DNA of 64,000 nucleotides from Takashimella koratensis. Its lineage: Eukaryota; Basidiomycota; Tremellomycetes; Trichosporonales; Tetragoniomycetaceae. The first letter of the stretch is position 1, and the number at the start of each line of letters is the position of its first letter. The notes under the pieces were generated by a model, which saw only the letters and a program-made list of their open reading frames with translations, had not been told where the DNA came from and did not search any database. Position numbers and translations under genes: made by a program. Where the stretch lies: positions 682,001 to 746,000 of the forward strand of contig BCKT01000005.1 in assembly GCA_003116875.1 (NCBI GenBank). Direction: 5' to 3'. Shown here piece by piece: positions 1 to 64,000 of this stretch.

Positions 1-358
1 GAGCGCTATGAAGAGATTGTAAAAATGAACGTGAAGAAAAGAAAAGAGAGATATAGACACTGCAGACACCTGAGAGACCGGGAAAGACTAGACTAGACAC
101 GACAAGGGACGGGATTTACAAAGATGTAAGGAGGCGAGGCGAAGACGTTGGTGTGGGCGTAGCTGAGTTCGTGAGGTGAGTGAGAGTATATGGATATGAG
201 TTTTGCGTGTGTGTTTAATTTTTTTTTTGTTCTTTTTTTTTTCTGATTTTCTGGTCGGTTTTCAATTCGTAGCGCTTCGTGGGGATGTCGTGATGCAGAG
301 AGATACAGCGAGGGATGGTGTTTCGGTTGTGCTTATGTTGGTACATTGTGCACTAGGC
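1..358. other. 3' flank of the Ser-rich gene, no gene seen
   Basis: This is purine-rich sequence with a T-run near 220-242. I see no coding region with a plausible start or splice structure. It is probably the 3' UTR and downstream region of the minus-strand gene whose stop codon lies at 359-361. Confidence 0.5.
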
Positions 359-2699
359 CTACTTGAGGGCCGTTGCGACTGGTTTGTGCTCGAAGGGGCT
401 CTTGAGTTCTTCGCAAGCTGCCATCCCGCCTGGTTTGGGGACAAGCACCGATAATCCGACCCCTGCGGACCTGGAGAGGCGATTCGACGATCCTCTCAGC
501 CGCTTCGACTCTCTCCCCAGCGCGGGCCCACCCCGGTTTGGCGCAAACGACGACGAGAGGGCGAGTGAAGAGAGGGACAGCGACCCGGCGCCGGGCATAC
601 CCGAGTCCGAGACGGATCGGTTTAAAGGAGGCGCCGCGATCCGGCCTCGACCGATGGAGCCGACCCCCGGGCCGAGGTAGTTGTACGCCGGTGCGGTAGC
701 GGTCGATGTCGATGAGTAGGCGGAGGAAGAGGAGGACGAGGTGGATAGGGCGATCGAGGTGGGTGAAGGGAAAGTGAGTGGGCCAGGGCCAGTGAGGGAG
801 AGTTTGGAGAGCGCATGAGTGGCCATGTCGGAGGACGCGGAGGTGGTGGATGAAGAGGAGGTGGTTGAGGTCGAGGGGAGGGTGAAGACGTCGCCCAAGC
901 GAGGGGTAGGGACGGCCTCTGGCGACTCGACAGTGAGCGTGATAGCGGGTGTGCTAGTTCCCGATACCGAAGCTGACGCCAACGCCGAACCCGAGTCGGA
1001 CGAGTTCGTCGATGTCATCGACGCCGAGCGGCGGAACATTGCGATCGCATGCGGGAACGTCTGGTTAAGCGGGGTGATTGGCTCGTCGGCGTCTGCTCCA
1101 GCACTAAAGGAAGTGCGGGAGAAGAGCGAGGTCGCGGGGAGAGGATGAGGAATGTCGCTTGATTCTGCCTCGGTCTCGTCTGCGTCCATCTCGAGGTCGT
1201 CGTGGGAAGTCGACGAGGCGGAACTGGGTGACGACGCGAATGTCGATGAGACGGGGGAAGACTGGGATCGTTTCATGCTTTCCCCCGAGACGGGGTGAGC
1301 TTGAGTGAGAGTGAGGCTGTGCGGTACGGTCGAGCGTCGGGTCGGGCTCTCGCTCTCGAACCCGTCCTCGAGGCCTGAGAGGCCGCGCTTGCACATCCCG
1401 GGTCCATGTCCCAGTCGAGGGGCGGATACAGACGATGGCGTTGTACGGAAGTGAACCGCCTCGTCCATATCGATCATCATCTTGCTTCGAGTGGGCGTAG
1501 GCACGGGCGTCGTGTCGTCGCTCCCTGCTCGGTTTCCATACACCGCGCTCATACTTGCGCTCTCGATGAGGTCGGCAGAAGTGAACGACCTGCCGCGCTG
1601 GAGGAGCGACGCGGGTCGGACGGGCTGAATACCAGCCACAAAGGCCTTGCGGGGTGCGGGTGCAAAGTTGAACGTGAAGTTGACAGGGGAGGAGAGATCG
1701 CCGTTACCCGTGAGGACACACTGGGGGCCAACGGTGCTCGCTGTCTGGAGGGTGGAGCTGAGCCGCATCGCCTCGGAGATTCCGGTCGCTGGCGCGTCGT
1801 CCCCGCCGTACAAGCTGTCCATGCTGTGCTGCTGCCTGCTCATCGAGACGCCACCTGCACCGCCGAATCGGATCGGAAGGGCGTTCGACGAGGTCGAGGT
1901 CGAAGCCGAGGACGCGTCATCCTGCGCGTACCCAGCCGCGGGATACACGGGCGGGTTGACGAGAGAGGAGAGTGGCAACGGGGCACTGTGGCTCGCCGTG
2001 AGTCGAGGGCGGGAGAGACCACCTGTCGCCTCCATGCTCTCTTGTCGCGCGACCGAGAAGAGCCGGGCTCGCGTAGACGTCCACGAGTGGCGCCACTCGC
2101 CCGAAGCCGCCGACTCTTTCGCAATCAAGAGGTTGGTGATCTCGTCCAGCGCCGCAGCGGGAGGCAAAGACCCCGGAGGGTAGGCGTTACGGATTGACCG
2201 AGGAGGATGCATGAGGTACTGCGGGGTGTGAGCTGTGGGCCTCGGCTTGGACAAAGGAACGAGGATCGGTTTAAAGTTGGACAGGGTCAGGGGAAGGGAG
2301 GGGAGGAGTAGTTTGTTACAGGGGCACACCACTCACGCTCTGCAACAACCCGTCCTCGTTCTCGGACCACTCGTCAGGTGCAAAGACGATCTCCGACGCA
2401 AGGCCATCAAGGCTGGGAGCAAAGTCGAACGCGGGGGTGTCCGGGGTCATGACCATGTTGTTGTCCTGCTGGTACTTGAGCGGGCTGAAGGTAAGTGGTG
2501 TTCGCAACGGGGTGCGGAGTCCGCCTCCTTCGCCTTGCCTGTGGTGTGTTAGTAGTGCCACCGGCGAGTCGAACGCGGGAGGGAAGAGAAGGGAGCCGAC
2601 TGAGTGGATGTGGATGGTTTCAGGGGACAGTCGCGCGACTCACTGAGAAACAGGCAATTGGAGGGACGGGAGGTCTGGTCGGCGTGATTGGAGAGGCAT
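359..2699 (-). CDS. Ser-rich protein of unknown function, 705 aa
   Basis: I do not recognise the family. The model has three exons: 2699-2644, 2538-2337 and 2218-359. The first intron has a CAGTGAGT donor, an ACTAACAC branch site and a CACCACAG acceptor. The second has a GTGAGT donor and a CCGCAG acceptor. The phases join exactly and the exons total 706 codons with the stop. The start is the ATG at 2699; the first exon has no earlier in-frame ATG that fits. The protein is about one quarter Ser plus Thr, has poly-Ser tracts near the C-terminal third, and contains several R-x-x-S type sites (RSVSDSG, KRSQSSP) resembling kinase or 14-3-3 targets. No membrane segment or catalytic motif is visible. 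A conserved-looking stretch (TFSPLKYQQDNN, then DEWSENEDGLLQS) lies near residues 30-85. The function is unknown; a phosphorylated regulatory protein is only an inference. Confidence 0.8.
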
Positions 2700-3795
2700 A
2701 TTGAAAGTTTGGGATTGGGTGTAGGTGATGTGGATGACTCGACTGTTCGGTCACAAGTCGGAAGACGTCCCGCGTCGAGATGGGCAACAAGTTAATGAGT
2801 GGTGGCTGGGTTTGTCGTTGTCGTGGAGATGGGACACGAAGCTAGCGGGCCAGCGCTATATGTATACACAGAGGACTCGGTGGTCCAAGAGCCGGCGGCT
2901 GCGGGCAGGGGCTGCGTTCTGCTCAGCTTCCGGGTATGTGTGTGTGTGTGCGCAAACAAACGACCTGCGCGATCGTGCTGCGAGCCAGCGCGAGATGTGT
3001 AAGGGATTGAATGAAACGAGGAGAGCACAAGTGCGGTGTTGACGCCAGGTCCAGAGTTTGGTCGGTCGCGATTGGAATGCCGTTTCAACTACCTGTTGAC
3101 GGGTCGTGTTTGAGCGCGAGGAAGAGAGAGGGGTGGGACAGGAAGCGCGTAGGGTTCGCGAGAGGGTAGAGCCGGCTTGGGACGGACTGGGGACTGGGAA
3201 GGGAGGAACGCGTACGGAACCGGAACAGGGGGGATCTGCGGATTGTGATCTGGCCCAGTTGGTGTTTGCGACACGACTTGTTGATTCGCGACGAGTGAGG
3301 CGAAGCGAGAGGTAGTGAGTGCGAGTTTGAGTGCGTATGCAGATGCAGATGCGAGTGAAGATGCGACGACGATGTGAAGGTGGATCCGAGTGGTCGGGCG
3401 AGCGATACCAGGTGAGTGGGTAGGTGTCGAGCGAGGTGATATGGGAGAAAGAGGGAAGAAGGGGGGAAGACGACGCTACGAGTGACAGTTGGGGACAGGT
3501 AAACGGTGGGGTAACGAGAGGGGCAGATGCTTAATGCCTACAGCTGGGTGGGGTCGATAGACGAGGAAGAGGGAACTAGGTGGTGGCTTCTGGGCGCCTG
3601 AAGGGGTGGGATGTACGATGACAAAAGTGGACAACGCCAGGCGTCAGGTAACTTGGTAGCCAGGTATATGGGATATGGGAAGGTGAGAGCGACGAGCGCG
3701 AGGGAGAAAAATGTGAAGGAAAAATTGGAAGCCTGAAGGGTAGGTAGGTGGTGGCTTGACCTAAAGCAGGTAGCCGAGACAACAACACGAGAGCT

Positions 3796-3816
3796 GACGA
3801 CGACGACGACGACGAC
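3796..3816. repeat. GAC triplet repeat (about 7 units)
   Basis: Seven uninterrupted GAC units, followed by a short CAGGTG motif. The repeat is intergenic. Confidence 0.85.
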
Positions 3817-4299
3817 AGGTGTAGACGAGCTAGGGTAGAGGTAGGTACTGTAGATAAGAGGAAGAAGGGGGATCAAGATTTGAGGATTTGGATTCAAGGT
3901 TCAAGGTTCGAAGGGAAAGTGAAGGGATTCGTAGAGGGTAGAGATGAGGAGACAGACAATAAGCGTCGACGTCGAGGATGAGCCCTGGGATTGAATGTAG
4001 AAGCCGAGACGAGATAGCCTGACTAGCAGGGCGCGGAGTCGAGGGTGAGAGTGAATGAGTTGAGCGTGACGGGCTGTGACGGGTTGTAGGTAAAGTATGA
4101 TTCTAGGCAAAGGCGAGAACAAAAAGAGCCAGAATACCAAGGACGAGGACGAGGAAAAGACGACGGCTGAGAATAGGCTCCACCGGGAAGCTACGAGGTC
4201 CACGCCGCCGCGTCGGTGGTGATCCCTCCGGCAAGTCAGTCACTCGGACCCTCTTGTTCTCATCAATTAGCCAGGGTATCGGTGTCCAGGAGGCGTCCA

Positions 4300-4326
4300 G
4301 GGGGAGGGGGGGGAGGGGGGGCAGGG
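4300..4326 (+). repeat. G-run cluster, possible G-quadruplex
   Basis: Four G-runs of about 5, 8, 7 and 3 bases are separated only by A, A and CA on the plus strand. This meets the usual G3+N1-7 quadruplex pattern. It lies about 1.6 kb upstream of the start of the Ser-rich gene. Any function is inference. Confidence 0.5.
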
Positions 4327-5776
4327 TGAGAGCAGGGGTGAGGGATGAACCGAGGCAGGCAGGGGGTGGGCGTTGGCAAGTGCAGTAGACAAGGGACAAG
4401 GTTTCGGCAGCACCTGGCGACGGCGATCTCGGGACGCGGGGGCAAGGGGCGGGAGTTGCACCCGGGTGTTGCCTGGCGACCGGGGGATGAGGGGATAGGG
4501 AATCAGATGGGAAGTGAAAAATGGGCTGTGAAACTGCGACCTGTACGAAATCGATACCCTGTGAAGGAACACGTTGCACAGTTTGGCATCCATGCGTCTT
4601 GCGTCTCGCTCTCCCGGTCGTATTACCCAGTCATGCTGTACCCTGCGTCAGGAAGTCAGGCTTCGTGACAGTCACGTCGAGGGTCAGTCTGTCAATCAGT
4701 CAGTTGCTCAGTGCTCGGCTGTTGCTCAGCTTCGAGAGAGACGCGTAGACCAGGGGTTCTCAGGAAACGCAAGCCAAAAGTGAATCGCGAGGGAAACAAA
4801 AACGTAAACTCTAATCTCAGGCGTGAACGCGTCCGTTCCTGGACCGCGAGCCTAACGATTACCCTGATGGGAAGCCTATTTTCGACAGGTGTGGTGTTGA
4901 GCCTATTTACTCCGGTCAAGATCGTGGCAGGCCTAATTTCCGCTGACCGGTTCGGCGCCGGGTGGAGACTGGGATCCAGAATGACCGGGCGTTGTTTCTC
5001 CGATCCCATTGTACAGCATACAGTATACGTATGCATCCATACTGGCAAGTGTGAGAGTGAACGATCCGATGTAGAGAAGCAGCACACGAGAATGCAGGCT
5101 AAAAATGTTGAACGAGCTAGCTGCGCAATAGTCTTGCGTGCTGCAGACGAGGGAGAGTTTCTAGCTCTGTGAAGCTGGTAGTCCTGGTTGTCCCATCGCT
5201 ACAAGTCACAAACATACCTCCTGAATACATATCAAGTCAAGATTGTTTCCAAGCGTCGTTGATTCTCGTACACTAAACTCCTCTCGCTCGTTTCTGACCG
5301 GTGCTTTGTCTTTACTCGACCTTGGTTGACACCGGAAACGCAGCGACCGATCTGACCCTTGTAGATCCGGGGCAAAACCGGCGAGTTGAATCCAATCCTC
5401 CACCTTTGCTCTCCTCCCTTCTCCCTCCCGCCGACCACATGTACCTCTTTCTCTCCCCTCTCCAACGACGCTTGACGCATGGAGGGCACCGGACAACGCC
5501 GACGGGGCTAGGCTTTCGGCCTCAACTCGTGCCGCTTCAGGCCGATTCCGGTCGGCGCAGCTGGTGGAGGCCACGAGGGGGATGAGGCAGAGCCAAGTTG
5601 GAAAGTGACCGGCTCGGACAACTACCGGCGCCGGCCCGCCCACTTCCACTGCCCGATCAGCCGTTTAAAAAACATCCTGTACCAGTCTGCCCACCCCAGC
5701 CCATTCGTCGTCTTTCGACGCAGACTACTGCACCTCCCTCAGCCCTAGCTATAGCCCTCGCTCAGCCCTCTACACC

Positions 5777-8700
5777 ATGAAGCGAGTCGCGATCGTCTCT
5801 TGTCTCCTGCCCCTCGCTGGGCTTGTAGCAGCCCTCGGTGAAGAACAAATCATCGCCTTCCCGACTCACCCACCTACCCACCTCTCATCCGACCAGACCG
5901 TCTTCTCCGCCCCGTCTTCTTCAGACACAGACCTCTTCTACCTCGCTTCCAACTTCCCTGACGCCTCTTCCTTCGCTCCCCCCATCCTCCTTGACTCCAA
6001 GGACGACGAGGCCATCCACATTGCGGCACAGACGTTTGCTGAAGACGTTTACCGAGTCTCGGGTATTCGACCGGAACTGTACAATGACACCCTCCCTGGA
6101 TCGAGGAGGGGTGCGCTCATCGTCGGTACGGCTGATAGCCACTTGATCTCATCGGTCCATGGGGCGTCGGCGCAGCGCAAGTCGCTTCAAGGCAAATGGG
6201 AGAGCTACGAGGCCCGCATTCACTCCGACCCGCTTCCCGGCATCTCTGCCGCTTTGGTCATCGCCGGCAGCGACAGGGTGAGTCGAGCAAGCACTCAATC
6301 TATTCCCAACTGAAAAGCCCGTGTTTGAGGACGATCTGACCACCTTCACAGCGAGGCACGATCTACGCCTTGTACACGATCTCGGAACAGATGGGTGTCT
6401 CGCCCTTCCACTACTGGGCTGACGTCCCCGTCCGACCTCACCACACCATCGGCTGGCCACGCAAGAGCGTGCTGGCCCATGGCGAGCCGACAGTCAAGTA
6501 CCGTGGTGTGTTCATCAACGACGAATACCCAGCCATGGCAGGGTGGGCAGCTGAGAAGTGGGGTTACAAGCCCTGGGAGCCTCATTTCCTGCCCGATATG
6601 TACACCCCTTGGTTCGAGATGATGCTACGTCTCAAGGCCAACTACTTCTGGCCCGCGAGTGAGTCGAAACTCTTTCCGACACCCTCCTCTCTCCCTTGTT
6701 CTTTATCAAGGATCAAGCTAACGCTACCAGTGTACTTGTCCAGCTTTGACTTGGACGGCGTCGACCACTCACAAGGCATGCCGCAGCCCCCATTCCCAGG
6801 CCCCAACCAGGTCCTCGCTCAACGCATGGGTATCGTGATGGGCACCTCTCACCATGAGCCAATGGCACGAAACAAGCCCGAATGGGACCAACACGGGAAC
6901 AAAGTCTGGGACTGGAACACGAACGAGGATTTCTTGTACGACTGGTGGAAGTATGGAGCCGAGCGAGCCAAGGGTAGTGAGACCATGTTCACACTTGGCA
7001 TGCGAGGAGACGGTGACATGCCCCTTACCGGTGCAAGCAACGAGCTTGTCCAGAGTGAGTATGGCCACCACGGGTGTGGTCGATGACAAGTAGCGAGACG
7101 GGCTAGATCGTGAGCGGACGACACTGACAATGCCCAGACATCACTGCTGCTCAGCAAGGTATCCTCCGCGACGTCTACGGCGACAAGTACGACAATGTTG
7201 CGCAGATGTGGTGCATGTACAAAGAAGTCGCCGAGTACTACTTGAACGGCCTCGAGGTTCCTGACGACGTCTCGATCCTCTTCGCTGACGACAACTACGG
7301 AAACATCATGTCTGTCATGCCGCCCGAGAAGCCTCACCCTGGTGGCGCCGGGATCTACTACCACGTAGACTACGTGGGTATGCCTCGTGCGTACAAGTGG
7401 ATCCACACAATCTCGCTCGCCAAGACTTGGGAACAGATGAACATTGCGCGATCATTCAACACGACTGCGATCTGGATCGTCAACGTGGGTACGCTCAAGC
7501 CTCTCGAGTTGCCGACTGAGCATTTCCTCTCGCTTGCGTGGGACATGGATGCTTGGCCCGTCAACTCGGTTCCCAAGTTCCTACACCACTGGGCGTCGCG
7601 CGAGTTTGGACCCGAGCACGCGTCGGAGGTCGCAGACATTATGGGCAAATACTCGATCTACGCCTCGAGGAACAAAGCCGAGCTTGTCAATTCCACCTCC
7701 TACTCTTTTGCCAACTATGGAGAGGCCGAGCGTGTTCTCGCCGAGTGGGACGATCTCGTTGCTCGGTCGGAGAAAGTGTACAACGTTTTACCCGAGGACA
7801 CCAAACCGGCGTTCTACGAGCTCGTCTACATGCTCTGTGCGTTGCAGGCCAACCTCAACCGAATGAAGATGAGCGTTGGTCGCGCGTACCTCTACTCGAT
7901 TCAGGGCCGTACATCTACCAACTATTACTCGGAGCAAGCGATCGCCGCGTTCAAGCAAGACTACAACTTGACCGAGACGCTCCATTCTCTCCTTGATCGG
8001 AAATGGGACCACATGCTCGACCAGGCGCATCTCAGTTACCACGTTGGTCTCGAGCCGTCGCGTGACGCCCTCGAGGGTCTCACTTTTGTGAACCCGCTCA
8101 CACCGACTCGACCAGGTATCCCCGTTCCTGAGTTGTACGACTGGCACGATCTGTATGTCCGGGTGGGCGTTGAAAACTCGCGTGGTGCCTGGCCCGGAGA
8201 CTCGATGTACAACTGTCAGAACATGGAGAGGTGCGGTGAGCCGATTCTCGCTGCAATGGACCCCTTTGGCTCGCCAACGCGCTGGATCGATGTGTCGACC
8301 GGTGGACCACGCGACATCTCATGGACCATCACTTCATCTGACCGTTGGCTCAAGGTCTCTCAGTCCAGCGGCAAGGTCACTCGCGACATGCGCAACGACG
8401 TCCGTCTCTATGTCTCGGTCGACTGGTCCGCTGCCCCAGCTGGTAGCAGCGAGGGTGTTCTCGAATTCCGTGCGAGCGATTACTCCAACGTCACCATCAC
8501 TGTCCCTATCAACAACTTTGCTCCTCCGGCTTCCGACTTCAAGGGCTTCGTCCAGGGCGACGGGTACGTCGTAATCGAGGCCGAGCACTTTGCACGCAAC
8601 GCCAGCTCCCATGGGTACACCTGGAAGGTCATGGAGGGCTACGGTCGTTCCCTCTCTGGTCTCGAGATGTTCCCTACCACCACGCAAAACTTTACCGCAG

Positions 8701-9152
8701 GTACTGGACCTGCTCTCGAATACGATTTCTGGACTCACGGCGACAGTTTCTTCAATAACGGGACTGTCCAAGTCAAGATTGACTTGGGACCCACGCTTAA
8801 CTTCTTACCTGGCCGCGAGCTGGCGTTTGCCTTTGCGTTCGACGACGGCGAGGCCATCGAAATGCACCCGATTCCGACCAAGCCGCTGGGGATGTACACC
8901 GAGCCGGTTCCCGATGGACCTGATCGTGCGATTGGAGCGGTCCCTATTGACTGGGCGTATATCGTCATGGATGAGATTAGGCATTACGCCTTCAATATCC
9001 AAAACGAGAGCCTGACAAAGCCGGGGAAGCACACGATCAAGATCTTTGGTATGACCGCGGGGATTGTGCTCGAGCGGATCCAGGTGGACTTTGGTGGTGT
9101 CGCCGCAAGGGGTTACTCGTACCTCGGCCCGCCCGAGTCGAAGTGGGTGTAG
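5777..9152 (+). CDS. Secreted GH115 alpha-glucuronidase, 1048 aa
   Basis: Glycoside hydrolase family 115 enzymes release (4-O-methyl-)glucuronic acid from glucuronoxylan, outside the cell. The exons are 5777-6277, 6352-6658, 6731-7054 and 7138-9152, with phases matching at all three introns (1049 codons with the stop). The N-terminus has a signal peptide: a basic MKR, then a hydrophobic core ending near ALG (residues 1-21). Family-type motifs follow in order: GSDRRGTIYALYTISEQ and FHYWADVP (about 165-190), NYFWPA (about 265), GTSHHEPMARNKPEW (about 310), FTLGMRGDGDMPLTGASNE (about 355), ILFADDNYGN and GGAGIYYHVDYVG (about 415-455), and LAWDMDAW. A beta-rich C-terminal region of the GH115_C type follows, including a YVVIEAEHFARNA segment. 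The length is normal for the family. The gene suggests plant hemicellulose use. Confidence in the family is high; substrate fine detail is not visible. Confidence 0.95.
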
Positions 9153-10578
9153 TGAGGAAGGATGCGAGGTGTGTGCAGTGTGTAGAATGTGCTTGAATGG
9201 AAGAAGGAAGAAAAAGTAGTCACAGAATCTAATACTCGCGATGCAACGGACAATGAACCTGACACGGGGAGGGAAAGTGGCCGTGCCACCCGCAAAGCTC
9301 GTCCGTCAGGATGTGTCCGCAGCAAGGACGAAGGGTAAAGGAGCCTGTCCTCAGGGGATTGCTGATGGCTTTGATGTGATGCAGTGGGAAACCTGAGCTA
9401 AAGGCGAGCGTGTATCGGGTGTGGGTCATGCTGTGTTTCTGTTGTGTGTTGACTTGTGTGTTTTCGAGGGACGAGTATAACATGTTTAGATTCGCAGATC
9501 TGTGCTCGCTGCTTCTGCCCGCTTGAATGCGTGCACATGACTTGGCCGTTGCCACTGGGTTACTGAAATCGCTCGCCGCCCTCTTCTTTCGCTCGAGACT
9601 GTGTCGGATCTGATAGCGACCGAAGCGGCGATGGGGGATCTACTTACGCTATTTCTCTACTCGACGTACAAGTGATTGTTCTGCCTCCGCTCCCCTGACC
9701 CAGCTGCGCGACTCACCACCGCTCTGTGCTCCTCCGCCCCTCTCACGTCCGTAGTACCTTTTGTGGCGCCCGATCCACTGCGGCCTCAATCTTGCCCACC
9801 CCCGCCTCAATCTGCGCTAACTCTGCTCCGAAATAATGATTGATTGCGAATGATGACTGATGGATTGCGACCTACCGGGGATTGACTGAAACGTGGAGAA
9901 AATACCCAAAGGACCAGGTATCGACAAGAGGGCGTTGCGGGTTGGTGCCGTGCGGAGAAGAGAGATTAAAATGAAGGTTGATATCGTCAGAGGGTCCTTT
10001 GCGAGTTAGCGCCTGGTTGCTTGATAGCGACGCCCAAGGGAATAACAATACCATCAGTCAACCAATCGTTACCTCGCCCGCCTCGTCATGCCGATCGACT
10101 GCGAGATTGGGAGGGAAGTAGCAGTAGCGGCGCATGCGGCGAGGGGCGAGCGGCGAGGGGCGAGGGGCGAGGGGCGAGGCTCGCATCAGACAGAATTCAA
10201 GTGGAGCGTGCTGTGCGGCTATACTGTAGTCCAAAGCAATCTTAGTCAAAGAGACATCTCTGCTTTTTTCCCTCCCAACCCTACCGCTCATCGCCAAGAC
10301 ACATCCTCGCCCAACCCGACTACGGCGCTATCTCGCGACAAAAGGAGGTGATCTGTCCACTTGGCGGTATGTTGAGACATCGAGCCATCGACCGAGTTGG
10401 CCGCAGCAACGTGCATGTTTGTATCCTGGTCTTCTCACATAAAGGTACTCTATCCTTCTCGCGTTGTTCTGTCCCCGCTACTATCCCAACCCAACCACAA
10501 CCACAGCAACAACACCACTTTTTACCAGCCCTTCCCACCTTTTCTCGTCACCAGCAAGGATCTTTGCACCAACTCAAC
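9153..10578. other. Intergenic region between GH115 and the Ser/Pro-rich gene
   Basis: I see no supported gene here. It should contain the GH115 3' UTR and the promoter of the downstream plus-strand gene. A heptamer minisatellite is at 10141-10182. The last 120 bp before the next start codon are C/A/T-rich (CAACCACAACCACAGCAAC type), typical of a 5' leader. Confidence 0.45.
10141..10182. repeat. Heptamer minisatellite GAGGGGC, about 6 units
   Basis: About six 7-bp units of GAGGGGC; one unit reads GAGCGGC and the last reads GAGGCTC. The repeat is intergenic, about 400 bp upstream of the start at 10579. Confidence 0.85.
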
Positions 10579-12174
10579 ATGTCTGCACCTACTCCAATCC
10601 CTCCGCCTCATTCCGCCACCATCGCCCTCCCCACCTCGATCCCCTCTCCGTCCGACTCTGTGACCACCCTCTCTCCACCTGCTTCGAATCCCGCCCCTTC
10701 CGACCCTATTCCACACCAAGTCCACCGAAAGTCATCTGTAACCTTCACCGCCCCTCACGTTGTTCAGAAGTCTCCCTCCACACCCTCTACCACCACTGTG
10801 CCCCCCTACCTCAGGAACTTTCCTCGCAGGTAAGTCGTATCCCTCTTTTTCTCTCTTTCACGCTCTCCGCCAACCTGTCAACCCTGCACTCTCGCGCCTC
10901 CTCACTCGACTGACGACCCTAGTCCATTCACTATCCCCACCCGCAGCGGCAAAGATAAAGACCAAGACCAAGACACCGCCCGACCTGATCGTCCCAAAAC
11001 TCTCAAACACCGCCTCTCCGTCGGCCCAATCTCTCTCTCCTCGCCCTTCCTCTCTCTCCGTCGTCGTCAGAGCCAACCCCCTCCTACTTCTCCCTCCGGC
11101 AACACCATCTCCCTTAACAGCCCCACCCAGCCGGCTTTCCCCTCCATCCACGCGACTCCCAGCTTTGCGCCATGCACAGGTCCAGGGGAAGGCACCCGTG
11201 ATCTCTCAGCAGCGGCCTCACCGGCCGCCACAGCGATTCAGCCAGGTCTCCCTGTCTCGGGGACTTCCACACCAGCTACCACCGACACCGCCGACAGTGC
11301 CGAGGGGGAGAACGATTCCACCGAGCTTCCCAACAGCCCTACCACCGCCACCGGCTCTACCTTCACCTCTACCTCTGGTCCCGATCTCGCCTCACCTCGC
11401 ACACACCGCCCTTTGCTCCACATCTCACCCTTCAGCTCGCCTCACCTCGTTCATCAGGTCGTTCCTGAACACGAACCTCTTACCTCTCTCCCATCCCCCT
11501 TCGACTCACCTACAGCTCCACTCAAGACACTCTCGTACCCATCCTCTCCCGCATCTGCGACCACCCGCCGTTCGCAGCCGGTATGGCTCTGTTCTCGACC
11601 CTCTCAGAGCCCACTTACTCCACTCGAATCTCCTTCACCCCTCGGTGGGCGAGACGAGAACGTCGACCCGATGCGTTCCTCACACTTGTCACACCACTCT
11701 CCTCATCTCTCACGAACTAGCTCCACAATCTCAGTGACTTCTTTGTCCGAGCGCCGAAAGTTACGCCCACTCGTAGTTCGTGCCAACTCGACAGGCCCGG
11801 GTGCTAAAGTCGACGAGAACGGCGCGATCATGTACATGTCTTTGCACAGTCACCGGGTCGTAGCGACCTCAGCGAACGCCTCGCAGCTACCAGAGGCGCA
11901 GGGGGTATCAGACGTTTCCGGATTGGGAATCACCGATTTTGGACCGGCGGTCGTCGAGCCTCCAATATCGGACGAAATGTGCGCCACTGCAATTGGATCC
12001 CCGCCGGCACTGAGGCGAGCGGCAACGGTATCTGGTGCAGTCCGGTCCACGAACGGGGAGAGAGAGAGAATGAGGCTGGTAGAGACAAGGGAGAGGGTGC
12101 TCGTCCCTGTAGCTACGTCCTGGAGGGGTGCGAGCGGGCCCAACGGGTGGAACTGGCGTTGGGTGCTGCTGTAA
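10579..12174 (+). CDS. Ser/Pro/Thr-rich hypothetical protein, 500 aa
   Basis: I do not recognise the family. There are two exons, 10579-10829 and 10923-12174. The donor is GTAAGT and the acceptor is CCCTAG. The phase-2 codon AG|T restores a single open frame of 501 codons including the stop. The start is the first ATG after the pyrimidine-rich leader. The protein is dominated by Ser, Pro and Thr and has no membrane segment. Two short less-biased stretches stand out: a basic patch around residues 100-125 (KTLKHRLSVG) and a segment near 405-425 (RRKLRPLVVRANSTGPG). The C-terminus ends GPNGWNWRWVLL. The strong compositional bias means homology would have to be judged from those segments. It converges on the 2OG oxygenase gene, with 212 bp between the stop codons. 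Confidence 0.75.
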
Positions 12175-12386
12175 CTCGTGTGCGATTAGGGGTTGAAACT
12201 TGTACGATCTTGGTATGACGACTTTATCTCTCTTTGCTTCATCTTTAATACCTGACATTGTCCATCTTGTAGTATCCATGTCCAATCCATCTCGTTACGA
12301 TGCCACTACTATACAACGCTACCTGCTCCCAATCCACTGCCGCACACCACACCTTACATCCTACATCCAAGCCCCCAGGTACTCCT

Positions 12387-13842
12387 TTAGACGGGGAGAA
12401 CCACCTTCACACCGTGGTACTCCCTCGTCTGCATGAGCATCCCGTTGATGACCGTCTGGTGCACGCCGACCTGGTTGTGCTTGGTGTCGTAGGTATCCGT
12501 GGCCTCGGCGATGTGGATCTCACGCCACTGTCGGTTGGTCGGAATCGGACGACCGGTTTCCATGACTGCCTTGAACTCTTTGTAGGCGCCTTGGGACTCG
12601 ACGCAGCCCTCACGCTGGATCAACTTGGAGTCTGTCCAAGCCGTTAGCCAAGCCCTCCAGTCACGCTTGCTCAAACTCTGGATGCCTCGCGGGGGGCTTA
12701 AACTCACCCTTGGCAGGGGTCATGCGGAGGTCGCCTACACTGCTGCTGAACTGAACGAGCGACAACCTCTCGAGATGGGCCTGGTCCGCTGGAGGCTGGT
12801 ACACCCTATGCCTAGTCGCCTTGAAGTGTCCACCCGAGACAATCTCCAACGTCTCTCCAATGTTAACTACCAGCGCACCCTGCTTGTACGGGACGTAGTG
12901 CCATTCCTTGTCGTTCCCCCAGATCTGGAGACAAGAGACGGGAACGGAGAAGAGGAGCGTGGTCGTTCCGAAATCATTGTGACCGTGCATTCGGAGACCC
13001 TTTCGAACGGTCTCTGTGGATTCTTCGACAGGGCGGAAGATGGCGTGGCGGAAGTAGCCCTCGCCAGTGGGTGAGTTCTCGGGAAGAGCGTGAGACTGGA
13101 CGTTGTCCCAGAGGTAGCTGTCGGGGAGCTCGAGAACGCGCGAGAGGAGGGTCAAGAGGCGTCGGTTGACAGATTGTTGCAGGTACTAAACATCGGCAAG
13201 GGCGTCAATTGACAAAGTTGTTGTACTGGGGCAAGGGAAGGATGTGATAAAAGTGCCTACTCACGGTGGAGAACGCCCTGATCTCGTCCTCAAAGGGAAG
13301 CATGTGGGTCGGCCAGCGCTCGAGGTTGGTCCACTGCTCAGCGTACCAGTTGAACTGCTCGATACCGTCCCGGAGACCTGGTGCGTGCTGTGCGCGTCAG
13401 CCATGTCTCGCCGTCCCACCTTCTCAAACGTCCGACTACTCCTCTTCACTCTCCCCTCGTGACCCACCTTGAACCCGTAAGGGTGCTTGTAGCCCGCCCA
13501 CCGCCCGCTGACGTCCGGGTTGAACAACACCCTCTTCCCTTCCTCCTCGCTCATGTTGTTGAACAAATACTGGGCGAGCCCAAATTGCCTGTGAAGCTGT
13601 TCCACGCTGATCCCAAAGTTCTCAAGGAAGAGGAACCCGTCTTCCCGGATCGCGCGCTTGACCTGGGCAAGGAGGTCATCTTGTACCGCCGGGTCATCAG
13701 AGTCGAGAAGGGACAGGTCGATGGAGGTGAGTTCCGCAAAGTTGTGGGTTTCCTTGGTCACGGGGGGAGGGATCCATTGGGCGACTTTGGGCTTGCCGGG
13801 GGCGTCGGCGGGAGGTGGGTTGAAAGGCGCGGTGACGGGCAT
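12387..13842 (-). CDS. 2OG-Fe(II) oxygenase, isopenicillin N synthase-like, 406 aa
   Basis: This is a cytosolic dioxygenase of the DIOX_N plus 2OG-FeII_Oxy type, coupling 2-oxoglutarate decarboxylation to substrate oxidation. The exons are 13842-13468, 13387-13265, 13185-12708 and 12631-12387; the phases fit (407 codons with the stop). The N-terminal DIOX_N region (about residues 35-125) includes AIREDGFLFLENFG. Iron ligands are visible as H235-x-D237 (in HGHNDFGTTTLLFS) and a distal H292 (TRHRVYQPP). The 2OG-binding R-x-S follows at R306-L-S308. All catalytic positions are present. The start at 13842 was chosen because upstream in-frame sequence is translated minisatellite. The substrate cannot be inferred; fungal members range from secondary metabolism to xenobiotic oxidation. 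Divergent from the zinc-finger regulator at 14963. Confidence 0.92.
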
Positions 13843-14962
13843 GGCAAGGGGTAGACTGATGTGGATGAAAGATGATAGGCTATCGGCGCGAGCTGGTTGC
13901 TGGTTGCTGGTCGCTGGTCGCTGGTCGCTGGTTGCTGGTTGCTGGTTGTTGGTTGCTAGTAGCTGGTCGCGGTGTACAGTTGTGGTCAAGGTACTGCTAT
14001 GTATGCAGAGGGGCTTGAGTACGACCACACCCCTATGCTTTTATCCCACTATCAGCTTCTCAGGACTACCCGGTGTCGAATGCGCGCTGGACCACCCACC
14101 GCCCAAGCCCACCACTCGGGGTATGCTCGGGGGTGGAATCGGGTTCAAAAGGAGCTACGGGGCTCTCCTGGACCCGGTCCAACCGGTGGCTCGAGCTCGA
14201 GCTTGACCTCATGAGCTCGTGAGCTCCCTGCGCCCCCTGGGAATGCCGCGAAGGCAAGATTCTTGGCCTGGGTAGGGAGGACGTGGTGGAGCTCCATCGC
14301 CCAGACAGCGGAGATCACTGTCAAGTGAGCTGCTGGGTTGAGAGGTGTCGGAAATTGAAAACGATGCGAGTTGCCGAGTGCGCTGGTCGGGTTTGCCACA
14401 ATCTCGAGTGGGCAAAGTATCAACTGCGAAGCGCAAAAGCTCTCCAGCCGATATCGTCTGTGCAATGTGGTTTTGCCGATGAGCACCCTTCTCAACATCC
14501 AGGCGACACTAGCCACGGCGTGAACGCGAGCATACAGCTTGTCATCAACATCCAATCACCTAGCCAAGACCACTACAATCACTTGTCACTCTCTCCCCCC
14601 CGCCGGCGGAGAATTTCCGGGTGGGAGCTCCCTTCGGATTCCCACTGGGTTGTTTCAAGCCCCGAGTTCCCGACTTGGCTTCTCGGACAGACACTTTGTT
14701 TACCGAACTCCCGACTGCAAGCTCTATAGAGCTCTAGGCAATGGTTCTACGAGCCCGCTGATTAGCTGTCAAGCTAGGGATCTGAATTCGACGAGGAAAT
14801 GCAGAAAGATGAGGAGCTCCATGAGATAAAGCGTGGCTCGGGGGATGTCTTCGTCGGTCGCGATGCACGCCGACCGGGTATTGCGACAGTTGTCTAGTGC
14901 CAAGCTGCAGTCTGATAAAACAAAGCTGCAGGCCGATCTTTGTCGTCTGGGAAACGTGGATC
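13843..14962. promoter_or_regulatory. Divergent region between the 2OG oxygenase and C2H2 regulator
   Basis: About 1.1 kb separates the two start codons. The oxygenase side carries the heptamer minisatellite at 13892-13970. No gene is supported. A regulator and an enzyme transcribed divergently can be functionally linked in fungi, but nothing in the sequence proves that here. Confidence 0.45.
13892..13970. repeat. Heptamer minisatellite GCTGGTY, about 11 units
   Basis: About eleven 7-bp units alternate between GCTGGTT and GCTGGTC, with two degenerate units near the distal end. The array sits 50 to 128 bp upstream of the 2OG oxygenase start codon and is probably within its promoter or 5' UTR. 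Confidence 0.9.
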
Positions 14963-17451
14963 ATGGCGAACTCCGTGTCGTCGCTGCCTCAATTGGGCCC
15001 ACCGGGTCGACCGTTCCAATGCCCGTCATGCTTCAAACGCTTCACCCGATATGTACGTCCCGTCTCGTCGTCACAGAGACCTGGCGAAACGTTGCCTGCT
15101 TCGTACACTTCCCGCTCCCTACAACCATCGCGATACACGGTACTAACCCCGAGACTCCTAGGAAAACCTCAAACGTCACACGCTCATTCACCAAGAATCT
15201 CACGCCTACCGATGTCCTTACTGTCCCGCCTCCTTCTCCCGCCCCGACTTGCGTCGACGACACGTGAACAAGGTTCACCTGGAGCTGCTCGCCCCGGCCC
15301 CGAGTGTACATAGCATCACCGCTGAAGGTGTCAAGCTTGGTGCTGCGAATGGGAATACAGATTCAGCTGCATCGGGCGGGTCAGGCGGGCTAAGTGGGTC
15401 AACAGGCTGGGGTGGTTTCGCGTCATTGCAGGTCGAGACAGGAGAGGCGAACGGAGAAGAGAGAAGAGTACCCGCCGAGCTTGACTTTATCTACGATTCG
15501 CTTGCTTCAAATCCCATAGGACCTGGTCGCGGGTCGCGCTCCTCTGACCTCCTTGTTCCTGGGTCCAGCTCCAGCTCCAAAGCTGACCCGACCCCCTCTC
15601 CGTCTCTCATCAACACAAGAACCGGACGTGGCCAGCTCTCCACTCACACCGCTTCACCTTCCCAACCCGCTCGATCTATCTCCAACTTCCTCTCCTCGTC
15701 AACCATTTCCCTTGGTCTCGAGCTCTTCACTGAAAAGGTCCTCCCTACCATTCCCTTCATCCACCGCCCAACATTCTCTTCGTCGACTCTCCCTGACCCG
15801 CTCCTGCTGGCTTTACTGAGCCTGTCGCTCCCGCTTGGCCCCGACGGACGCGAGGGACACCGACAAGGATCTGAGTGTGCCGCCCTGGCGCTGAGATTGG
15901 TAGAGGAGCCAGAACCAGGGTGGTCTGCTTTGGTTCAGCTGCAGACACTGTTGTTACTCCAGACTCGGATGATGACGAGTTGTAATGAGAATCAGCCAGA
16001 GGGGGAGTGGAAGATCCGTGCCAAGGCGATCGATGTGAGTGAGCAAGATGTGAAGAGGTAGATGAGGAGAGGAGAGGAAAGGGACAGCAAGGCGAGGACG
16101 AGTTGGACTGACTACTTGCAGATCGCAAGGCGAGAAGGGATGATGGACCCTTTACCTTCCCGGGCGGATCAGACACCAGATATCACAAGTCTATGGGAGA
16201 ACTTTATCCGCATAGAAACACACAAACGGTGAGTTTTTACCCTTGACATATCTCCTACAATCATCAACAACATGTCAACTCAATTCAACGCTGACCCTAT
16301 CGCTCGCAGAACCCTGTACCAGCTATATCACATTGACGCAACATGGTACCACCTCCTTTCTCTACCTCGTGACTCTTCCCACCTCGAGATCAAACACGAG
16401 CTGCCTTGTCCCGAACCGCTTTGGACCGCCCCCTCCGCCGCTGCGTGGGCACACCGTCTCATCCTCGACGCTCAACAACAGCGCCGCCCCCCACCCGAGA
16501 ACGAGGATCACGAGGAACATGGGCGTGACTCATATAATCCCCCTAACCATCGCCCACGGTTCATAGAGACCATCCAAGCGTGCATGTCGGTGAACCCGGA
16601 GAAAAGGGGAAGACCGAGAGACGCATACGGAGCGATGATGGTCACGCTTTACATATGGTCGTGTGTGAAAGAGGTCTCGGGTTGGTCGACAATGACGGGT
16701 CGCCTATGTATCGAGCGTTTCGAGGTGAGTCAGGACTTGAACAGCGTTAAGTGCCTCGTTGTCTCTCGGTCGTTAGTGATTTTGGTAGTGGTAGTGGTTC
16801 ATGTCCTAATCGACGTCTCAGGCGCTACACGCCGGCTTGCTCTCCCTCGAGCCAGTACTCAACAGCACCGACCGACCTGATCGTCTACTCGGCACTATTG
16901 AAACTGAAGCCGAAGCCACATTCCGAATAACCATGATCGAACTCTTACTCTGGGACCCGTCCCATACCAATGGTCTTGTCGAGACTAGTCTGCGTGCTGC
17001 GATTATCTCATCGTGAATCTGGACGTTGAGTTCATGCTTCCCTTCCTCTTATTCAACGCAGTTCTAACCATTTCTTAGAGTACATCTTTGCACGACTCGC
17101 CCGATCCAATTGACAGCTCCCGTTGCCGACTTGCTCGAGCCCCATATCGCCTGGTTCCTCGTCCTCCTCACCACCCTCTCTCACTCATCCTCCGCCTCCG
17201 CCTCAACCCCTTCCAGCCCCGCGTACTCTGTTACATCCGACATCCGCGCCTTGCCCGCCTGGGTCACAGTCTACGCATTGAAAGCCGTCCTCGTCGCGTG
17301 GCAGATGGCGAAACAGGGCCTCACCCAGCCCCTGAAGAGCATAGGCCTGGAGAATCAGACTCAATTGGAAGAGTGGATGAGGAAAGTGTTTGGAAACATG
17401 GACCAAGGTGGGCCAGCGGGAGTAGTGTTGAGCGCCATAGGCGAATTGTGA
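14963..17451 (+). CDS. C2H2 zinc-finger transcription factor with fungal-trans domain, 682 aa
   Basis: A nuclear DNA-binding regulator. There are six exons: 14963-15052, 15162-16034, 16122-16228, 16310-16724, 16822-17012 and 17079-17451. Every phase matches (683 codons with the stop). The first intron splits finger 1 and has a TACTAAC branch site. Two tandem C2H2 fingers are complete: C20/C23/H36/H40 (FQCPSCFKRFTRYENLKRH) and C48/C51/H64/H69 (YRCPYCPASFSRPDLRRRH). A Ser-rich linker follows (about 80-215). From about residue 225 comes the fungal-specific transcription factor domain, with LFTEKVLPTIPFIHRPTF, IARREGMMDP, and WENFIRIETHKRTLYQLY. Most fungal-trans proteins carry Zn2Cys6; two C2H2 fingers plus this domain is a known alternative architecture. 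The target genes are unknown. It lies divergent to the 2OG oxygenase and 234 bp upstream of PAC2. Confidence 0.92.
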
Positions 17452-17685
17452 GGGTGAGGATAGCTGTAATGTTGTATTAGTATAGACGAGCCTGTATCAG
17501 ACTTTCAGGCGTCACAGAGCCAGCATTAGGACGATCGATGCACACGTGTCGTCCACGTGGTCAGAAATCCGTGCCTGTTGACGCTTTCGACGCTCTCGCA
17601 TTCGAGATTCAACATGGTCAATTTCCAGTCATCTACTTGTTCATCCCTTCTCTCCTCAACCTATCCTCGACCCACCTAGCCAAGC

Positions 17686-18726
17686 ATGACCTTCTACCCT
17701 CTCCCATCATTTTCATCCACATCCTTGTCGGGATCCGTGCTCGTCATCGTAAGCTCCACCTTTCTGCCCTCTTTGTTTTCTGTAGCTGTAGCTTGAGCTG
17801 ATATCAATACGCGCAGCCATCGGTTTCTCTCGGAAACTTGCCGCAACTTGCCATCGACCTTCTCATCGCAACCCTTGCGCTACCTCGAGTCGGGTTCGTT
17901 GGTCGTGCAGAGACCGTGGCGCCATTTGCTGGGCGTGGAGATGGGGGCGAGATCGTGACGGGTGGCATGGAATTGTACGGCCAAAACGGCCTTTTCGTGA
18001 TTCAACAACGATCACCAACTCTTAAAGTAAGTCTTACCGTTTGCTGCTCAATCCTACCTACTGAAATCTGATACTTGCCCCCACTACTACAGAGCAAGAA
18101 AGATCAACATGTCGCTCTTGTTCGCGAATTCGTTGAGACTTTTAAATTCGATTTCGTTCTTGTTCTTTCCTCACTTGACGCTGCGAACCAAGATGACGCT
18201 CAGTTATTGTAAGTTTTCCCTTCTTTAATCTCTTCCATCGTTCACGTCTCCATTCTACACAATGTCTTTGGATTCGCTGACACCTACCAGGACACCACAC
18301 CAACACATTATCCCTCCTTCTTCCTCCTCTCACCCCATTTTGACTCGCCTCACTCAACTCCCTCCTCTCGCTCTTCACCTTGACCCATCTTCAGCTCCTT
18401 TCCTCCCTCCTTCCTCTCGCCTTCCATACCCGCCTTTCCTCCCTTCCGCAGGCCTCACCCGTCGTCTCCTTGCTGCCCTCAACTCCTATTCATCCTCATC
18501 ATCATCCGTTCCTCCACACGGCGCGATCACAGCCTGGTGCGTCGAGGGCGATAATCGCGGAGACGCACACGCACTCGCAAGTGTCGTACTGGCTGTCATC
18601 GGCAAGATCCCCGCGTCAGAGGAGCAAGAGGTGGTGTTGAAGGAGCCTACCTCATGGCGAGGGCTGTTCGGGCCGAGTGATGGTTGGAGCGGAGGGTCAG
18701 GTGCCGATGCAGAGATCTACGGATAG
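17686..18726 (+). CDS. Proteasome assembly chaperone 2 (PAC2/Add66), 274 aa
   Basis: PAC2 pairs with PAC1 to scaffold the alpha ring of the 20S proteasome. The exons are 17686-17748, 17817-18026, 18093-18208 and 18291-18726 (275 codons with the stop, phases consistent). The family signature is clear: MTFYPLPSF followed by SLSGSVLVI, then PSVSLGNLPQLAIDLLIATL, a VGFVGRAETVAPFAG segment, and ALVREFVETFKFDFVLVLSS. The length is close to yeast Add66 and human PSMG2 (about 265 aa). The C-terminal region has a Ser-rich insertion and ends ADAEIYG. The gene converges on RFC1, with 313 bp between the stop codons. Confidence 0.93.
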
Positions 18727-19039
18727 CCTGGGGCAGAGTCTGGGGAAAAGAGAGGAGTAGAGGGTGGTGGTGAAGAAGACATGGTGCATATAATAAAGTC
18801 TATGCTATGCCGTATCTGCGCACCAGTCTTGAAGCTAAATATCGGCACCGTTATCTTACAGAGATAAACAGGAAGAGTGAACGGGTGAGACGAATCGTGC
18901 ACGCCCTCTCCTCTTCGAACGATTGGGGTGAAGGTGGGAGTTTACTTTCCAACCATACCATTCACAACTCTCTCTACCTCTCACAAGCATCAAACCACCC
19001 AGTACCGACTAATCAACACCCACTGCTCAAGTCCATGAC
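18727..19039. other. Convergent 3' region between PAC2 and RFC1
   Basis: This stretch holds the 3' ends of two converging genes. I see no coding potential or RNA gene. Confidence 0.5.
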
Positions 19040-22000
19040 CTACTTCTTCTTCCCCTTGGCAGCCTTGGGCTTGACAGCTTTGATCAACTTGTCCTTTGTG
19101 TAGTCGTTGACCTGTTCCTCGTCCTCTCCCTTATCCTCGGTATCCGATTCAGGCACAGCCTCGTCCTCCTACGTATCACCCATGATCAGCACCGTTTCCC
19201 CAAATCACATCTAAACGAAACTAGACCTTGGCGCAAACTCAACACTCACCTCAAAGACATCATCGTTATCTGGTGCTGGACCCATATCCGCAATCTTCTT
19301 CTTGGCAGAGGCAAACATATCACCCTTGTGGAAAGCGATCGGGTGGTCGGCTTTGTTATACCTGCGCAAGGAGAGATTTTAGTGCTCCTTCCTACCCTCC
19401 ATCCATCCCAAAGGGTTACACATGAACCCTTCACTGTTCGACTTGTACTCACTGCCTCGTGAACGCCGTTTTCACTTGCGTCGGGATCTTCTTCATCACG
19501 TCGTCTCCACGCATCGAGTCGACTCCAAGTTCAACAAAAGCGTCCCAGTCTTCTTTATTGAGGTAATAATCGTCCATTGTCTCAATCATCTCCTCGACCG
19601 CCTCCTACGTTGATGTCAAGAACATGTTAGCAAAGTCAAACACGTTCTCTTCTCCTTTTTTCAGTGGTCTAGCCTACGCACCTGTCCGCGTTTGATAAGC
19701 GGCGTGACGAGTCGATTAGCCAACGCAGGCATGTACTGCTGTCGAATCTCCTCTTTACTTCCAGAGACTCTAAGCCTCATCTTGATCTGAATATCGGTGA
19801 GCTGTCGACCTAATTTGCCTTGTTTCGAGTTTTGACCGAGCCATCTGGGCCATCGTCAGCTTGCACATCCTTAGGAACCTCCGAGCTCAACTTGGTGTTG
19901 TATCACAGATGAAGGTACGAGTTATCCATGACTTGTACTTACGCAGGGAAGGCAGGACCCCATCCTCCACCGGGTCCACCGGTGCTTCTCATCGATCCGT
20001 AGATGTACGAAGCTGGCCGAACTGTCGACGCCACCGCATGCAACGGGAGCAAAGACCAGTGTTGCTCTGACCTAATCCGACCATTAGCCAACCGCGTGCA
20101 GCAACGCCTTCTTCGCCTTACTCACCCATGGATCATCCGATCGATCAAATCTCCATCCGAGATTGAATCAGCGGCTTTGCTAACTAATTCCAGATGCTTG
20201 AGGTTCCTCTCCGGATCGCTCAAGTTATTCAAGGAAGCTGGCGAAGTTTTCAAGTAGTGTTCCTGTCATCGCGTTCACCAAGGACTTGTCAGCTGACTGT
20301 TCTGATGTTGAAGAGACCGGGCCAGCTCACCTGCATGAAGAGCGGGACAAAGCTGAAATCGTGGAAATAGAGCTCCATCTTATCCCCCAACGTCTCTTTG
20401 CTCGTTCTCGAGAACGCATAAGGCCCTGTCAGACGGTCGATGATAGTAAACGGAGTCAAGATGGTATTCTTCTCGTTGACTTTGACACTGTTACGAAAGT
20501 CAGTCACCGCATCATTTGATCAGGCAATGATCTGCAGCGTCACGAGGAACAATCACTCACAGGTGTTTGCCCTCGTCAAAGTCCATCTCAGACTTGCCCA
20601 GCTTGAACGTGGCGAGCATATTGAGAACTTGTCGAATATCCGAATTGACACCCTTGATGAGTTCGTCCACGACGTTGGCCGGAACCTTGAGCTTCTCCCT
20701 GTGGGTCGAGGTCAGACAGCTTCCTCTGGGATAGCAAAACATGCAGAGTCATACCACTCACTTGTGAAGAATAGACAGAATCCTTGATCGGATCTCCTGC
20801 GGTTGCGGCCTGAAATTATCAGTGCTCATTCTCGGGCAACAAATGCAGCATTTACCTCCTGAAGGTCATGTTGAACGTCGTAGACTGGAGCGGCTTCATC
20901 TTCTGCAGCGTCCGGTCGTTACAGATCAAGATCATCGGGATCTGCGACGGGACAGCAAAGTACCAACCATCAGCAATTAACCTCATCTGATATTGACGCA
21001 ACTAGCTTACCTTTGTCTTCTTGATCAATGTGTTGAGCGCACCGACTCCTCCTCGATCACCAGCTGACATTCCGTCGACTTCATCCATGATCAAACAAGT
21101 CCTCGTCCCGATCTTGACATCTGCCACTGTCGTACTCTACATCACCAACATCGTTAATGAACCAACACCACAACCTTTTCCCAACTCTGAATACTCACCT
21201 TGACGCCTTTGCCAGCAAAAAAGCCATCAAGACTCGCATTATCGATATTCGTAGCGTTCTGTTCCAAAGATCCTGTGGTCAGCTAATGTCCATTCTCTTG
21301 CATTTTGCTCGACCCACCTCGACAAGTTTCTTGCTCCGCGCGTCACTAGCGTTCAGCTCGAGAGGGTTGTACCCCGCCGCTTTAGCCATCAAATGCGCCG
21401 AAGTCGTTTTCCCGATTCCAGGAGGACCCGAGATCAAGACAGCTCTGTACAGACCCATTCCATCCCTGCCCGGCCGCTTGAACCCTGTCTGGTAATTTTT
21501 TTGCCTGAGTGGGTTGTTAGTTCACGTGCCCTTGCCTTATCTGCTCAGATTCCAACTAGAAAAATCCTAGAAGCAGAGTAGTCCGGGCTAGTGAAAGGAG
21601 ATGGGACGTACCAGTCTTGAAGCCACTGGTGGAGACGTTCGACAGGCGCCTTGTTCCCGCAAATCTCCTTGACGTTTTGGGGGGCATACTTTGTCGTCCA
21701 CAGCTGTGCCGAAGCCGGTGCGATTGGCCTATTCCATCACGGACCATTAGCCCTCCATCGCCTTTTCCCATTCTCATCTCATCCTGAAGCCGGGGGTTGT
21801 ACTCACTTCGAAGCGATCCCTGTACCCTGTAGTGCTGCCTCTTTCCTCCTCCTCACAGCCTCTTCCTCCTTCTCCCTCTTCTCCAACTCTTTCGCCTGCT
21901 CAAGTACCTTCTTCTCCTCTTTCTCTCGAGCAGCTATCGTCTTCTCATCCACTTCCCCACTCGGTCGACCTCGAATCAACTCGAGAAACTCATCTTCGTT

Positions 22001-23659
22001 CAATGTTGGGATCTTCTTCTCTTTGATCTTTTCAAGCTTGGAGCTTCCGGCGTTCTCACCGACAACGACGTAAGAAGTTTTGCCTGATGGTGCGCCAGTG
22101 ACTTTGCTGTATGATTGTTGATTGTCAGAAATGAGTACCAAACCTTGTATACGACGATACTGGTATCTCTTCCACTCACCCTGAGTATCGTTTGACCAGC
22201 TCAATCGCGTCATCTCGACCCAAGCTATCCAGCTCTCCAGTGAACACAAACGTCAAGCCTGCTAGGCAATTCGGTTCTCCCTCTGGAATCTCCTTTGACC
22301 CAGGGTTCTTCGGCCCCGCCGCACGTGCTGCTGCCGCTGCTCGGAAACTGACGTCCAGTCAGTTGAACGCCACTCCTCCAAGCTAGTCAACTTGTTAAAG
22401 GACGTACTCAAACTTGGGTTTGGGCATGGATTCTCCCTCCTCTGCTTTGACAGCGGCCGCCTTCTTCGATTCCTTCTTCGGAGTAGGCGCTTTAGCCTTG
22501 GAAGCAGACGTCGATGGGCGCTTGGCGCTGTACTCTTCCTCGTCCTCGTAATCATCCGCATCGTCATCATCGACGACCTGTACTCCGTCAGCTCATGACT
22601 TCCTTGAACGAAAAGATCCATTTAGCTCACCTTTTTCCCCTTTGCCGGTGACTTTGTAAACTTCTTCTTCCCTCGACCATCTTCTTCCTCCTTCTTCACA
22701 ATTTTAGCCGACTTCACAGGTGACGCTACCACCGCCGCCGCCGCTCGTTTCTTCGGCGCAGGCATGTCTTCCTCTTCGTCCTCGTCCGAATCAACAACCA
22801 ATCTCCGCTTAGCCGCCGCGGAAGTCGTGGGTTTCGGTGGGGTTTTGGTTGATTTGGCTGGCGACTTGGTCGTTGCGGAAGAGGTGGATTTCGGTTTAGG
22901 CTTGGGTTCGGGTTCTGGGCTGGAGTCGAGGACGATCGGGGTGGATTTCTAGCGAGTGGAGTTGAGATAGGTAAGAGGAGGGTTTCGCGAGGATGGTATG
23001 TTACTTACCGAAGCGGAGAAGTGCTTTGACGTCTTGGTGCTAGACGGCCTGAAGATTCTGTCAGCTTGGCTCAACAAAAGAGGGGAAGCTAGCTGACGAC
23101 GTACTTGGGTCTGTTTCGAGAAGAATGAGCGTCAGCGGGAGATGTCCAAAGGCCAAGGTAAGATGTGGTTGCAGATGAGAGGAATGATGAAGCGGAGATA
23201 GGTAAGGAGGAAGAGGGAAGAGGAGAAGAAGAAATGAGAGAGGGAAAAGGAAGGTAGGATCGATGGAAGGTGATCCGATTTGGAGAGGGAGAGTCACTTA
23301 CGCCGGTTTCACTTTGATCTGCTCCACCTCCTCTTCTTCCTCGCTATCATCTACCATAATTATCAGCTTCTCCCCTTTCCCCGGTGTCCAGTCTCCGCAC
23401 TCCGCACTCTACTCTCCAATCCCGATCCACCTCTCCACCCATCACCAAGTCTCAACTTGACCCACCACGCCTCTTTGTTCATACGACTAAACAAAGCGGA
23501 TTATGACTCACCAATAGAAATCGGCTGTTTCCCCGTCCCGAGGGCTGTTTTCTTAACTGGCTGAGACTGGACCTTGTCAGTGGATCTCATTCTATCAAAA
23601 GTGATTTGCAACCCCGGGGCGAAATACAGGTTCGCCTAGGGTGAGGGACAAGATGGATA

Positions 23660-23734
<75 letters not shown>

Positions 23735-24117
23735 GAGTGAGACTGAGAGAGAGAGAGAGTCCACTTACGCTTGATCCTGAGTTGGCTGCGAACTGTGTTG
23801 TTCGATCATGGGTCAAGAGAACCAGTCACCAGAGATACCGAGTGATCGTGTGAATGGGCAGAATCAATCAGTACAGACCTCACCCACCGATCTCCGTCTG
23901 CGTACATCGACTCCGACTCCGTACCTCAAGATCCCACATCTAGAACAGAGGGTCTACTCACAAAGTTCCTGATATCACGACCTGGCGGAGCGGGTGGGGC
24001 ATCTTTCTTCTTGCCGCTCTGTCCTCCTCCATTCCCTCCGCCGCCGCCGGCGCCGCCTTGACTCTGGGTTTGAGTTTGGGACGATTTCCTGGGCGATACT
24101 GTTGATCCCCTCGGCAT
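19040..24117 (-). CDS. RFC1: Replication factor C large subunit (RFC1), about 1030 aa
   Basis: RFC1 is the large subunit of the AAA+ clamp loader that opens PCNA onto DNA. I traced 23 exons with consistent phase: 24117-23962, 23792-23769, 23635-23512, 23350-23302, 23048-23009, 22948-22631, 22577-22408, 22347-22180, 22106-21807, 21728-21612, 21504-21318, 21258-21199, 21136-21011, 20941-20856, 20809-20762, 20698-20561, 20487-20331, 20262-20126, 20071-19943, 19844-19682, 19604-19453, 19361-19250 and 19168-19040. An in-frame 6-nt exon near 23095 is possible. Domains in order: the PCNA-binding-type motif DIRNFF (about 48-53, split by intron 1); a Lys/Glu-rich linker; BRCT (about 325-400, [20 protein letters not shown] then [17 protein letters not shown]); AAA+ with Walker [10 protein letters not shown] (about 517) and Walker B LIMDEVDG (about 591); the RFC1 C-terminal domain with [19 protein letters not shown]; and a Lys-rich tail. 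It is divergent from ORC2. Confidence 0.97.
23663..23759. repeat. GA dinucleotide microsatellite in RFC1 intron 2
   Basis: About 34 uninterrupted GA units, followed by an imperfect GAGT/GACT tail. The tract lies in the intron between the 24-nt exon 2 and exon 3. On the transcribed strand it forms a long CT polypyrimidine run. Confidence 0.95.
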
Positions 24118-24470
24118 GGTGGATGTGATTTCGAATAGTGGTGATAACTCTCTGTCCCTCTTCACTGAGGGGTGGGTTTGTTTGGAGGCTTGGGATCAAG
24201 GTATCAAGAGGACGAGAGGTGGTGATGAGGAGAAATTGAGGATCGGGAGAGGGACGAGTGGATGACCGAGGGTTAATGTTGTCAAGATGCACCATAGCGC
24301 GTCGCAACGACCCAGTCCATCCATCCACCACCCCTATCCACCGTGTCAAAAATCCAAAGCAATCCGACCATCTTCAACATCCTTCAACTCGTCCCCAACC
24401 GTCTCATTACTCCTGACCCCTCTCCTCTCCCCCCCTCCCCCTTCCCCCTTCCCCCTCCCTATCTCTCGCC
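24118..24470. promoter_or_regulatory. Bidirectional promoter between RFC1 and ORC2
   Basis: 353 bp separate the start codons of two DNA-replication genes. A CGCG-core element (AGCGCGTCGC, about 24295-24304) resembles, but is not identical to, the MBF/E2F sites that drive G1/S genes in fungi. Shared cell-cycle control is an inference from gene identity and arrangement. Confidence 0.55.
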
Positions 24471-26240
24471 ATGCCCCCTCGCGGTTCCAAACGGCCTAGG
24501 TCTCCTTCCGACCCCACCGCCTCCGCCTCCGCCGACCCGACCTCCCTCGCCTCAGCCTCTCACCTCGTCTCCTTCCTCACCGGGTACGCCGACCAAGACC
24601 GAGCCCATGACTCCCCCTTGCACCGGTCCGGCTCCCACTCTGGGTCCGAGGATGAAGACGAGGATCCCGATTTCGCTCGGGACAACGACTACGACGAAGA
24701 CGAGGACGAGGACCCGGACGACGATGATGACGAAGGAGGAGGAGGAGGGGCTGGAACTCCGCGTAGACGAACGGGTTTGGTAGGGTCATCTACATCCACA
24801 CCATCAAAATCTACGCCAAAACGAACACCCAAGAAACGAGGGGGTTCTTCAACGCCTACACCTACCCCGACACCACGGAATCGCAAGGCTCCGCTTGGTA
24901 TCGCCGACGAGGCAGGGGAGAACGAAGGGATCGTTAGGGCTTCCCGAAGCGATGCTTATTTTGTTACTGCTGGAAGGAGTGCCAAGACGAGCGGGAGCAG
25001 TTACGCGGCGCTGGTCCGACCCCTCTCTCAAGCGCAGTACGAGCAGTATGCGAACGGAGCAAGGTCTCGCCTCGCATCCGCATCCACCTCCTCGTTCCCT
25101 CCTAACGGCAACCTCAACGGCAAGGGCAAACACCCCGCGGTCGGACTCCCTCCCTTCCCACCCCCCCCATCCACCGTCTCCTCCCTTGTCTCCTCCCTCT
25201 CCCTCTCGTTCCCACAATGGGAATCCGAGCTGGAGGAAGGGTTCAACCTCCTCCTCTATGGCTTTGGTTCCAAACGACGCCTAGTCAACGATTTTACCCG
25301 GACACACCTCTCTTCCCTCGGTCACTGCGTTATCGTCAATGGTCATTTCCCCCAACTCGGCATTCGCGACGTCTTGGCTCAGATCGAAGACTGCCTAGCT
25401 GTTCCTCAAGATATCCCTGTCCCGCCTTCCCTCGCCACTCCACTTGACCGCTCCGCGCACCGAATCTACGCCTACTTCCTCCCTTCAGATTCTATCAAAC
25501 CCTCTCAACGCCGTTCCTCACCTACCTCCTCCGCGCCTCTCTACCTAACCATCCACAACCTAGACTCTCCAACTCTTCGCACTCCACGCTCGCTCTCCAT
25601 TCTTTCTCTTCTCGCATCGTGTCCCCGGATCCACCTCATCGCGACCTTTGACCACGTCAACACCTCTCTTCTCTTCCCTTCCACTCTCTCCAACTCACCT
25701 CCGCACACTTACTCGCCCGGCGAATGGAGCGGGACTCCACCATCTTCTCGGGGTTTCAATTGGATCTATCACAACGCCACGACCTATGACGATTACGACG
25801 TTGAACTCACATACCAACGGCTCTCCGCTACGTCTACTCTCACCGCTTTAGCTTCTGCATCCGGTGGGATCTCGGAAGAAGGCGCGTTACAAATCCTACG
25901 CTCCGTTCCGCCAATGGCACTCCGACTCCTCAAACTCTTACTCACGAGACAACTGTCCTCCCTCCCACCCGATACAGCCTCACACGCTGCGCACCCGGCT
26001 ACACCTATCGCGCCCGTCTTTGCAATCGATAACGATATCCTACAAACACTGGCGAGGGAGAAATTCATCGCGAGAGAGGAGGAGAGGTTTAATGCGCTTA
26101 TAGGAGAGTTCAAGGACCACGGGCTGGTGGTTCAGGCTGAGCTGGATGGGGAAGGGAGGACAGGCAGGTGGGTTTGGGTGCCGCTAGGCAAGGCAGCTAT
26201 CGAGCGGGTCTTGGTGGAGATGAAGGATACCCAGATCTGA
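24471..26240 (+). CDS. ORC2: Origin recognition complex subunit 2 (ORC2), 589 aa
   Basis: ORC2 is part of the six-subunit complex that marks replication origins and loads MCM. This copy is a single exon. The N-terminus (about 1-145) is disordered and rich in Ser, Pro, Asp and Glu, with a GlyGlyGly tract and basic T/S-P-rich stretch, typical of ORC2 and a likely CDK target region. The conserved core starts near residue 250 with WESELEEGFNLLLYGFGSKR, the family hallmark in place of a Walker A. It continues with HCVIVNGHFPQLGIRDVLAQI (about 284-304), YLTIHNLDSPTLR (about 362) and IHLIATFDHVNTSLLF (about 388). A C-terminal winged-helix region contains FNWIYHNATTYDDYDVE and LAREKFIAREEERFNALIGE. 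The length is normal for fungal ORC2. Its lack of introns contrasts with the adjacent RFC1. Confidence 0.96.
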   Translation: MPPRGSKRPRSPSDPTASASADPTSLASASHLVSFLTGYADQDRAHDSPLHRSGSHSGSEDEDEDPDFARDNDYDEDEDEDPDDDDDEGGGGGAGTPRRRTGLVGSSTSTPSKSTPKRTPKKRGGSSTPTPTPTPRNRKAPLGIADEAGENEGIVRASRSDAYFVTAGRSAKTSGSSYAALVRPLSQAQYEQYANGARSRLASASTSSFPPNGNLNGKGKHPAVGLPPFPPPPSTVSSLVSSLSLSFPQWESELEEGFNLLLYGFGSKRRLVNDFTRTHLSSLGHCVIVNGHFPQLGIRDVLAQIEDCLAVPQDIPVPPSLATPLDRSAHRIYAYFLPSDSIKPSQRRSSPTSSAPLYLTIHNLDSPTLRTPRSLSILSLLASCPRIHLIATFDHVNTSLLFPSTLSNSPPHTYSPGEWSGTPPSSRGFNWIYHNATTYDDYDVELTYQRLSATSTLTALASASGGISEEGALQILRSVPPMALRLLKLLLTRQLSSLPPDTASHAAHPATPIAPVFAIDNDILQTLAREKFIAREEERFNALIGEFKDHGLVVQAELDGEGRTGRWVWVPLGKAAIERVLVEMKDTQI

Positions 26241-26424
26241 GCCGAGCTTCAACTGGGTACCGACATTATCTTGTCGTGTCATTTCTTGCCTATCTAGCTC
26301 TGTTTATCATCCTGTCCTTGTTCCGAGCACAATTGGCATAATGTAGCAACACATAATCTACAACGCATGTACCCAAATTTGAACCAAACATCCACAATTT
26401 CCCCTTTCTTCTATGCTAACTTGA

Positions 26425-28023
26425 CTACGCTCGCTGGTCTGTCATGCCCATACCGGCATCGAGCAACATCTCGAACCCTTTCCCCCTGCGCATCTCATCT
26501 GGCGAGGGACCGCCGTTGGCGTTTGTGGGCTGGGGCGACCTGGACTTGCGTGCTGCTGCGCGGGCGCGGTCGTCGGCGTGGAGCGAGGCGTGGGACGACG
26601 GGTGGCGGTATGGCGCGTAGTGGTGGTCTGGGGACGAGCGGCGGTAGATTGAGGGAATAGGTGGGAGCTGAATCTTCTCTGCGTACCCCGAGTGAACCGA
26701 AGACGGGGCAGGGTGAGGAGGAGCAAGGTTGACGGGTGGTGGTGAGCCAGCGGACGAGCCCGAGCCTCGGGTGGAAGAGAGGCTAGGTGTGCGTTCCTCG
26801 TTGCGAGAGCCGTTTAGTGCGTTCGGCGCCTGAGGAGGGGTAGGCATATCGAATGCCCGGGGGTGAGCGAGAGGGGAAGTCGTCGTCGCGGAGGAGGAAG
26901 GAGGGGGTAGTGTGACCTGAGTCGCGGAAACGGCCGCGGCCGCCGCCGAGTGCAACGACAGGCGGGCCTGAAGCACCGTCAATCTCGTCTGGATCAATGC
27001 CGTGAGTCGCTACATGCGCCGAACGGGATCCCAAGTGGTATAAATAAAGCATGGAGAGGGTCGCGTGGTACGTCGATGAGTGTGCGTGGTGGACCAAAGA
27101 AGCGCAGAGACAATAAAAATAGGGGAATGAACCAAAAACCCGTCAGCCTCTGTTGGTGTATTTTCGGACTGGGTCTATTTTTGGGAGTGGCCCAGATTGG
27201 GTTGGGTGCGGGGTGGGGGTGGAGAATTTGCAGACGAGGGTGGAGGGAGACAAGTTCCGGACCCCGACTACGGTCCCCGGTGGCGACTCATGTAGGGAGA
27301 GAGGGAGGGGAAGACGGTGGCGGGTTCTCAACGTCGACGTGGACATGTACGAAGGAAATATGTGGTGGGTGCGGAAAGAAGGAAATGAAACAAAGCTCAC
27401 CTCTTCCTCGGCCTTTTTCGCGCTCAAGATACTAAGCAACAAGTCACGGTCGCCCTCGCCTGATCGGCGGAAAGAATCGAGAATGCTGCTGAGGGAAGCG
27501 GGCGGCGCGGGCTGGATCAAGTCAGCTTGTGCACGGTCAAAGTTGGAGTCTGTATTCCTGTTGTATAGCTCGTTTTGGAGTGACCTGTTTCCAGGCAACG
27601 TTGTTGGTTGACAAGAGCGATGGAAGGAGGATAGCTAGGGTGGACTAAACCACTTACCAGTTCATCGTCCCACCATTTTGATCCTCCAGAACTACCGAAA
27701 GCCGCGCCGAGGCCTGCGCCGAGACTGAGGCCGAGGCTGGGGGACTCGCTGGGGTCCCTACGGCTGCGTGGCGGGCTGGGCGGGAGCCTCGCGTCGGTGG
27801 CGTCGTCGGCTGCGTTGGCAGAGGTAGATGCGGAGATAGTTGCAGGCGCTGGGGGAGGAGCAGGTGCGAGGGTCCGGATGTGTCGAGATTTAGAGGACAG
27901 AGTAGGTTGGGACGTGGATTGGGATTGAGGAGAGTCGGTGGACGAAGGCGGAGGAGCGTATGGGTGGTGTCTCCGTGCGAAAGAGGAGGAGGAAGAGGAA
28001 GCAGACATGGTTGCGGTGGCCAT
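26425..28023 (-). CDS. Low-complexity Ser/Pro/Ala-rich hypothetical protein, about 353 aa
   Basis: I do not recognise the family. The best model has three exons: 28023-27658, 27511-27401 and 27009-26425, in phase throughout (354 codons with the stop). The intron 1 acceptor follows a GCTGAC branch-like site. Intron 2 is unusually long (391 nt), so an extra exon cannot be excluded. The only unbiased part is central: SLSSILDSFRRSGEGDRDLL then LLSILSAKKAEEERLTALIQ, a predicted amphipathic helix or coiled coil at about residues 128-175. The rest is disordered, with Ser runs at the start and many Pro, Ala and His. A short coiled-coil dimerisation segment in a regulatory protein is an inference. The start was chosen as the first ATG of the MATATMSASSSS stretch. 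Confidence 0.65.
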
Positions 28024-30756
28024 TGTGGATGGTGTTGGTGACGGAGTGTCAAGGTGTGTTGTGTTGTGTTTAGCTGGGCTGGGCTGGGGATGGGGTTGTG
28101 AGAGTGGACGAGTTGACGATGGGTGTTGGTGTGGATCGAGGACTGGATGTTGTTGGGGCGAAGAGGGAAAGAAGAGGGGCGAGAAAGCGGGAGAGCAGGG
28201 GGGTGGGTTTATCTGGGTCGGGTCGGCGTGGATGGGGGGGGTTGACCTTGTTCCTCGCTGGTTCTGTCCAAGTGTGCTTTGTGGTCTTGGAAAGTCTTGG
28301 CTCTGTCGTCTATAATTGACCCTCATCTGGCGACCTCTACCAGGCCACGAGAATACTGTACTGTACACCGAGTCAGTGGGTGGTACAGTACTTTACTTGG
28401 CAGACGCGCAGTCGGTTGACCCGCTTTTACCCACTGATTCCCTATTTGCCAAGACTTGCACTGTTACTCTCGCCCAGTTCTAGATCGCTCGTCTCTTTTT
28501 TCACTCCCAGGCACACTTCCTCCCTCTGCTCTCCTGCCTGTTCCCTTGCTCGAATGGAATTAGACACATCCGCATGCCAAGTCAAAAATACACCCTCGTG
28601 GTCTCTCTCCCCCCACACGCGTGGACACCTCTCTCTGCCTGGTAGTGTCCATCCTTACCCCCTCACTAGCGCCTACCCCCACAGCCCACCCATCGACGCG
28701 CAGTTGGTGTCTACTCCCCCCTTCCCCACCCACCCTACTCCTTTCGGCAACCAAACCCCCTGGATCTATTTCCATCTCTCGTCTGACACTGGATCCGTGC
28801 TAGTGCAAACCTGCAAAGGACGTACGCAGCATCCAACCAGTGCATGTGTATCCATCGGTCAATCATCGCCCATACCCACCCACCCTCCCTCACCGTGATG
28901 CCCGGTTAGCCTAAACACGCAACTAGAAACTAGCCTAGTCCCTAGTCAACCGATGATGCAAACCACACCCATCCCATTCCATGAATAAACATGCACGCAC
29001 CACCTGCTACACGATACGCTCTCTGCTTCATCCCAGGCCCCAAGCTTGCATCCCACGGCTTCCCGCTTGGCTGCGTCTCGCTCCGGCACAACCGGCTCTA
29101 TGCTTGGTTCTTGGTTCTTGGTTCTTGGTCTTGCTTGGTCTTGGTCTCGTCTCCTCCTATGCACTTGATCTTGGTCTGATTCCATCTTACTTACTCCTCA
29201 CCCTTCCAAGCCTTCCTTGACTCAGCACGCAATGCCCAGCAAGGGAAATAAAGAGCCCAAAAACCCACCCGAAATAAAATATAAAAATACACTCAGGGTA
29301 ACTCAATGCTTGGCGATCCCCCTTTTCTCCCTTTCTTCCTTGGCCCCCCTCACTCCCTGCCTCTTCTTCCCCGCGGCGCACGGGCGGCGTTTCATCGGCG
29401 CGCTCTGGAGATCTGGGACCTAGGGCTTGGGTAAGATTTCGGTGGCACTCGTACTTGCTCTCTCGTCCGTCCAAGGCTCGCGAGGCCCGTGGCGGTTGGC
29501 TGGGTCGAGTCTTGCCAAGAATCCGGGTCGAAGGGAGAGCGCAGACCGATTCGCCCACAAACCCACACGCACAGCCAGCACTCCGGGTCCGGGGAAGCGA
29601 ACACAGATCGACCAATCTCTGGGTCTGTCCCAAATCGCCAAGGGATCGCTCGTATTCAATTGGGTCTTCATTTTTCCTCCCTCTTTTCTCCTTCCTCTAT
29701 TTCCTCCTCCTCCTGCTTTTCGCTAGGGCTTGGCGCTTAGGTCCCGAGGATCGCTTGGGTTTGGGCCAATGACCAAGTACCTTGTTTATTCGGCGACGGC
29801 GAGGACGAAACGAGAACGAGGATGAGGGCGAGGGCAAAGGTGAGGGTGAGAACGACGCAGCGCTAGCCGGGATTCTGTGCCAAGATTTACCCAACCTGTT
29901 CACTCTTCCCATCACGCTCCGGGCCGGGAGACGACAAACGATAGTCTCCCCAGTCTTCCTTTCTCTTCGCCCCTTCTTCCCCGCACCCGCCCCCTCGGAG
30001 GGGTGGCAATGACCGTCGCCTACCGTACTCTACCGTTAGCCAAGCCTTTTCTTCCTCCAAATCTCGTAAACCCTCGCACCATCATAGCAAATACCACCAC
30101 CAGTAGGCGCCGATCGCCCCCCCCCACCCCCCCTCCCTTTGCGATTTGGGGAATGGGTACACCAAGAGTTGGCTGCAAGAGATTTTATCGAACGTGTCTG
30201 TTATCACGGGATCAACACTAATCTTGGCGAAGAGTGATGATATCCGTTTGAAGAACCTTCCCCGCTTGTTGCCATTTCTACCCCATCCTATCTCTTAGTT
30301 CTCCGTCTTCCTATTCTCCTCACCCGGGTTCATTGTTTACCCTCCACTCTAAATCATCACCTCTTCCAACCCCTATTCTCTACTTCACCTAACAGAGCAA
30401 CAAACCATCCCACTCTTTATTGATATCAAACATTCATAACCCTTCATCTCGTGATATATAATCCTATTCAGATCGACTGACACGTTGGAATCGCGCCATA
30501 CCTTGCGCCAATCAAGTGCCAAGCTGGAATCGTGTGTAATAGACTAGACTAACACAGAACAGAAACACTTACTGCTACGTTAAACAAAATGAGGGTTCCG
30601 AGGAGGAGAAGAGAGGGGAAGGGAAGAGAAGAGAAGATCGTATACCAAAGCCCACTGAAAACAGATTGACAAGATTCCTCCCCCCGCGCGTCTCACCCTC
30701 TTCGCTTCTCTCTCTCTCTCCCCTTCTTCTCCACCCTTCGTTCGCTAGCTAGCGCC
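28024..30756. other. 2.7-kb intergenic region, no supported gene
   Basis: This region lies between the start of a minus-strand gene and the stop of SPA2, also minus. Open frames on both strands are low-complexity and lack splice continuity. A heptamer-like repeat is at 29103-29147. Upstream of 28380 there is a short palindrome-like stretch (GTACTGTAC). It probably holds the promoter of the 28023 gene and the SPA2 3' UTR. A non-coding transcript cannot be excluded. Confidence 0.45.
29103..29147. repeat. TTGGTTC heptamer repeat, short degenerate array
   Basis: Three consecutive TTGGTTC units are followed by degenerate TTGGTC/TTGCTTGG units. The array is intergenic. It is the same repeat length as the arrays at 10141, 13892 and 35981. 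Confidence 0.75.
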
Positions 30757-33700
30757 TCACTCCGTCCCGCCAAGCTTCATCAAAGCCTTCAAAGCCTTTG
30801 CTACCCCAAAACTGGCGCTAGCAATCTGTTGTCTTACCCCTTTCTCATAACCTGCTCCTGCACCTGTCGCACCTGGTCCTTTCCCACCACCTTCCATCTG
30901 AGCTTCACTTAGTCGATTCGTATTCGCTACCAAATCACTCAACAAAGGATCTCCTTCAGCTCGAAGAGCAAAAGGTAAAGCGTTTGTACAGATCGCCACG
31001 ATAGAAGAGGATACAGCGATCACTTCTGAAAGGTGTTGGTCAAGTGCTGAACCGTGGCCGCCTGTTCGGATGGCAGCGAGGAGGTTTTGAATCGAGTTGA
31101 CGAGAGTGGATGATTGGGTGTTCAGGTAGGGCTGTGGGGAGTCAGGAGGTGTCATAGAGAGAAAAGAGGGAATGAAGCGATGATCAAGGTCAACGGAAGG
31201 GACACAGAAAAGGGTGGATCAGAGAGAATGAGAATATCCGCTTTCACCACCCCAACCACTCCACCTGAGCTTGACTCTGTACTCACCTTGAGCTCCTCCC
31301 ACTCTCTTTCATCATCCCCATTATTCCTCGGCGGCGAAGGCATCGAGGCCTGCTGTTGAACAACCGGTGACGCCTGTTTGGCAGCATGTCTCGCTGGAGC
31401 AGGGTATTGCGTCCTTCCAAAGGGTTGGTAACCGGTCGTTGGTGTACCTTGGCCCTGCCCACCACCGCCTCCTGTACCGGCCCCAGCGCTCGAGGTGGAG
31501 TTGATAGAGAGGGTTGATTGTCTACCTGACCCTGAGGACACTGTCCTCCCCATCCCCATCCCACCTGCTCCCCCTCCTCCTCCCCCTGCACCCATCCCGT
31601 ATCCCCCTCCTCCTCCTCCACCCTGGTTCTGCCCATACCCTCCATACATCCCACTATTCGTCGCACTCGTCCCGTTATTATTACTCCTTATCGATGCTCC
31701 TCTTTCCAGATCGAACGAGTCACTTTTCTGTGCTGTCGAGGAAGCAGATTGGAAGCTATTGATCCTGAAATTTGGGACGGGGGCGGCGTTCATCGCTGAA
31801 TCGTGACTGTTCGTACTTGACATGGAAGGTGCGTGATGTAATCCTCCACTGATACCGTTGAGTCCACCGTTGACTCGGCCGGGGGCAGTCGCGGGACTAC
31901 GATCGTATCCCGGTCTTGCACCAGGCGTGAGACTTCGCCTATTCCCACCTTCGCTATCGACCAAGCTCGACGCCGATGCCGAAGCAGTGATCGGTGACGC
32001 CGCACCCGAGGAGTTACGATTAACCATATCCTTGATCGACATTGAGCTTCGGGACTGCTTGATCATCTCTTTCGTCCTCCCGCTTCGTTTAATCTTGAGC
32101 AACTTGATGATCTCTACCACGTTCGCGCTGAGGTGACCGGCCGCCGCGTCGATCAGGGAGACAGGGGAAAGACCCGACGCCATCGCGTGCGCTCGAGCGG
32201 CCTGCATGAGCGTGTTGAGACGGGTGGTGGATTCGTGTTTGAGGGATTCGAGGCGAGAGACGTCAACGTCGAGGTTAGGCTTGGCTTCAAAGGTCTTGAC
32301 GTCTTCGCCGATGTTGGAGACGGATTCGACAATCGCTTTCATCGCGGGCAGCACGCCAGAGGGGTGGGATGAGCTACAGGGTAGTGATTAGCGTAAATCA
32401 CAGACAAGAGGATGTCAGGCGGAAGAAAGGAGGAACAGGAAGGCAGAGTAAGAGCAAGGTAGTCTGTAGCCTTTTTACAACGCCCTGCATCCACACCCCG
32501 CTCATGGACCTGGACTCACCGAGCAGCAGTCAACAACCCATCGATGGCATTCTGGAACGCCGAGACATTTACATCTGCGATATTCCCATCTGGCGAAGCC
32601 GGGAGATGATCGTCTGTTAATGGCTTGGAGACGAACATTGTCGATGTGGCTAATAACGAGGCGACGCCGAGTCATCAGCGTCTCGTTTCTCTCTCTCTCT
32701 CTTCCACTCTCTCCTTCTGCGTCTTCTGCCCTTGCGTCTTCCTCCTCCACTCCCCTTGGACAGTTTCACACCCATCAGGCACGACCAGGTCCAGCCCAAG
32801 TACTCACCTTTCAAATTCCTCAACTCGATTCTGGCAGCTTCCCATTTCTTCCTATACTCTTCCACCTTGATCTCCATCTCCGTCATCCCTGCCGCGTCCC
32901 TTTCTCTATCCGCCATCAACTCATCGTTCCTGACCGATAAACTGCTCAGTTCATCCACGAGACTTCTCATCTCCGCTTTCAACTCATTAACCACCTGTTC
33001 CCCACCACCTCCACCTCCTCCACCACCTCCTCGCCCTCCGCTACCGTTCGCTTCGAGGTCGGCTCGAACGTCTTCCAAACGCCTCACTTCGTCTTCAAGG
33101 TGGTCGCATCGATCTCGCCAGTGTGCAATCTCTTCCTGTGCACCAAGGGAAGATTGTTGTGCGTGTTTACGAGCAGCTTCAGCAGCGTCACGAGCAACGT
33201 CGAGTTCATGTTGAAGTGACCTTAACGATGACGCATGAGACGTGGATCGCTAAACCAGGTAATTAGCACAAATCCACTCAGATTCTGTCACCACTCTTTC
33301 CAATCCCGAACTCTCGCACTTACTTCTTTCAAACCCCTCACTTCATCTTCCCACTCTTGCCTCCTCCCTTGCTCCTCTTGGAGTATTCTCTTCGCCTCAT
33401 CCCTTTCCCCTTCTGCCAACCCTACCCTCCTCTCCAACCCGGCGATTCTAAACTCATACTCCTCCCTAATCTTACTCTCTTTCTCCGGATCCCAACCCAG
33501 CGGCCCCGCGTTCCCTCCACCGGCAGCTTTGGTTCGCGACAAGTTTGATGTAAACGACATGCGGTCGTAGTATTCCCGATCGTCGTTAGTCATCGCTGGG
33601 GACAACATGCTAGCCGGGTCTACGGGTGCGCCACCTGCTTGTCGACTCTCAGGACGGCCGGGGGTATTGGTTGCTGCGGACTGGCCATAGCTTGCCCGGC

Positions 33701-35111
33701 TCTCGGGTCGACGGTCACGATCGTACCTGTCGTAATCCCTATTACTTGTCCTGCTCTCGGCACGGGACGACATCCTCTGATGTCCGCTCCCTCCAGCACC
33801 TCCACCTATCGAGGCGCTATCGACTAACCGACTATCTCGCGCATACGGGACTTCGATATCCTCCTCCCTCAACCGGCTCTTGTTGGGCACTACCACGTCG
33901 TTCGTCGCTGCTGTCAGGTTCGGCTGGTTGCTAAACCTCCCTCCCGAGGTCGGATCGTCGTTGAGGAATTCGGCATCTCGGCTGGGATGTGAACGATGTG
34001 TACTCGAGCTGGGCTGATGTCGATGCTGTGATGACTCTGAGACGAGCCGGGACAGTTGTGGGTTCTGGTTGATCGAAGAGTTGGACGGGTGCCGAGAATA
34101 CGTTGGCTTGTTATCGTAGTTGTTCAGAGGGACGGGTCCAGGAGCAGGTGGGGGCTCATCATATTCGTTCGTAGCTTGTTCAGGTGTCTCAGCTTGCTCA
34201 AATTCAGGATACCGCCGACGAAGCTCGAAGAAGACGTCGCTTGCCAAGTCCTTGAATCGGTTCTTGGGCAATGTCGCGAGTTTCTGGCGCGCTTGGTTTC
34301 GCTTCGGGTGGAAATCGTCGCGAACAGGTAAGAATGGAACTGGTCACGCGAGCGCGAAAGATAGATCGTCAGCGGAGGTGTCTGGTGGGACGCATGACAG
34401 AAGGCGGCTACGAAGGAAGACAAGCGCAGACAAGATATGTAGGGTATCATAAATGGGATTGATGGATGAATCACTTACGAGCTCCCTCGGGCGACCCTTC
34501 TTCAGCATCCAACCGTCGCATCAACTCGTCGTAGACATCCGTCGACAATTCTTGAAATTGTAACTTGGTCAAACGCGTGAGCTTTTCCCTCGCCGATGCT
34601 CGAGCCGTAGGTGATTCTGGGGGGTACGATATCAGCTTTTAGCTTTTGTACGGAAACACGAAACGACGACGACGCCGGATCGTAGACTACGACGACCTCT
34701 ACGCGATTGGTTTTCCTTCTTTTTCTACCTGGTCTGATTTGATGGGATCCCTTGCTCACCTTTTTCCACCCAAGCAGCTAAGAAATCCTTGAGTGCCCTC
34801 CAATGCACTCGAGCGACTTCGCGAGACTCGGCTTTCTTCTCGTTGCTACTACTCGCGCTAACGTTTCTCATTCCATTACTGCTTGCCGACCTTGACCCGC
34901 TGCCGTTCGCGTACGCTCCGTTTGGCATGGGCGGGACGGCCCCGTTGACGCCTAGCCCGATCCCGCCTGCGCCGCGGGCAGCCGGGGAGGCGAAGGACGT
35001 TGAGCCGTACTGCGAGTAGTTGAGGGAAGAAGCGGTCGTGGGTGCAGGAGAAGCGGGCAGACCCGTCCCGCCAAACGGGTTGACAAACGGTCGAGCCGAG
35101 GTCATGGCCAT
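30757..35111 (-). CDS. SPA2: Spa2-like polarisome scaffold protein, 1179 aa
   Basis: Spa2 is the polarisome scaffold that links formins, Bud6 and Rho/MAPK components at sites of polarised growth. The exons are 35111-34760, 34616-34479, 34339-33324, 33249-32808, 32649-32520, 32373-31287 and 31131-30757; all phases match (1180 codons with the stop). Two Spa2-homology-domain repeats are explicit: ARASAREKLTRLTKLQFQEL then STDVYDELMRR (about 122-155) and NQARQKLATLPKNRFKDLAS then DVFFELRRRYPEF (about 178-210), preceded by LPFLPVRDDFHPK. A coiled coil follows at about 480-680, interrupted by a poly-Gly tract. The C-terminal region has GVLPAMKAIVESVSNIGEDV, then a Ser/Gly-rich low-complexity stretch, and ends with YLNTQSSTLVNSIQNLLAAI and a helical tail. 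The start is the first of two close in-frame ATGs. It has the length expected for a basidiomycete Spa2. Confidence 0.93.
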
Positions 35112-35980
35112 TTGCGGTGGCGACGGGTTGTGCAAAGTAGATAGAGACGTAGATGAGAGTGGGGGAGAGACGAGTAGGGGTAAGAAGAGGAAGAGGTGGG
35201 ATCAAAAGTGATGGATGAGGGTCAAGGTGGATGGTAAAGGTGAGGATGTGTGGAATAGGACGTCTCGGAAGGATGAAGGACCTTTTTGTTGGCGCCGGAC
35301 AGGATGAAGGGCACGAGCGCGTCGATATTTGGCCACTACCCCTGCTTGGTGGAAAAAGAAAAAAAAGAGAGAAGACTTCCGTTGGTTGTTGTATCACTCT
35401 CGTCGCCACCCGTCGTTGTCGAGGGGACCGTGTCTGGACAGGATGGTACGAGTTTGACCAAGAGGGGGCAGTGGAGATGGGGTAGAAGTGGAAGGTGAAA
35501 TTTGGATATGGGACGAGGAGTGAGGTAAATAACACCCAGTTAGGGGAAACGCATAAGACGCGGGGGTAGAAAGGAGAGGGTCGAATCGGAGCCAGAGCCA
35601 GGGGAATGCCATGATTATAATAACATGCAATAGGAAATGTCTCACCGTACGCTGGCTGACGGAAATTGAGGCCAAACAACTCCTTGCAGGACAGCTGACA
35701 TCAGGTCCATCCGATGGGACACTTTAGACCTCCCCTTACGTAGGCCGCAACGTGTTGTCTCTCAAGCACGGACGACATGTAGATGCGTGGGTAGGTGCAG
35801 TGCAATGCAATGTACCGGGTCCATGAACACGGAGCATGCACTGGGCTATGCATCAAAGTGACCAAGGCTACGGTACTTCCACAGTAGCTCAGGTTAGGAA
35901 CTCACGCGACAAGAGATGACACGGCACGGGACCTTACCTGGACACAGGTTGGCGCAGTCTCGCGGTCAAGTGAGGCAGAA

Positions 35981-36285
35981 GCAGGAAGCAGGAAGCAGGA
36001 AGCAGGAAGCAGGAAGCAGGAAGCAGGAAGCAGGAAGCAGGAAGCAGGAAGCAGGAAGCAGGAAGCAGGAAGCAGGAAGCAGGAAGCAGGNNNNNNNNNN
36101 NNNNNNNNNNNNNNNNNNNNNNNNNNNNNNNNNNNNNNNNNNNNNNNNNNNNNNNNNNNNNNNNNNNNNNNNNNNNNNNNNNNNNNNNNNAGGAAGCAGG
36201 AAGCAGGAAGCAGGAAGCAGGAAGCAGGAAGCAGGAAGCAGGAAGCAGGAAGCAGGAAGCAGGAAGCAGGAAGCAGGAAGCAGGA
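35981..36285. repeat. Heptamer minisatellite GCAGGAA, interrupted by a gap
   Basis: Near-perfect 7-bp units (GCAGGAA) run into the N block from both sides: about 15 units on the left and 13 on the right. The true unit number is unknown because the assembly broke inside the array. Confidence 0.95.
36091..36190. other. Assembly gap, 100 N
   Basis: Exactly 100 N lie inside the heptamer array. The round number suggests a placeholder of unknown size. Confidence 0.98.
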
Positions 36286-36649
36286 TAGGACAGTAGAACA
36301 GCATAGATCAGGACCTCGTTTGCAGATGCGGTGAACACCCTCAGACGTGAAACGTAGGGCTGGTTTGGGGTGCATCAAGTCTTGCGATAAAGGAGGGAGC
36401 AACGGACTCGAGGCATGATCTGCACCGGGGGTCATTTTCGTGTCGCAATCTATTTGAAGACACGACGAGGATCGACGAGTTTTTGAACAAAGAGAACCGC
36501 ATGAAGTTAGTCAGGTGAAGAGCTACTAGGCAGGAGCAAGCACGAAGCAACAAGCAGCGAAAGACTAGACACAATGGTGCATTAGATACCGCCGTGTCTC
36601 TACGACCACGCCATACGGACTCCATCTCAAATCATCTCGATTCATCTCA

Positions 36650-38259
36650 TCATGGGCCACCACGAGGCTCACGCGGTTCTGCAAATTGTTGTCAGCAAGG
36701 TCCAGGTGGAGAGGATACAGCTGTTGGGCCCGACATTGATTATATGAAGTGAAGAAGCCAAACTCACGAGACCACGAGACGTTGAGAATGAGCGAGTCGT
36801 AACCTGGTTCACAAAGTCAGCACTTCGACACTTGCACCGACCTCAACATTGAGACATGCGACCACTTCCATATTCTCCATTTCCAGCATCTGGACCCCTT
36901 TCATCTCAAACTTCACTCTATCCTCATCCCAACGCAACTCCGACCCAAACTCACCGTAGCCGTTCATCTTCGCAATCGCACGATCACCCGCATCCCTCGT
37001 CTCGAACGTGACGAACCCAAACCCTTTACTCTCCTTGGTCTCGCGGTCACGAATAACGTTAGCGCGCGCGATGGTGCCGAACGGCTTGAAGAGCTCGTAC
37101 AGGTCGGCGTCTTCGGCGTCACGCGAGAGAGAGGTGACTCGGAGGGTAGGGAGATCGTCTCGGTTTCGGTTGAACATGGACTCGCCGCCGCCCGCTGCGC
37201 CGGCCCGCTGGCTCCTGTGGTGTGTCAGCTGAGGTACTACGACGCAAAAGTGAAGAAAACCACAGGGCGATGACCACTCCCAGCGAACCTCGGCCCGCTT
37301 TCATCGAAGACTCACGGAGGAACGTATTTCCCGCCGACTGCCCCAGTTCCACGCGCCGCCAACCCTCCACCCGCCGCGGGTCCTCCCATATCCATATCCT
37401 CCTCGTCTCCCTGGTTGGCGGTATCGATCTCCGCCAACTGATCCTTGTAAGGACACTTTGCGGTAAAGTGACCACCTTTGCAGAGTCGACAAACAACAGC
37501 CTTGCCAGCGGGAGCCTTGGATGCGGCCGGGTCTGCCTCGGGCTCAGCGGTTTGCTGTTTAGAGATGGCGGCGACTTTGAAGAAGAGGTTCTCCCCGATA
37601 ATGGTGGTTTGTCGGTCAGGACCAGAGGGCTTGCCCTTGTCGTCACCGAACCTGCAACGATTAGCAGAAGATCACCGAGAGAGGGACAAGAGTGGGGAGG
37701 ATGGTAAGTGTATGAGGTGAGAAAGCAGCGTCAACTCACTTTGCCCATCCCTTCCGCTCCGCGACGCTGTGCGACACCAACGAAGTCTTCAACGTCCGTC
37801 GGACTCTCCGCACGGTCTGAACATCCAGTCAGCGATGACTCCTACTCTTTACGCGTATCCTCCTCCATGCTCCATAAGCCACGCTCAACATCAAAGAGCT
37901 CCACGGCGCACAGTGGTCTGTCACAACCATGTCCAATTTCCCACCGACCTACCTTCACTTTCTGGTCCTGCTCGTTCAACTTCCAGCTAACGATCGTAGT
38001 GATCCCGTCCGCGCCAGTGGTCTCGGTCGTCTCGGGCAACTCGACTAATTATTATCAGCACTTTCTCTCGAATCTAACCGCTAGTATGCAATGTAACGGA
38101 GAAGAATGAAGAACAGAAGATGAAAGGGAGAACGCGTACAGTCTTCCTCGGCCGCCCAGTCATTTCTGCAAGCGAACATGTCAGCTTTGGCTAGATCGAT
38201 CGGTCTCCACAGATGAGAAGCGACATTCTGCTTACTCACCCCTTCGCAACAGCTGCCAT
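36650..38259 (-). CDS. TIF35: Translation initiation factor eIF3 subunit g (TIF35), 291 aa
   Basis: eIF3g is an RNA-binding subunit of eIF3, acting in scanning and reinitiation. There are eight exons: 38259-38240, 38165-38140, 38044-37953, 37816-37740, 37651-37316, 37214-36955, 36803-36768 and 36678-36650, all in phase (292 codons with the stop). The N-terminal eIF3g domain includes NDWAAEED and TTIVSWKLNEQDQKVK, then RKGWAKFGDDKG. A CCHC zinc knuckle follows (CRLCKGGHFTAKCPYKDQ, about 140-157). The C-terminal RRM has RNP2 LRVTSL and RNP1 KGFGFVTF (about 210-285) and ends in the family-typical SWSQPREPRGGP. The first two coding exons are only 20 and 26 nt. It is divergent from the SANT-like gene at 38722. 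Confidence 0.96.
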
Positions 38260-38721
38260 GGTTTGGATTGATGTGATGTGATGTGAGGTGTCAAGAGTAT
38301 CAACGAGGATGATATATAAGCTCGGTTGACGCTTTGCTTTGACTTTTTCGATGAATGCTCGTGAATGAGTGCAAAAGCGAGGGAAAAAGTTCTTTTTGTC
38401 TATGGCGGCGAGGTGGGCGGGAGATAGGCACGCACCGGTTAGTCTCCGGAGAATAGGCACCTTTTTCAAGTGGTCGTGAGCCTATACATCGACCCTTTCT
38501 CGCCAATGTGGCACCGTACCGTGACGAGTGTGGCACCCCACCCGCACCCCGCATGGACCCATGATGGTCCAAAGGACCCCCCTATCCTCATCCCATCAGG
38601 CATCACGGATCTGGTCCTCTTTTGTGCAAACAAACAAAACACACCGTCACCTTCGTATCCTTTTCTAAACTCAACCCCAACTTCGCTCCTCACCTCTACA
38701 TCCATCCGCTACCACCTCACC
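38260..38721. promoter_or_regulatory. Divergent region between eIF3g and the SANT-like gene
   Basis: 462 bp between two start codons. A TATATAA-like stretch (about 38311) lies on the eIF3g side. I see no other element. Confidence 0.45.
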
Positions 38722-39357
38722 ATGTCGCGACCACGTACCAAACCCGAGAAGACCGTCGATGCCAAGGCGAAACCGTACGCTAGGCCAACCTCCAAGTCTA
38801 CCAAGACCAAGACCGAACCTACCGACCCTACCGATTTCGCCGCTACCAACAACTCCTCCTTTACCTCCAAGCCAGTCAAACCTAAGACCGAGGCGACCCA
38901 CGAGGGCGACGGCGACGATACGGCCACGAAAGCGAAGGTCGAGAAGGCTGCTCAACCCAAGTCTACGACCAAGACCAAGTCGGGCGACACCACCAAGGAC
39001 GGCGGCAAGGAGGGAAAGGAGAGGAAGGAGGGAAAGGAAGGGAAAGAGGGCAAAGAAAAGACCAAGACCAAACCAAAGGCGAAAGAGACCGACGCGACGA
39101 CTGACGGGGAGAAAACCAAACACAAAGAAGGCAAGCCTTGGACCGCGGACGAACACGTTCAGCTATACGAACACGTCGCGAAGCATGGAAAGGGGAACTT
39201 TGAGAATGCCGTCGAAGGAAGGACGTCGAATCAGAGTTACCAGGCTTGGATGTGAGTTTGATTGTTCCGGAGGAGGAGTGAAGGGGTGGTGCTGATAAGA
39301 TACAGTCGGGTCGACAAAATGATCAGGAAGGCGCTCGGGGATAAGGGGTCGAAGTGA
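38722..39357 (+). CDS. Lys-rich protein with C-terminal SANT/Myb-like domain, 193 aa
   Basis: There are two exons, 38722-39251 and 39306-39357; the phase-2 junction AT|T gives Ile (194 codons with the stop). Residues 1-135 are a highly charged low-complexity tail rich in Lys, Thr, Glu and Asp, with KEGKEGKEGKE repeats and many basic clusters. The C-terminus (about 140-193) reads KPWTADEHVQLYEHVAKHGK then GNFENAVEGRTSNQSYQAW and RVDKMIRKALG. This matches a single Myb/SANT-like helix-turn-helix with conserved Trp positions. Nuclear, chromatin- or DNA-associated function is likely; the exact role is unknown. It converges on the BTB array. Confidence 0.85.
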
Positions 39358-39587
39358 TCGCGGGGGGAAGGGGATAAGAGAGAGATCGCGGCCAGGCGAG
39401 TGCGAGGTATGGGTGGGGAGGGGCAAAGTCGATCACGAAGGGGAGACAGCGGGTATTGTTCTCTTCTGGTAGAACGGAGACACACCATGAACATGTTTCA
39501 TCTCGTTTTTACATTGTTGAGAAAACCTCTTTGAGACAGATGGGAGTGAAGAAGGCATCATCAACCCTCTTCAAGCGCGTTGGCTGT

Positions 39588-40387
39588 CTAGGACGGTGAG
39601 CGTGGGTTAAACTGTGCGGCGACTCCACTCCAGTCGTTGGATACGCCTACAAACGGCCGCATTGTATTATGATCAACCCAGGGATATCTCATAAGAATGT
39701 GAAGGAGATGGAATGCCCAATAAGGAGGAAGCCGCTCCAGCCAGTCCACCAAACCGCATCCAACGAGACCCATCTGGCACACCTTGTGAGGTTCCTCCAG
39801 TGCGGTGAGAGCTTCTCGAGCCAGGTCAAGGTCTCCTAGCTTTCCAGCAATCACAATAACTTCCGACGGGTTCTCTTCGGCTAACTCGGCGAGGCGGAAG
39901 ATGACGGCCTGGCGCGTTTTCTCGGCTTGGAGGAAGTCGACGATCCCCAGGAGTTCTCGCATTGGTCAATTGTCAAGCACAAAACGTGGTAGTTGGAGCC
40001 GATCAAGTTAAGGAATAGCGAGATCTCTTCGGAATCAAAATCCAGCTCCACGGGCTCGTCGCGACTGCCCAAGGTCTCGTACATTGATTTGAACAACCCG
40101 ATATGAGTGAGGAGGAGAGTGGTGGTGTCAGATTTGCAGTTGACGACAAGAGGCTCAGTGCCTGTCGAAGGAGCTTACCTCGCTTTGCACAGGTAGTGCT
40201 TGCTCCCTCTGAAGTAGACATTGTCCTTGGAGCGTATGACGACTTTGGCGTCCGGGTCGTTATGGAAAGGGTGGTCCTTGCGGGCCCCAGAGTCTGTGCT
40301 TTGTCAGTATCGGGCTAGGTATTTGACAGCTTGCGCGAAGCCTTCCCCGACGGACGTACGGGACGGAACCTTTGCAGGTTTAGGCAT
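39588..40387 (-). pseudogene. BTB-1, disrupted BTB/POZ gene
   Basis: This copy follows the array's three-exon plan: 40387-40360, 40293-40179 and a last exon beginning about 40100. The BTB start is intact (HPFHNDPDAKVVIRSKDNVY), as is the C-terminal signature NDWSGVAAQFNP. Two lesions are visible. First, the acceptor that should precede the GLFKSMYET exon reads CATAT|CGGG; every related gene has AG there. Second, the frame breaks by one base (or two extra) at about 39967, so LTIDQC no longer runs into RELLGIVDF. Either lesion alone would stop a normal product. A sequencing error could explain the frameshift but is unlikely to explain both. Confidence 0.8.
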
Positions 40388-40741
40388 CGTCGAGTTGACG
40401 AGAATGTCTCGCTGGCGGCGTTGAGCTTGTGCATGCTGGCTGTGACCGGGGACCGTTGAATGATGATGTTGAGAGGGACGGAAAACTTAGTATGAATGGA
40501 ATGTGCTCACGTGATGCTGATTGCAAACGAACCTCGACGGGTTCATCCCAGTCGATGTATAATCAGGAAGGCCTCCGATATCAGGATGTATACGCTTGCC
40601 TATGGACTGACAGATCGATCATGCGGAAGATGTGACCACTAATGACTCGCTCGTTTAGGAAAGCAGTGACTGTTATGGAGGACCGAGGGGAATTCAGCCA
40701 AGATGGAGGGAAGTACAGGATACAGTGCAAGGACGACTACT

Positions 40742-41598
40742 TTATGAATTCTCACAAAGGGACCCAAACTCAGCTGCTACTCCAGTCCAAGTGTGCTCGA
40801 TAAGAAGCACAGGCACTGTAGAGGGCTGATCAAACAAACGACCAGTTTTGCAGACGATTTTCAGGAGCCGGAACGCCCAGCTTGGGGGAAGCTTCTCCAA
40901 CCAAGAGAACAGTGTAGGTCCGTGATGGACAATTTTGGTTTGTGCGAGGGTTGCCTTATCCTCCAAGACAAGCAAAGCGTGCTTGGCAAGGTCGACGTCT
41001 TGATGGTGGCCCGCAGCAATGATCACCTCGAGAGGTTGAGTCTTGGCGAGCTCTCGCAACCGCTCCAAGACTCCTGTCTTCACTGCCTCCGCATCCACAA
41101 ATTTGGCAATACAAAGCAGGGCGTCACACTGAGTGATATCGAGTACGAAGGAGGGATTAGGGGTGCCAATTGTGTCGAGGAACAACGCGATGGTCGAAGC
41201 GGGGAAATCGAGCTCGATAGGTTGGTCCAGGTTGGTACCGCGGACAGTCTCGAACATCGACTTGAACAGATGGCTAAGATGATAGGAACATTCAAAATCA
41301 GCGCTTGAAAATCTCGCAGACCCGTCCCGCACCACTCACCTGGCGTTACAGATGTAAGGCCTGCTCGCTCGCAAATAGATTTCATCGTTTGACTTGATCA
41401 CCGCCTTGGCGTCGCAATCGTTGTGAAAAGGGTGATACTTGCGCTCGGTCACCTCTAAATGTATCATCAGCCTGCAGAAGGCGTGAAGCCATCCGATAAC
41501 GTACCGTGAGCGACGTCACAAGAATTGGTCAAGGTCTGAGGGAGATCATAGGACAATTTTTTGTTGATGTCGTTCATCTTGGGCGTTGTTTCTCCCAT
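40742..41598 (-). CDS. BTB-2, BTB/POZ-domain protein, 246 aa
   Basis: The exons are 41598-41505, 41454-41340 and 41273-40742; all phases fit (247 codons with the stop). The middle exon is 115 nt, the same length as in BTB-1. The BTB region starts at YHPFHNDCDAKAVIKSNDEI (about residue 36) and runs through SHLFKSMFE and IELDF to about residue 140. A helical region follows (QPLEVIIAAGHHQDVDLAKH), then LEKLPPSWAFRLLKI and the C-terminal HTWTGVAAEFGS. BTB domains mediate dimerisation and, in many families, Cullin-3 binding; no other domain is present. Its substrate or partner is unknown. It is the nearest relative of BTB-1 and BTB-3 by exon pattern and sequence. Confidence 0.88.
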
Positions 41599-42075
41599 GA
41601 TCAACGAAGAGGATGAAGAGGCTGGGAAAATCGAGACGGAGCTGAACCTTCGCACCGTTCACGTGATTTTGCCGGGGCCGATCATAACTAAAGCACGTTT
41701 CGTCCTACAGCAAAGATGCAACCCAAAGGCCCCTTGAAGGTGGGTGGAAATCTTGGTGGGACACGAGCAGTTCCGGTCGGAGAAGATGGGCATAGGCAGA
41801 TGAAGGAAGGCAATCTCGATGACAAAGGAGTAAATTGCTGTTTCGCCACCGAGCACGAGTACGATGTTGGAGTCAGAGGGAACATTCTTCTTCCAACAAT
41901 GGCGGAAAGTATGTCTTCCTCAGTAGCGCATACCAATTCGTCTAATGTTTAAAGTACATAGACAATGTCGGATCCACGAGAGGCTGTGAGGACAACGATA
42001 TGGAGTAGATGGAACGGGACGGGTTGCCCCATTACTAATCACGAGACAAAAGAGGCTTGAACAACGACCGTCTTA
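41599..42075. other. BTB-2 upstream region
   Basis: This is the promoter region between the BTB-2 start and the BTB-3 stop. No gene is supported. Confidence 0.45.
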
Positions 42076-42914
42076 TCATGGATTGAAGCGATCTGCGATC
42101 CCCGTCCAGTCTAAGGGAATCCCGAGGACGGCCTTATCTTGATAGTCATACGCGGGAGCCGTAGCCCACAGCAGGTGCAACAGATGGAACGCCCACGGAG
42201 GAGGAAGTAAACTCAGCCAAGATACCATCTTGCTGGCGTCCAAGGTAACTCGACTGTCCCTGAGAGGTCTCCTGTGCTCCAACACGCGTAACGCATCTTT
42301 CGCCAGATGAACTCTCCCATATTGTCCGGCAACGACGACGACATCAAGAGGTTGGGTCATAGCGAGGTCTCGTAATCGTGATTCCGCTGCCTCCCTGGCC
42401 TCCTTCGCATCTACGAAATCTGCAACTCCCAACAAGGCGTCGCAGGAGACTAAATCGTAGGGAACGTAGAGGCGGTCGGTCCCGACTGTGTTGATAAAGA
42501 TAAATATAGCAAAGGCTGAGAACCGGAGCTCCACGGGTTCACCGCGCTCGCCGAGGGTTTGGTACATCGACCGGAAGAGCTCGCTGTGTGCAGTAGTCAG
42601 TTGACTGTCTATACCAGGGTTGCCCGAGCTCGAGAGGACGAGATGCTTGGGTCAACTCACCTCGCTTTGCATATATATAGAGACGACTGACTCGAAAATA
42701 GACGTCGTCGTTGGACTTGATCACCACTTTAGCATCGGGATCATTGTGGAACGGGTGGTACGTGCGCCCAGCTGTGTCTGTCCCCATCAGCGGGTGGGTA
42801 GCCTCGATACCTACCACGCGGAACAAGAGCTGAGATGGGTCTCTGCGACGTCGACGGCGGTGATGCCTCCCACTCCTCCCTAGCGAGGTCAAACCTCGGC
42901 GTCGTCTCTGACAT
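42076..42914 (-). pseudogene. BTB-3, BTB/POZ gene with TA-tract frameshift
   Basis: The plan is exon 1 from the ATG at 42914 (donor GTAGGT), exon 2 from about 42768 to 42661, and exon 3 from about 42585 to 42076. The product would start MSETTPRFDLAREEW and end LDWTGIADRFNP. Exon 2 reads YHPFHNDPDAKVVIKSNDDV correctly. It then runs through TATATATATG, which is two bases longer than the equivalent stretch in BTB-1. That leaves exon 2 ending in phase 1, while exon 3 (ELFRSMYQTLGERGEP) needs phase 2. Removing one TA would restore the consensus. The gene is otherwise complete, so the break is recent, a sequencing error, or a switchable tract. Confidence 0.78.
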
Positions 42915-43594
42915 GCTTGTTGCTGAGATTGATGATGGTGATGAGGAGAAAGCCGAGGAAGCCCGTTGCCGCTGGGAAATCAGTCAACTTTAATCACGTG
43001 ACGTTCGCTGCCACAACATTTGGTCGTCAAGGTAGATAGATCAAACAAGAGGATGAGAGAGAAAACGATGAAGGGGTTGCGAAACGACACAATTGTAGCA
43101 GAGGGCACCACAAGGGGGAAGGCGGGGTAGGTGCTGGGCATTGTTGGATCGGTTGCGGAGACCTGGTACGCGTCGTGGAAGAAAAGGCGAAAGATGAAGA
43201 ACGTCGCCGCTCGAGATTGGTGCAGGGGATTGGGGTTTGGGAAGAAACCTTAACCCAAAATTCGTCCTACATGTACCACCGTGGTAGCGTATGCGAAATG
43301 ATGGTGGAGATTGGGTGTCTGATTCCGTTGCCGTTGAAAGCAAGGAGGTGTGAGCAACAAATGCTCTTTCTGATTCGGCGCGGATCAGGTGGGGCCTTCT
43401 CTACTATATCACAACAGGTGATCACTTCCATAAGACACCTTCACCGTTGCGTCCTTGCTTCCAAGTCATTCATGCTCGTCACTGTCTACAGTTCAATTAT
43501 CGGGAGACCTATGGACAAATGAGCAGTCAACCCCCTATCGAAATTTCATCCGATTGAGTACTGGTTAAGGCCGCGCCTCGATAGCATCTTGGGG
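42915..43594. other. BTB-3 upstream region
   Basis: 680 bp with no supported gene between the BTB-3 start and the BTB-4 stop. It presumably includes the BTB-3 promoter. Confidence 0.45.
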
Positions 43595-44407
43595 TTAAGT
43601 GTTGGGGTTGAAATTTGCGCTCAGCCCTTCCCAGCGAGGATTGATATACCAAGATTGATTACTGTGAGGACTACTGTGAAGCAAGCAACGAAGGATGTGA
43701 CTTGACCATGCGGTTGGAAGGCGTTCGATCCAATTCACAAACTGTCCAGGAGTTTGAAAGTAGTAGTTCTTTCCTGTGTGGTCGTGCCGGCTCTCGATCA
43801 CCTTTAGTGCTGCCTTGCCAAGCTTCACATCGTTGTGCACAGCTGCAATATCGAACACTCCCACCGGATCGTCGTGAACAGAATCCAAGAGCATGGTGAG
43901 CGCAAACTTCTGCACAACCTCGCAATCAGAGAACATCGCCAATTTGAGCAGTTCGGCACAATCAATGTTGGGCTTGGAGGGCTGCGAAGTGATCACGTCG
44001 AGGAATTTGGCGACAGTGGAGCTCGAAAAGTCAAGTTCGACCAACCGCTCACCACTCGCGACTTCAATCGTATTTCGAAAAAGAGTGCTAGACCCCGCCC
44101 GCGCTCAGTCTCAAAACCGGGCCCGAAGCCGAAAGATCCAGTGAGATGAAGAGACATACCTGGCTTTACAGAGATAGTATTGGCTTGCACGGAAGTACAT
44201 GCCGTCGTTGGATTTGATGAGAAAGTCTCCATTCGGATCGCGATGGAATGGGTGAAAGAGCGCATCCTGTCCAGTGTCTAGGTGATATGATCAGATACAA
44301 AGTGGGGGACATGGCAACCCCTATCGCTCACCTGCTTCCTCGCCGTCGGTGTTTTGATTAGCTTGTAGCTTCTGACCGGCTTCAAGCTTTGAGCTGGTGG
44401 ATGCCAT
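43595..44407 (-). CDS. BTB-4, BTB/POZ-domain protein, 228 aa
   Basis: The exons are 44407-44332, 44277-44160 and 44087-43595 (229 codons with the stop, all phases matching). The first residues MASTSSKLEAGQ are followed by FHPFHRDPNGDFLIKSNDGM then YFRASQYYLCKAS, the array's BTB start. After the invariant phase-2 intron comes TLFRNTIEVASGERLVELDF. The helical part includes DPVGVFDIAAVHNDVKLGKA and WIERLPTAWSSHILRCLL, and the protein ends PRWEGLSANFNPNT. It is the shortest intact three-exon member. No localisation signal or second domain is visible; its function is unknown beyond the expected BTB-mediated protein interaction. Confidence 0.87.
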
Positions 44408-44667
44408 TGTTCTGCGTCTACAGAAAGGTGAGGTATACGATAAGTTGTACAAGGAAGAAGAACGCCCCGTCAATATTCTTAATCTTTAGTATCAGGCTTG
44501 CTGTCAAGTTCTCCTTAAGGTTGACTGAGAGTAGGCGAAGACGTAAGTGTGTCCTCGAAGCACGTGCTTGAGAGTTTCCGGCTGCCACTCCACCTGCCAG
44601 TTTGCATCAACAACTACATCCACGATGAGTTCCTACATCGCATGTTTCAGATGCGCCTCCAATACCT

Positions 44668-45758
44668 TCAGCCTGGCGGGTTGAACTTATCCTTAACACC
44701 CCTCCAATCAATCGCCACCCCTCTCTTTCCTTGGCTCATCAAAGACCTCTGTAGCAGCAATCGGAGTAGGTGAAACGACCACTCGGTAGGCAACGTCTCG
44801 AGCCAGTCTACAAATACATTCGAGTCTCCCACGTACCAAGTACTCGGCAACGCTCCCTGTCTCTTCTCCAACGTCTCGAGCGCAGCTTTGGCCAGCTTCA
44901 CACTCCACATCTTCCCCGCGATCGTGAATACCTCCATGGGGTTGATCTTGGCGTGTCCTAAGAGGATGTTGGAAACGATACGGCGAGCTCGTTCGGCGTC
45001 CGCAAAATCGGCGATGGCGAGAGCGTCGATACTTTGAGCAAGGTTGAGGCGAAAGTTGTATTTGCGGGGGTTTGCGGTGTCAAGGAAGAAGGCGACGGTG
45101 AAGGAAGAGAAGTCCAGATCAATAGGATCAGGGTTGGAAGATCCGGGAGCTGTGCCAGCGATTTCAAACATAGATTGGAAGAGGCCGCTACACCCAAGCG
45201 CGTCAGCTGGCAAGAGATGAAGACAAAGTAGGAGAAGAGGAAGTGAAGCCCGAAAGAATCAGAGTATATGAAGCACGATAACGGGGGCTGCTTCATGTTA
45301 CTTGCCTCGCCTGACTGAGGTTCTCCTGGTTGGCGCGGAAGAAGACATCGTCATTGGACTTCAGGATGATCCTCGCAGCGGGGTTGTTATGGTTGGCATG
45401 CCATATCCTCTTGTCTGGTAGTGGACCTTTCCAAACGGTGTCGAAGTGAGCGTTTAGCCCATACTGCTACCAGGATTCAGCCTACCTGAGCTCTCGCCAT
45501 GCCTGCCCTTGTCGTTGGGTAAGCCCTCCGTGATGCATGCCGCCTGGAGCTGAAGAGCGACAGACTCGGTTGGGTCGGAGAGTTGTTGCCGCTCCTGTGT
45601 CGTTGCGGGGTCTTCCACGTTGTCCGGCTGTCAGTCTCCCGGCGTAGTTTTGAAAACAGCGCAAGCTCACCTAGCGGCTCCTTGTCACTATCTGCATTGC
45701 GAGTGGGGTTCGAGGTCAGCTCCGAGGCTGGTGGAGGCTCGGCGTCCTTTGTCATCAT
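44668..45758 (-). CDS. BTB-5, BTB/POZ-domain protein, 280 aa, with a GC-AG intron
   Basis: There are four exons: 45758-45671, 45611-45486, 45414-45306 and 45187-44668 (281 codons with the stop). The N-terminal extension (about 70 residues, MMTKDAEPPPASELTS onward) is longer than in neighbours. The BTB start is RIWHANHNNPAARIILKSND then FFRANQENLSQAS. The last intron has a GC donor (GCGAG|GCAAGT) and a normal AG acceptor; the nearby GT would give the wrong phase. The helical part has NPMEVFTIAGKMWSVKLAKA and LETLPTEWSFHLLRLLL, and the C-terminus is DWRGVKDKFNPPG. The exon 2 acceptor (GTGGAAG) was chosen because it alone keeps the frame. Confidence 0.82.
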
Positions 45759-46101
45759 TGGTCGATTGGTGCGTGGATGGTTGAGTGGTGGAGACTGACG
45801 ACCAATTTTCAGTGTGGTCCTCCCTCGGCTGTGGCCGCCGGCTCCGGACCCCTCGCACCGCCTTGGATTTGGCACAGCGGCAGCGTCACTGTCTCACACT
45901 GCCAATGCTTGCATCGAAACAGACAGGCGATTGTCGCCGCCTGGTCAAATGGACAAAGCCGCCGTCCTTTGCAATCAAAGCTCACGGGCGGACGCAGAAG
46001 CATGACTCTGAGAGGGATCAAGACTTAACGTCCGCCCATGTGAGCGATAAGGGTGTTGCAGTGGGGCCGGACAGTGAATGCATGCTATGTGACATTCCCC
46101 C

Positions 46102-46941
46102 TCAAGGCTTTCGTGGATGGAAACCATCAGCGACCCTTCCCCAGTTTTGCGGTACTGCCCCCACGATGGATTTATCCCTTTGAGCGTACGGTATCTCTCT
46201 TCGTTGATGTTGAAACAGTATGGCAAGAAGGTGGGACGACCAGTGCCCTCGAAGACGCTCAAACATCCTCAAGAAGTCTGCTTCGTTAAACGCCCCAGAA
46301 CCCCACCTCTGCCCCCCAATGTGAATCAGCACTCTCTTTCCCAGCTCCAGGTCTTCACATTGGGAGGCCGCAACGAGAACATCCCATGGGGATTCGGGGA
46401 TCATCGCGCAAAGAGAATCCTTCGCCCATTTACGCGCCAGATCTGAGCCGACGAAATCTGCCAGGGACAGGAGACGGTTGCACTCCTCCCAGTCGTCCAA
46501 GTAGTAGCGGTCGGAACAGTTGCTGACATCGAGAAACAGGGACACGGTGGTGCTCGGGAAGTCGAGCTCGATCGGCAAATCTCCCTGCGTAGCGGTATCG
46601 CACATGGAGCGGAAAAGGTCGCTCGAAGTGCCCAACTGTTAGCCGAGACGGATGCAAAACCGCTCACGGAGAGAGTATCAAACCTTGTCGCTCATCGATA
46701 CTCACCTGCTCTTGGAGAGGTAGTGGGGGCTCGCCCTAAACCAGACGTTGTCGTTGGACTTGAGGATGAGCGTCGCCGCGGGGTCGCAGTGGTACTCGTG
46801 CCAGACCCTGTCTGAACTCACGTCAGCAGGTCCCGTGAAAATTAATCTCAACCTGGGATAAGGCGAAGTACCTGAGGGCTGCACGACGGAGCTGTTGGTG
46901 CTCGAGGTGAGACCCCCCGCTGGGCTTATGGAGGCTGCCAT
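46102..46941 (-). CDS. BTB-6, BTB/POZ-domain protein, 231 aa
   Basis: The exons are 46941-46872, 46811-46706 and 46621-46102 (232 codons with the stop). The last acceptor is TTCGAG, about 20 nt after a GGCTAAC branch site, and gives the usual phase-2 Ser codon. Motifs: VWHEYHCDPAATLILKSNDN (about 25), WFRASPHYLSKS, DLFRSMCDTATQGDLPIELD, then DFVGSDLARKWAKDSL, SPWDVLVAASQCEDLELGKR, RLRGHWSSHLLAILF and the C-terminal NWGRVADGFHPRKP. BTB-6, 7, 8 and 10 share the W-D/E-V helical variant and the F-V-(G/D)-S-(D/E) motif, so they form a subgroup. Confidence 0.87.
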
Positions 46942-47169
46942 TCTGGTATGAAGGTCGTAGAAGATGAGGAGAGAGAGAGGGGGGATGGATGGGAGATGGT
47001 CAAGTTAAGAAAGCAGAAGAACTTCAACTTGCACTATGGCGTGATTGGGATGTGCGCCCTCATGTGTGGAACGTGCGCAGCCCTCGCTAGCTAAGCTTGG
47101 AGCTCATTCATGGTAAATGATAAACATGCATTGCCTCTCAGTTATGGTGTCCCTCATCCGCCTGCTACA

Positions 47170-48195
47170 CTACTGGTACGGTCCTGAGCATTTACAAGTT
47201 TTTTTTTTCGGGTTGAACATCTTACTTGCCCCCGTCCAATCTTCGGGGACCCCTCCAATTAGACCTTTGCCCGTGAGACCCTTCTTTGCGCTAAGCCTGA
47301 ACAGCACCTCCAGCAGGTGTGCCGACCATTCAGGTGGGAGTCGACTGATGAACAGGGGAAAGTCAACGTCGACGAGGACGCCCTCGGAGTTCTTCCATCT
47401 CCCACAGTTGTTGTCGAACTTTAGCGCTTCGGAAGTGCGATCCAGCACCGCTCGCGCAAGCTCGACGTTCTCGTGATGAGACGCTACGATAAATACCTCC
47501 CAAGGGTACTCGAAGATGAGACTGCACAACGATCCAACGGCCCAAGCGGTGATACAGTCTGAATCCACAAACTTGGCGAGGGAGAGAAGTCGATCGCAGG
47601 CTTCACAGGTGTCCAGATCGTAATGGTACTCGTAGGAGTTGATGCAGTCGAGGAACTGGGAGATGGTGGAACCGGGAAAATCAAGCTCGATCGGCTCCTT
47701 CTCAAAATCGCGATCGCTCCTCTTGATGGCGTTGAACATGTCCTGAAAGAACGTACTGGAAGGGCAAAAAGCGTGAGATTAGGAATGTGCAAGTGAAGAC
47801 AAGGACTGGGAGATGGGTGAGCGAGACTCACCAAGACTCTTTCAGGTAATATTCACTGGCTCGGAAGAAGATGTCATCGTTGGATCGGAGGATGATCCTG
47901 GCGTCCGGGTCTCGATGGTGTGGGTGCCATTTTTCTTCTGAGACAAGGTCAGCTGGATCTCAACGCAAGGAAGGAAACCCCTATTTCGTCGTGCGAACTT
48001 ACTCGATTTTTCCTCGTCTGACGCTTCCACTGTCTTGCCCGCAGCGTTGGCATCGGTCTCGTGACTGGCATTGTTCGTATCCTTGTACATTGTGATCTTC
48101 GTGGTGGAAGTGGTCTTGGTGGTGAAAGTAGTCTTGCCCTTGCCTTCCGGCGTGGTCGATTGCTGATCCGCATTCGGAACTGTGTCGAATGCCAT
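47170..48195 (-). CDS. BTB-7, BTB/POZ-domain protein, 294 aa
   Basis: The exons are 48195-48003, 47937-47832 and 47755-47170 (295 codons with the stop). The N-terminal 65 residues are variable and Thr/Lys-rich (TTFTTKTTSTTKITM). The BTB start is KWHPHHRDPDARIILRSNDD then FFRASEYYLKES, followed after the phase-2 intron by TFFQDMFNAIKRSDRDFEKE and PIELDFPGSTIS. The helical part includes YPWEVFIVASHHENVELARA and ISRLPPEWSAHLLEVLF, and the end is DWTGASKMFNPKKKTCKCSG plus a few residues, with a short Cys/Lys tail not seen in neighbours. An in-frame ATG lies upstream at about 48273, so the start could be earlier. It is closest to BTB-8. Confidence 0.86.
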
Positions 48196-48494
48196 TTCGC
48201 GCGGCGGAAGGGGGGAGGACGGGTTCTCTACAAGGATGTCAATCCAGACGTGAACGTGAATCAAATTTTTCAAGGTGAAAGCGAGTTGTTAAATGATGGG
48301 ATGATGAGCACGGTCCTTGTAGCGTGTCCTTCCCCTAGCCGGCTCGCAACCGGATGCATCCCTTGTGTTTTGGTCCACCCCACTCTTCACTTTGCATACT
48401 CGATATAGACGATATAGACCTCATTTCGTACTGTGGAGCGCTATTTTGCCACCTCGTGCACCCTCGGAACCGTTCATCGTCTGTGAGACTCGTA

Positions 48495-49781
48495 TTACTC
48501 TTCGTCTTTCTCCTTCTCCTTTTCCTCCTCTCCCCTCTCCTCGTCCTTCCCCTCCCTCTCCTCCTCCCCCTCGTCCTCCCCCTCGTCCTCCCCCTCGTCC
48601 TCCCCCTCGTCCTCCCCCTCGTCCTCCCCCTCGTCGCCGTCGTCCTCCTCCCCTTCCTCCTCTTCCTCCCTCTCCCCCTCGCCCCCCCCTTCCTCCTCGT
48701 CTTCTGGGTTCTCCTCTTCGTCGTTCTCCATGTCTTCGTCTTTGTCCGCCATTTCCTCATCGGCGACGTTTTCAGACTTGAGCAGCTCGGGATCAATCTT
48801 TTCGGGCTTGGCGAGTTTGGGAATCGATCTCTCAGACTTGACGGGCTCCGGATTGAACTGCACACTCACCCCGGTCGACTTTTCAGGTATCGCTCCAGCC
48901 ATACCGTACCTCTTGTGACCGTTCCTTTCCCCGATCCTCATCAGGAGGCGAAGCAGGTGAGCCGCCCAATCGGGAGGGAGCCGACCGAGGCCGTCAACGA
49001 AGTTGGTGTTGGGGAAGTAGCGTTTTTCCCACTCTTTTGATTCGAGCGAAATCGCGTCTTCCAGACTCTTCAGCACGGCGCGTGCCAACTCAACGTTTCG
49101 ATGATGACCAGCGACGAGAACGTCCCACGGAACGTCATACATGAGGCCTCGAAGAGAATACATCACTCCTTCCTTGGTTTCTTCGGAACCGACAAAATCG
49201 GCGAGGTAGAGTAGCTGATCGCACTGTTGCCAGTTGTCGACGTAGAAGAAAGTGGACGAGTAAACCGAGTTGAGGAAGGCAGTGATGGTGAGGCTGTGAA
49301 AGTCGAGCTCGAGCGGGGCTTTCTCAAAGTCGGGGTGTGTGTCGGCTTCGAACATCGAGGAGAAGAGATCGCTGAGTAAGGCGGTTGGTGAAGGTGGTGT
49401 CGCAGTTAGCTGGGATCAGGACCAGCTGTAGCGAGGCGGAGAAAAAGAGGATCGCCGTGCATGGGAGGAAGGGTGCGTGCACCCGTCGTCTCAAGATGCT
49501 CACCAGTACTCGGCAAGGAAGAACTTGCTAGCTCGAAAGAACATGCCATCATTGGACTTGAGGATGACCTCGTCGCGCGGCTGGCGAAAGTGAACGTGCC
49601 ACTTCTTCTCCGGCTCGGGCTTGGCTGGAATTTGTTAACCACCCTTCAAGTTTCCTTGCGAGCCGTGGAACTTACGGTCTGGTTGCACAGCCGGATCGAC
49701 AGCGGATTCGGTCGGGGTCACGGCGACTGGCTGGACAGCCAGCTGGGGCTCGGTGTTGGCTGAGACGGTATCGATGTCCAT
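48495..49781 (-). CDS. BTB-8, BTB/POZ-domain protein with acidic repeat tail, 367 aa
   Basis: The exons are 49781-49676, 49624-49504 and 49371-48495 (368 codons with the stop). The core matches the array: KWHVHFRQPRDEVILKSNDG, FFRASKFFLAEYC, DLFSSMFEADTHPDFEKAPL, VPWDVLVAGHHRNVELARAV, LGRLPPDWAAHLLRLLM and KSTGVSVQFNPEP. Uniquely, about 110 residues follow the FNP signature. They begin with a Lys/Glu-Pro-Glu spacer and become a nearly pure Glu/Asp tract containing about five tandem EDEG units (48,570-48,640). Acidic tails of this kind often bind histones or basic proteins; that role is inference. The tail is encoded by a 12-bp CTCCCCCTCGTC-type repeat. Confidence 0.87.
48570..48640. repeat. 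12-bp coding repeat for the BTB-8 acidic tail
   Basis: About five tandem copies of a 12-bp unit (TCGTCCTCCCCC on the plus strand), encoding GEDE on the minus strand. Confidence 0.85.
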
Positions 49782-49989
49782 ATCGGTGATTGAAGAGCTG
49801 GTGGGTGGCGAAAAGAGAAGAAGGTGAAATGAAAGAGGTAACCTCCAGCGATTGGGACAATGACAAGTCGACACACCTTCCATTGCTGTCAGCCCACTGT
49901 CCAACTGCCCACCTTCCATTTGCGATTGGAAAAAGACCAGGCAGTACTTGATATGCATCTGATAAAAGGATCAAGCATGCCCACAGCGT

Positions 49990-50690
49990 GATACAGTGGT
50001 CCAAGTCCCACGGGTTGAATAGCTCGCTCACCCCCACGAAGCTCTCAGGTATAGCCTCCTTTTTTTCCTCACCCCCCAAGCCCCTCTTCTCACCGAGCTG
50101 GAGCAGTACTTCCAGGAAATGTAACGATCAGTGCCAAGGGAGATTCTTGACCAGAGCTGTCATGCTGTTCCGTGTCCACATGATCAAGCCACCCTACTCC
50201 CCCTTGCACGTCTCCGCCTCAGCGAAGACCTTTTGAGCGAGGCCGACTTACAGTTCCGACCGGTAACTACTAGTACGCTCCAAGGTTGATCCGGAATAAG
50301 ACGTTGTAGCGAACGCAGGGTGCCCTTCTCCTTTGCATCCGAGCCCCCGATCCGACGAGGTTGGCAAGGGAGGGGAGCTGGTCGCACTCTTCCCAGATAT
50401 AGGATTAGTAATACTAACCAGAGCCGATGCAGTCAAGGAAGGCACCGAGAATCAAGCTGTCAAAATCAAGCTTGATAGGCTCCATCTCGAGGTTCTCGGC
50501 TTTCGCGTTTTTGATTTGGGGGTCTCATAGTGCGCTAAAGAGCCGTCCCCCTATGGTGAGTCTAGGCCAAGAAGAGTAGATACTGCCGACCAGCTCACCT
50601 GCAGCGGAACAGGTGATACCAACTTGAACGGAAGTGGATACCGTTGTTGGCTCGAATGACACTCGCTACGAGGGTCTATGTTGTGCTTGT
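49990..50690 (-). pseudogene. BTB-9, decayed BTB/POZ gene
   Basis: Pieces of the array's protein remain in order but not in one frame. They are VIRANNGIHFRSSWYHLFRC with a normal phase-2 donor near 50600, MEPIKLDFDSLILGAFLDCI near 50440-50500, then two in-frame stops where the SGxYY segment should be. EECDQLPSLANLVGSG, LIPDQPWSVLVVTGRN and the C-terminal EAIPESFVGVSELFNPWDL at about 50010-50070 follow. At least two frameshifts separate these blocks, and the start codon region is not recognisable. The sequence is closest to BTB-6/7/8. This is an old, clear pseudogene. Confidence 0.85.
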
Positions 50691-51091
50691 CCCAGTCCCT
50701 CTTGGAGTCGAGGTCGAGTTGGTCATCTGAGGTGATCCAAGCTCGACCTTCAACAGGGAAACTCGTTCACCTGACATATTCGTCACTCCCTATGATGTTC
50801 GTAGCCTGGCTCAACGGAGTCCAGGACAGTCACGATCTCGACCGAGTTAGGCTTGGTATCGGTTTCCGACTTTGGGTCGCGATGTGCAGCGAAGAGGAAG
50901 GAAGATGGGTAAATCAACGAGCGCAAAAGAGAGGCTAGTCCAGCTCACTGGGATCCTACTTGAATTGGTCAATCCATTTTTTCACTCATTGCTGGGATCA
51001 GCCTGTACTGAGTTGTAACAGGACACGATGAACATATCACTACATACGAAGTCCCTACTCCCTTCGAGAACGGTACAGATCAATCCTTGGA
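50691..51091. other. Region between BTB-9 and BTB-10
   Basis: About 400 bp with no supported gene. It may include remnants of the first exon of BTB-9. Confidence 0.4.
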
Positions 51092-52149
51092 TTATACTTC
51101 ATCTGGGTTGAATCTTTCACTAACACCGGACCAATCAGTCGGAATAACCCCTAGCATCCCTTTCTTTTGCAATCCTTGTTCCAGACCGAGCTTCCACAGC
51201 ACGCGGAGGAGGTGGGATGACCAGAGTGGGGGAAGATCATTAACCAATGACTAAGCTCATCAATTTCCTCATGCTCGGTCTCCTCTGTCTGAGCACCCAG
51301 TTCCTCAATGCGAGTCAGAGCCTTCTTGGCAAGGTTGACGTTGTTGGTGCTAGCGGCGACCTTGAATATTTTCCAGGGTCTCTCGGGTATGATTTGTTCC
51401 AAAGAATCCAACGCCCATGTCTCGACAATCTCTGAACCAACAAATGCCGCCAAACTCAAAACATCTTTGCAGCGGTCGCAATCTCCCAGAGAAAGGTTGT
51501 TACCGCAGCTGATCGAATCGAGGAAGTCTCCAATCACCACGCCGGGAAAGTCCAATTTGATCGGTTCTCTCTCGAAATCGCCCTCCGTCGCAGTCTCGAA
51601 CATGGAACGGAAGAAGTCGCTATATCCATCTGGTCAGTAAAAAGTAATCGTCAATCTTTGAATTGAGCTCACCAGGTTCGGCATTGGTGGAATTTACTGG
51701 CCCGAAAATACACATTGTCGTTGGACTTGAGGATCACCTTGCAGTCCCGGTCTCGGTGCGTCTCGTGCCAGTTTCGCTCGGGTGTGCAGTCCTGTGAGAG
51801 GTCGGGGAGAAGGCGTCAGCTGGGGTCTTACTTGGATCCACTTCGACTCACCTGTGGGTTTGTCCGACTTGGCTTCCTTAGCGGGAGGTTGATCGGTAGA
51901 GGGTTCTGCGTTGCGATTCCCGCGCTTCGCGTTGGTGCTTGCGTCGATACCAGGCGCCAAGTTACTGGATGGCTTTGGGGTAAGGTGAGGCAGACCGGCG
52001 CTTGCTGAGTAGCAGTGGAGGATGGAGTGACGAAAGATCAAGTTTGACAAGGATGAAAATTTGAACCGGTGCCCGCGCGGCCTGTGCGTCGTGCAAGGTG
52101 TGTCTGAGGGAGAAGCGTGGCCTGATTGATGGACTGATGGATGGATCAT
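51092..52149 (-). pseudogene. BTB-10, BTB/POZ gene with C-terminal frameshift
   Basis: Recognisable blocks are the N-terminal exon (STDQPPAKEAKSDKPT), exon 2 (NWHETHRDRDCKVILKSNDN then YFRASKFHQCRT) and exon 3 starting about 51622 (DFFRSMFETATEGDFEREPI). After ELSHWL a one-base loss shifts the frame. The shifted product stops at 51151, while the original end DWSGVSERFNPDEV is still readable down to a TAA at about 51092. Two further problems: the exon 1 donor phase does not match exon 2, and no ATG lies close to the expected start (the first in-frame one is about 52149). It is related to BTB-6 and BTB-9. It is probably non-functional, though a truncated BTB protein could still be made. Confidence 0.72.
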
Positions 52150-52245
52150 TTCGAGTACAAATAATGCATACAAAAGCTGCAAAAGGGGATGGGTCAGTGA
52201 CTGCTCCTTGTTCGTGGTCTTCTGCCTCACACACAGGCCTCCTCT

Positions 52246-52930
52246 TCATGGAAAGGGTCCTACACGAGCTGTGGTAGGTCAGGACGTAAGCACTCGAGAC
52301 AAGGAATTCGAGAAGAGTTTTAGCTTTGAGGGTGACTCACCCCACGTCAAGAATTGGATCTGCCTTGCGGTGGCCAACATCACCGCTGCACTGTCTACGT
52401 ACTCCGCAGCTTGGTAGAGTTTCGAGCAGTCGTCGACCCCACGAGGTGCGGAGGAGAAGAGCGGGTCGGGGTTGTCAAGCATGGCTAGGAGCTGGGAGAT
52501 GGTCTTTGCCGGGAAGGGGAGCTCAACAGGTGTGGAGGGATCTGCGTGACAGGTGGTGAAGAGGTCGCGGAAGAGGGTGCTGCATGCATGACGAAGAGGG
52601 AAGTGTACCCTGGTGAGCGTGAAAGCTTGCGAAGAGAGCGAAGAGACGACGAGGGAAGAGCGAGGGATGTAACACTTACCAGCCGGTGACCAACGCTAAC
52701 CGGTCTGCGCGGAGCTTTTTCCCATCACTCGAGACGATCACCACGCCCTTTTCGATACTTTGGTCCAGCATCTCGACTCGCAGGAACAACAGGCTTGGGA
52801 TAGGTGGTGTGGGCAGCGAACCAGTCGGGGCGGTGATGGTGTTGAGACTAGAGGAGGTTGCAAGACGGCCGGCAGCCGCAGATAAGAGAGGCCATGGTGA
52901 AGGTATCATGCTTGGGATGAAAGGTTGCAT
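52246..52930 (-). CDS. BTB-11, divergent short BTB/POZ protein, about 170 aa
   Basis: The best model has exons 52930-52680, 52579-52341 and 52268-52246 (171 codons with the stop). This member is unlike the others. Its BTB start is MLDQSIEKGVVIVSSDGKKL then RADRLALVTGC, with no H-x-DP or SNDxxFRAS motif. It continues TLFRDLFTTCHADPSTPVEL, DDCSKLYQAAEYVDSAAVML and stops soon after TARQIQFLTW. The helical region and FNP signature are missing. The intron before TLFRD is still at the same phase-2 position. The third exon adds only a few residues and is uncertain. It may be a separate BTB lineage or a truncated copy. The start could also lie at the Met a few residues downstream. Confidence 0.65.
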
Positions 52931-54293
52931 CGAGACGCGGTAAGCCGCGGGTGAGACGAGGAGGTCGAGACGGAGGCCAGAGCGGGGCCGAAAGAATAAA
53001 GGAAGATCCAGGGAAGTGGTAGCCCGACGGTAAAGGCAAAGGAGCACCTGCCCCGTCGAGGGGTCGCTAATAGGAGTGCAGTCAGATGTCTCAACGAGGT
53101 GTGAGAGGTGGATGAAAAGATACAAAGAGCTCACTCGTTTGTTACGTATATCAAATGGGGAACAGAAGGGTGTGTGGTGCAAGGCCAGTCCACGCCCCCG
53201 GGACTTGGCGAGCGCCGGTGGCTGAAGGAAGGTGCGGAGAGAATTGGCTGTCACGGGGTCAGGCGCTCGCCTGAGAGAACCGAAGCGTGCCAGGCACGTG
53301 AAGCGAACAGGCAGCGAGTAACGAGCAGCGAACAGATCTGGGCTTGGCGCTGTCCGATACATATTTTTCCTTAGAGCTGAGCAGTCAATAGAGTGAGGTG
53401 GCGTGGAATGAGCGCGGCGACGGTGGTGATGAACTGCTGTGATAAGCTGAATGCAGGCGGCAACGGCGGACCAGTGAAAGGAGCGCCGGTTCGGATCTTG
53501 CAAGCAATTTAACCGGCGCTGGGCTGCTCGGAGGTTTGTGCTGCACGACGGACGAAAACGGAAACGGCCCCGCGGCGCCGACGAGTGCGGTGCGGCAAAC
53601 TACCAGATAAGAGCTGGCTCTCGAACAAACGTTTATGCATATGCACCGCCCACTTTTGCCCTATTCTCACTCCGACCACGGAGCGGCAAGTGCCCCTCTC
53701 AACCCCGCGTTCACAGCCGCACAAGCCGCGACTACAAAACCAGAGCCGCCGTGCTAGAGGGGGGCTCCAGGACGTCATTGGTGGTGATTGATGTAAAAAT
53801 AGCCTCCCGAACCCGGCCCGCGGAACCACGGCTTGCCAGATAAAGCAAGTTGTCGAATGTCAACAACGTTCCTAGTCGAGGCAGCATCGCCCGTGTACGT
53901 TATGGGTGATTCAGCACCGCACAGCCTCGGGCACCCGTCTCACGCTCGGTGCTTGCTTCCGCTCCAGCTTGACTATCCCGACTCCACATCCCGCTACTAA
54001 CCGAGGCGTACAGAGGGGCCTCCCGCCTGTATGCGCTTGCGCAAATTCCGTTTCGCACTCCGGGCGGCACAGACCCTCGGCGACATGTTTCATCCACCTG
54101 GACCGAGCGCTTACTATCGTACCGCAGTTGACTGGATTGCTCTCAAACGTGTGCCTATATCTAGGCTGTATTGCATCGGCGAACTCACCTCTTTCCCCTC
54201 ATCTTCACCAACAGGAAGCACACTCACCTCAAAGGTCTTAGTAACCACTCCCCCGTCAATACTACACCCACTACCTTAAAGCTCTTCCTCATC
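52931..54293. promoter_or_regulatory. Divergent region between BTB-11 and BTB-12
   Basis: About 1.36 kb between two divergent start codons, the only divergent BTB pair in the array. The open frames are low-complexity; no gene is supported. Some Pro/Ser/Arg-rich sequence continues in frame upstream of the BTB-11 ATG, so an upstream exon of BTB-11 is not excluded. Confidence 0.45.
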
Positions 54294-55224
54294 ATGCCCT
54301 GGGACATCAAGTCGTCCATCAAGTCCATGGGTAACACCAGCTCCAACGTCCCCCCTGCGTACACCCCTACACCGACCGGCATTTCGTACCTCGACACCCC
54401 GTCGTCGTCAGTCTCCAGCTCGTCCAAACACGTTTCGAAATCTAAGCAGACTGTGCCCGTGGTCAAGTCGGACACTGAGAGCAAGCGTAAATGGCACGAG
54501 TTCCATTGCGACCCCCGGGACGAGGTGGTGCTCAAATCTGAGGACGACATGTACTTTCGCGCGAGTCGTCACCGTTTGGTCAAGTCAAGGTGAGTATGGG
54601 GCTCTTCCTTCACCGTTCCCCCTGGCCTTCTAAGCTCCCCATTACTGAACATGCTGACAATCAACAACCCCCTGTAGCACTCTGTTCAAGGACAGCTTCG
54701 AGCTCGACACCGCCCCAGTCCTGAACGACCCGGACCTTGCCGTTGCTCTTCCGTTCTCGAGCGAGCAAATTTCCAACTACCTCGACGCTATCAACGCAGC
54801 CAACATCTCCCTTGTCCCCTTTAGCGCTCTCCAATGCCTTGGGATTCGTGACGTCGCCTTGTTCACCGACAGCGAGCGAGTCACCAAGGCTGTCGACGCC
54901 CAACTCGATATCCTCATGATCAACCAGCCATTCGTCGTCATCGTCGCCGCTGGAGACCGTAACGACATCGAGCTCGCCAAACGTGCCCTGGGGTGCGTCA
55001 ACAACCAACACGCTCCCAAGCTTGGGAATCAAAAGAATCTCGTCCACTTCTGGGACTTTGTCGACAAGCTTCCAAGGCATTGGGCAGCGTGGATCTCTCG
55101 AAACGCTATCACTTCGGTTTCGTACTCGGGGGATTACAAACTCGTTGGAGACTGGACAGCCTGGAAATACACGTTCAACCCCGACATTTACAAGCCAGCT
55201 CCCGGTTCAATGCGACGACCGTAA
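54294..55224 (+). CDS. BTB-12, BTB/POZ-domain protein, 280 aa, inverted copy
   Basis: There are two exons, 54294-54589 and 54678-55224 (281 codons with the stop). It is the only plus-strand member. The N-terminus is Ser/Thr/Pro-rich (residues 1-62). The BTB start is KWHEFHCDPRDEVVLKSEDD then MYFRASRHRLVKSS, and the phase-2 intron is at the family position. Exon 2 reads TLFKDSFELDTAPVLNDPDL, LPFSSEQISNYLDAINAANI, NQPFVVIVAAGDRNDIELAK, FVDKLPRHWAAWISRN and DWTAWKYTFNP. The conserved HLLRLL segment is replaced by AAWISRN. The ancestral N-terminal intron is absent, as in BTB-13 to BTB-18. Coding sequence is complete and codon phases are clean. Confidence 0.88.
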
Positions 55225-55487
55225 TTGTACACCAAGGGGACCTTGACGGACACGCTACAATGACATTGCTTGATATTCTCGTTCGCCCGTAGGCTATATT
55301 GTACAATAGAAGGTTGGGTTCTCAGGTCGTTGCTTGGATTTGAAAAGGAAATCTTGTAAACGTAAAATAAGGAATACACAGGGTAGATGAAGGAAGTCGT
55401 TAGATATTGTGTTCGATGTATGGAATGAGATGAGGTGAAGTAGGATACTGTAGAGGCGAAGTTTGGACCGACCAGCCAACTTAAGGT

Positions 55488-56337
55488 TCACTGCATCATG
55501 TCTTTCTTGAAATCATCGGCGATCCGATGCCACAGATCAAACGAAGGAATCGTCTTAAAGGTCGTCATGAACAAGCGCACCATGCGAAGTGCCCATTGCA
55601 GAGGTAGCCTGTCGAGAATGTACCAAATCTCATCTGCACTCTCTCTCATCTCAGTTGCGAAGGTCGACTTGTAGCGCTTCACATTACCCATACAGTCGAT
55701 AGCTTTCGAAGCGAGCTCGACGTCCAGATGACGACCGGCAATGAATAAGACATCGAGAGGTTTATGGAGGGCGGAGTCAGAGATCTTGCCCAGAACGAGC
55801 GAGTGGAACTTGGCGGCGTCGATGAACTTTGCAAGCGAGAGGAGACTCTCGCACTGGGGAAGAGTGATAGTGATGGAAGAAGGTTCGGCTACCGAAATGA
55901 TGTCCAGGAAAATGGTGATTGCTTCCTGGGGGAAGTCAAGCTCGACAACGCTTTTGTGATCGGCTGAAGCGACTGAGAGCAAATGCCTGAAGAAGATGCT
56001 GAACGTCGCATGTCAGAGTGGAAGTCTCAGATCTTACTACATAGAAGAAATCTTACCTGTGCTTGCTGAGGTGGTATTGACTAGCGCGGAAAAACATGGC
56101 ATCGTTGGACTTGACCACCACATCGTCGCTGGGATCGCAGTGGATTGGATGCCAGCGGCGCTCACCCTCGTCTTCAGACGGGGCACCCGGTATCGCCTCC
56201 ATTTCGGTGCTGGTCTTGGGAACCTTTGACGCCACCGTGCTTTCATTCTCTTTGCTTTCTTCACGCCTTCGCTTTCCGTCGCTTGAGCAGCTGAGATTGG
56301 GCTGTTGCGAAGGTCCAGAGGTCGTGTTTTGGTTCAT
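55488..56337 (-). CDS. BTB-13, BTB/POZ-domain protein, 263 aa
   Basis: There are two exons, 56337-56057 and 55998-55488 (264 codons with the stop). The N-terminal 65 residues include a basic cluster (DGKRRREESKENES) that could act as a nuclear localisation signal. The BTB start is RWHPIHCDPSDDVVVKSNDA then MFFRASQYHLSKHS. Exon 2 gives IFFRHLLSVASADHKSVVEL, LPQCESLLSLAKFIDAAKFH, KPLDVLFIAGRHLDVELASK, LDRLPLQWALRMVRLFM and ends LWHRIADDFKKDMMQ. The FNP signature has become FKK, as in BTB-14 and BTB-15 (FER, FED). These three form a subgroup by sequence, intron number and position. Confidence 0.88.
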
Positions 56338-56729
56338 GTTGACGCGGTAGAAGACGAAAAGAGAGTAAGAAAGATGGAGAGAATTGTGGAAGATCAAGAC
56401 GTCAAAAGGAGAGAAAACGTACAACCAGAAATACCACCTTCCATTGTCTAGCATAGGTTCTCGAACCTGGGGATGAGCGTGAAAATAGCTTTGTCATTCA
56501 GTAAAGTGGCTTCTGTTGAGTTCATTCACAGGCTTTCAGATAGGGACGGCTAACGAGCTCTCGGGATTGCTTTTGGCTGTGGTAAACATAGAAGTCTCAT
56601 CCTTCTTGGAGTGTGGGATGTATGGGATGTGAGCACACTTCTCCAGACTCTTGACAAATCAACATAGATACTACAAAGCTAGTATTCAAAATGAAGAAGG
56701 AAGGTATCACTTAGACAAGCCTTTGACAA
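56338..56729. other. BTB-13 upstream region
   Basis: About 390 bp between the BTB-13 start and the ancestral BTB-14 stop. No gene is supported. Confidence 0.4.
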
Positions 56730-57583
56730 CTACCAGCTCGTCGGTAGACAACTGCGTTCAAACTCATCCGCGACCCGGAACCAATCTCCCAAATCGGGGA
56801 CAGTACTTGTGCGCCTAAGCAACAAACGTAATCGAACTGCCCACTCTATCGGTAGTCTATTGAGAATGTACCGCACCAGGATATCAGTGTTAGGTATATC
56901 GGATTCGTGACCGAGACTGCTCCAAGTGCCTAAAGCTGCCTAGTGCGTCTGCAGCGAGACCCGTCTGGTTGATTCTAGCGGCGGTCAACAAGATTTCGAT
57001 TGGGTGGTCTTCTGTCATTCGATGGAGTTTGGTGAGCACCGTTTCCCTGAGCTCAGCGGCGTCAAGGAGTTTGGCGAGAACGAGAAGTCTTTCGCAGAGT
57101 GCGAGGGAGAGTGCTAGAGATGAAGGGTTGGAGACTCTGATCAGGTCCAAGAACGTGGAGAGGGTTTCGCAATCGAATGGAAGAGCGGTGATGGGCTCTT
57201 GGTTCTCAACGACGATGGAGAGCATGTCATCAAAGAATGCACTAGAGCCAGTTTGGTTTGGTTAGCGATGACAGTAGGGGTTGCGAGTGACAGAGACTTG
57301 CTCACCAGTGTTGGGACAGGTGATAACCACTGGCGCGGAACAAGACACTGTCATTGGATTGGATAACGACTTTGTCCCCGGGATCTCGGTGAATAGGGTG
57401 CCAACGAAGAAGACCTTCGGGTTCGGGGGAATGGCGATTGTCCTTACTCCGCTTCATAGGCTTGTGAGGAGACCATGTCTCTTCGATGTAGGCTTGATCA
57501 GCTCTGCGCTTGACAGTTTTGAGAGGGGACCACGTTTCTTGGATGAAAGCTTGGCCGACGTTGGGTTTTGTCGAGTAGGCCAT
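56730..57583 (-). pseudogene. BTB-14, BTB/POZ gene with late frameshift
   Basis: Exon 1 is 57583-57306 (an upstream ATG at 57622 is also in frame) and exon 2 starts at 57241. The BTB start is RWHPIHRDPGDKVVIQSNDS then VLFRASGYHLSQHC, with the intron at the family position. Exon 2 reads AFFDDMLSIVVENQEPITAL, LCERLLVLAKLLDAAELRET and HPIEILLTAARINQTGLAAD. After about residue 203 (SFRHLEQS) the frame shifts and stops at 56890. The lost end is still readable in another frame as YILNRLPIEWAVRLRLLLRR and WFRVADEFERSC, down to a TAG at 56730. The N-terminus carries an internal duplication of an ETWSP..KR segment. The BTB domain itself is intact, so a shortened product is possible. Confidence 0.78.
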
Positions 57584-58148
57584 TGGGTAGATGACTGTGT
57601 TAAGGGAAGTAGGAACCTCCAAGAAGGGTGATTGATAGGAAAGAGTAACGTTTGATGAGATTAAAACGCAGTCTAGAGAAGCAAGGGGTCATGGATGGTC
57701 TTTGACATATACACAACTCATAGTGCCTGGTTCAACAACCCGCGTCCATTTATGGGCTCGCACCAACACCTGCCATGGGCTCTTGCACAGCTAGAGCGGG
57801 GTCGGGAAGGCTTCTGCGCGACTGTACTACTGATTCATATGACCCGGGATGGAAAGCTTTGCATACAGACACCGACAAAAGAGGACATAGCTCAGGAAGA
57901 TGTATCGAACGAAGAGTGGGGACTTGATGTCTTGCATACGCTTTTAACATGTACTATCATCGAGAGGGATATGAGAAGTGGGATGGCGCTAGAGAAGGGA
58001 TCGTAAAGGGTTTCTCGCTGAAGGGGTGTATTGTGAAAGTGACAAAAGGCTAAGCGTGATGACTGATCTTGTGTACACTGACGGACAAGAGCAGCCGCTA
58101 CAGACCAGAGCTGCTAGGTCTGGTTGGAATCGATGAATTTCCCTCGTT
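57584..58148. other. BTB-14 upstream region
   Basis: 565 bp with no supported gene between the BTB-14 start region and the BTB-15 stop. Confidence 0.4.
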
Positions 58149-58920
58149 CTATTTCATGACATCCTCGAATTTTTCTGCGATCCCGAACCATCTATTAAGC
58201 GGTAAAAGCCGCCTGGCTTGTTGGCGCCTGTACTCTGCCGGCCTAGGCCATGGAATCAGGAGCAAGCCAACAAGAGGAAGCTGCCAGCAAAGGGGCATGC
58301 GCTCCACCAGGGACCACTCAGGATCCGTATTTTCTCGGACTTCAGGTGGGATATCGAGGTTGTTTTCAGTCCCGCGCATGTTTTCAAGCGCCTTTACGGC
58401 AAGAGCGACGTCCAAAAGGCGGCCAGCGATCATCAGGCACTGTATAGGGTTGTTCGAGGCGCAACCGGCAACGTTATGCCATACGTATTTGTAGAGTCCG
58501 TCGGCGTCGATAAATTGGAAGAGTCGGAGTAGTCTTTCCCGACAAGAAAGCGGAATTTTGACGAGGGAGAGGTGTGAGAGAGGAGCGACGTTGACAAGGA
58601 ACCGGATGATTTCATCGTCAAAGTCGAGCTCGATTACCCCGCCTTTATCGGAGGCAGCGACATTCATGATATCTCGAAAAAAGGTGCTGCCAAGGTCTTT
58701 GGTCAGCCGTCACCCAAACTCTACCTCACTGGCCTTACCTGTGACGACATAGATGGTAACGACTTCCTCGGAAGAATTTGCCTTGGTTGGATTTGATGAC
58801 GATCTCGTCTCTTGGGTCACAATGAACAGAGTCCCATCGACGGTTGTCGAGTCCTTCGGAGTCGCTGTCCGGATCGCGCCTGCGTTTGAGGAAAGGTATA
58901 TCGTTCGACGTGCGAGACAT
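58149..58920 (-). CDS. BTB-15, BTB/POZ-domain protein, 239 aa
   Basis: There are two exons, 58920-58739 and 58686-58149 (240 codons with the stop). A basic cluster sits near the start (PFLKRRRDPDSDSEG), a candidate nuclear signal next to an acidic CK2-like stretch. The BTB start is RWDSVHCDPRDEIVIKSNQG then KFFRGSRYHLCRHS. Exon 2 reads TFFRDIMNVAASDKGGVIEL, SCRERLLRLFQFIDADGLYK, NPIQCLMIAGRLLDVALAVK, VERMPLCWQLPLVGLLL and ends RWFGIAEKFEDVMK. It is closest to BTB-13 and BTB-14. An insert of about eight basic residues (YRRQQARRLLPL) precedes the C-terminal motif. The coding frame is complete. Confidence 0.88.
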
Positions 58921-59439
58921 TCCGGTGTCAAAGGAAACGCGCAAGAGGTTGGGCGCAAGATGCGTGGAGGTTGAGTTGCAAGATATAAGTGATAGGGATG
59001 GACTGGCAGAAGAAAGATGAAGTTGAGAGAAACGGAAAAAGGAAGGCAATATGAAGATTGCTTGTTGGTAAGTGACCTTCCATTCAAGCCGTGCATGTGG
59101 CTCATGATGTGGGTCTTCTTCAGAACCACTTTCATATCATCACTGTACAACTTGCGTTTTCTGCCGCGTTTTTCAGGTGGAGGGGTGTGATGAGGTTTCT
59201 TATACGTCCCAGGCAAAATCGACCGAGTCTATTGTGGCTATGGAAGTCGCAGACGTCTTGCGAGATTTCTCTTCAAGTAGGTTGGGTAGCCGGCTTTGTG
59301 GTCTCGCTGTCGCATTTTGCAGCTGACGACAGGGGTGGTGGGTAGCATGGTATGGACAGAACTGCCGATGTTAGAGGCTATTGAACCGAAGAATGGTAGG
59401 GAGTTTAGTTTCCAGGTAGAAGCCGCTAAACAAGGGAGG
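58921..59439. other. BTB-15 upstream region
   Basis: About 520 bp between the BTB-15 start and the BTB-16 remnant. The second exon that BTB-16 should have is absent here. No gene is supported. Confidence 0.4.
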
Positions 59440-59617
59440 TGTTGGCATCATTAACTTGCTCGCATGGAAGAACATACCATCGTTCGACTTGATCACGACG
59501 TGGTTTTCTGGATTGGGTTGAATTGGGGGACAGAAGGCACCAGATGCGGAAATATTGCTCGGAGATGTCGGTGCCGTTGCTCGTGTCGCTCGGGGGTGAG
59601 GAGTGATGCGAGTCCAT
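59440..59617 (-). pseudogene. BTB-16, truncated first exon of a BTB/POZ gene
   Basis: The stretch starts at an ATG (59617) and reads MDSHHSSPPSDTSNGTDISE then FRIWC. It shifts frame, then gives NPENHVVIKSNDGMFFHASK, the array's BTB start. No splice donor or second exon follows; the frame runs into unrelated codons and stops at 59371. The W-C pair before the NP motif matches BTB-17 and BTB-18, so it belongs to that subgroup. It is a 3'-truncated duplicate. Confidence 0.75.
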
Positions 59618-59811
59618 GGTACGCTTGCAAATGGGAGTGGTCTCACCCCCGGACGAGGGCGGGATGATGAGAGAGCAAGGAGAGGGCGAGATACACGGCA
59701 AACCGCCAGTGAAGAACCTAGGGGGAAGGACGACACACACACGCGTACAAAACAATGGTGTCTGCATATATTGCATGTACGGATCAGACCTCGTCAAGAT
59801 TGTATGTTGAG

Positions 59812-60502
59812 CTATTGGTGGGGGTAAAATACTATACTGATCCACGACCAAACATCGCAAACAGTCATTTCTTTGTGATCACCGGGCACTTGTATCAATC
59901 TCAGCAAACACGCCGACCATAAAGTAGGGAGGCCTTTATGGTACAGGAGCTTGGTCAACTTGACCTCATTGGTTGCTAGCTGGTATCTTGCCACCGCCTT
60001 GGTGTCCATACACGCCAGGGCGCTCCGAGCAATCTCCTCGTTGTTGTTGTGGGCTGCGACCAGGAAGGCTTCCAGAGGGGATTCGACGAGGAAGTGGTGG
60101 ATTCGGGATTAGACCGCTTTTTGAGCATCGGTTGCTCCCGTGACTGGTGCAAGCCCCAAGAGATCGTCGCAGGTGGCCAGATCGATATCTAGTATGAGAT
60201 GCTTCGACACGGAGAGGAGTCCGAGATAGAGGGAGACGACGTGCGCCGGGAAGTCGAGAGGGATGGGATTGGCCGGGGAATTGCAACCCATAGCGCCAAG
60301 ACTCAGCAGGTCATCGAAAAATTCGCTGCAAGAATTAGATAGCTGTTTCACCGTATGGCCCACAGCCTACTCAACTCGCTTGCCTCAGGCAGTACTCGTT
60401 TGCACGAAAGAGTGTTCCATCGTGGCTCCTGATGATCACCGTAGCTTGAGGGTTGTTGTGCACCCGACACCACCGAGAGAGGGCGGGAGACAGCTGGTGC
60501 AT
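59812..60502 (-). pseudogene. BTB-17, BTB/POZ gene with nonsense codon and lost donor
   Basis: Exon 1 from the ATG at 60502 reads MHQLSPALSRWCRVHNNPQA and TVIIRSHDGTLFRANEYCLR. Where the family has AG|GT, it has GCGAG|TTGAGT, so the splice donor is lost; the next usable GT gives the wrong phase. Exon 2 starts at 60325 (EFFDDLLSLGAMGCNSPANP, VVSLYLGLLSVSKHLILD). It contains a TAA at 60109-60111 after TDAQKAV. The same frame then continues cleanly as HHFLVESPLEAFLVAAHNNE, ACMDTKAVARYQLATNE and GLPTLWSACLLRLI to a stop at 59812. Two independent lesions and otherwise good preservation point to recent inactivation. Its closest relative is BTB-18. Confidence 0.85.
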
Positions 60503-60768
60503 GCTGCCGCGGCAGGTGTGGGAATTGGAGGTGCTCTACCTGGGTGAGCTCTAGACTGGAAGTCAGGGGGGTACGTACCGGGCGAGTAGCGAAGGGAGGA
60601 AGGAGAGAATCGGCATGGATGAAGACTTGACTCGAGTTGACTCGAGTGGGTTGCTGAGGAGGGCGCAGGCCACGTGTAGATGAGTCACGTCACCTCGCTC
60701 TGCGCTGATCAAAGCATGCCGCAGTGCATAGACCACTACTGCACTAGGTAAAGACAACGATGCATCTC
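60503..60768. other. Short region between BTB-17 and BTB-18
   Basis: 266 bp with no supported gene. It contains a short duplicated ACTCGAGTTG motif near 60630-60650. Confidence 0.4.
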
Positions 60769-61532
60769 TCATGGGTTGCATTCGGGACCCAGGGTTGACC
60801 AGTCCGAGCGAACGGCAATGTGGGTGTACAATTGTGCCTCGCCGTTTTTCTTGTCGGAAGCCCATTTGGTGCATGGTTTCAAGACCAGTCGCCAAAGACA
60901 CGCTGACCAAGTCGGAGGGAGTCCCTTGCACTGAATAAGTTCCACCAGTTTCTCCCGGCTCGTTGCTAGCTTGTATCGTGCGACCAGCTTCTCATCCATG
61001 AACCCCAAAGCCTCCTTTGCCAACCTAACATCCCCCTCGTGCGCTGCGACCACAAACACCTCCATCGGGCTCTTGGGCAGCAAAGCCGCGAGTTGCACAT
61101 GTACCGCGTTTTTCACGTTGACGCAGCCGGTGAACCTTGCCAAGCTCAAAAGATGGTCGCAAGTTTCGACGTTGATCTGGGGAGCGATAGTGCAGAGCGT
61201 AGAAGGGATGAGGCCGAGGTAGAGCCGGACAACTTGGGATGGGTAGTCGAGAGTGATGGGGTCGGCGATCGAATTTGAGCCCAACGCGTCGACGCTCAGC
61301 ATGTCATTGAAGAAGTCGCTGAGAGGTTGAGGGTGAGCGAGTAGCATGACTTGGCGCCAACGGGCATCCTCGCTTACCTCGACCGTTTTAGGTGGTATTC
61401 GCTTGCTCGAAAATTAACCCCGTCGTTGCTCTGGATGATAATGTTCGCTTGTGGATCGTTATGGTCACCGCACCACTTAGGGAGAGAGATTGGTGCGCAA
61501 CCCATTTCTTCGTCGTCGATGGGGTCAGACAT
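60769..61532 (-). CDS. BTB-18, BTB/POZ-domain protein, 234 aa
   Basis: There are two exons, 61532-61378 and 61318-60769 (235 codons with the stop). It begins MSDPIDDEEMGCAPISLPKW and continues CGDHNDPQANIIIQSNDGVN then FRASEYHLKRSS. Exon 2 reads DFFNDMLSVDALGSNSIADP, VETCDHLLSLARFTGCVNVK, SPMEVFVVAAHEGDVRLAKE, LATSREKLVELIQCKGLPPT and ends SDWSTLGPECNP, a variant of the FNP signature with Cys for Phe. The start codon lies only 58 bp from the end of the transposon-like element at 61590, so the original promoter has been displaced. Transcription may now depend on the element or may be lost; this cannot be told from sequence. Confidence 0.87.
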
Positions 61533-61589
61533 GACGAGTAGATGTCTGCTTGGATTAGAAGAGTTGACTCTGCGGAAGAGGGAGGGTTA

Positions 61590-61619
61590 CAGTGGGGGGA
61601 AATAATAATTTGGTACAAG
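61590..61619 (+). repeat. Left terminal inverted repeat
   Basis: 30 bp, starting CAGTGGGGGG and ending GGTACAAG. It is preceded by TA. Confidence 0.93.
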
Positions 61620-62517
61620 GCCATTTTCGGGTTTGTAACTGCTGCATGGTACTCCTGCGCCAATACTAGCGCAGTAACATTGAGATAATGTATGGATATT
61701 GTGACACAGGCTATGAAGCTGCTGTAACAACAAAACATGCATAGGATCCATCTTGCACTCACAGTGATGTGCCAAAGAGGAACATGAAAAATAACAAATA
61801 CGTCTTGGTTATGCTGGTGACATCTCAAGCAGAAAGGCACTGCTGCCTTTCCAGAACCCTGCAGTGGTTTTGGTACGTCTCATGAGTGTCCTAACGGTTC
61901 TTCTAGATAGTAGAGCTATTGTAGCATCTTGGAGGCTGCTCAGAAGAGGGTGACCCCAGTATTCCTCCCCATAGAAAAACTGCCACCAGGTGGCACCTTT
62001 GAGGGAGTTTGAAGTGCTGGCCAGGCTGCTTTGAGACGTTGCTCATGCAACAGGAAGTCTCTTGCTCTGATACTTCACCCATCAAGTCTCCTCTGAGTTT
62101 CACCAGTGTGAAAGCAAGAATGAAGAAAAAATATGCATTATCAGATGTGCTGATGAGAGGTAAAGATGCTGGCTGCCATGATTTTGAAGGCTCAGCCATC
62201 TTTTCCAAATGTAAAGTATATATGGTCATTACACTATGGAAACTTGGTGTGAAGGAAGCCAATGCATGTATGAAAAGGACTGCATGGGAGATACAGCATG
62301 TTTCAAAGGTTAAACTGCAGAGGGAGCACTGCATTTGGAGCTCATTTTCAGTCAAAATGGAAGCACATCCATGAAACAGATTGTGATCAGGGAAGTCTGG
62401 CAGCACTGCATTAAACATGACCATTGGCATGCCATTAGTACATCTCCCAAGTACTAGAGTATTAGAGGAGCTGCAGCATGAGATGTAGCATCTCGAACAT
62501 GATGGCTAGGCAACCTG

Positions 62518-62547
62518 CTTGTACCAAATTATTATTTCCCCCCACTG
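62518..62547 (-). repeat. Right terminal inverted repeat
   Basis: 30 bp, the exact reverse complement of the left repeat. It is followed by TA. Confidence 0.93.
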
Positions 62548-62839
62548 TACGTACGCTTTTCGTCCTGATGGCAGATTTGGGAATCGTCGTGGCAGGGGAC
62601 AAATACCGTAATTGGGAGAAGTTGCAATGAGAGTTGTTAAGCATGTACTTAACATCTAATGCGACCTGATTCTAAGTTACCCAGGTTCTTGTGTGCACGT
62701 GCTTATAGGAACCCCTTTCGAGCCCCGCACCGCCTTCATTTAAGTTCATCAATCAAGCCGGAACCCCGGCGCAAGGTGAAAATTCGACCTTCAACGCTGC
62801 TCATCGAAACAACAAGATGTATTGCACGCCAAAAGTGTA
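62548..62839. other. Region between the element and BTB-19
   Basis: 292 bp downstream of the BTB-19 stop. Before the insertion it was presumably part of the BTB-18 promoter. No gene is supported. Confidence 0.4.
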
Positions 62840-63815
62840 TCAAGGGTTGAATGTTTGCTTCAAAGAGGACCAGTCGTGGGATACAGAGATAGACCTATGA
62901 GCCACTCGAGAGCTTCTGTTATCGAAGACAAGTTTGTTGGATTTAACCAGCACAAGGCGGAGAAGATGAGCGGACCAGTGTGCGGGAAGGGCTGGGTGGC
63001 CGATGAACTCCCAGAACTTGGTAGGATCGGTCGCCAGCTGGTAGCCTTCTATCTGCAGTGCGTTCATCGCCCCAAGACAATCCCTTGCCAGCTGCAGCCG
63101 ATCGCATCGGGCTGCGATGAGGAAGACTTCCAAAGGTTCTGAGGACAGCAATCGCTCAAGCCTCGTCTCGATACCATGCACGATGTTTGGGGCGTCGACA
63201 AACAACGCCAACGCCAAGAGTTCGCCGCCCGATGCGAGGTCAAAGATGGGATTGACCTCCCCCGAACACGCAATGAGGTCCCACAAAGTGACAATTGCTT
63301 GGTCCGGAAAGTCGAGCTCCACCGGCTTCGTAGAGGAGATATCCTTGGCAGAGTCTAGGTTGAGTAGATCCGAGAAGAATGTGCTAACGGAGACCAGCAG
63401 TGTTCACTATCTTCAGCATCACTGTTCCTCTCTTCGCCAATCCCAATGCGCACCTGGATTTTTTCAGGTAATAGTCGCTCGCTCGGAAGAGAGTGCCCTC
63501 ATTGCTTTTGATGCAAACCGTAGCTCGAGGGTCATTGTGTTTCGCATTCCAAACCGGCCGCTTGAGCGCCGCGTTGATGTCCCGGAGTTCTATGCTGGAA
63601 TGTGGGGAAAGCTCGCTGGAAGGTAAGCGGAGGATCGATAGACAGGTACTTGCCTCATCACGTTGACGGAAAGTGGGTTGAAGGCAAGCGTTGCGCTCTC
63701 CTCGTTGGCGAAATCCTCGGTCAAAGGACCGTCTCAAAATGACGGCCCGTGCATCAGTCAAGTCTACTCCGAGCGTCCTCCGTTCATCTTGAAAGTTGAA
63801 TGGAGAATTGGTCAC
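62840..63815 (-). CDS. BTB-19, BTB/POZ-domain protein, about 301 aa
   Basis: There are two exons, 63815-63454 and 63383-62840 (302 codons with the stop). The donor is GTGCGC and the acceptor CGTTAG, at the family's phase-2 position. The first 80 residues are basic and variable (DARAVILRRSFDRGFRQRGE). The BTB start is VWNAKHNDPRATVCIKSNEG then TLFRASDYYLKKSS. Exon 2 reads TFFSDLLNLDSAKDISSTKP, VELDFPDQAIVTLWDLI, GGELLALALFVDAPNIVHGI, EPLEVFLIAARCDRLQLARD, HPALPAHWSAHLLRLVL and ends HDWSSLKQTFNP. The N-terminal extent is uncertain: the open frame is long enough to hide a small upstream intron. It is the last complete gene before the window ends. Confidence 0.83.
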
Positions 63816-64000
63816 CTGACTACCGCCGATGTGACGCCGCGACCCATTTGTGAGGGCGAAGCAGCGAGAGAGGTTCGCCGATGCGGGTCACGGCAGGTCT
63901 AATAACGAAGATGTTACATCTTCTTCAGCTGAGAGACTACTATGTATGGATGCATCAGTCTACGAGTCACGGATCGAACTTGGCTCCCAGGTGAGACCAA
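63816..64000. other. BTB-19 upstream region, window edge
   Basis: 185 bp with no supported gene, presumably the BTB-19 promoter. Confidence 0.4.

Follow-up and report, generated by a model that had tools for sequence, protein, structure and literature searches.

BTB proteins and related adaptor families

Nematodes possess an expanded family of MATH-BTB proteins. Lineage-specific expansion is a recognised pattern among BTB proteins, according to the accessible part of PMC1257465, and the accessible part of PMC6883508 describes an expansion of the MATH-BTB family in the grasses. For the F-box genes of plants a drift model with many pseudogenes has been put forward and the immune reading disputed, in the portion available of PMC3030570, and in mushroom-forming fungi the BTB/POZ genes have been grouped with F-box and RING genes in developmental ubiquitination orthogroups (PMC8893723, in the passage available). 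In the available text of PMC13085929 the sole mention of a BTB-labelled gene is in the legend to a mating locus. No report of the array considered here, or of any fungal BTB array, was found in a literature whose coverage was mostly without subscription journals.

The locus, a tandem array of BTB genes in the basidiomycete Takashimella koratensis, can be set against each of these systems. SPOP and other CUL3 adaptors in which the BTB is followed by a 3-box or BACK region (the MATH-BTB and BTB-kelch proteins) gave the best fold matches to a predicted structure, and would share with the array proteins the BTB domain and 3-box-like helices; however, no MATH or kelch domain was detected in the array, the N-terminus of its proteins is short and variable and sequence identity in the best 16 fold matches was 10-19%. 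The expansions of grasses and nematodes resemble the array in that many related BTB genes occur in one lineage, but they carry MATH, which was not detected here, and the births of the array copies look old. The lineage-specific F-box genes of plants are similar in being of ligase-adaptor type, with tandem copies and many pseudogenes, as the available text of PMC3030570 has it, but they use an F-box and Skp1/CUL1 rather than a BTB, and many of the plant copies are recent whereas those of the array are not. The BTB/POZ genes of mushroom-forming fungi resemble the array in being BTB genes of basidiomycetes that do not belong to the conserved core, but the available passage of PMC8893723 describes no tandem array and no homologue of the array proteins was detected.

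Extent and genomic setting of the array

The genome comprises 25.1 Mb in 24 contigs, and the stretch of 64,000 bases that was analysed (the window; C5:682001-746000) was searched, together with its right flank, with a profile trained on 12 of the window copies, a total of roughly 104 kb. A sequence-only reading of the window had proposed 19 loci of one short BTB family in tandem, 18 of them on one strand, ending at 63815. All 19 were recovered, from B01 (starting at 39588) to B19 (ending near 63667), named from left to right, with 18 on the minus strand and B12 alone on the plus strand, and their membership of a single family was borne out by the profile, their BTB identity by matches of PF00651 to seven of 12 spliced cores. 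The seven window loci on which the profile had not been trained gave best-piece E values from 1.4e-33 (B10) to 8.3e-5 (B09). The proposed end of the array did not hold, however: the final 34 bases of the window (63967..64000, minus strand) are the 3' end of a further locus, B20, the remainder of which lies outside and is followed by B21-B25. All six were detected by the same profile, which found nothing at E 0.1 outside the array in the 104 kb. The array thus continues for about 12 kb to C5:757.7 kb and comprises 25 loci in all, spread over about 36 kb (C5:721.6-757.7 kb), 24 of them on one strand.

When four array proteins were used as queries against the whole 25.1 Mb, they yielded 40, 41, 34 and 38 matches, and all 153 fell within C5:721.6-757.7 kb. 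The BTB family of the array is a single locus in this genome; a dispersed or subtelomeric family was considered and rejected, since every match lay at 0.72-0.76 Mb on a contig of 1.75 Mb. A genome search with PF00651 revealed two BTB genes elsewhere, on C4 and C2, and failed to detect any of the 25 array loci, so that it will miss split or divergent BTB genes and does not amount to a census of the genome's BTB genes. The best BTB matches in that search lay in a 642-residue open frame with two BTB matches (L067, C4:334000-340000).

The array sits among ordinary genes, including a GH115-like gene (window 7128-9152), whose best named matches, at 53-59% identity for the best 16, are in Tremellomycetes, and ORC2 (24417-26240); at 38443-39255 there was a weak Myb-like match that fell just short of its cut-off. 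A run of 100 N occurs within a simple repeat at 36091-36190. Just upstream of B18 there is a transposon-like element of 962 bases (61588-62549), whose inverted ends of 32 bases are identical and which is flanked by TA on either side; its G+C content is 44% and its CpG ratio 0.17, compared to 0.92 in the array. The element has another copy, with 93.6% identity, at C5:885246-886207, and C17 carries one end-like match. No Pfam match over cut-off was obtained for three open frames of the element. Between B21 and B22 lies a repeat-containing open frame of 438 residues, rich in serine (L004:4737-6053, C5), which by eye has a secretion-signal-like start and which had no Pfam match.

Anatomy of the copies

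Copies have a short variable N-terminus and an exon 2 block, then a phase-2 intron whose place is fixed and a long exon, and in the intact copies the BTB domain is split by this one intron. The exon 2 block spans 32 codons, with a consensus resembling WHxxHxDPxAxxxIKSNDxxxFRASxYYL, whilst the long exon encodes the remainder of the BTB and a helical C-terminus that often ends in W.G....FNP. It had been noted from the sequence that the core motifs are kept and the N-termini differ completely: the conservation of the core motifs was upheld, and comparison of the N-terminal exons showed that the N-termini are indeed mutually unlike. Across 15 copies, B03 included, pairwise identity averaged 44% for exon 2. 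It was 34% and 26% for what remains of the BTB, 33% for the 26 residues that follow, 14% for the linker and 29% and 28% for the final parts. In 14 of the 15 minus-strand copies compared, exon 2 ends two bases after codon 32, the exception being B03. Splice sites depart from the usual form in B05 (a GC donor), B17 (donor lost) and B01 (acceptor lost). Basic runs are present in the N-termini of B13, B14 and B15 and were unseen in several other copies, and inspection by eye revealed no secretion signal in the array proteins.

Intact and broken copies

The term intact is applied here to the BTB and C-terminal core only. In the window there are 11 intact cores: B02 (40742..41599), B04 (43595..44407), B05 (44668..45758), B06 (46102..46941), B07 (47170..48195), B08 (48495..49781), B12 (54294..55224), B13 (55488..56337), B15 (58149..58920), B18 (60769..61529) and B19 (62840..63667), all on the minus strand except B12, the sole plus-strand copy. 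The N-terminal exon search found no start for B05 or for B19, and in the latter a GC-AG intron is possible by eye. The B08 core is accompanied by a long acidic repetitive tail (48495-48760) that the other intact window copies do not have. Adding B20, B21 and B25 from beyond the window gives 14 intact cores among the 25 loci. B03 (42076..42915, minus strand) is doubtful, since its donor lies two bases out of place within a TA run and, unless splicing uses a weak donor, exon 3 is not in phase with exon 2.

Ten of the 25 loci are broken, seven in the window (all on the minus strand) and B22, B23 and B24 beyond it. B01 (39588..40434) has lost its exon-3 acceptor and carries a frameshift, B10 (51085..51990) and B14 (56733..57583) each carry one frameshift, that of B10 in exon 3, and B17 (59815..60502) has lost its donor and acquired a nonsense codon. 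More degraded, or reduced to fragments, are B09 (49990..50720), with several lesions, the divergent and truncated BTB locus B11 (52341..52800) and B16 (59374..59618), a fragment with an exon-2-like stretch. There is a single frame-breaking lesion in B10, B14 and B24, one or two in B23 and two in B01, B17 and B22, and downstream of the frameshift the family C-terminus is kept in another frame in B01, B10, B14 and B23. The single-base lesions could be assembly errors. An earlier count of about 12 intact and 7 broken copies therefore stands for the broken loci, but the intact ones number 11, B03, which that count would have included, being doubtful, and the picture of intact and broken copies side by side in one tandem family is upheld.

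Age and history of duplication

The sequence-only reading took the dense local duplication as a sign of fast turnover; the local duplication was upheld, but the fast turnover is half wrong. Among 15 copies the best match lay no more than three loci away along the array in 13, the exceptions being B12 and B25, which pair mutually at 32% identity, and protein distance tracked map distance (Mantel r 0.40, p 0.0006), indicating that the array grew through local duplication. The most similar pair, B02 and B03, is only 46% identical at the protein level, and when the array DNA was compared to itself there was no repeat of at least 60 bases above 80% identity, the sole perfect match listed being the terminal repeat of the transposon-like element. 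Where two copies have the same residue, the fourfold sites of its codons differed in 65-74% of cases in five near pairs and in 69% over all pairs, compared to the 73% expected if codons were random. Synonymous sites between the nearest copies are at or near saturation. In 13 comparisons with broken copies the differing proportion ranged from 3/8 to 28/31 (pooled, 158/245 or 64%), and of those comparisons with more sites B10 had the lowest values, 10/20 and 9/18, suggesting that it may be somewhat younger. No recent duplicates were found in the array by either the protein or the DNA comparison, and recent fast duplication was rejected. The births look old and the losses younger, as several broken copies resemble the family in sequence but for one or two lesions. 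A codon model gave omega values of 0.083 and 0.069, but the tree is 89 substitutions per codon long and synonymous sites are saturated, so that these figures are not trustworthy.

Predicted fold and homologues

PF00651 matched seven of the 12 spliced cores at E<=1, two of them above the curated cut-off (B08, 7.9e-8, and B13, 2.6e-4), and had no match to the other five; none of 10 unspliced exon-3 pieces had a Pfam match. The predicted structure of an array protein (pLDDT 77) has the BTB fold, its best matches, with moderate scores, being adaptors of CUL3 ligases such as SPOP and KLHL3 over both the BTB and the 3-box. The alignment to KLHL3, gigaxonin and NPR1 reaches model residues 212-214 at an rmsd of 4.0-4.1, and the model points to a BTB followed by a 3-box as the probable arrangement of the array proteins. 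By sequence, the best matches among solved structures were BTB transcription factors. Pfam revealed no DNA-binding domain in the array proteins scanned, and no substrate-binding domain, MATH and kelch included, in 12 cores, nine N-termini and one whole protein. A CUL3 gene is present at C2:1.42 Mb, with Cullin-3 as its best match; the genome has two other cullin genes. Two profile searches of a very large protein database, with 2721 candidates each, found no homologous protein at E<=0.001 or even at E<=10, but the search needs shared five-residue words and so can miss distant relatives. The database does contain fungal proteins, the neighbouring GH115-like protein having been matched at up to 59%.

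Function and fate of the array

The explanation we prefer, with a probability of about one in two, is that the array is an old single-locus tandem family of small intracellular BTB-3-box proteins, most likely substrate adaptors of a CUL3 ubiquitin ligase that may tag other proteins for degradation, and that this family is now decaying. Local duplication would have produced about 25 copies at one locus, which would have diverged until their synonymous sites were saturated and would now be in the process of being lost one at a time. The proteins would putatively dimerise through the BTB and dock on CUL3, with the variable N-terminus and a C-terminal linker of low conservation perhaps determining the choice of targets. 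An unlikely rival is genomic drift, in which copies are gained and lost with little fitness effect and the array is a slowly dying remnant most of whose copies do little. Ten broken loci and a doubtful one, with no recent births, would fit such a remnant, and drift has been argued for the lineage-specific F-box genes of plants, whose immune role is disputed in the portion available of PMC3030570. However, neutral decay would not allow 14 open cores, with splice sites and core residues conserved, to persist despite synonymous saturation, and an omega of 0.07-0.08, although unreliable at such divergence, points to constraint. It is distinctly doubtful that the proteins are nuclear or scaffold BTB proteins acting by oligomerisation without CUL3, for instance as transcription co-factors; the basic runs of B13, B14 and B15 and the resemblance to BTB transcription factors are what such a role would lead one to expect, but several copies have no visible basic runs, Pfam detected no DNA-binding domain and the best fold matches of the model continue beyond the BTB and take in the 3-box that CUL3 adaptors possess.

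An immune role has been proposed for adaptor families in nematodes and in plants, and the sequence-only reading suggested genes for recognition, defence or self/non-self discrimination under diversifying selection. The tandem arrangement, variable N-termini, broken copies and 14% linker identity all agree with this, but the array contains no recent duplicates and BTB is unmentioned, among the matches listed, in the literature on fungal heterokaryon incompatibility and allorecognition, and we consider diversifying recognition improbable. An immune or self-recognition role is possible but unsupported, the analysis giving it no advantage over drift or an ordinary set of adaptors. We likewise give little credence to a variant in which a lineage-specific CUL3 adaptor repertoire would use variable N-termini and a hypervariable linker for intracellular surveillance, its expansion having stopped and the set now shrinking. 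There is finally the question of whether the array only looks old, RIP-like hypermutation of repeats having driven rapid divergence. Tandem duplication followed by RIP has been proposed for other genes of a nematode-trapping fungus (available part of PMC3828140) and would account for the extreme synonymous divergence of duplicates, but transitions make up 92 of 235 fourfold differences in near pairs (39%), compared to about 34% expected from composition as calculated by hand, the array has a TpA/ApT of 0.61 against 0.68 and 0.64 in the flanks, and CpG is not depleted in it. The dinucleotide indices lie near the flank values, and RIP-like hypermutation was rejected as extremely improbable.

The array brings together in 36 kb 25 loci of one BTB family that was found nowhere else in the genome and for which a very large database yielded no related protein. 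Its age is a warning not to take a tandem array with pseudogenes for a sign of recent, fast evolution. If the proteins do bind CUL3, one deletion could remove the whole adaptor repertoire, making the purpose of such expansions directly testable.
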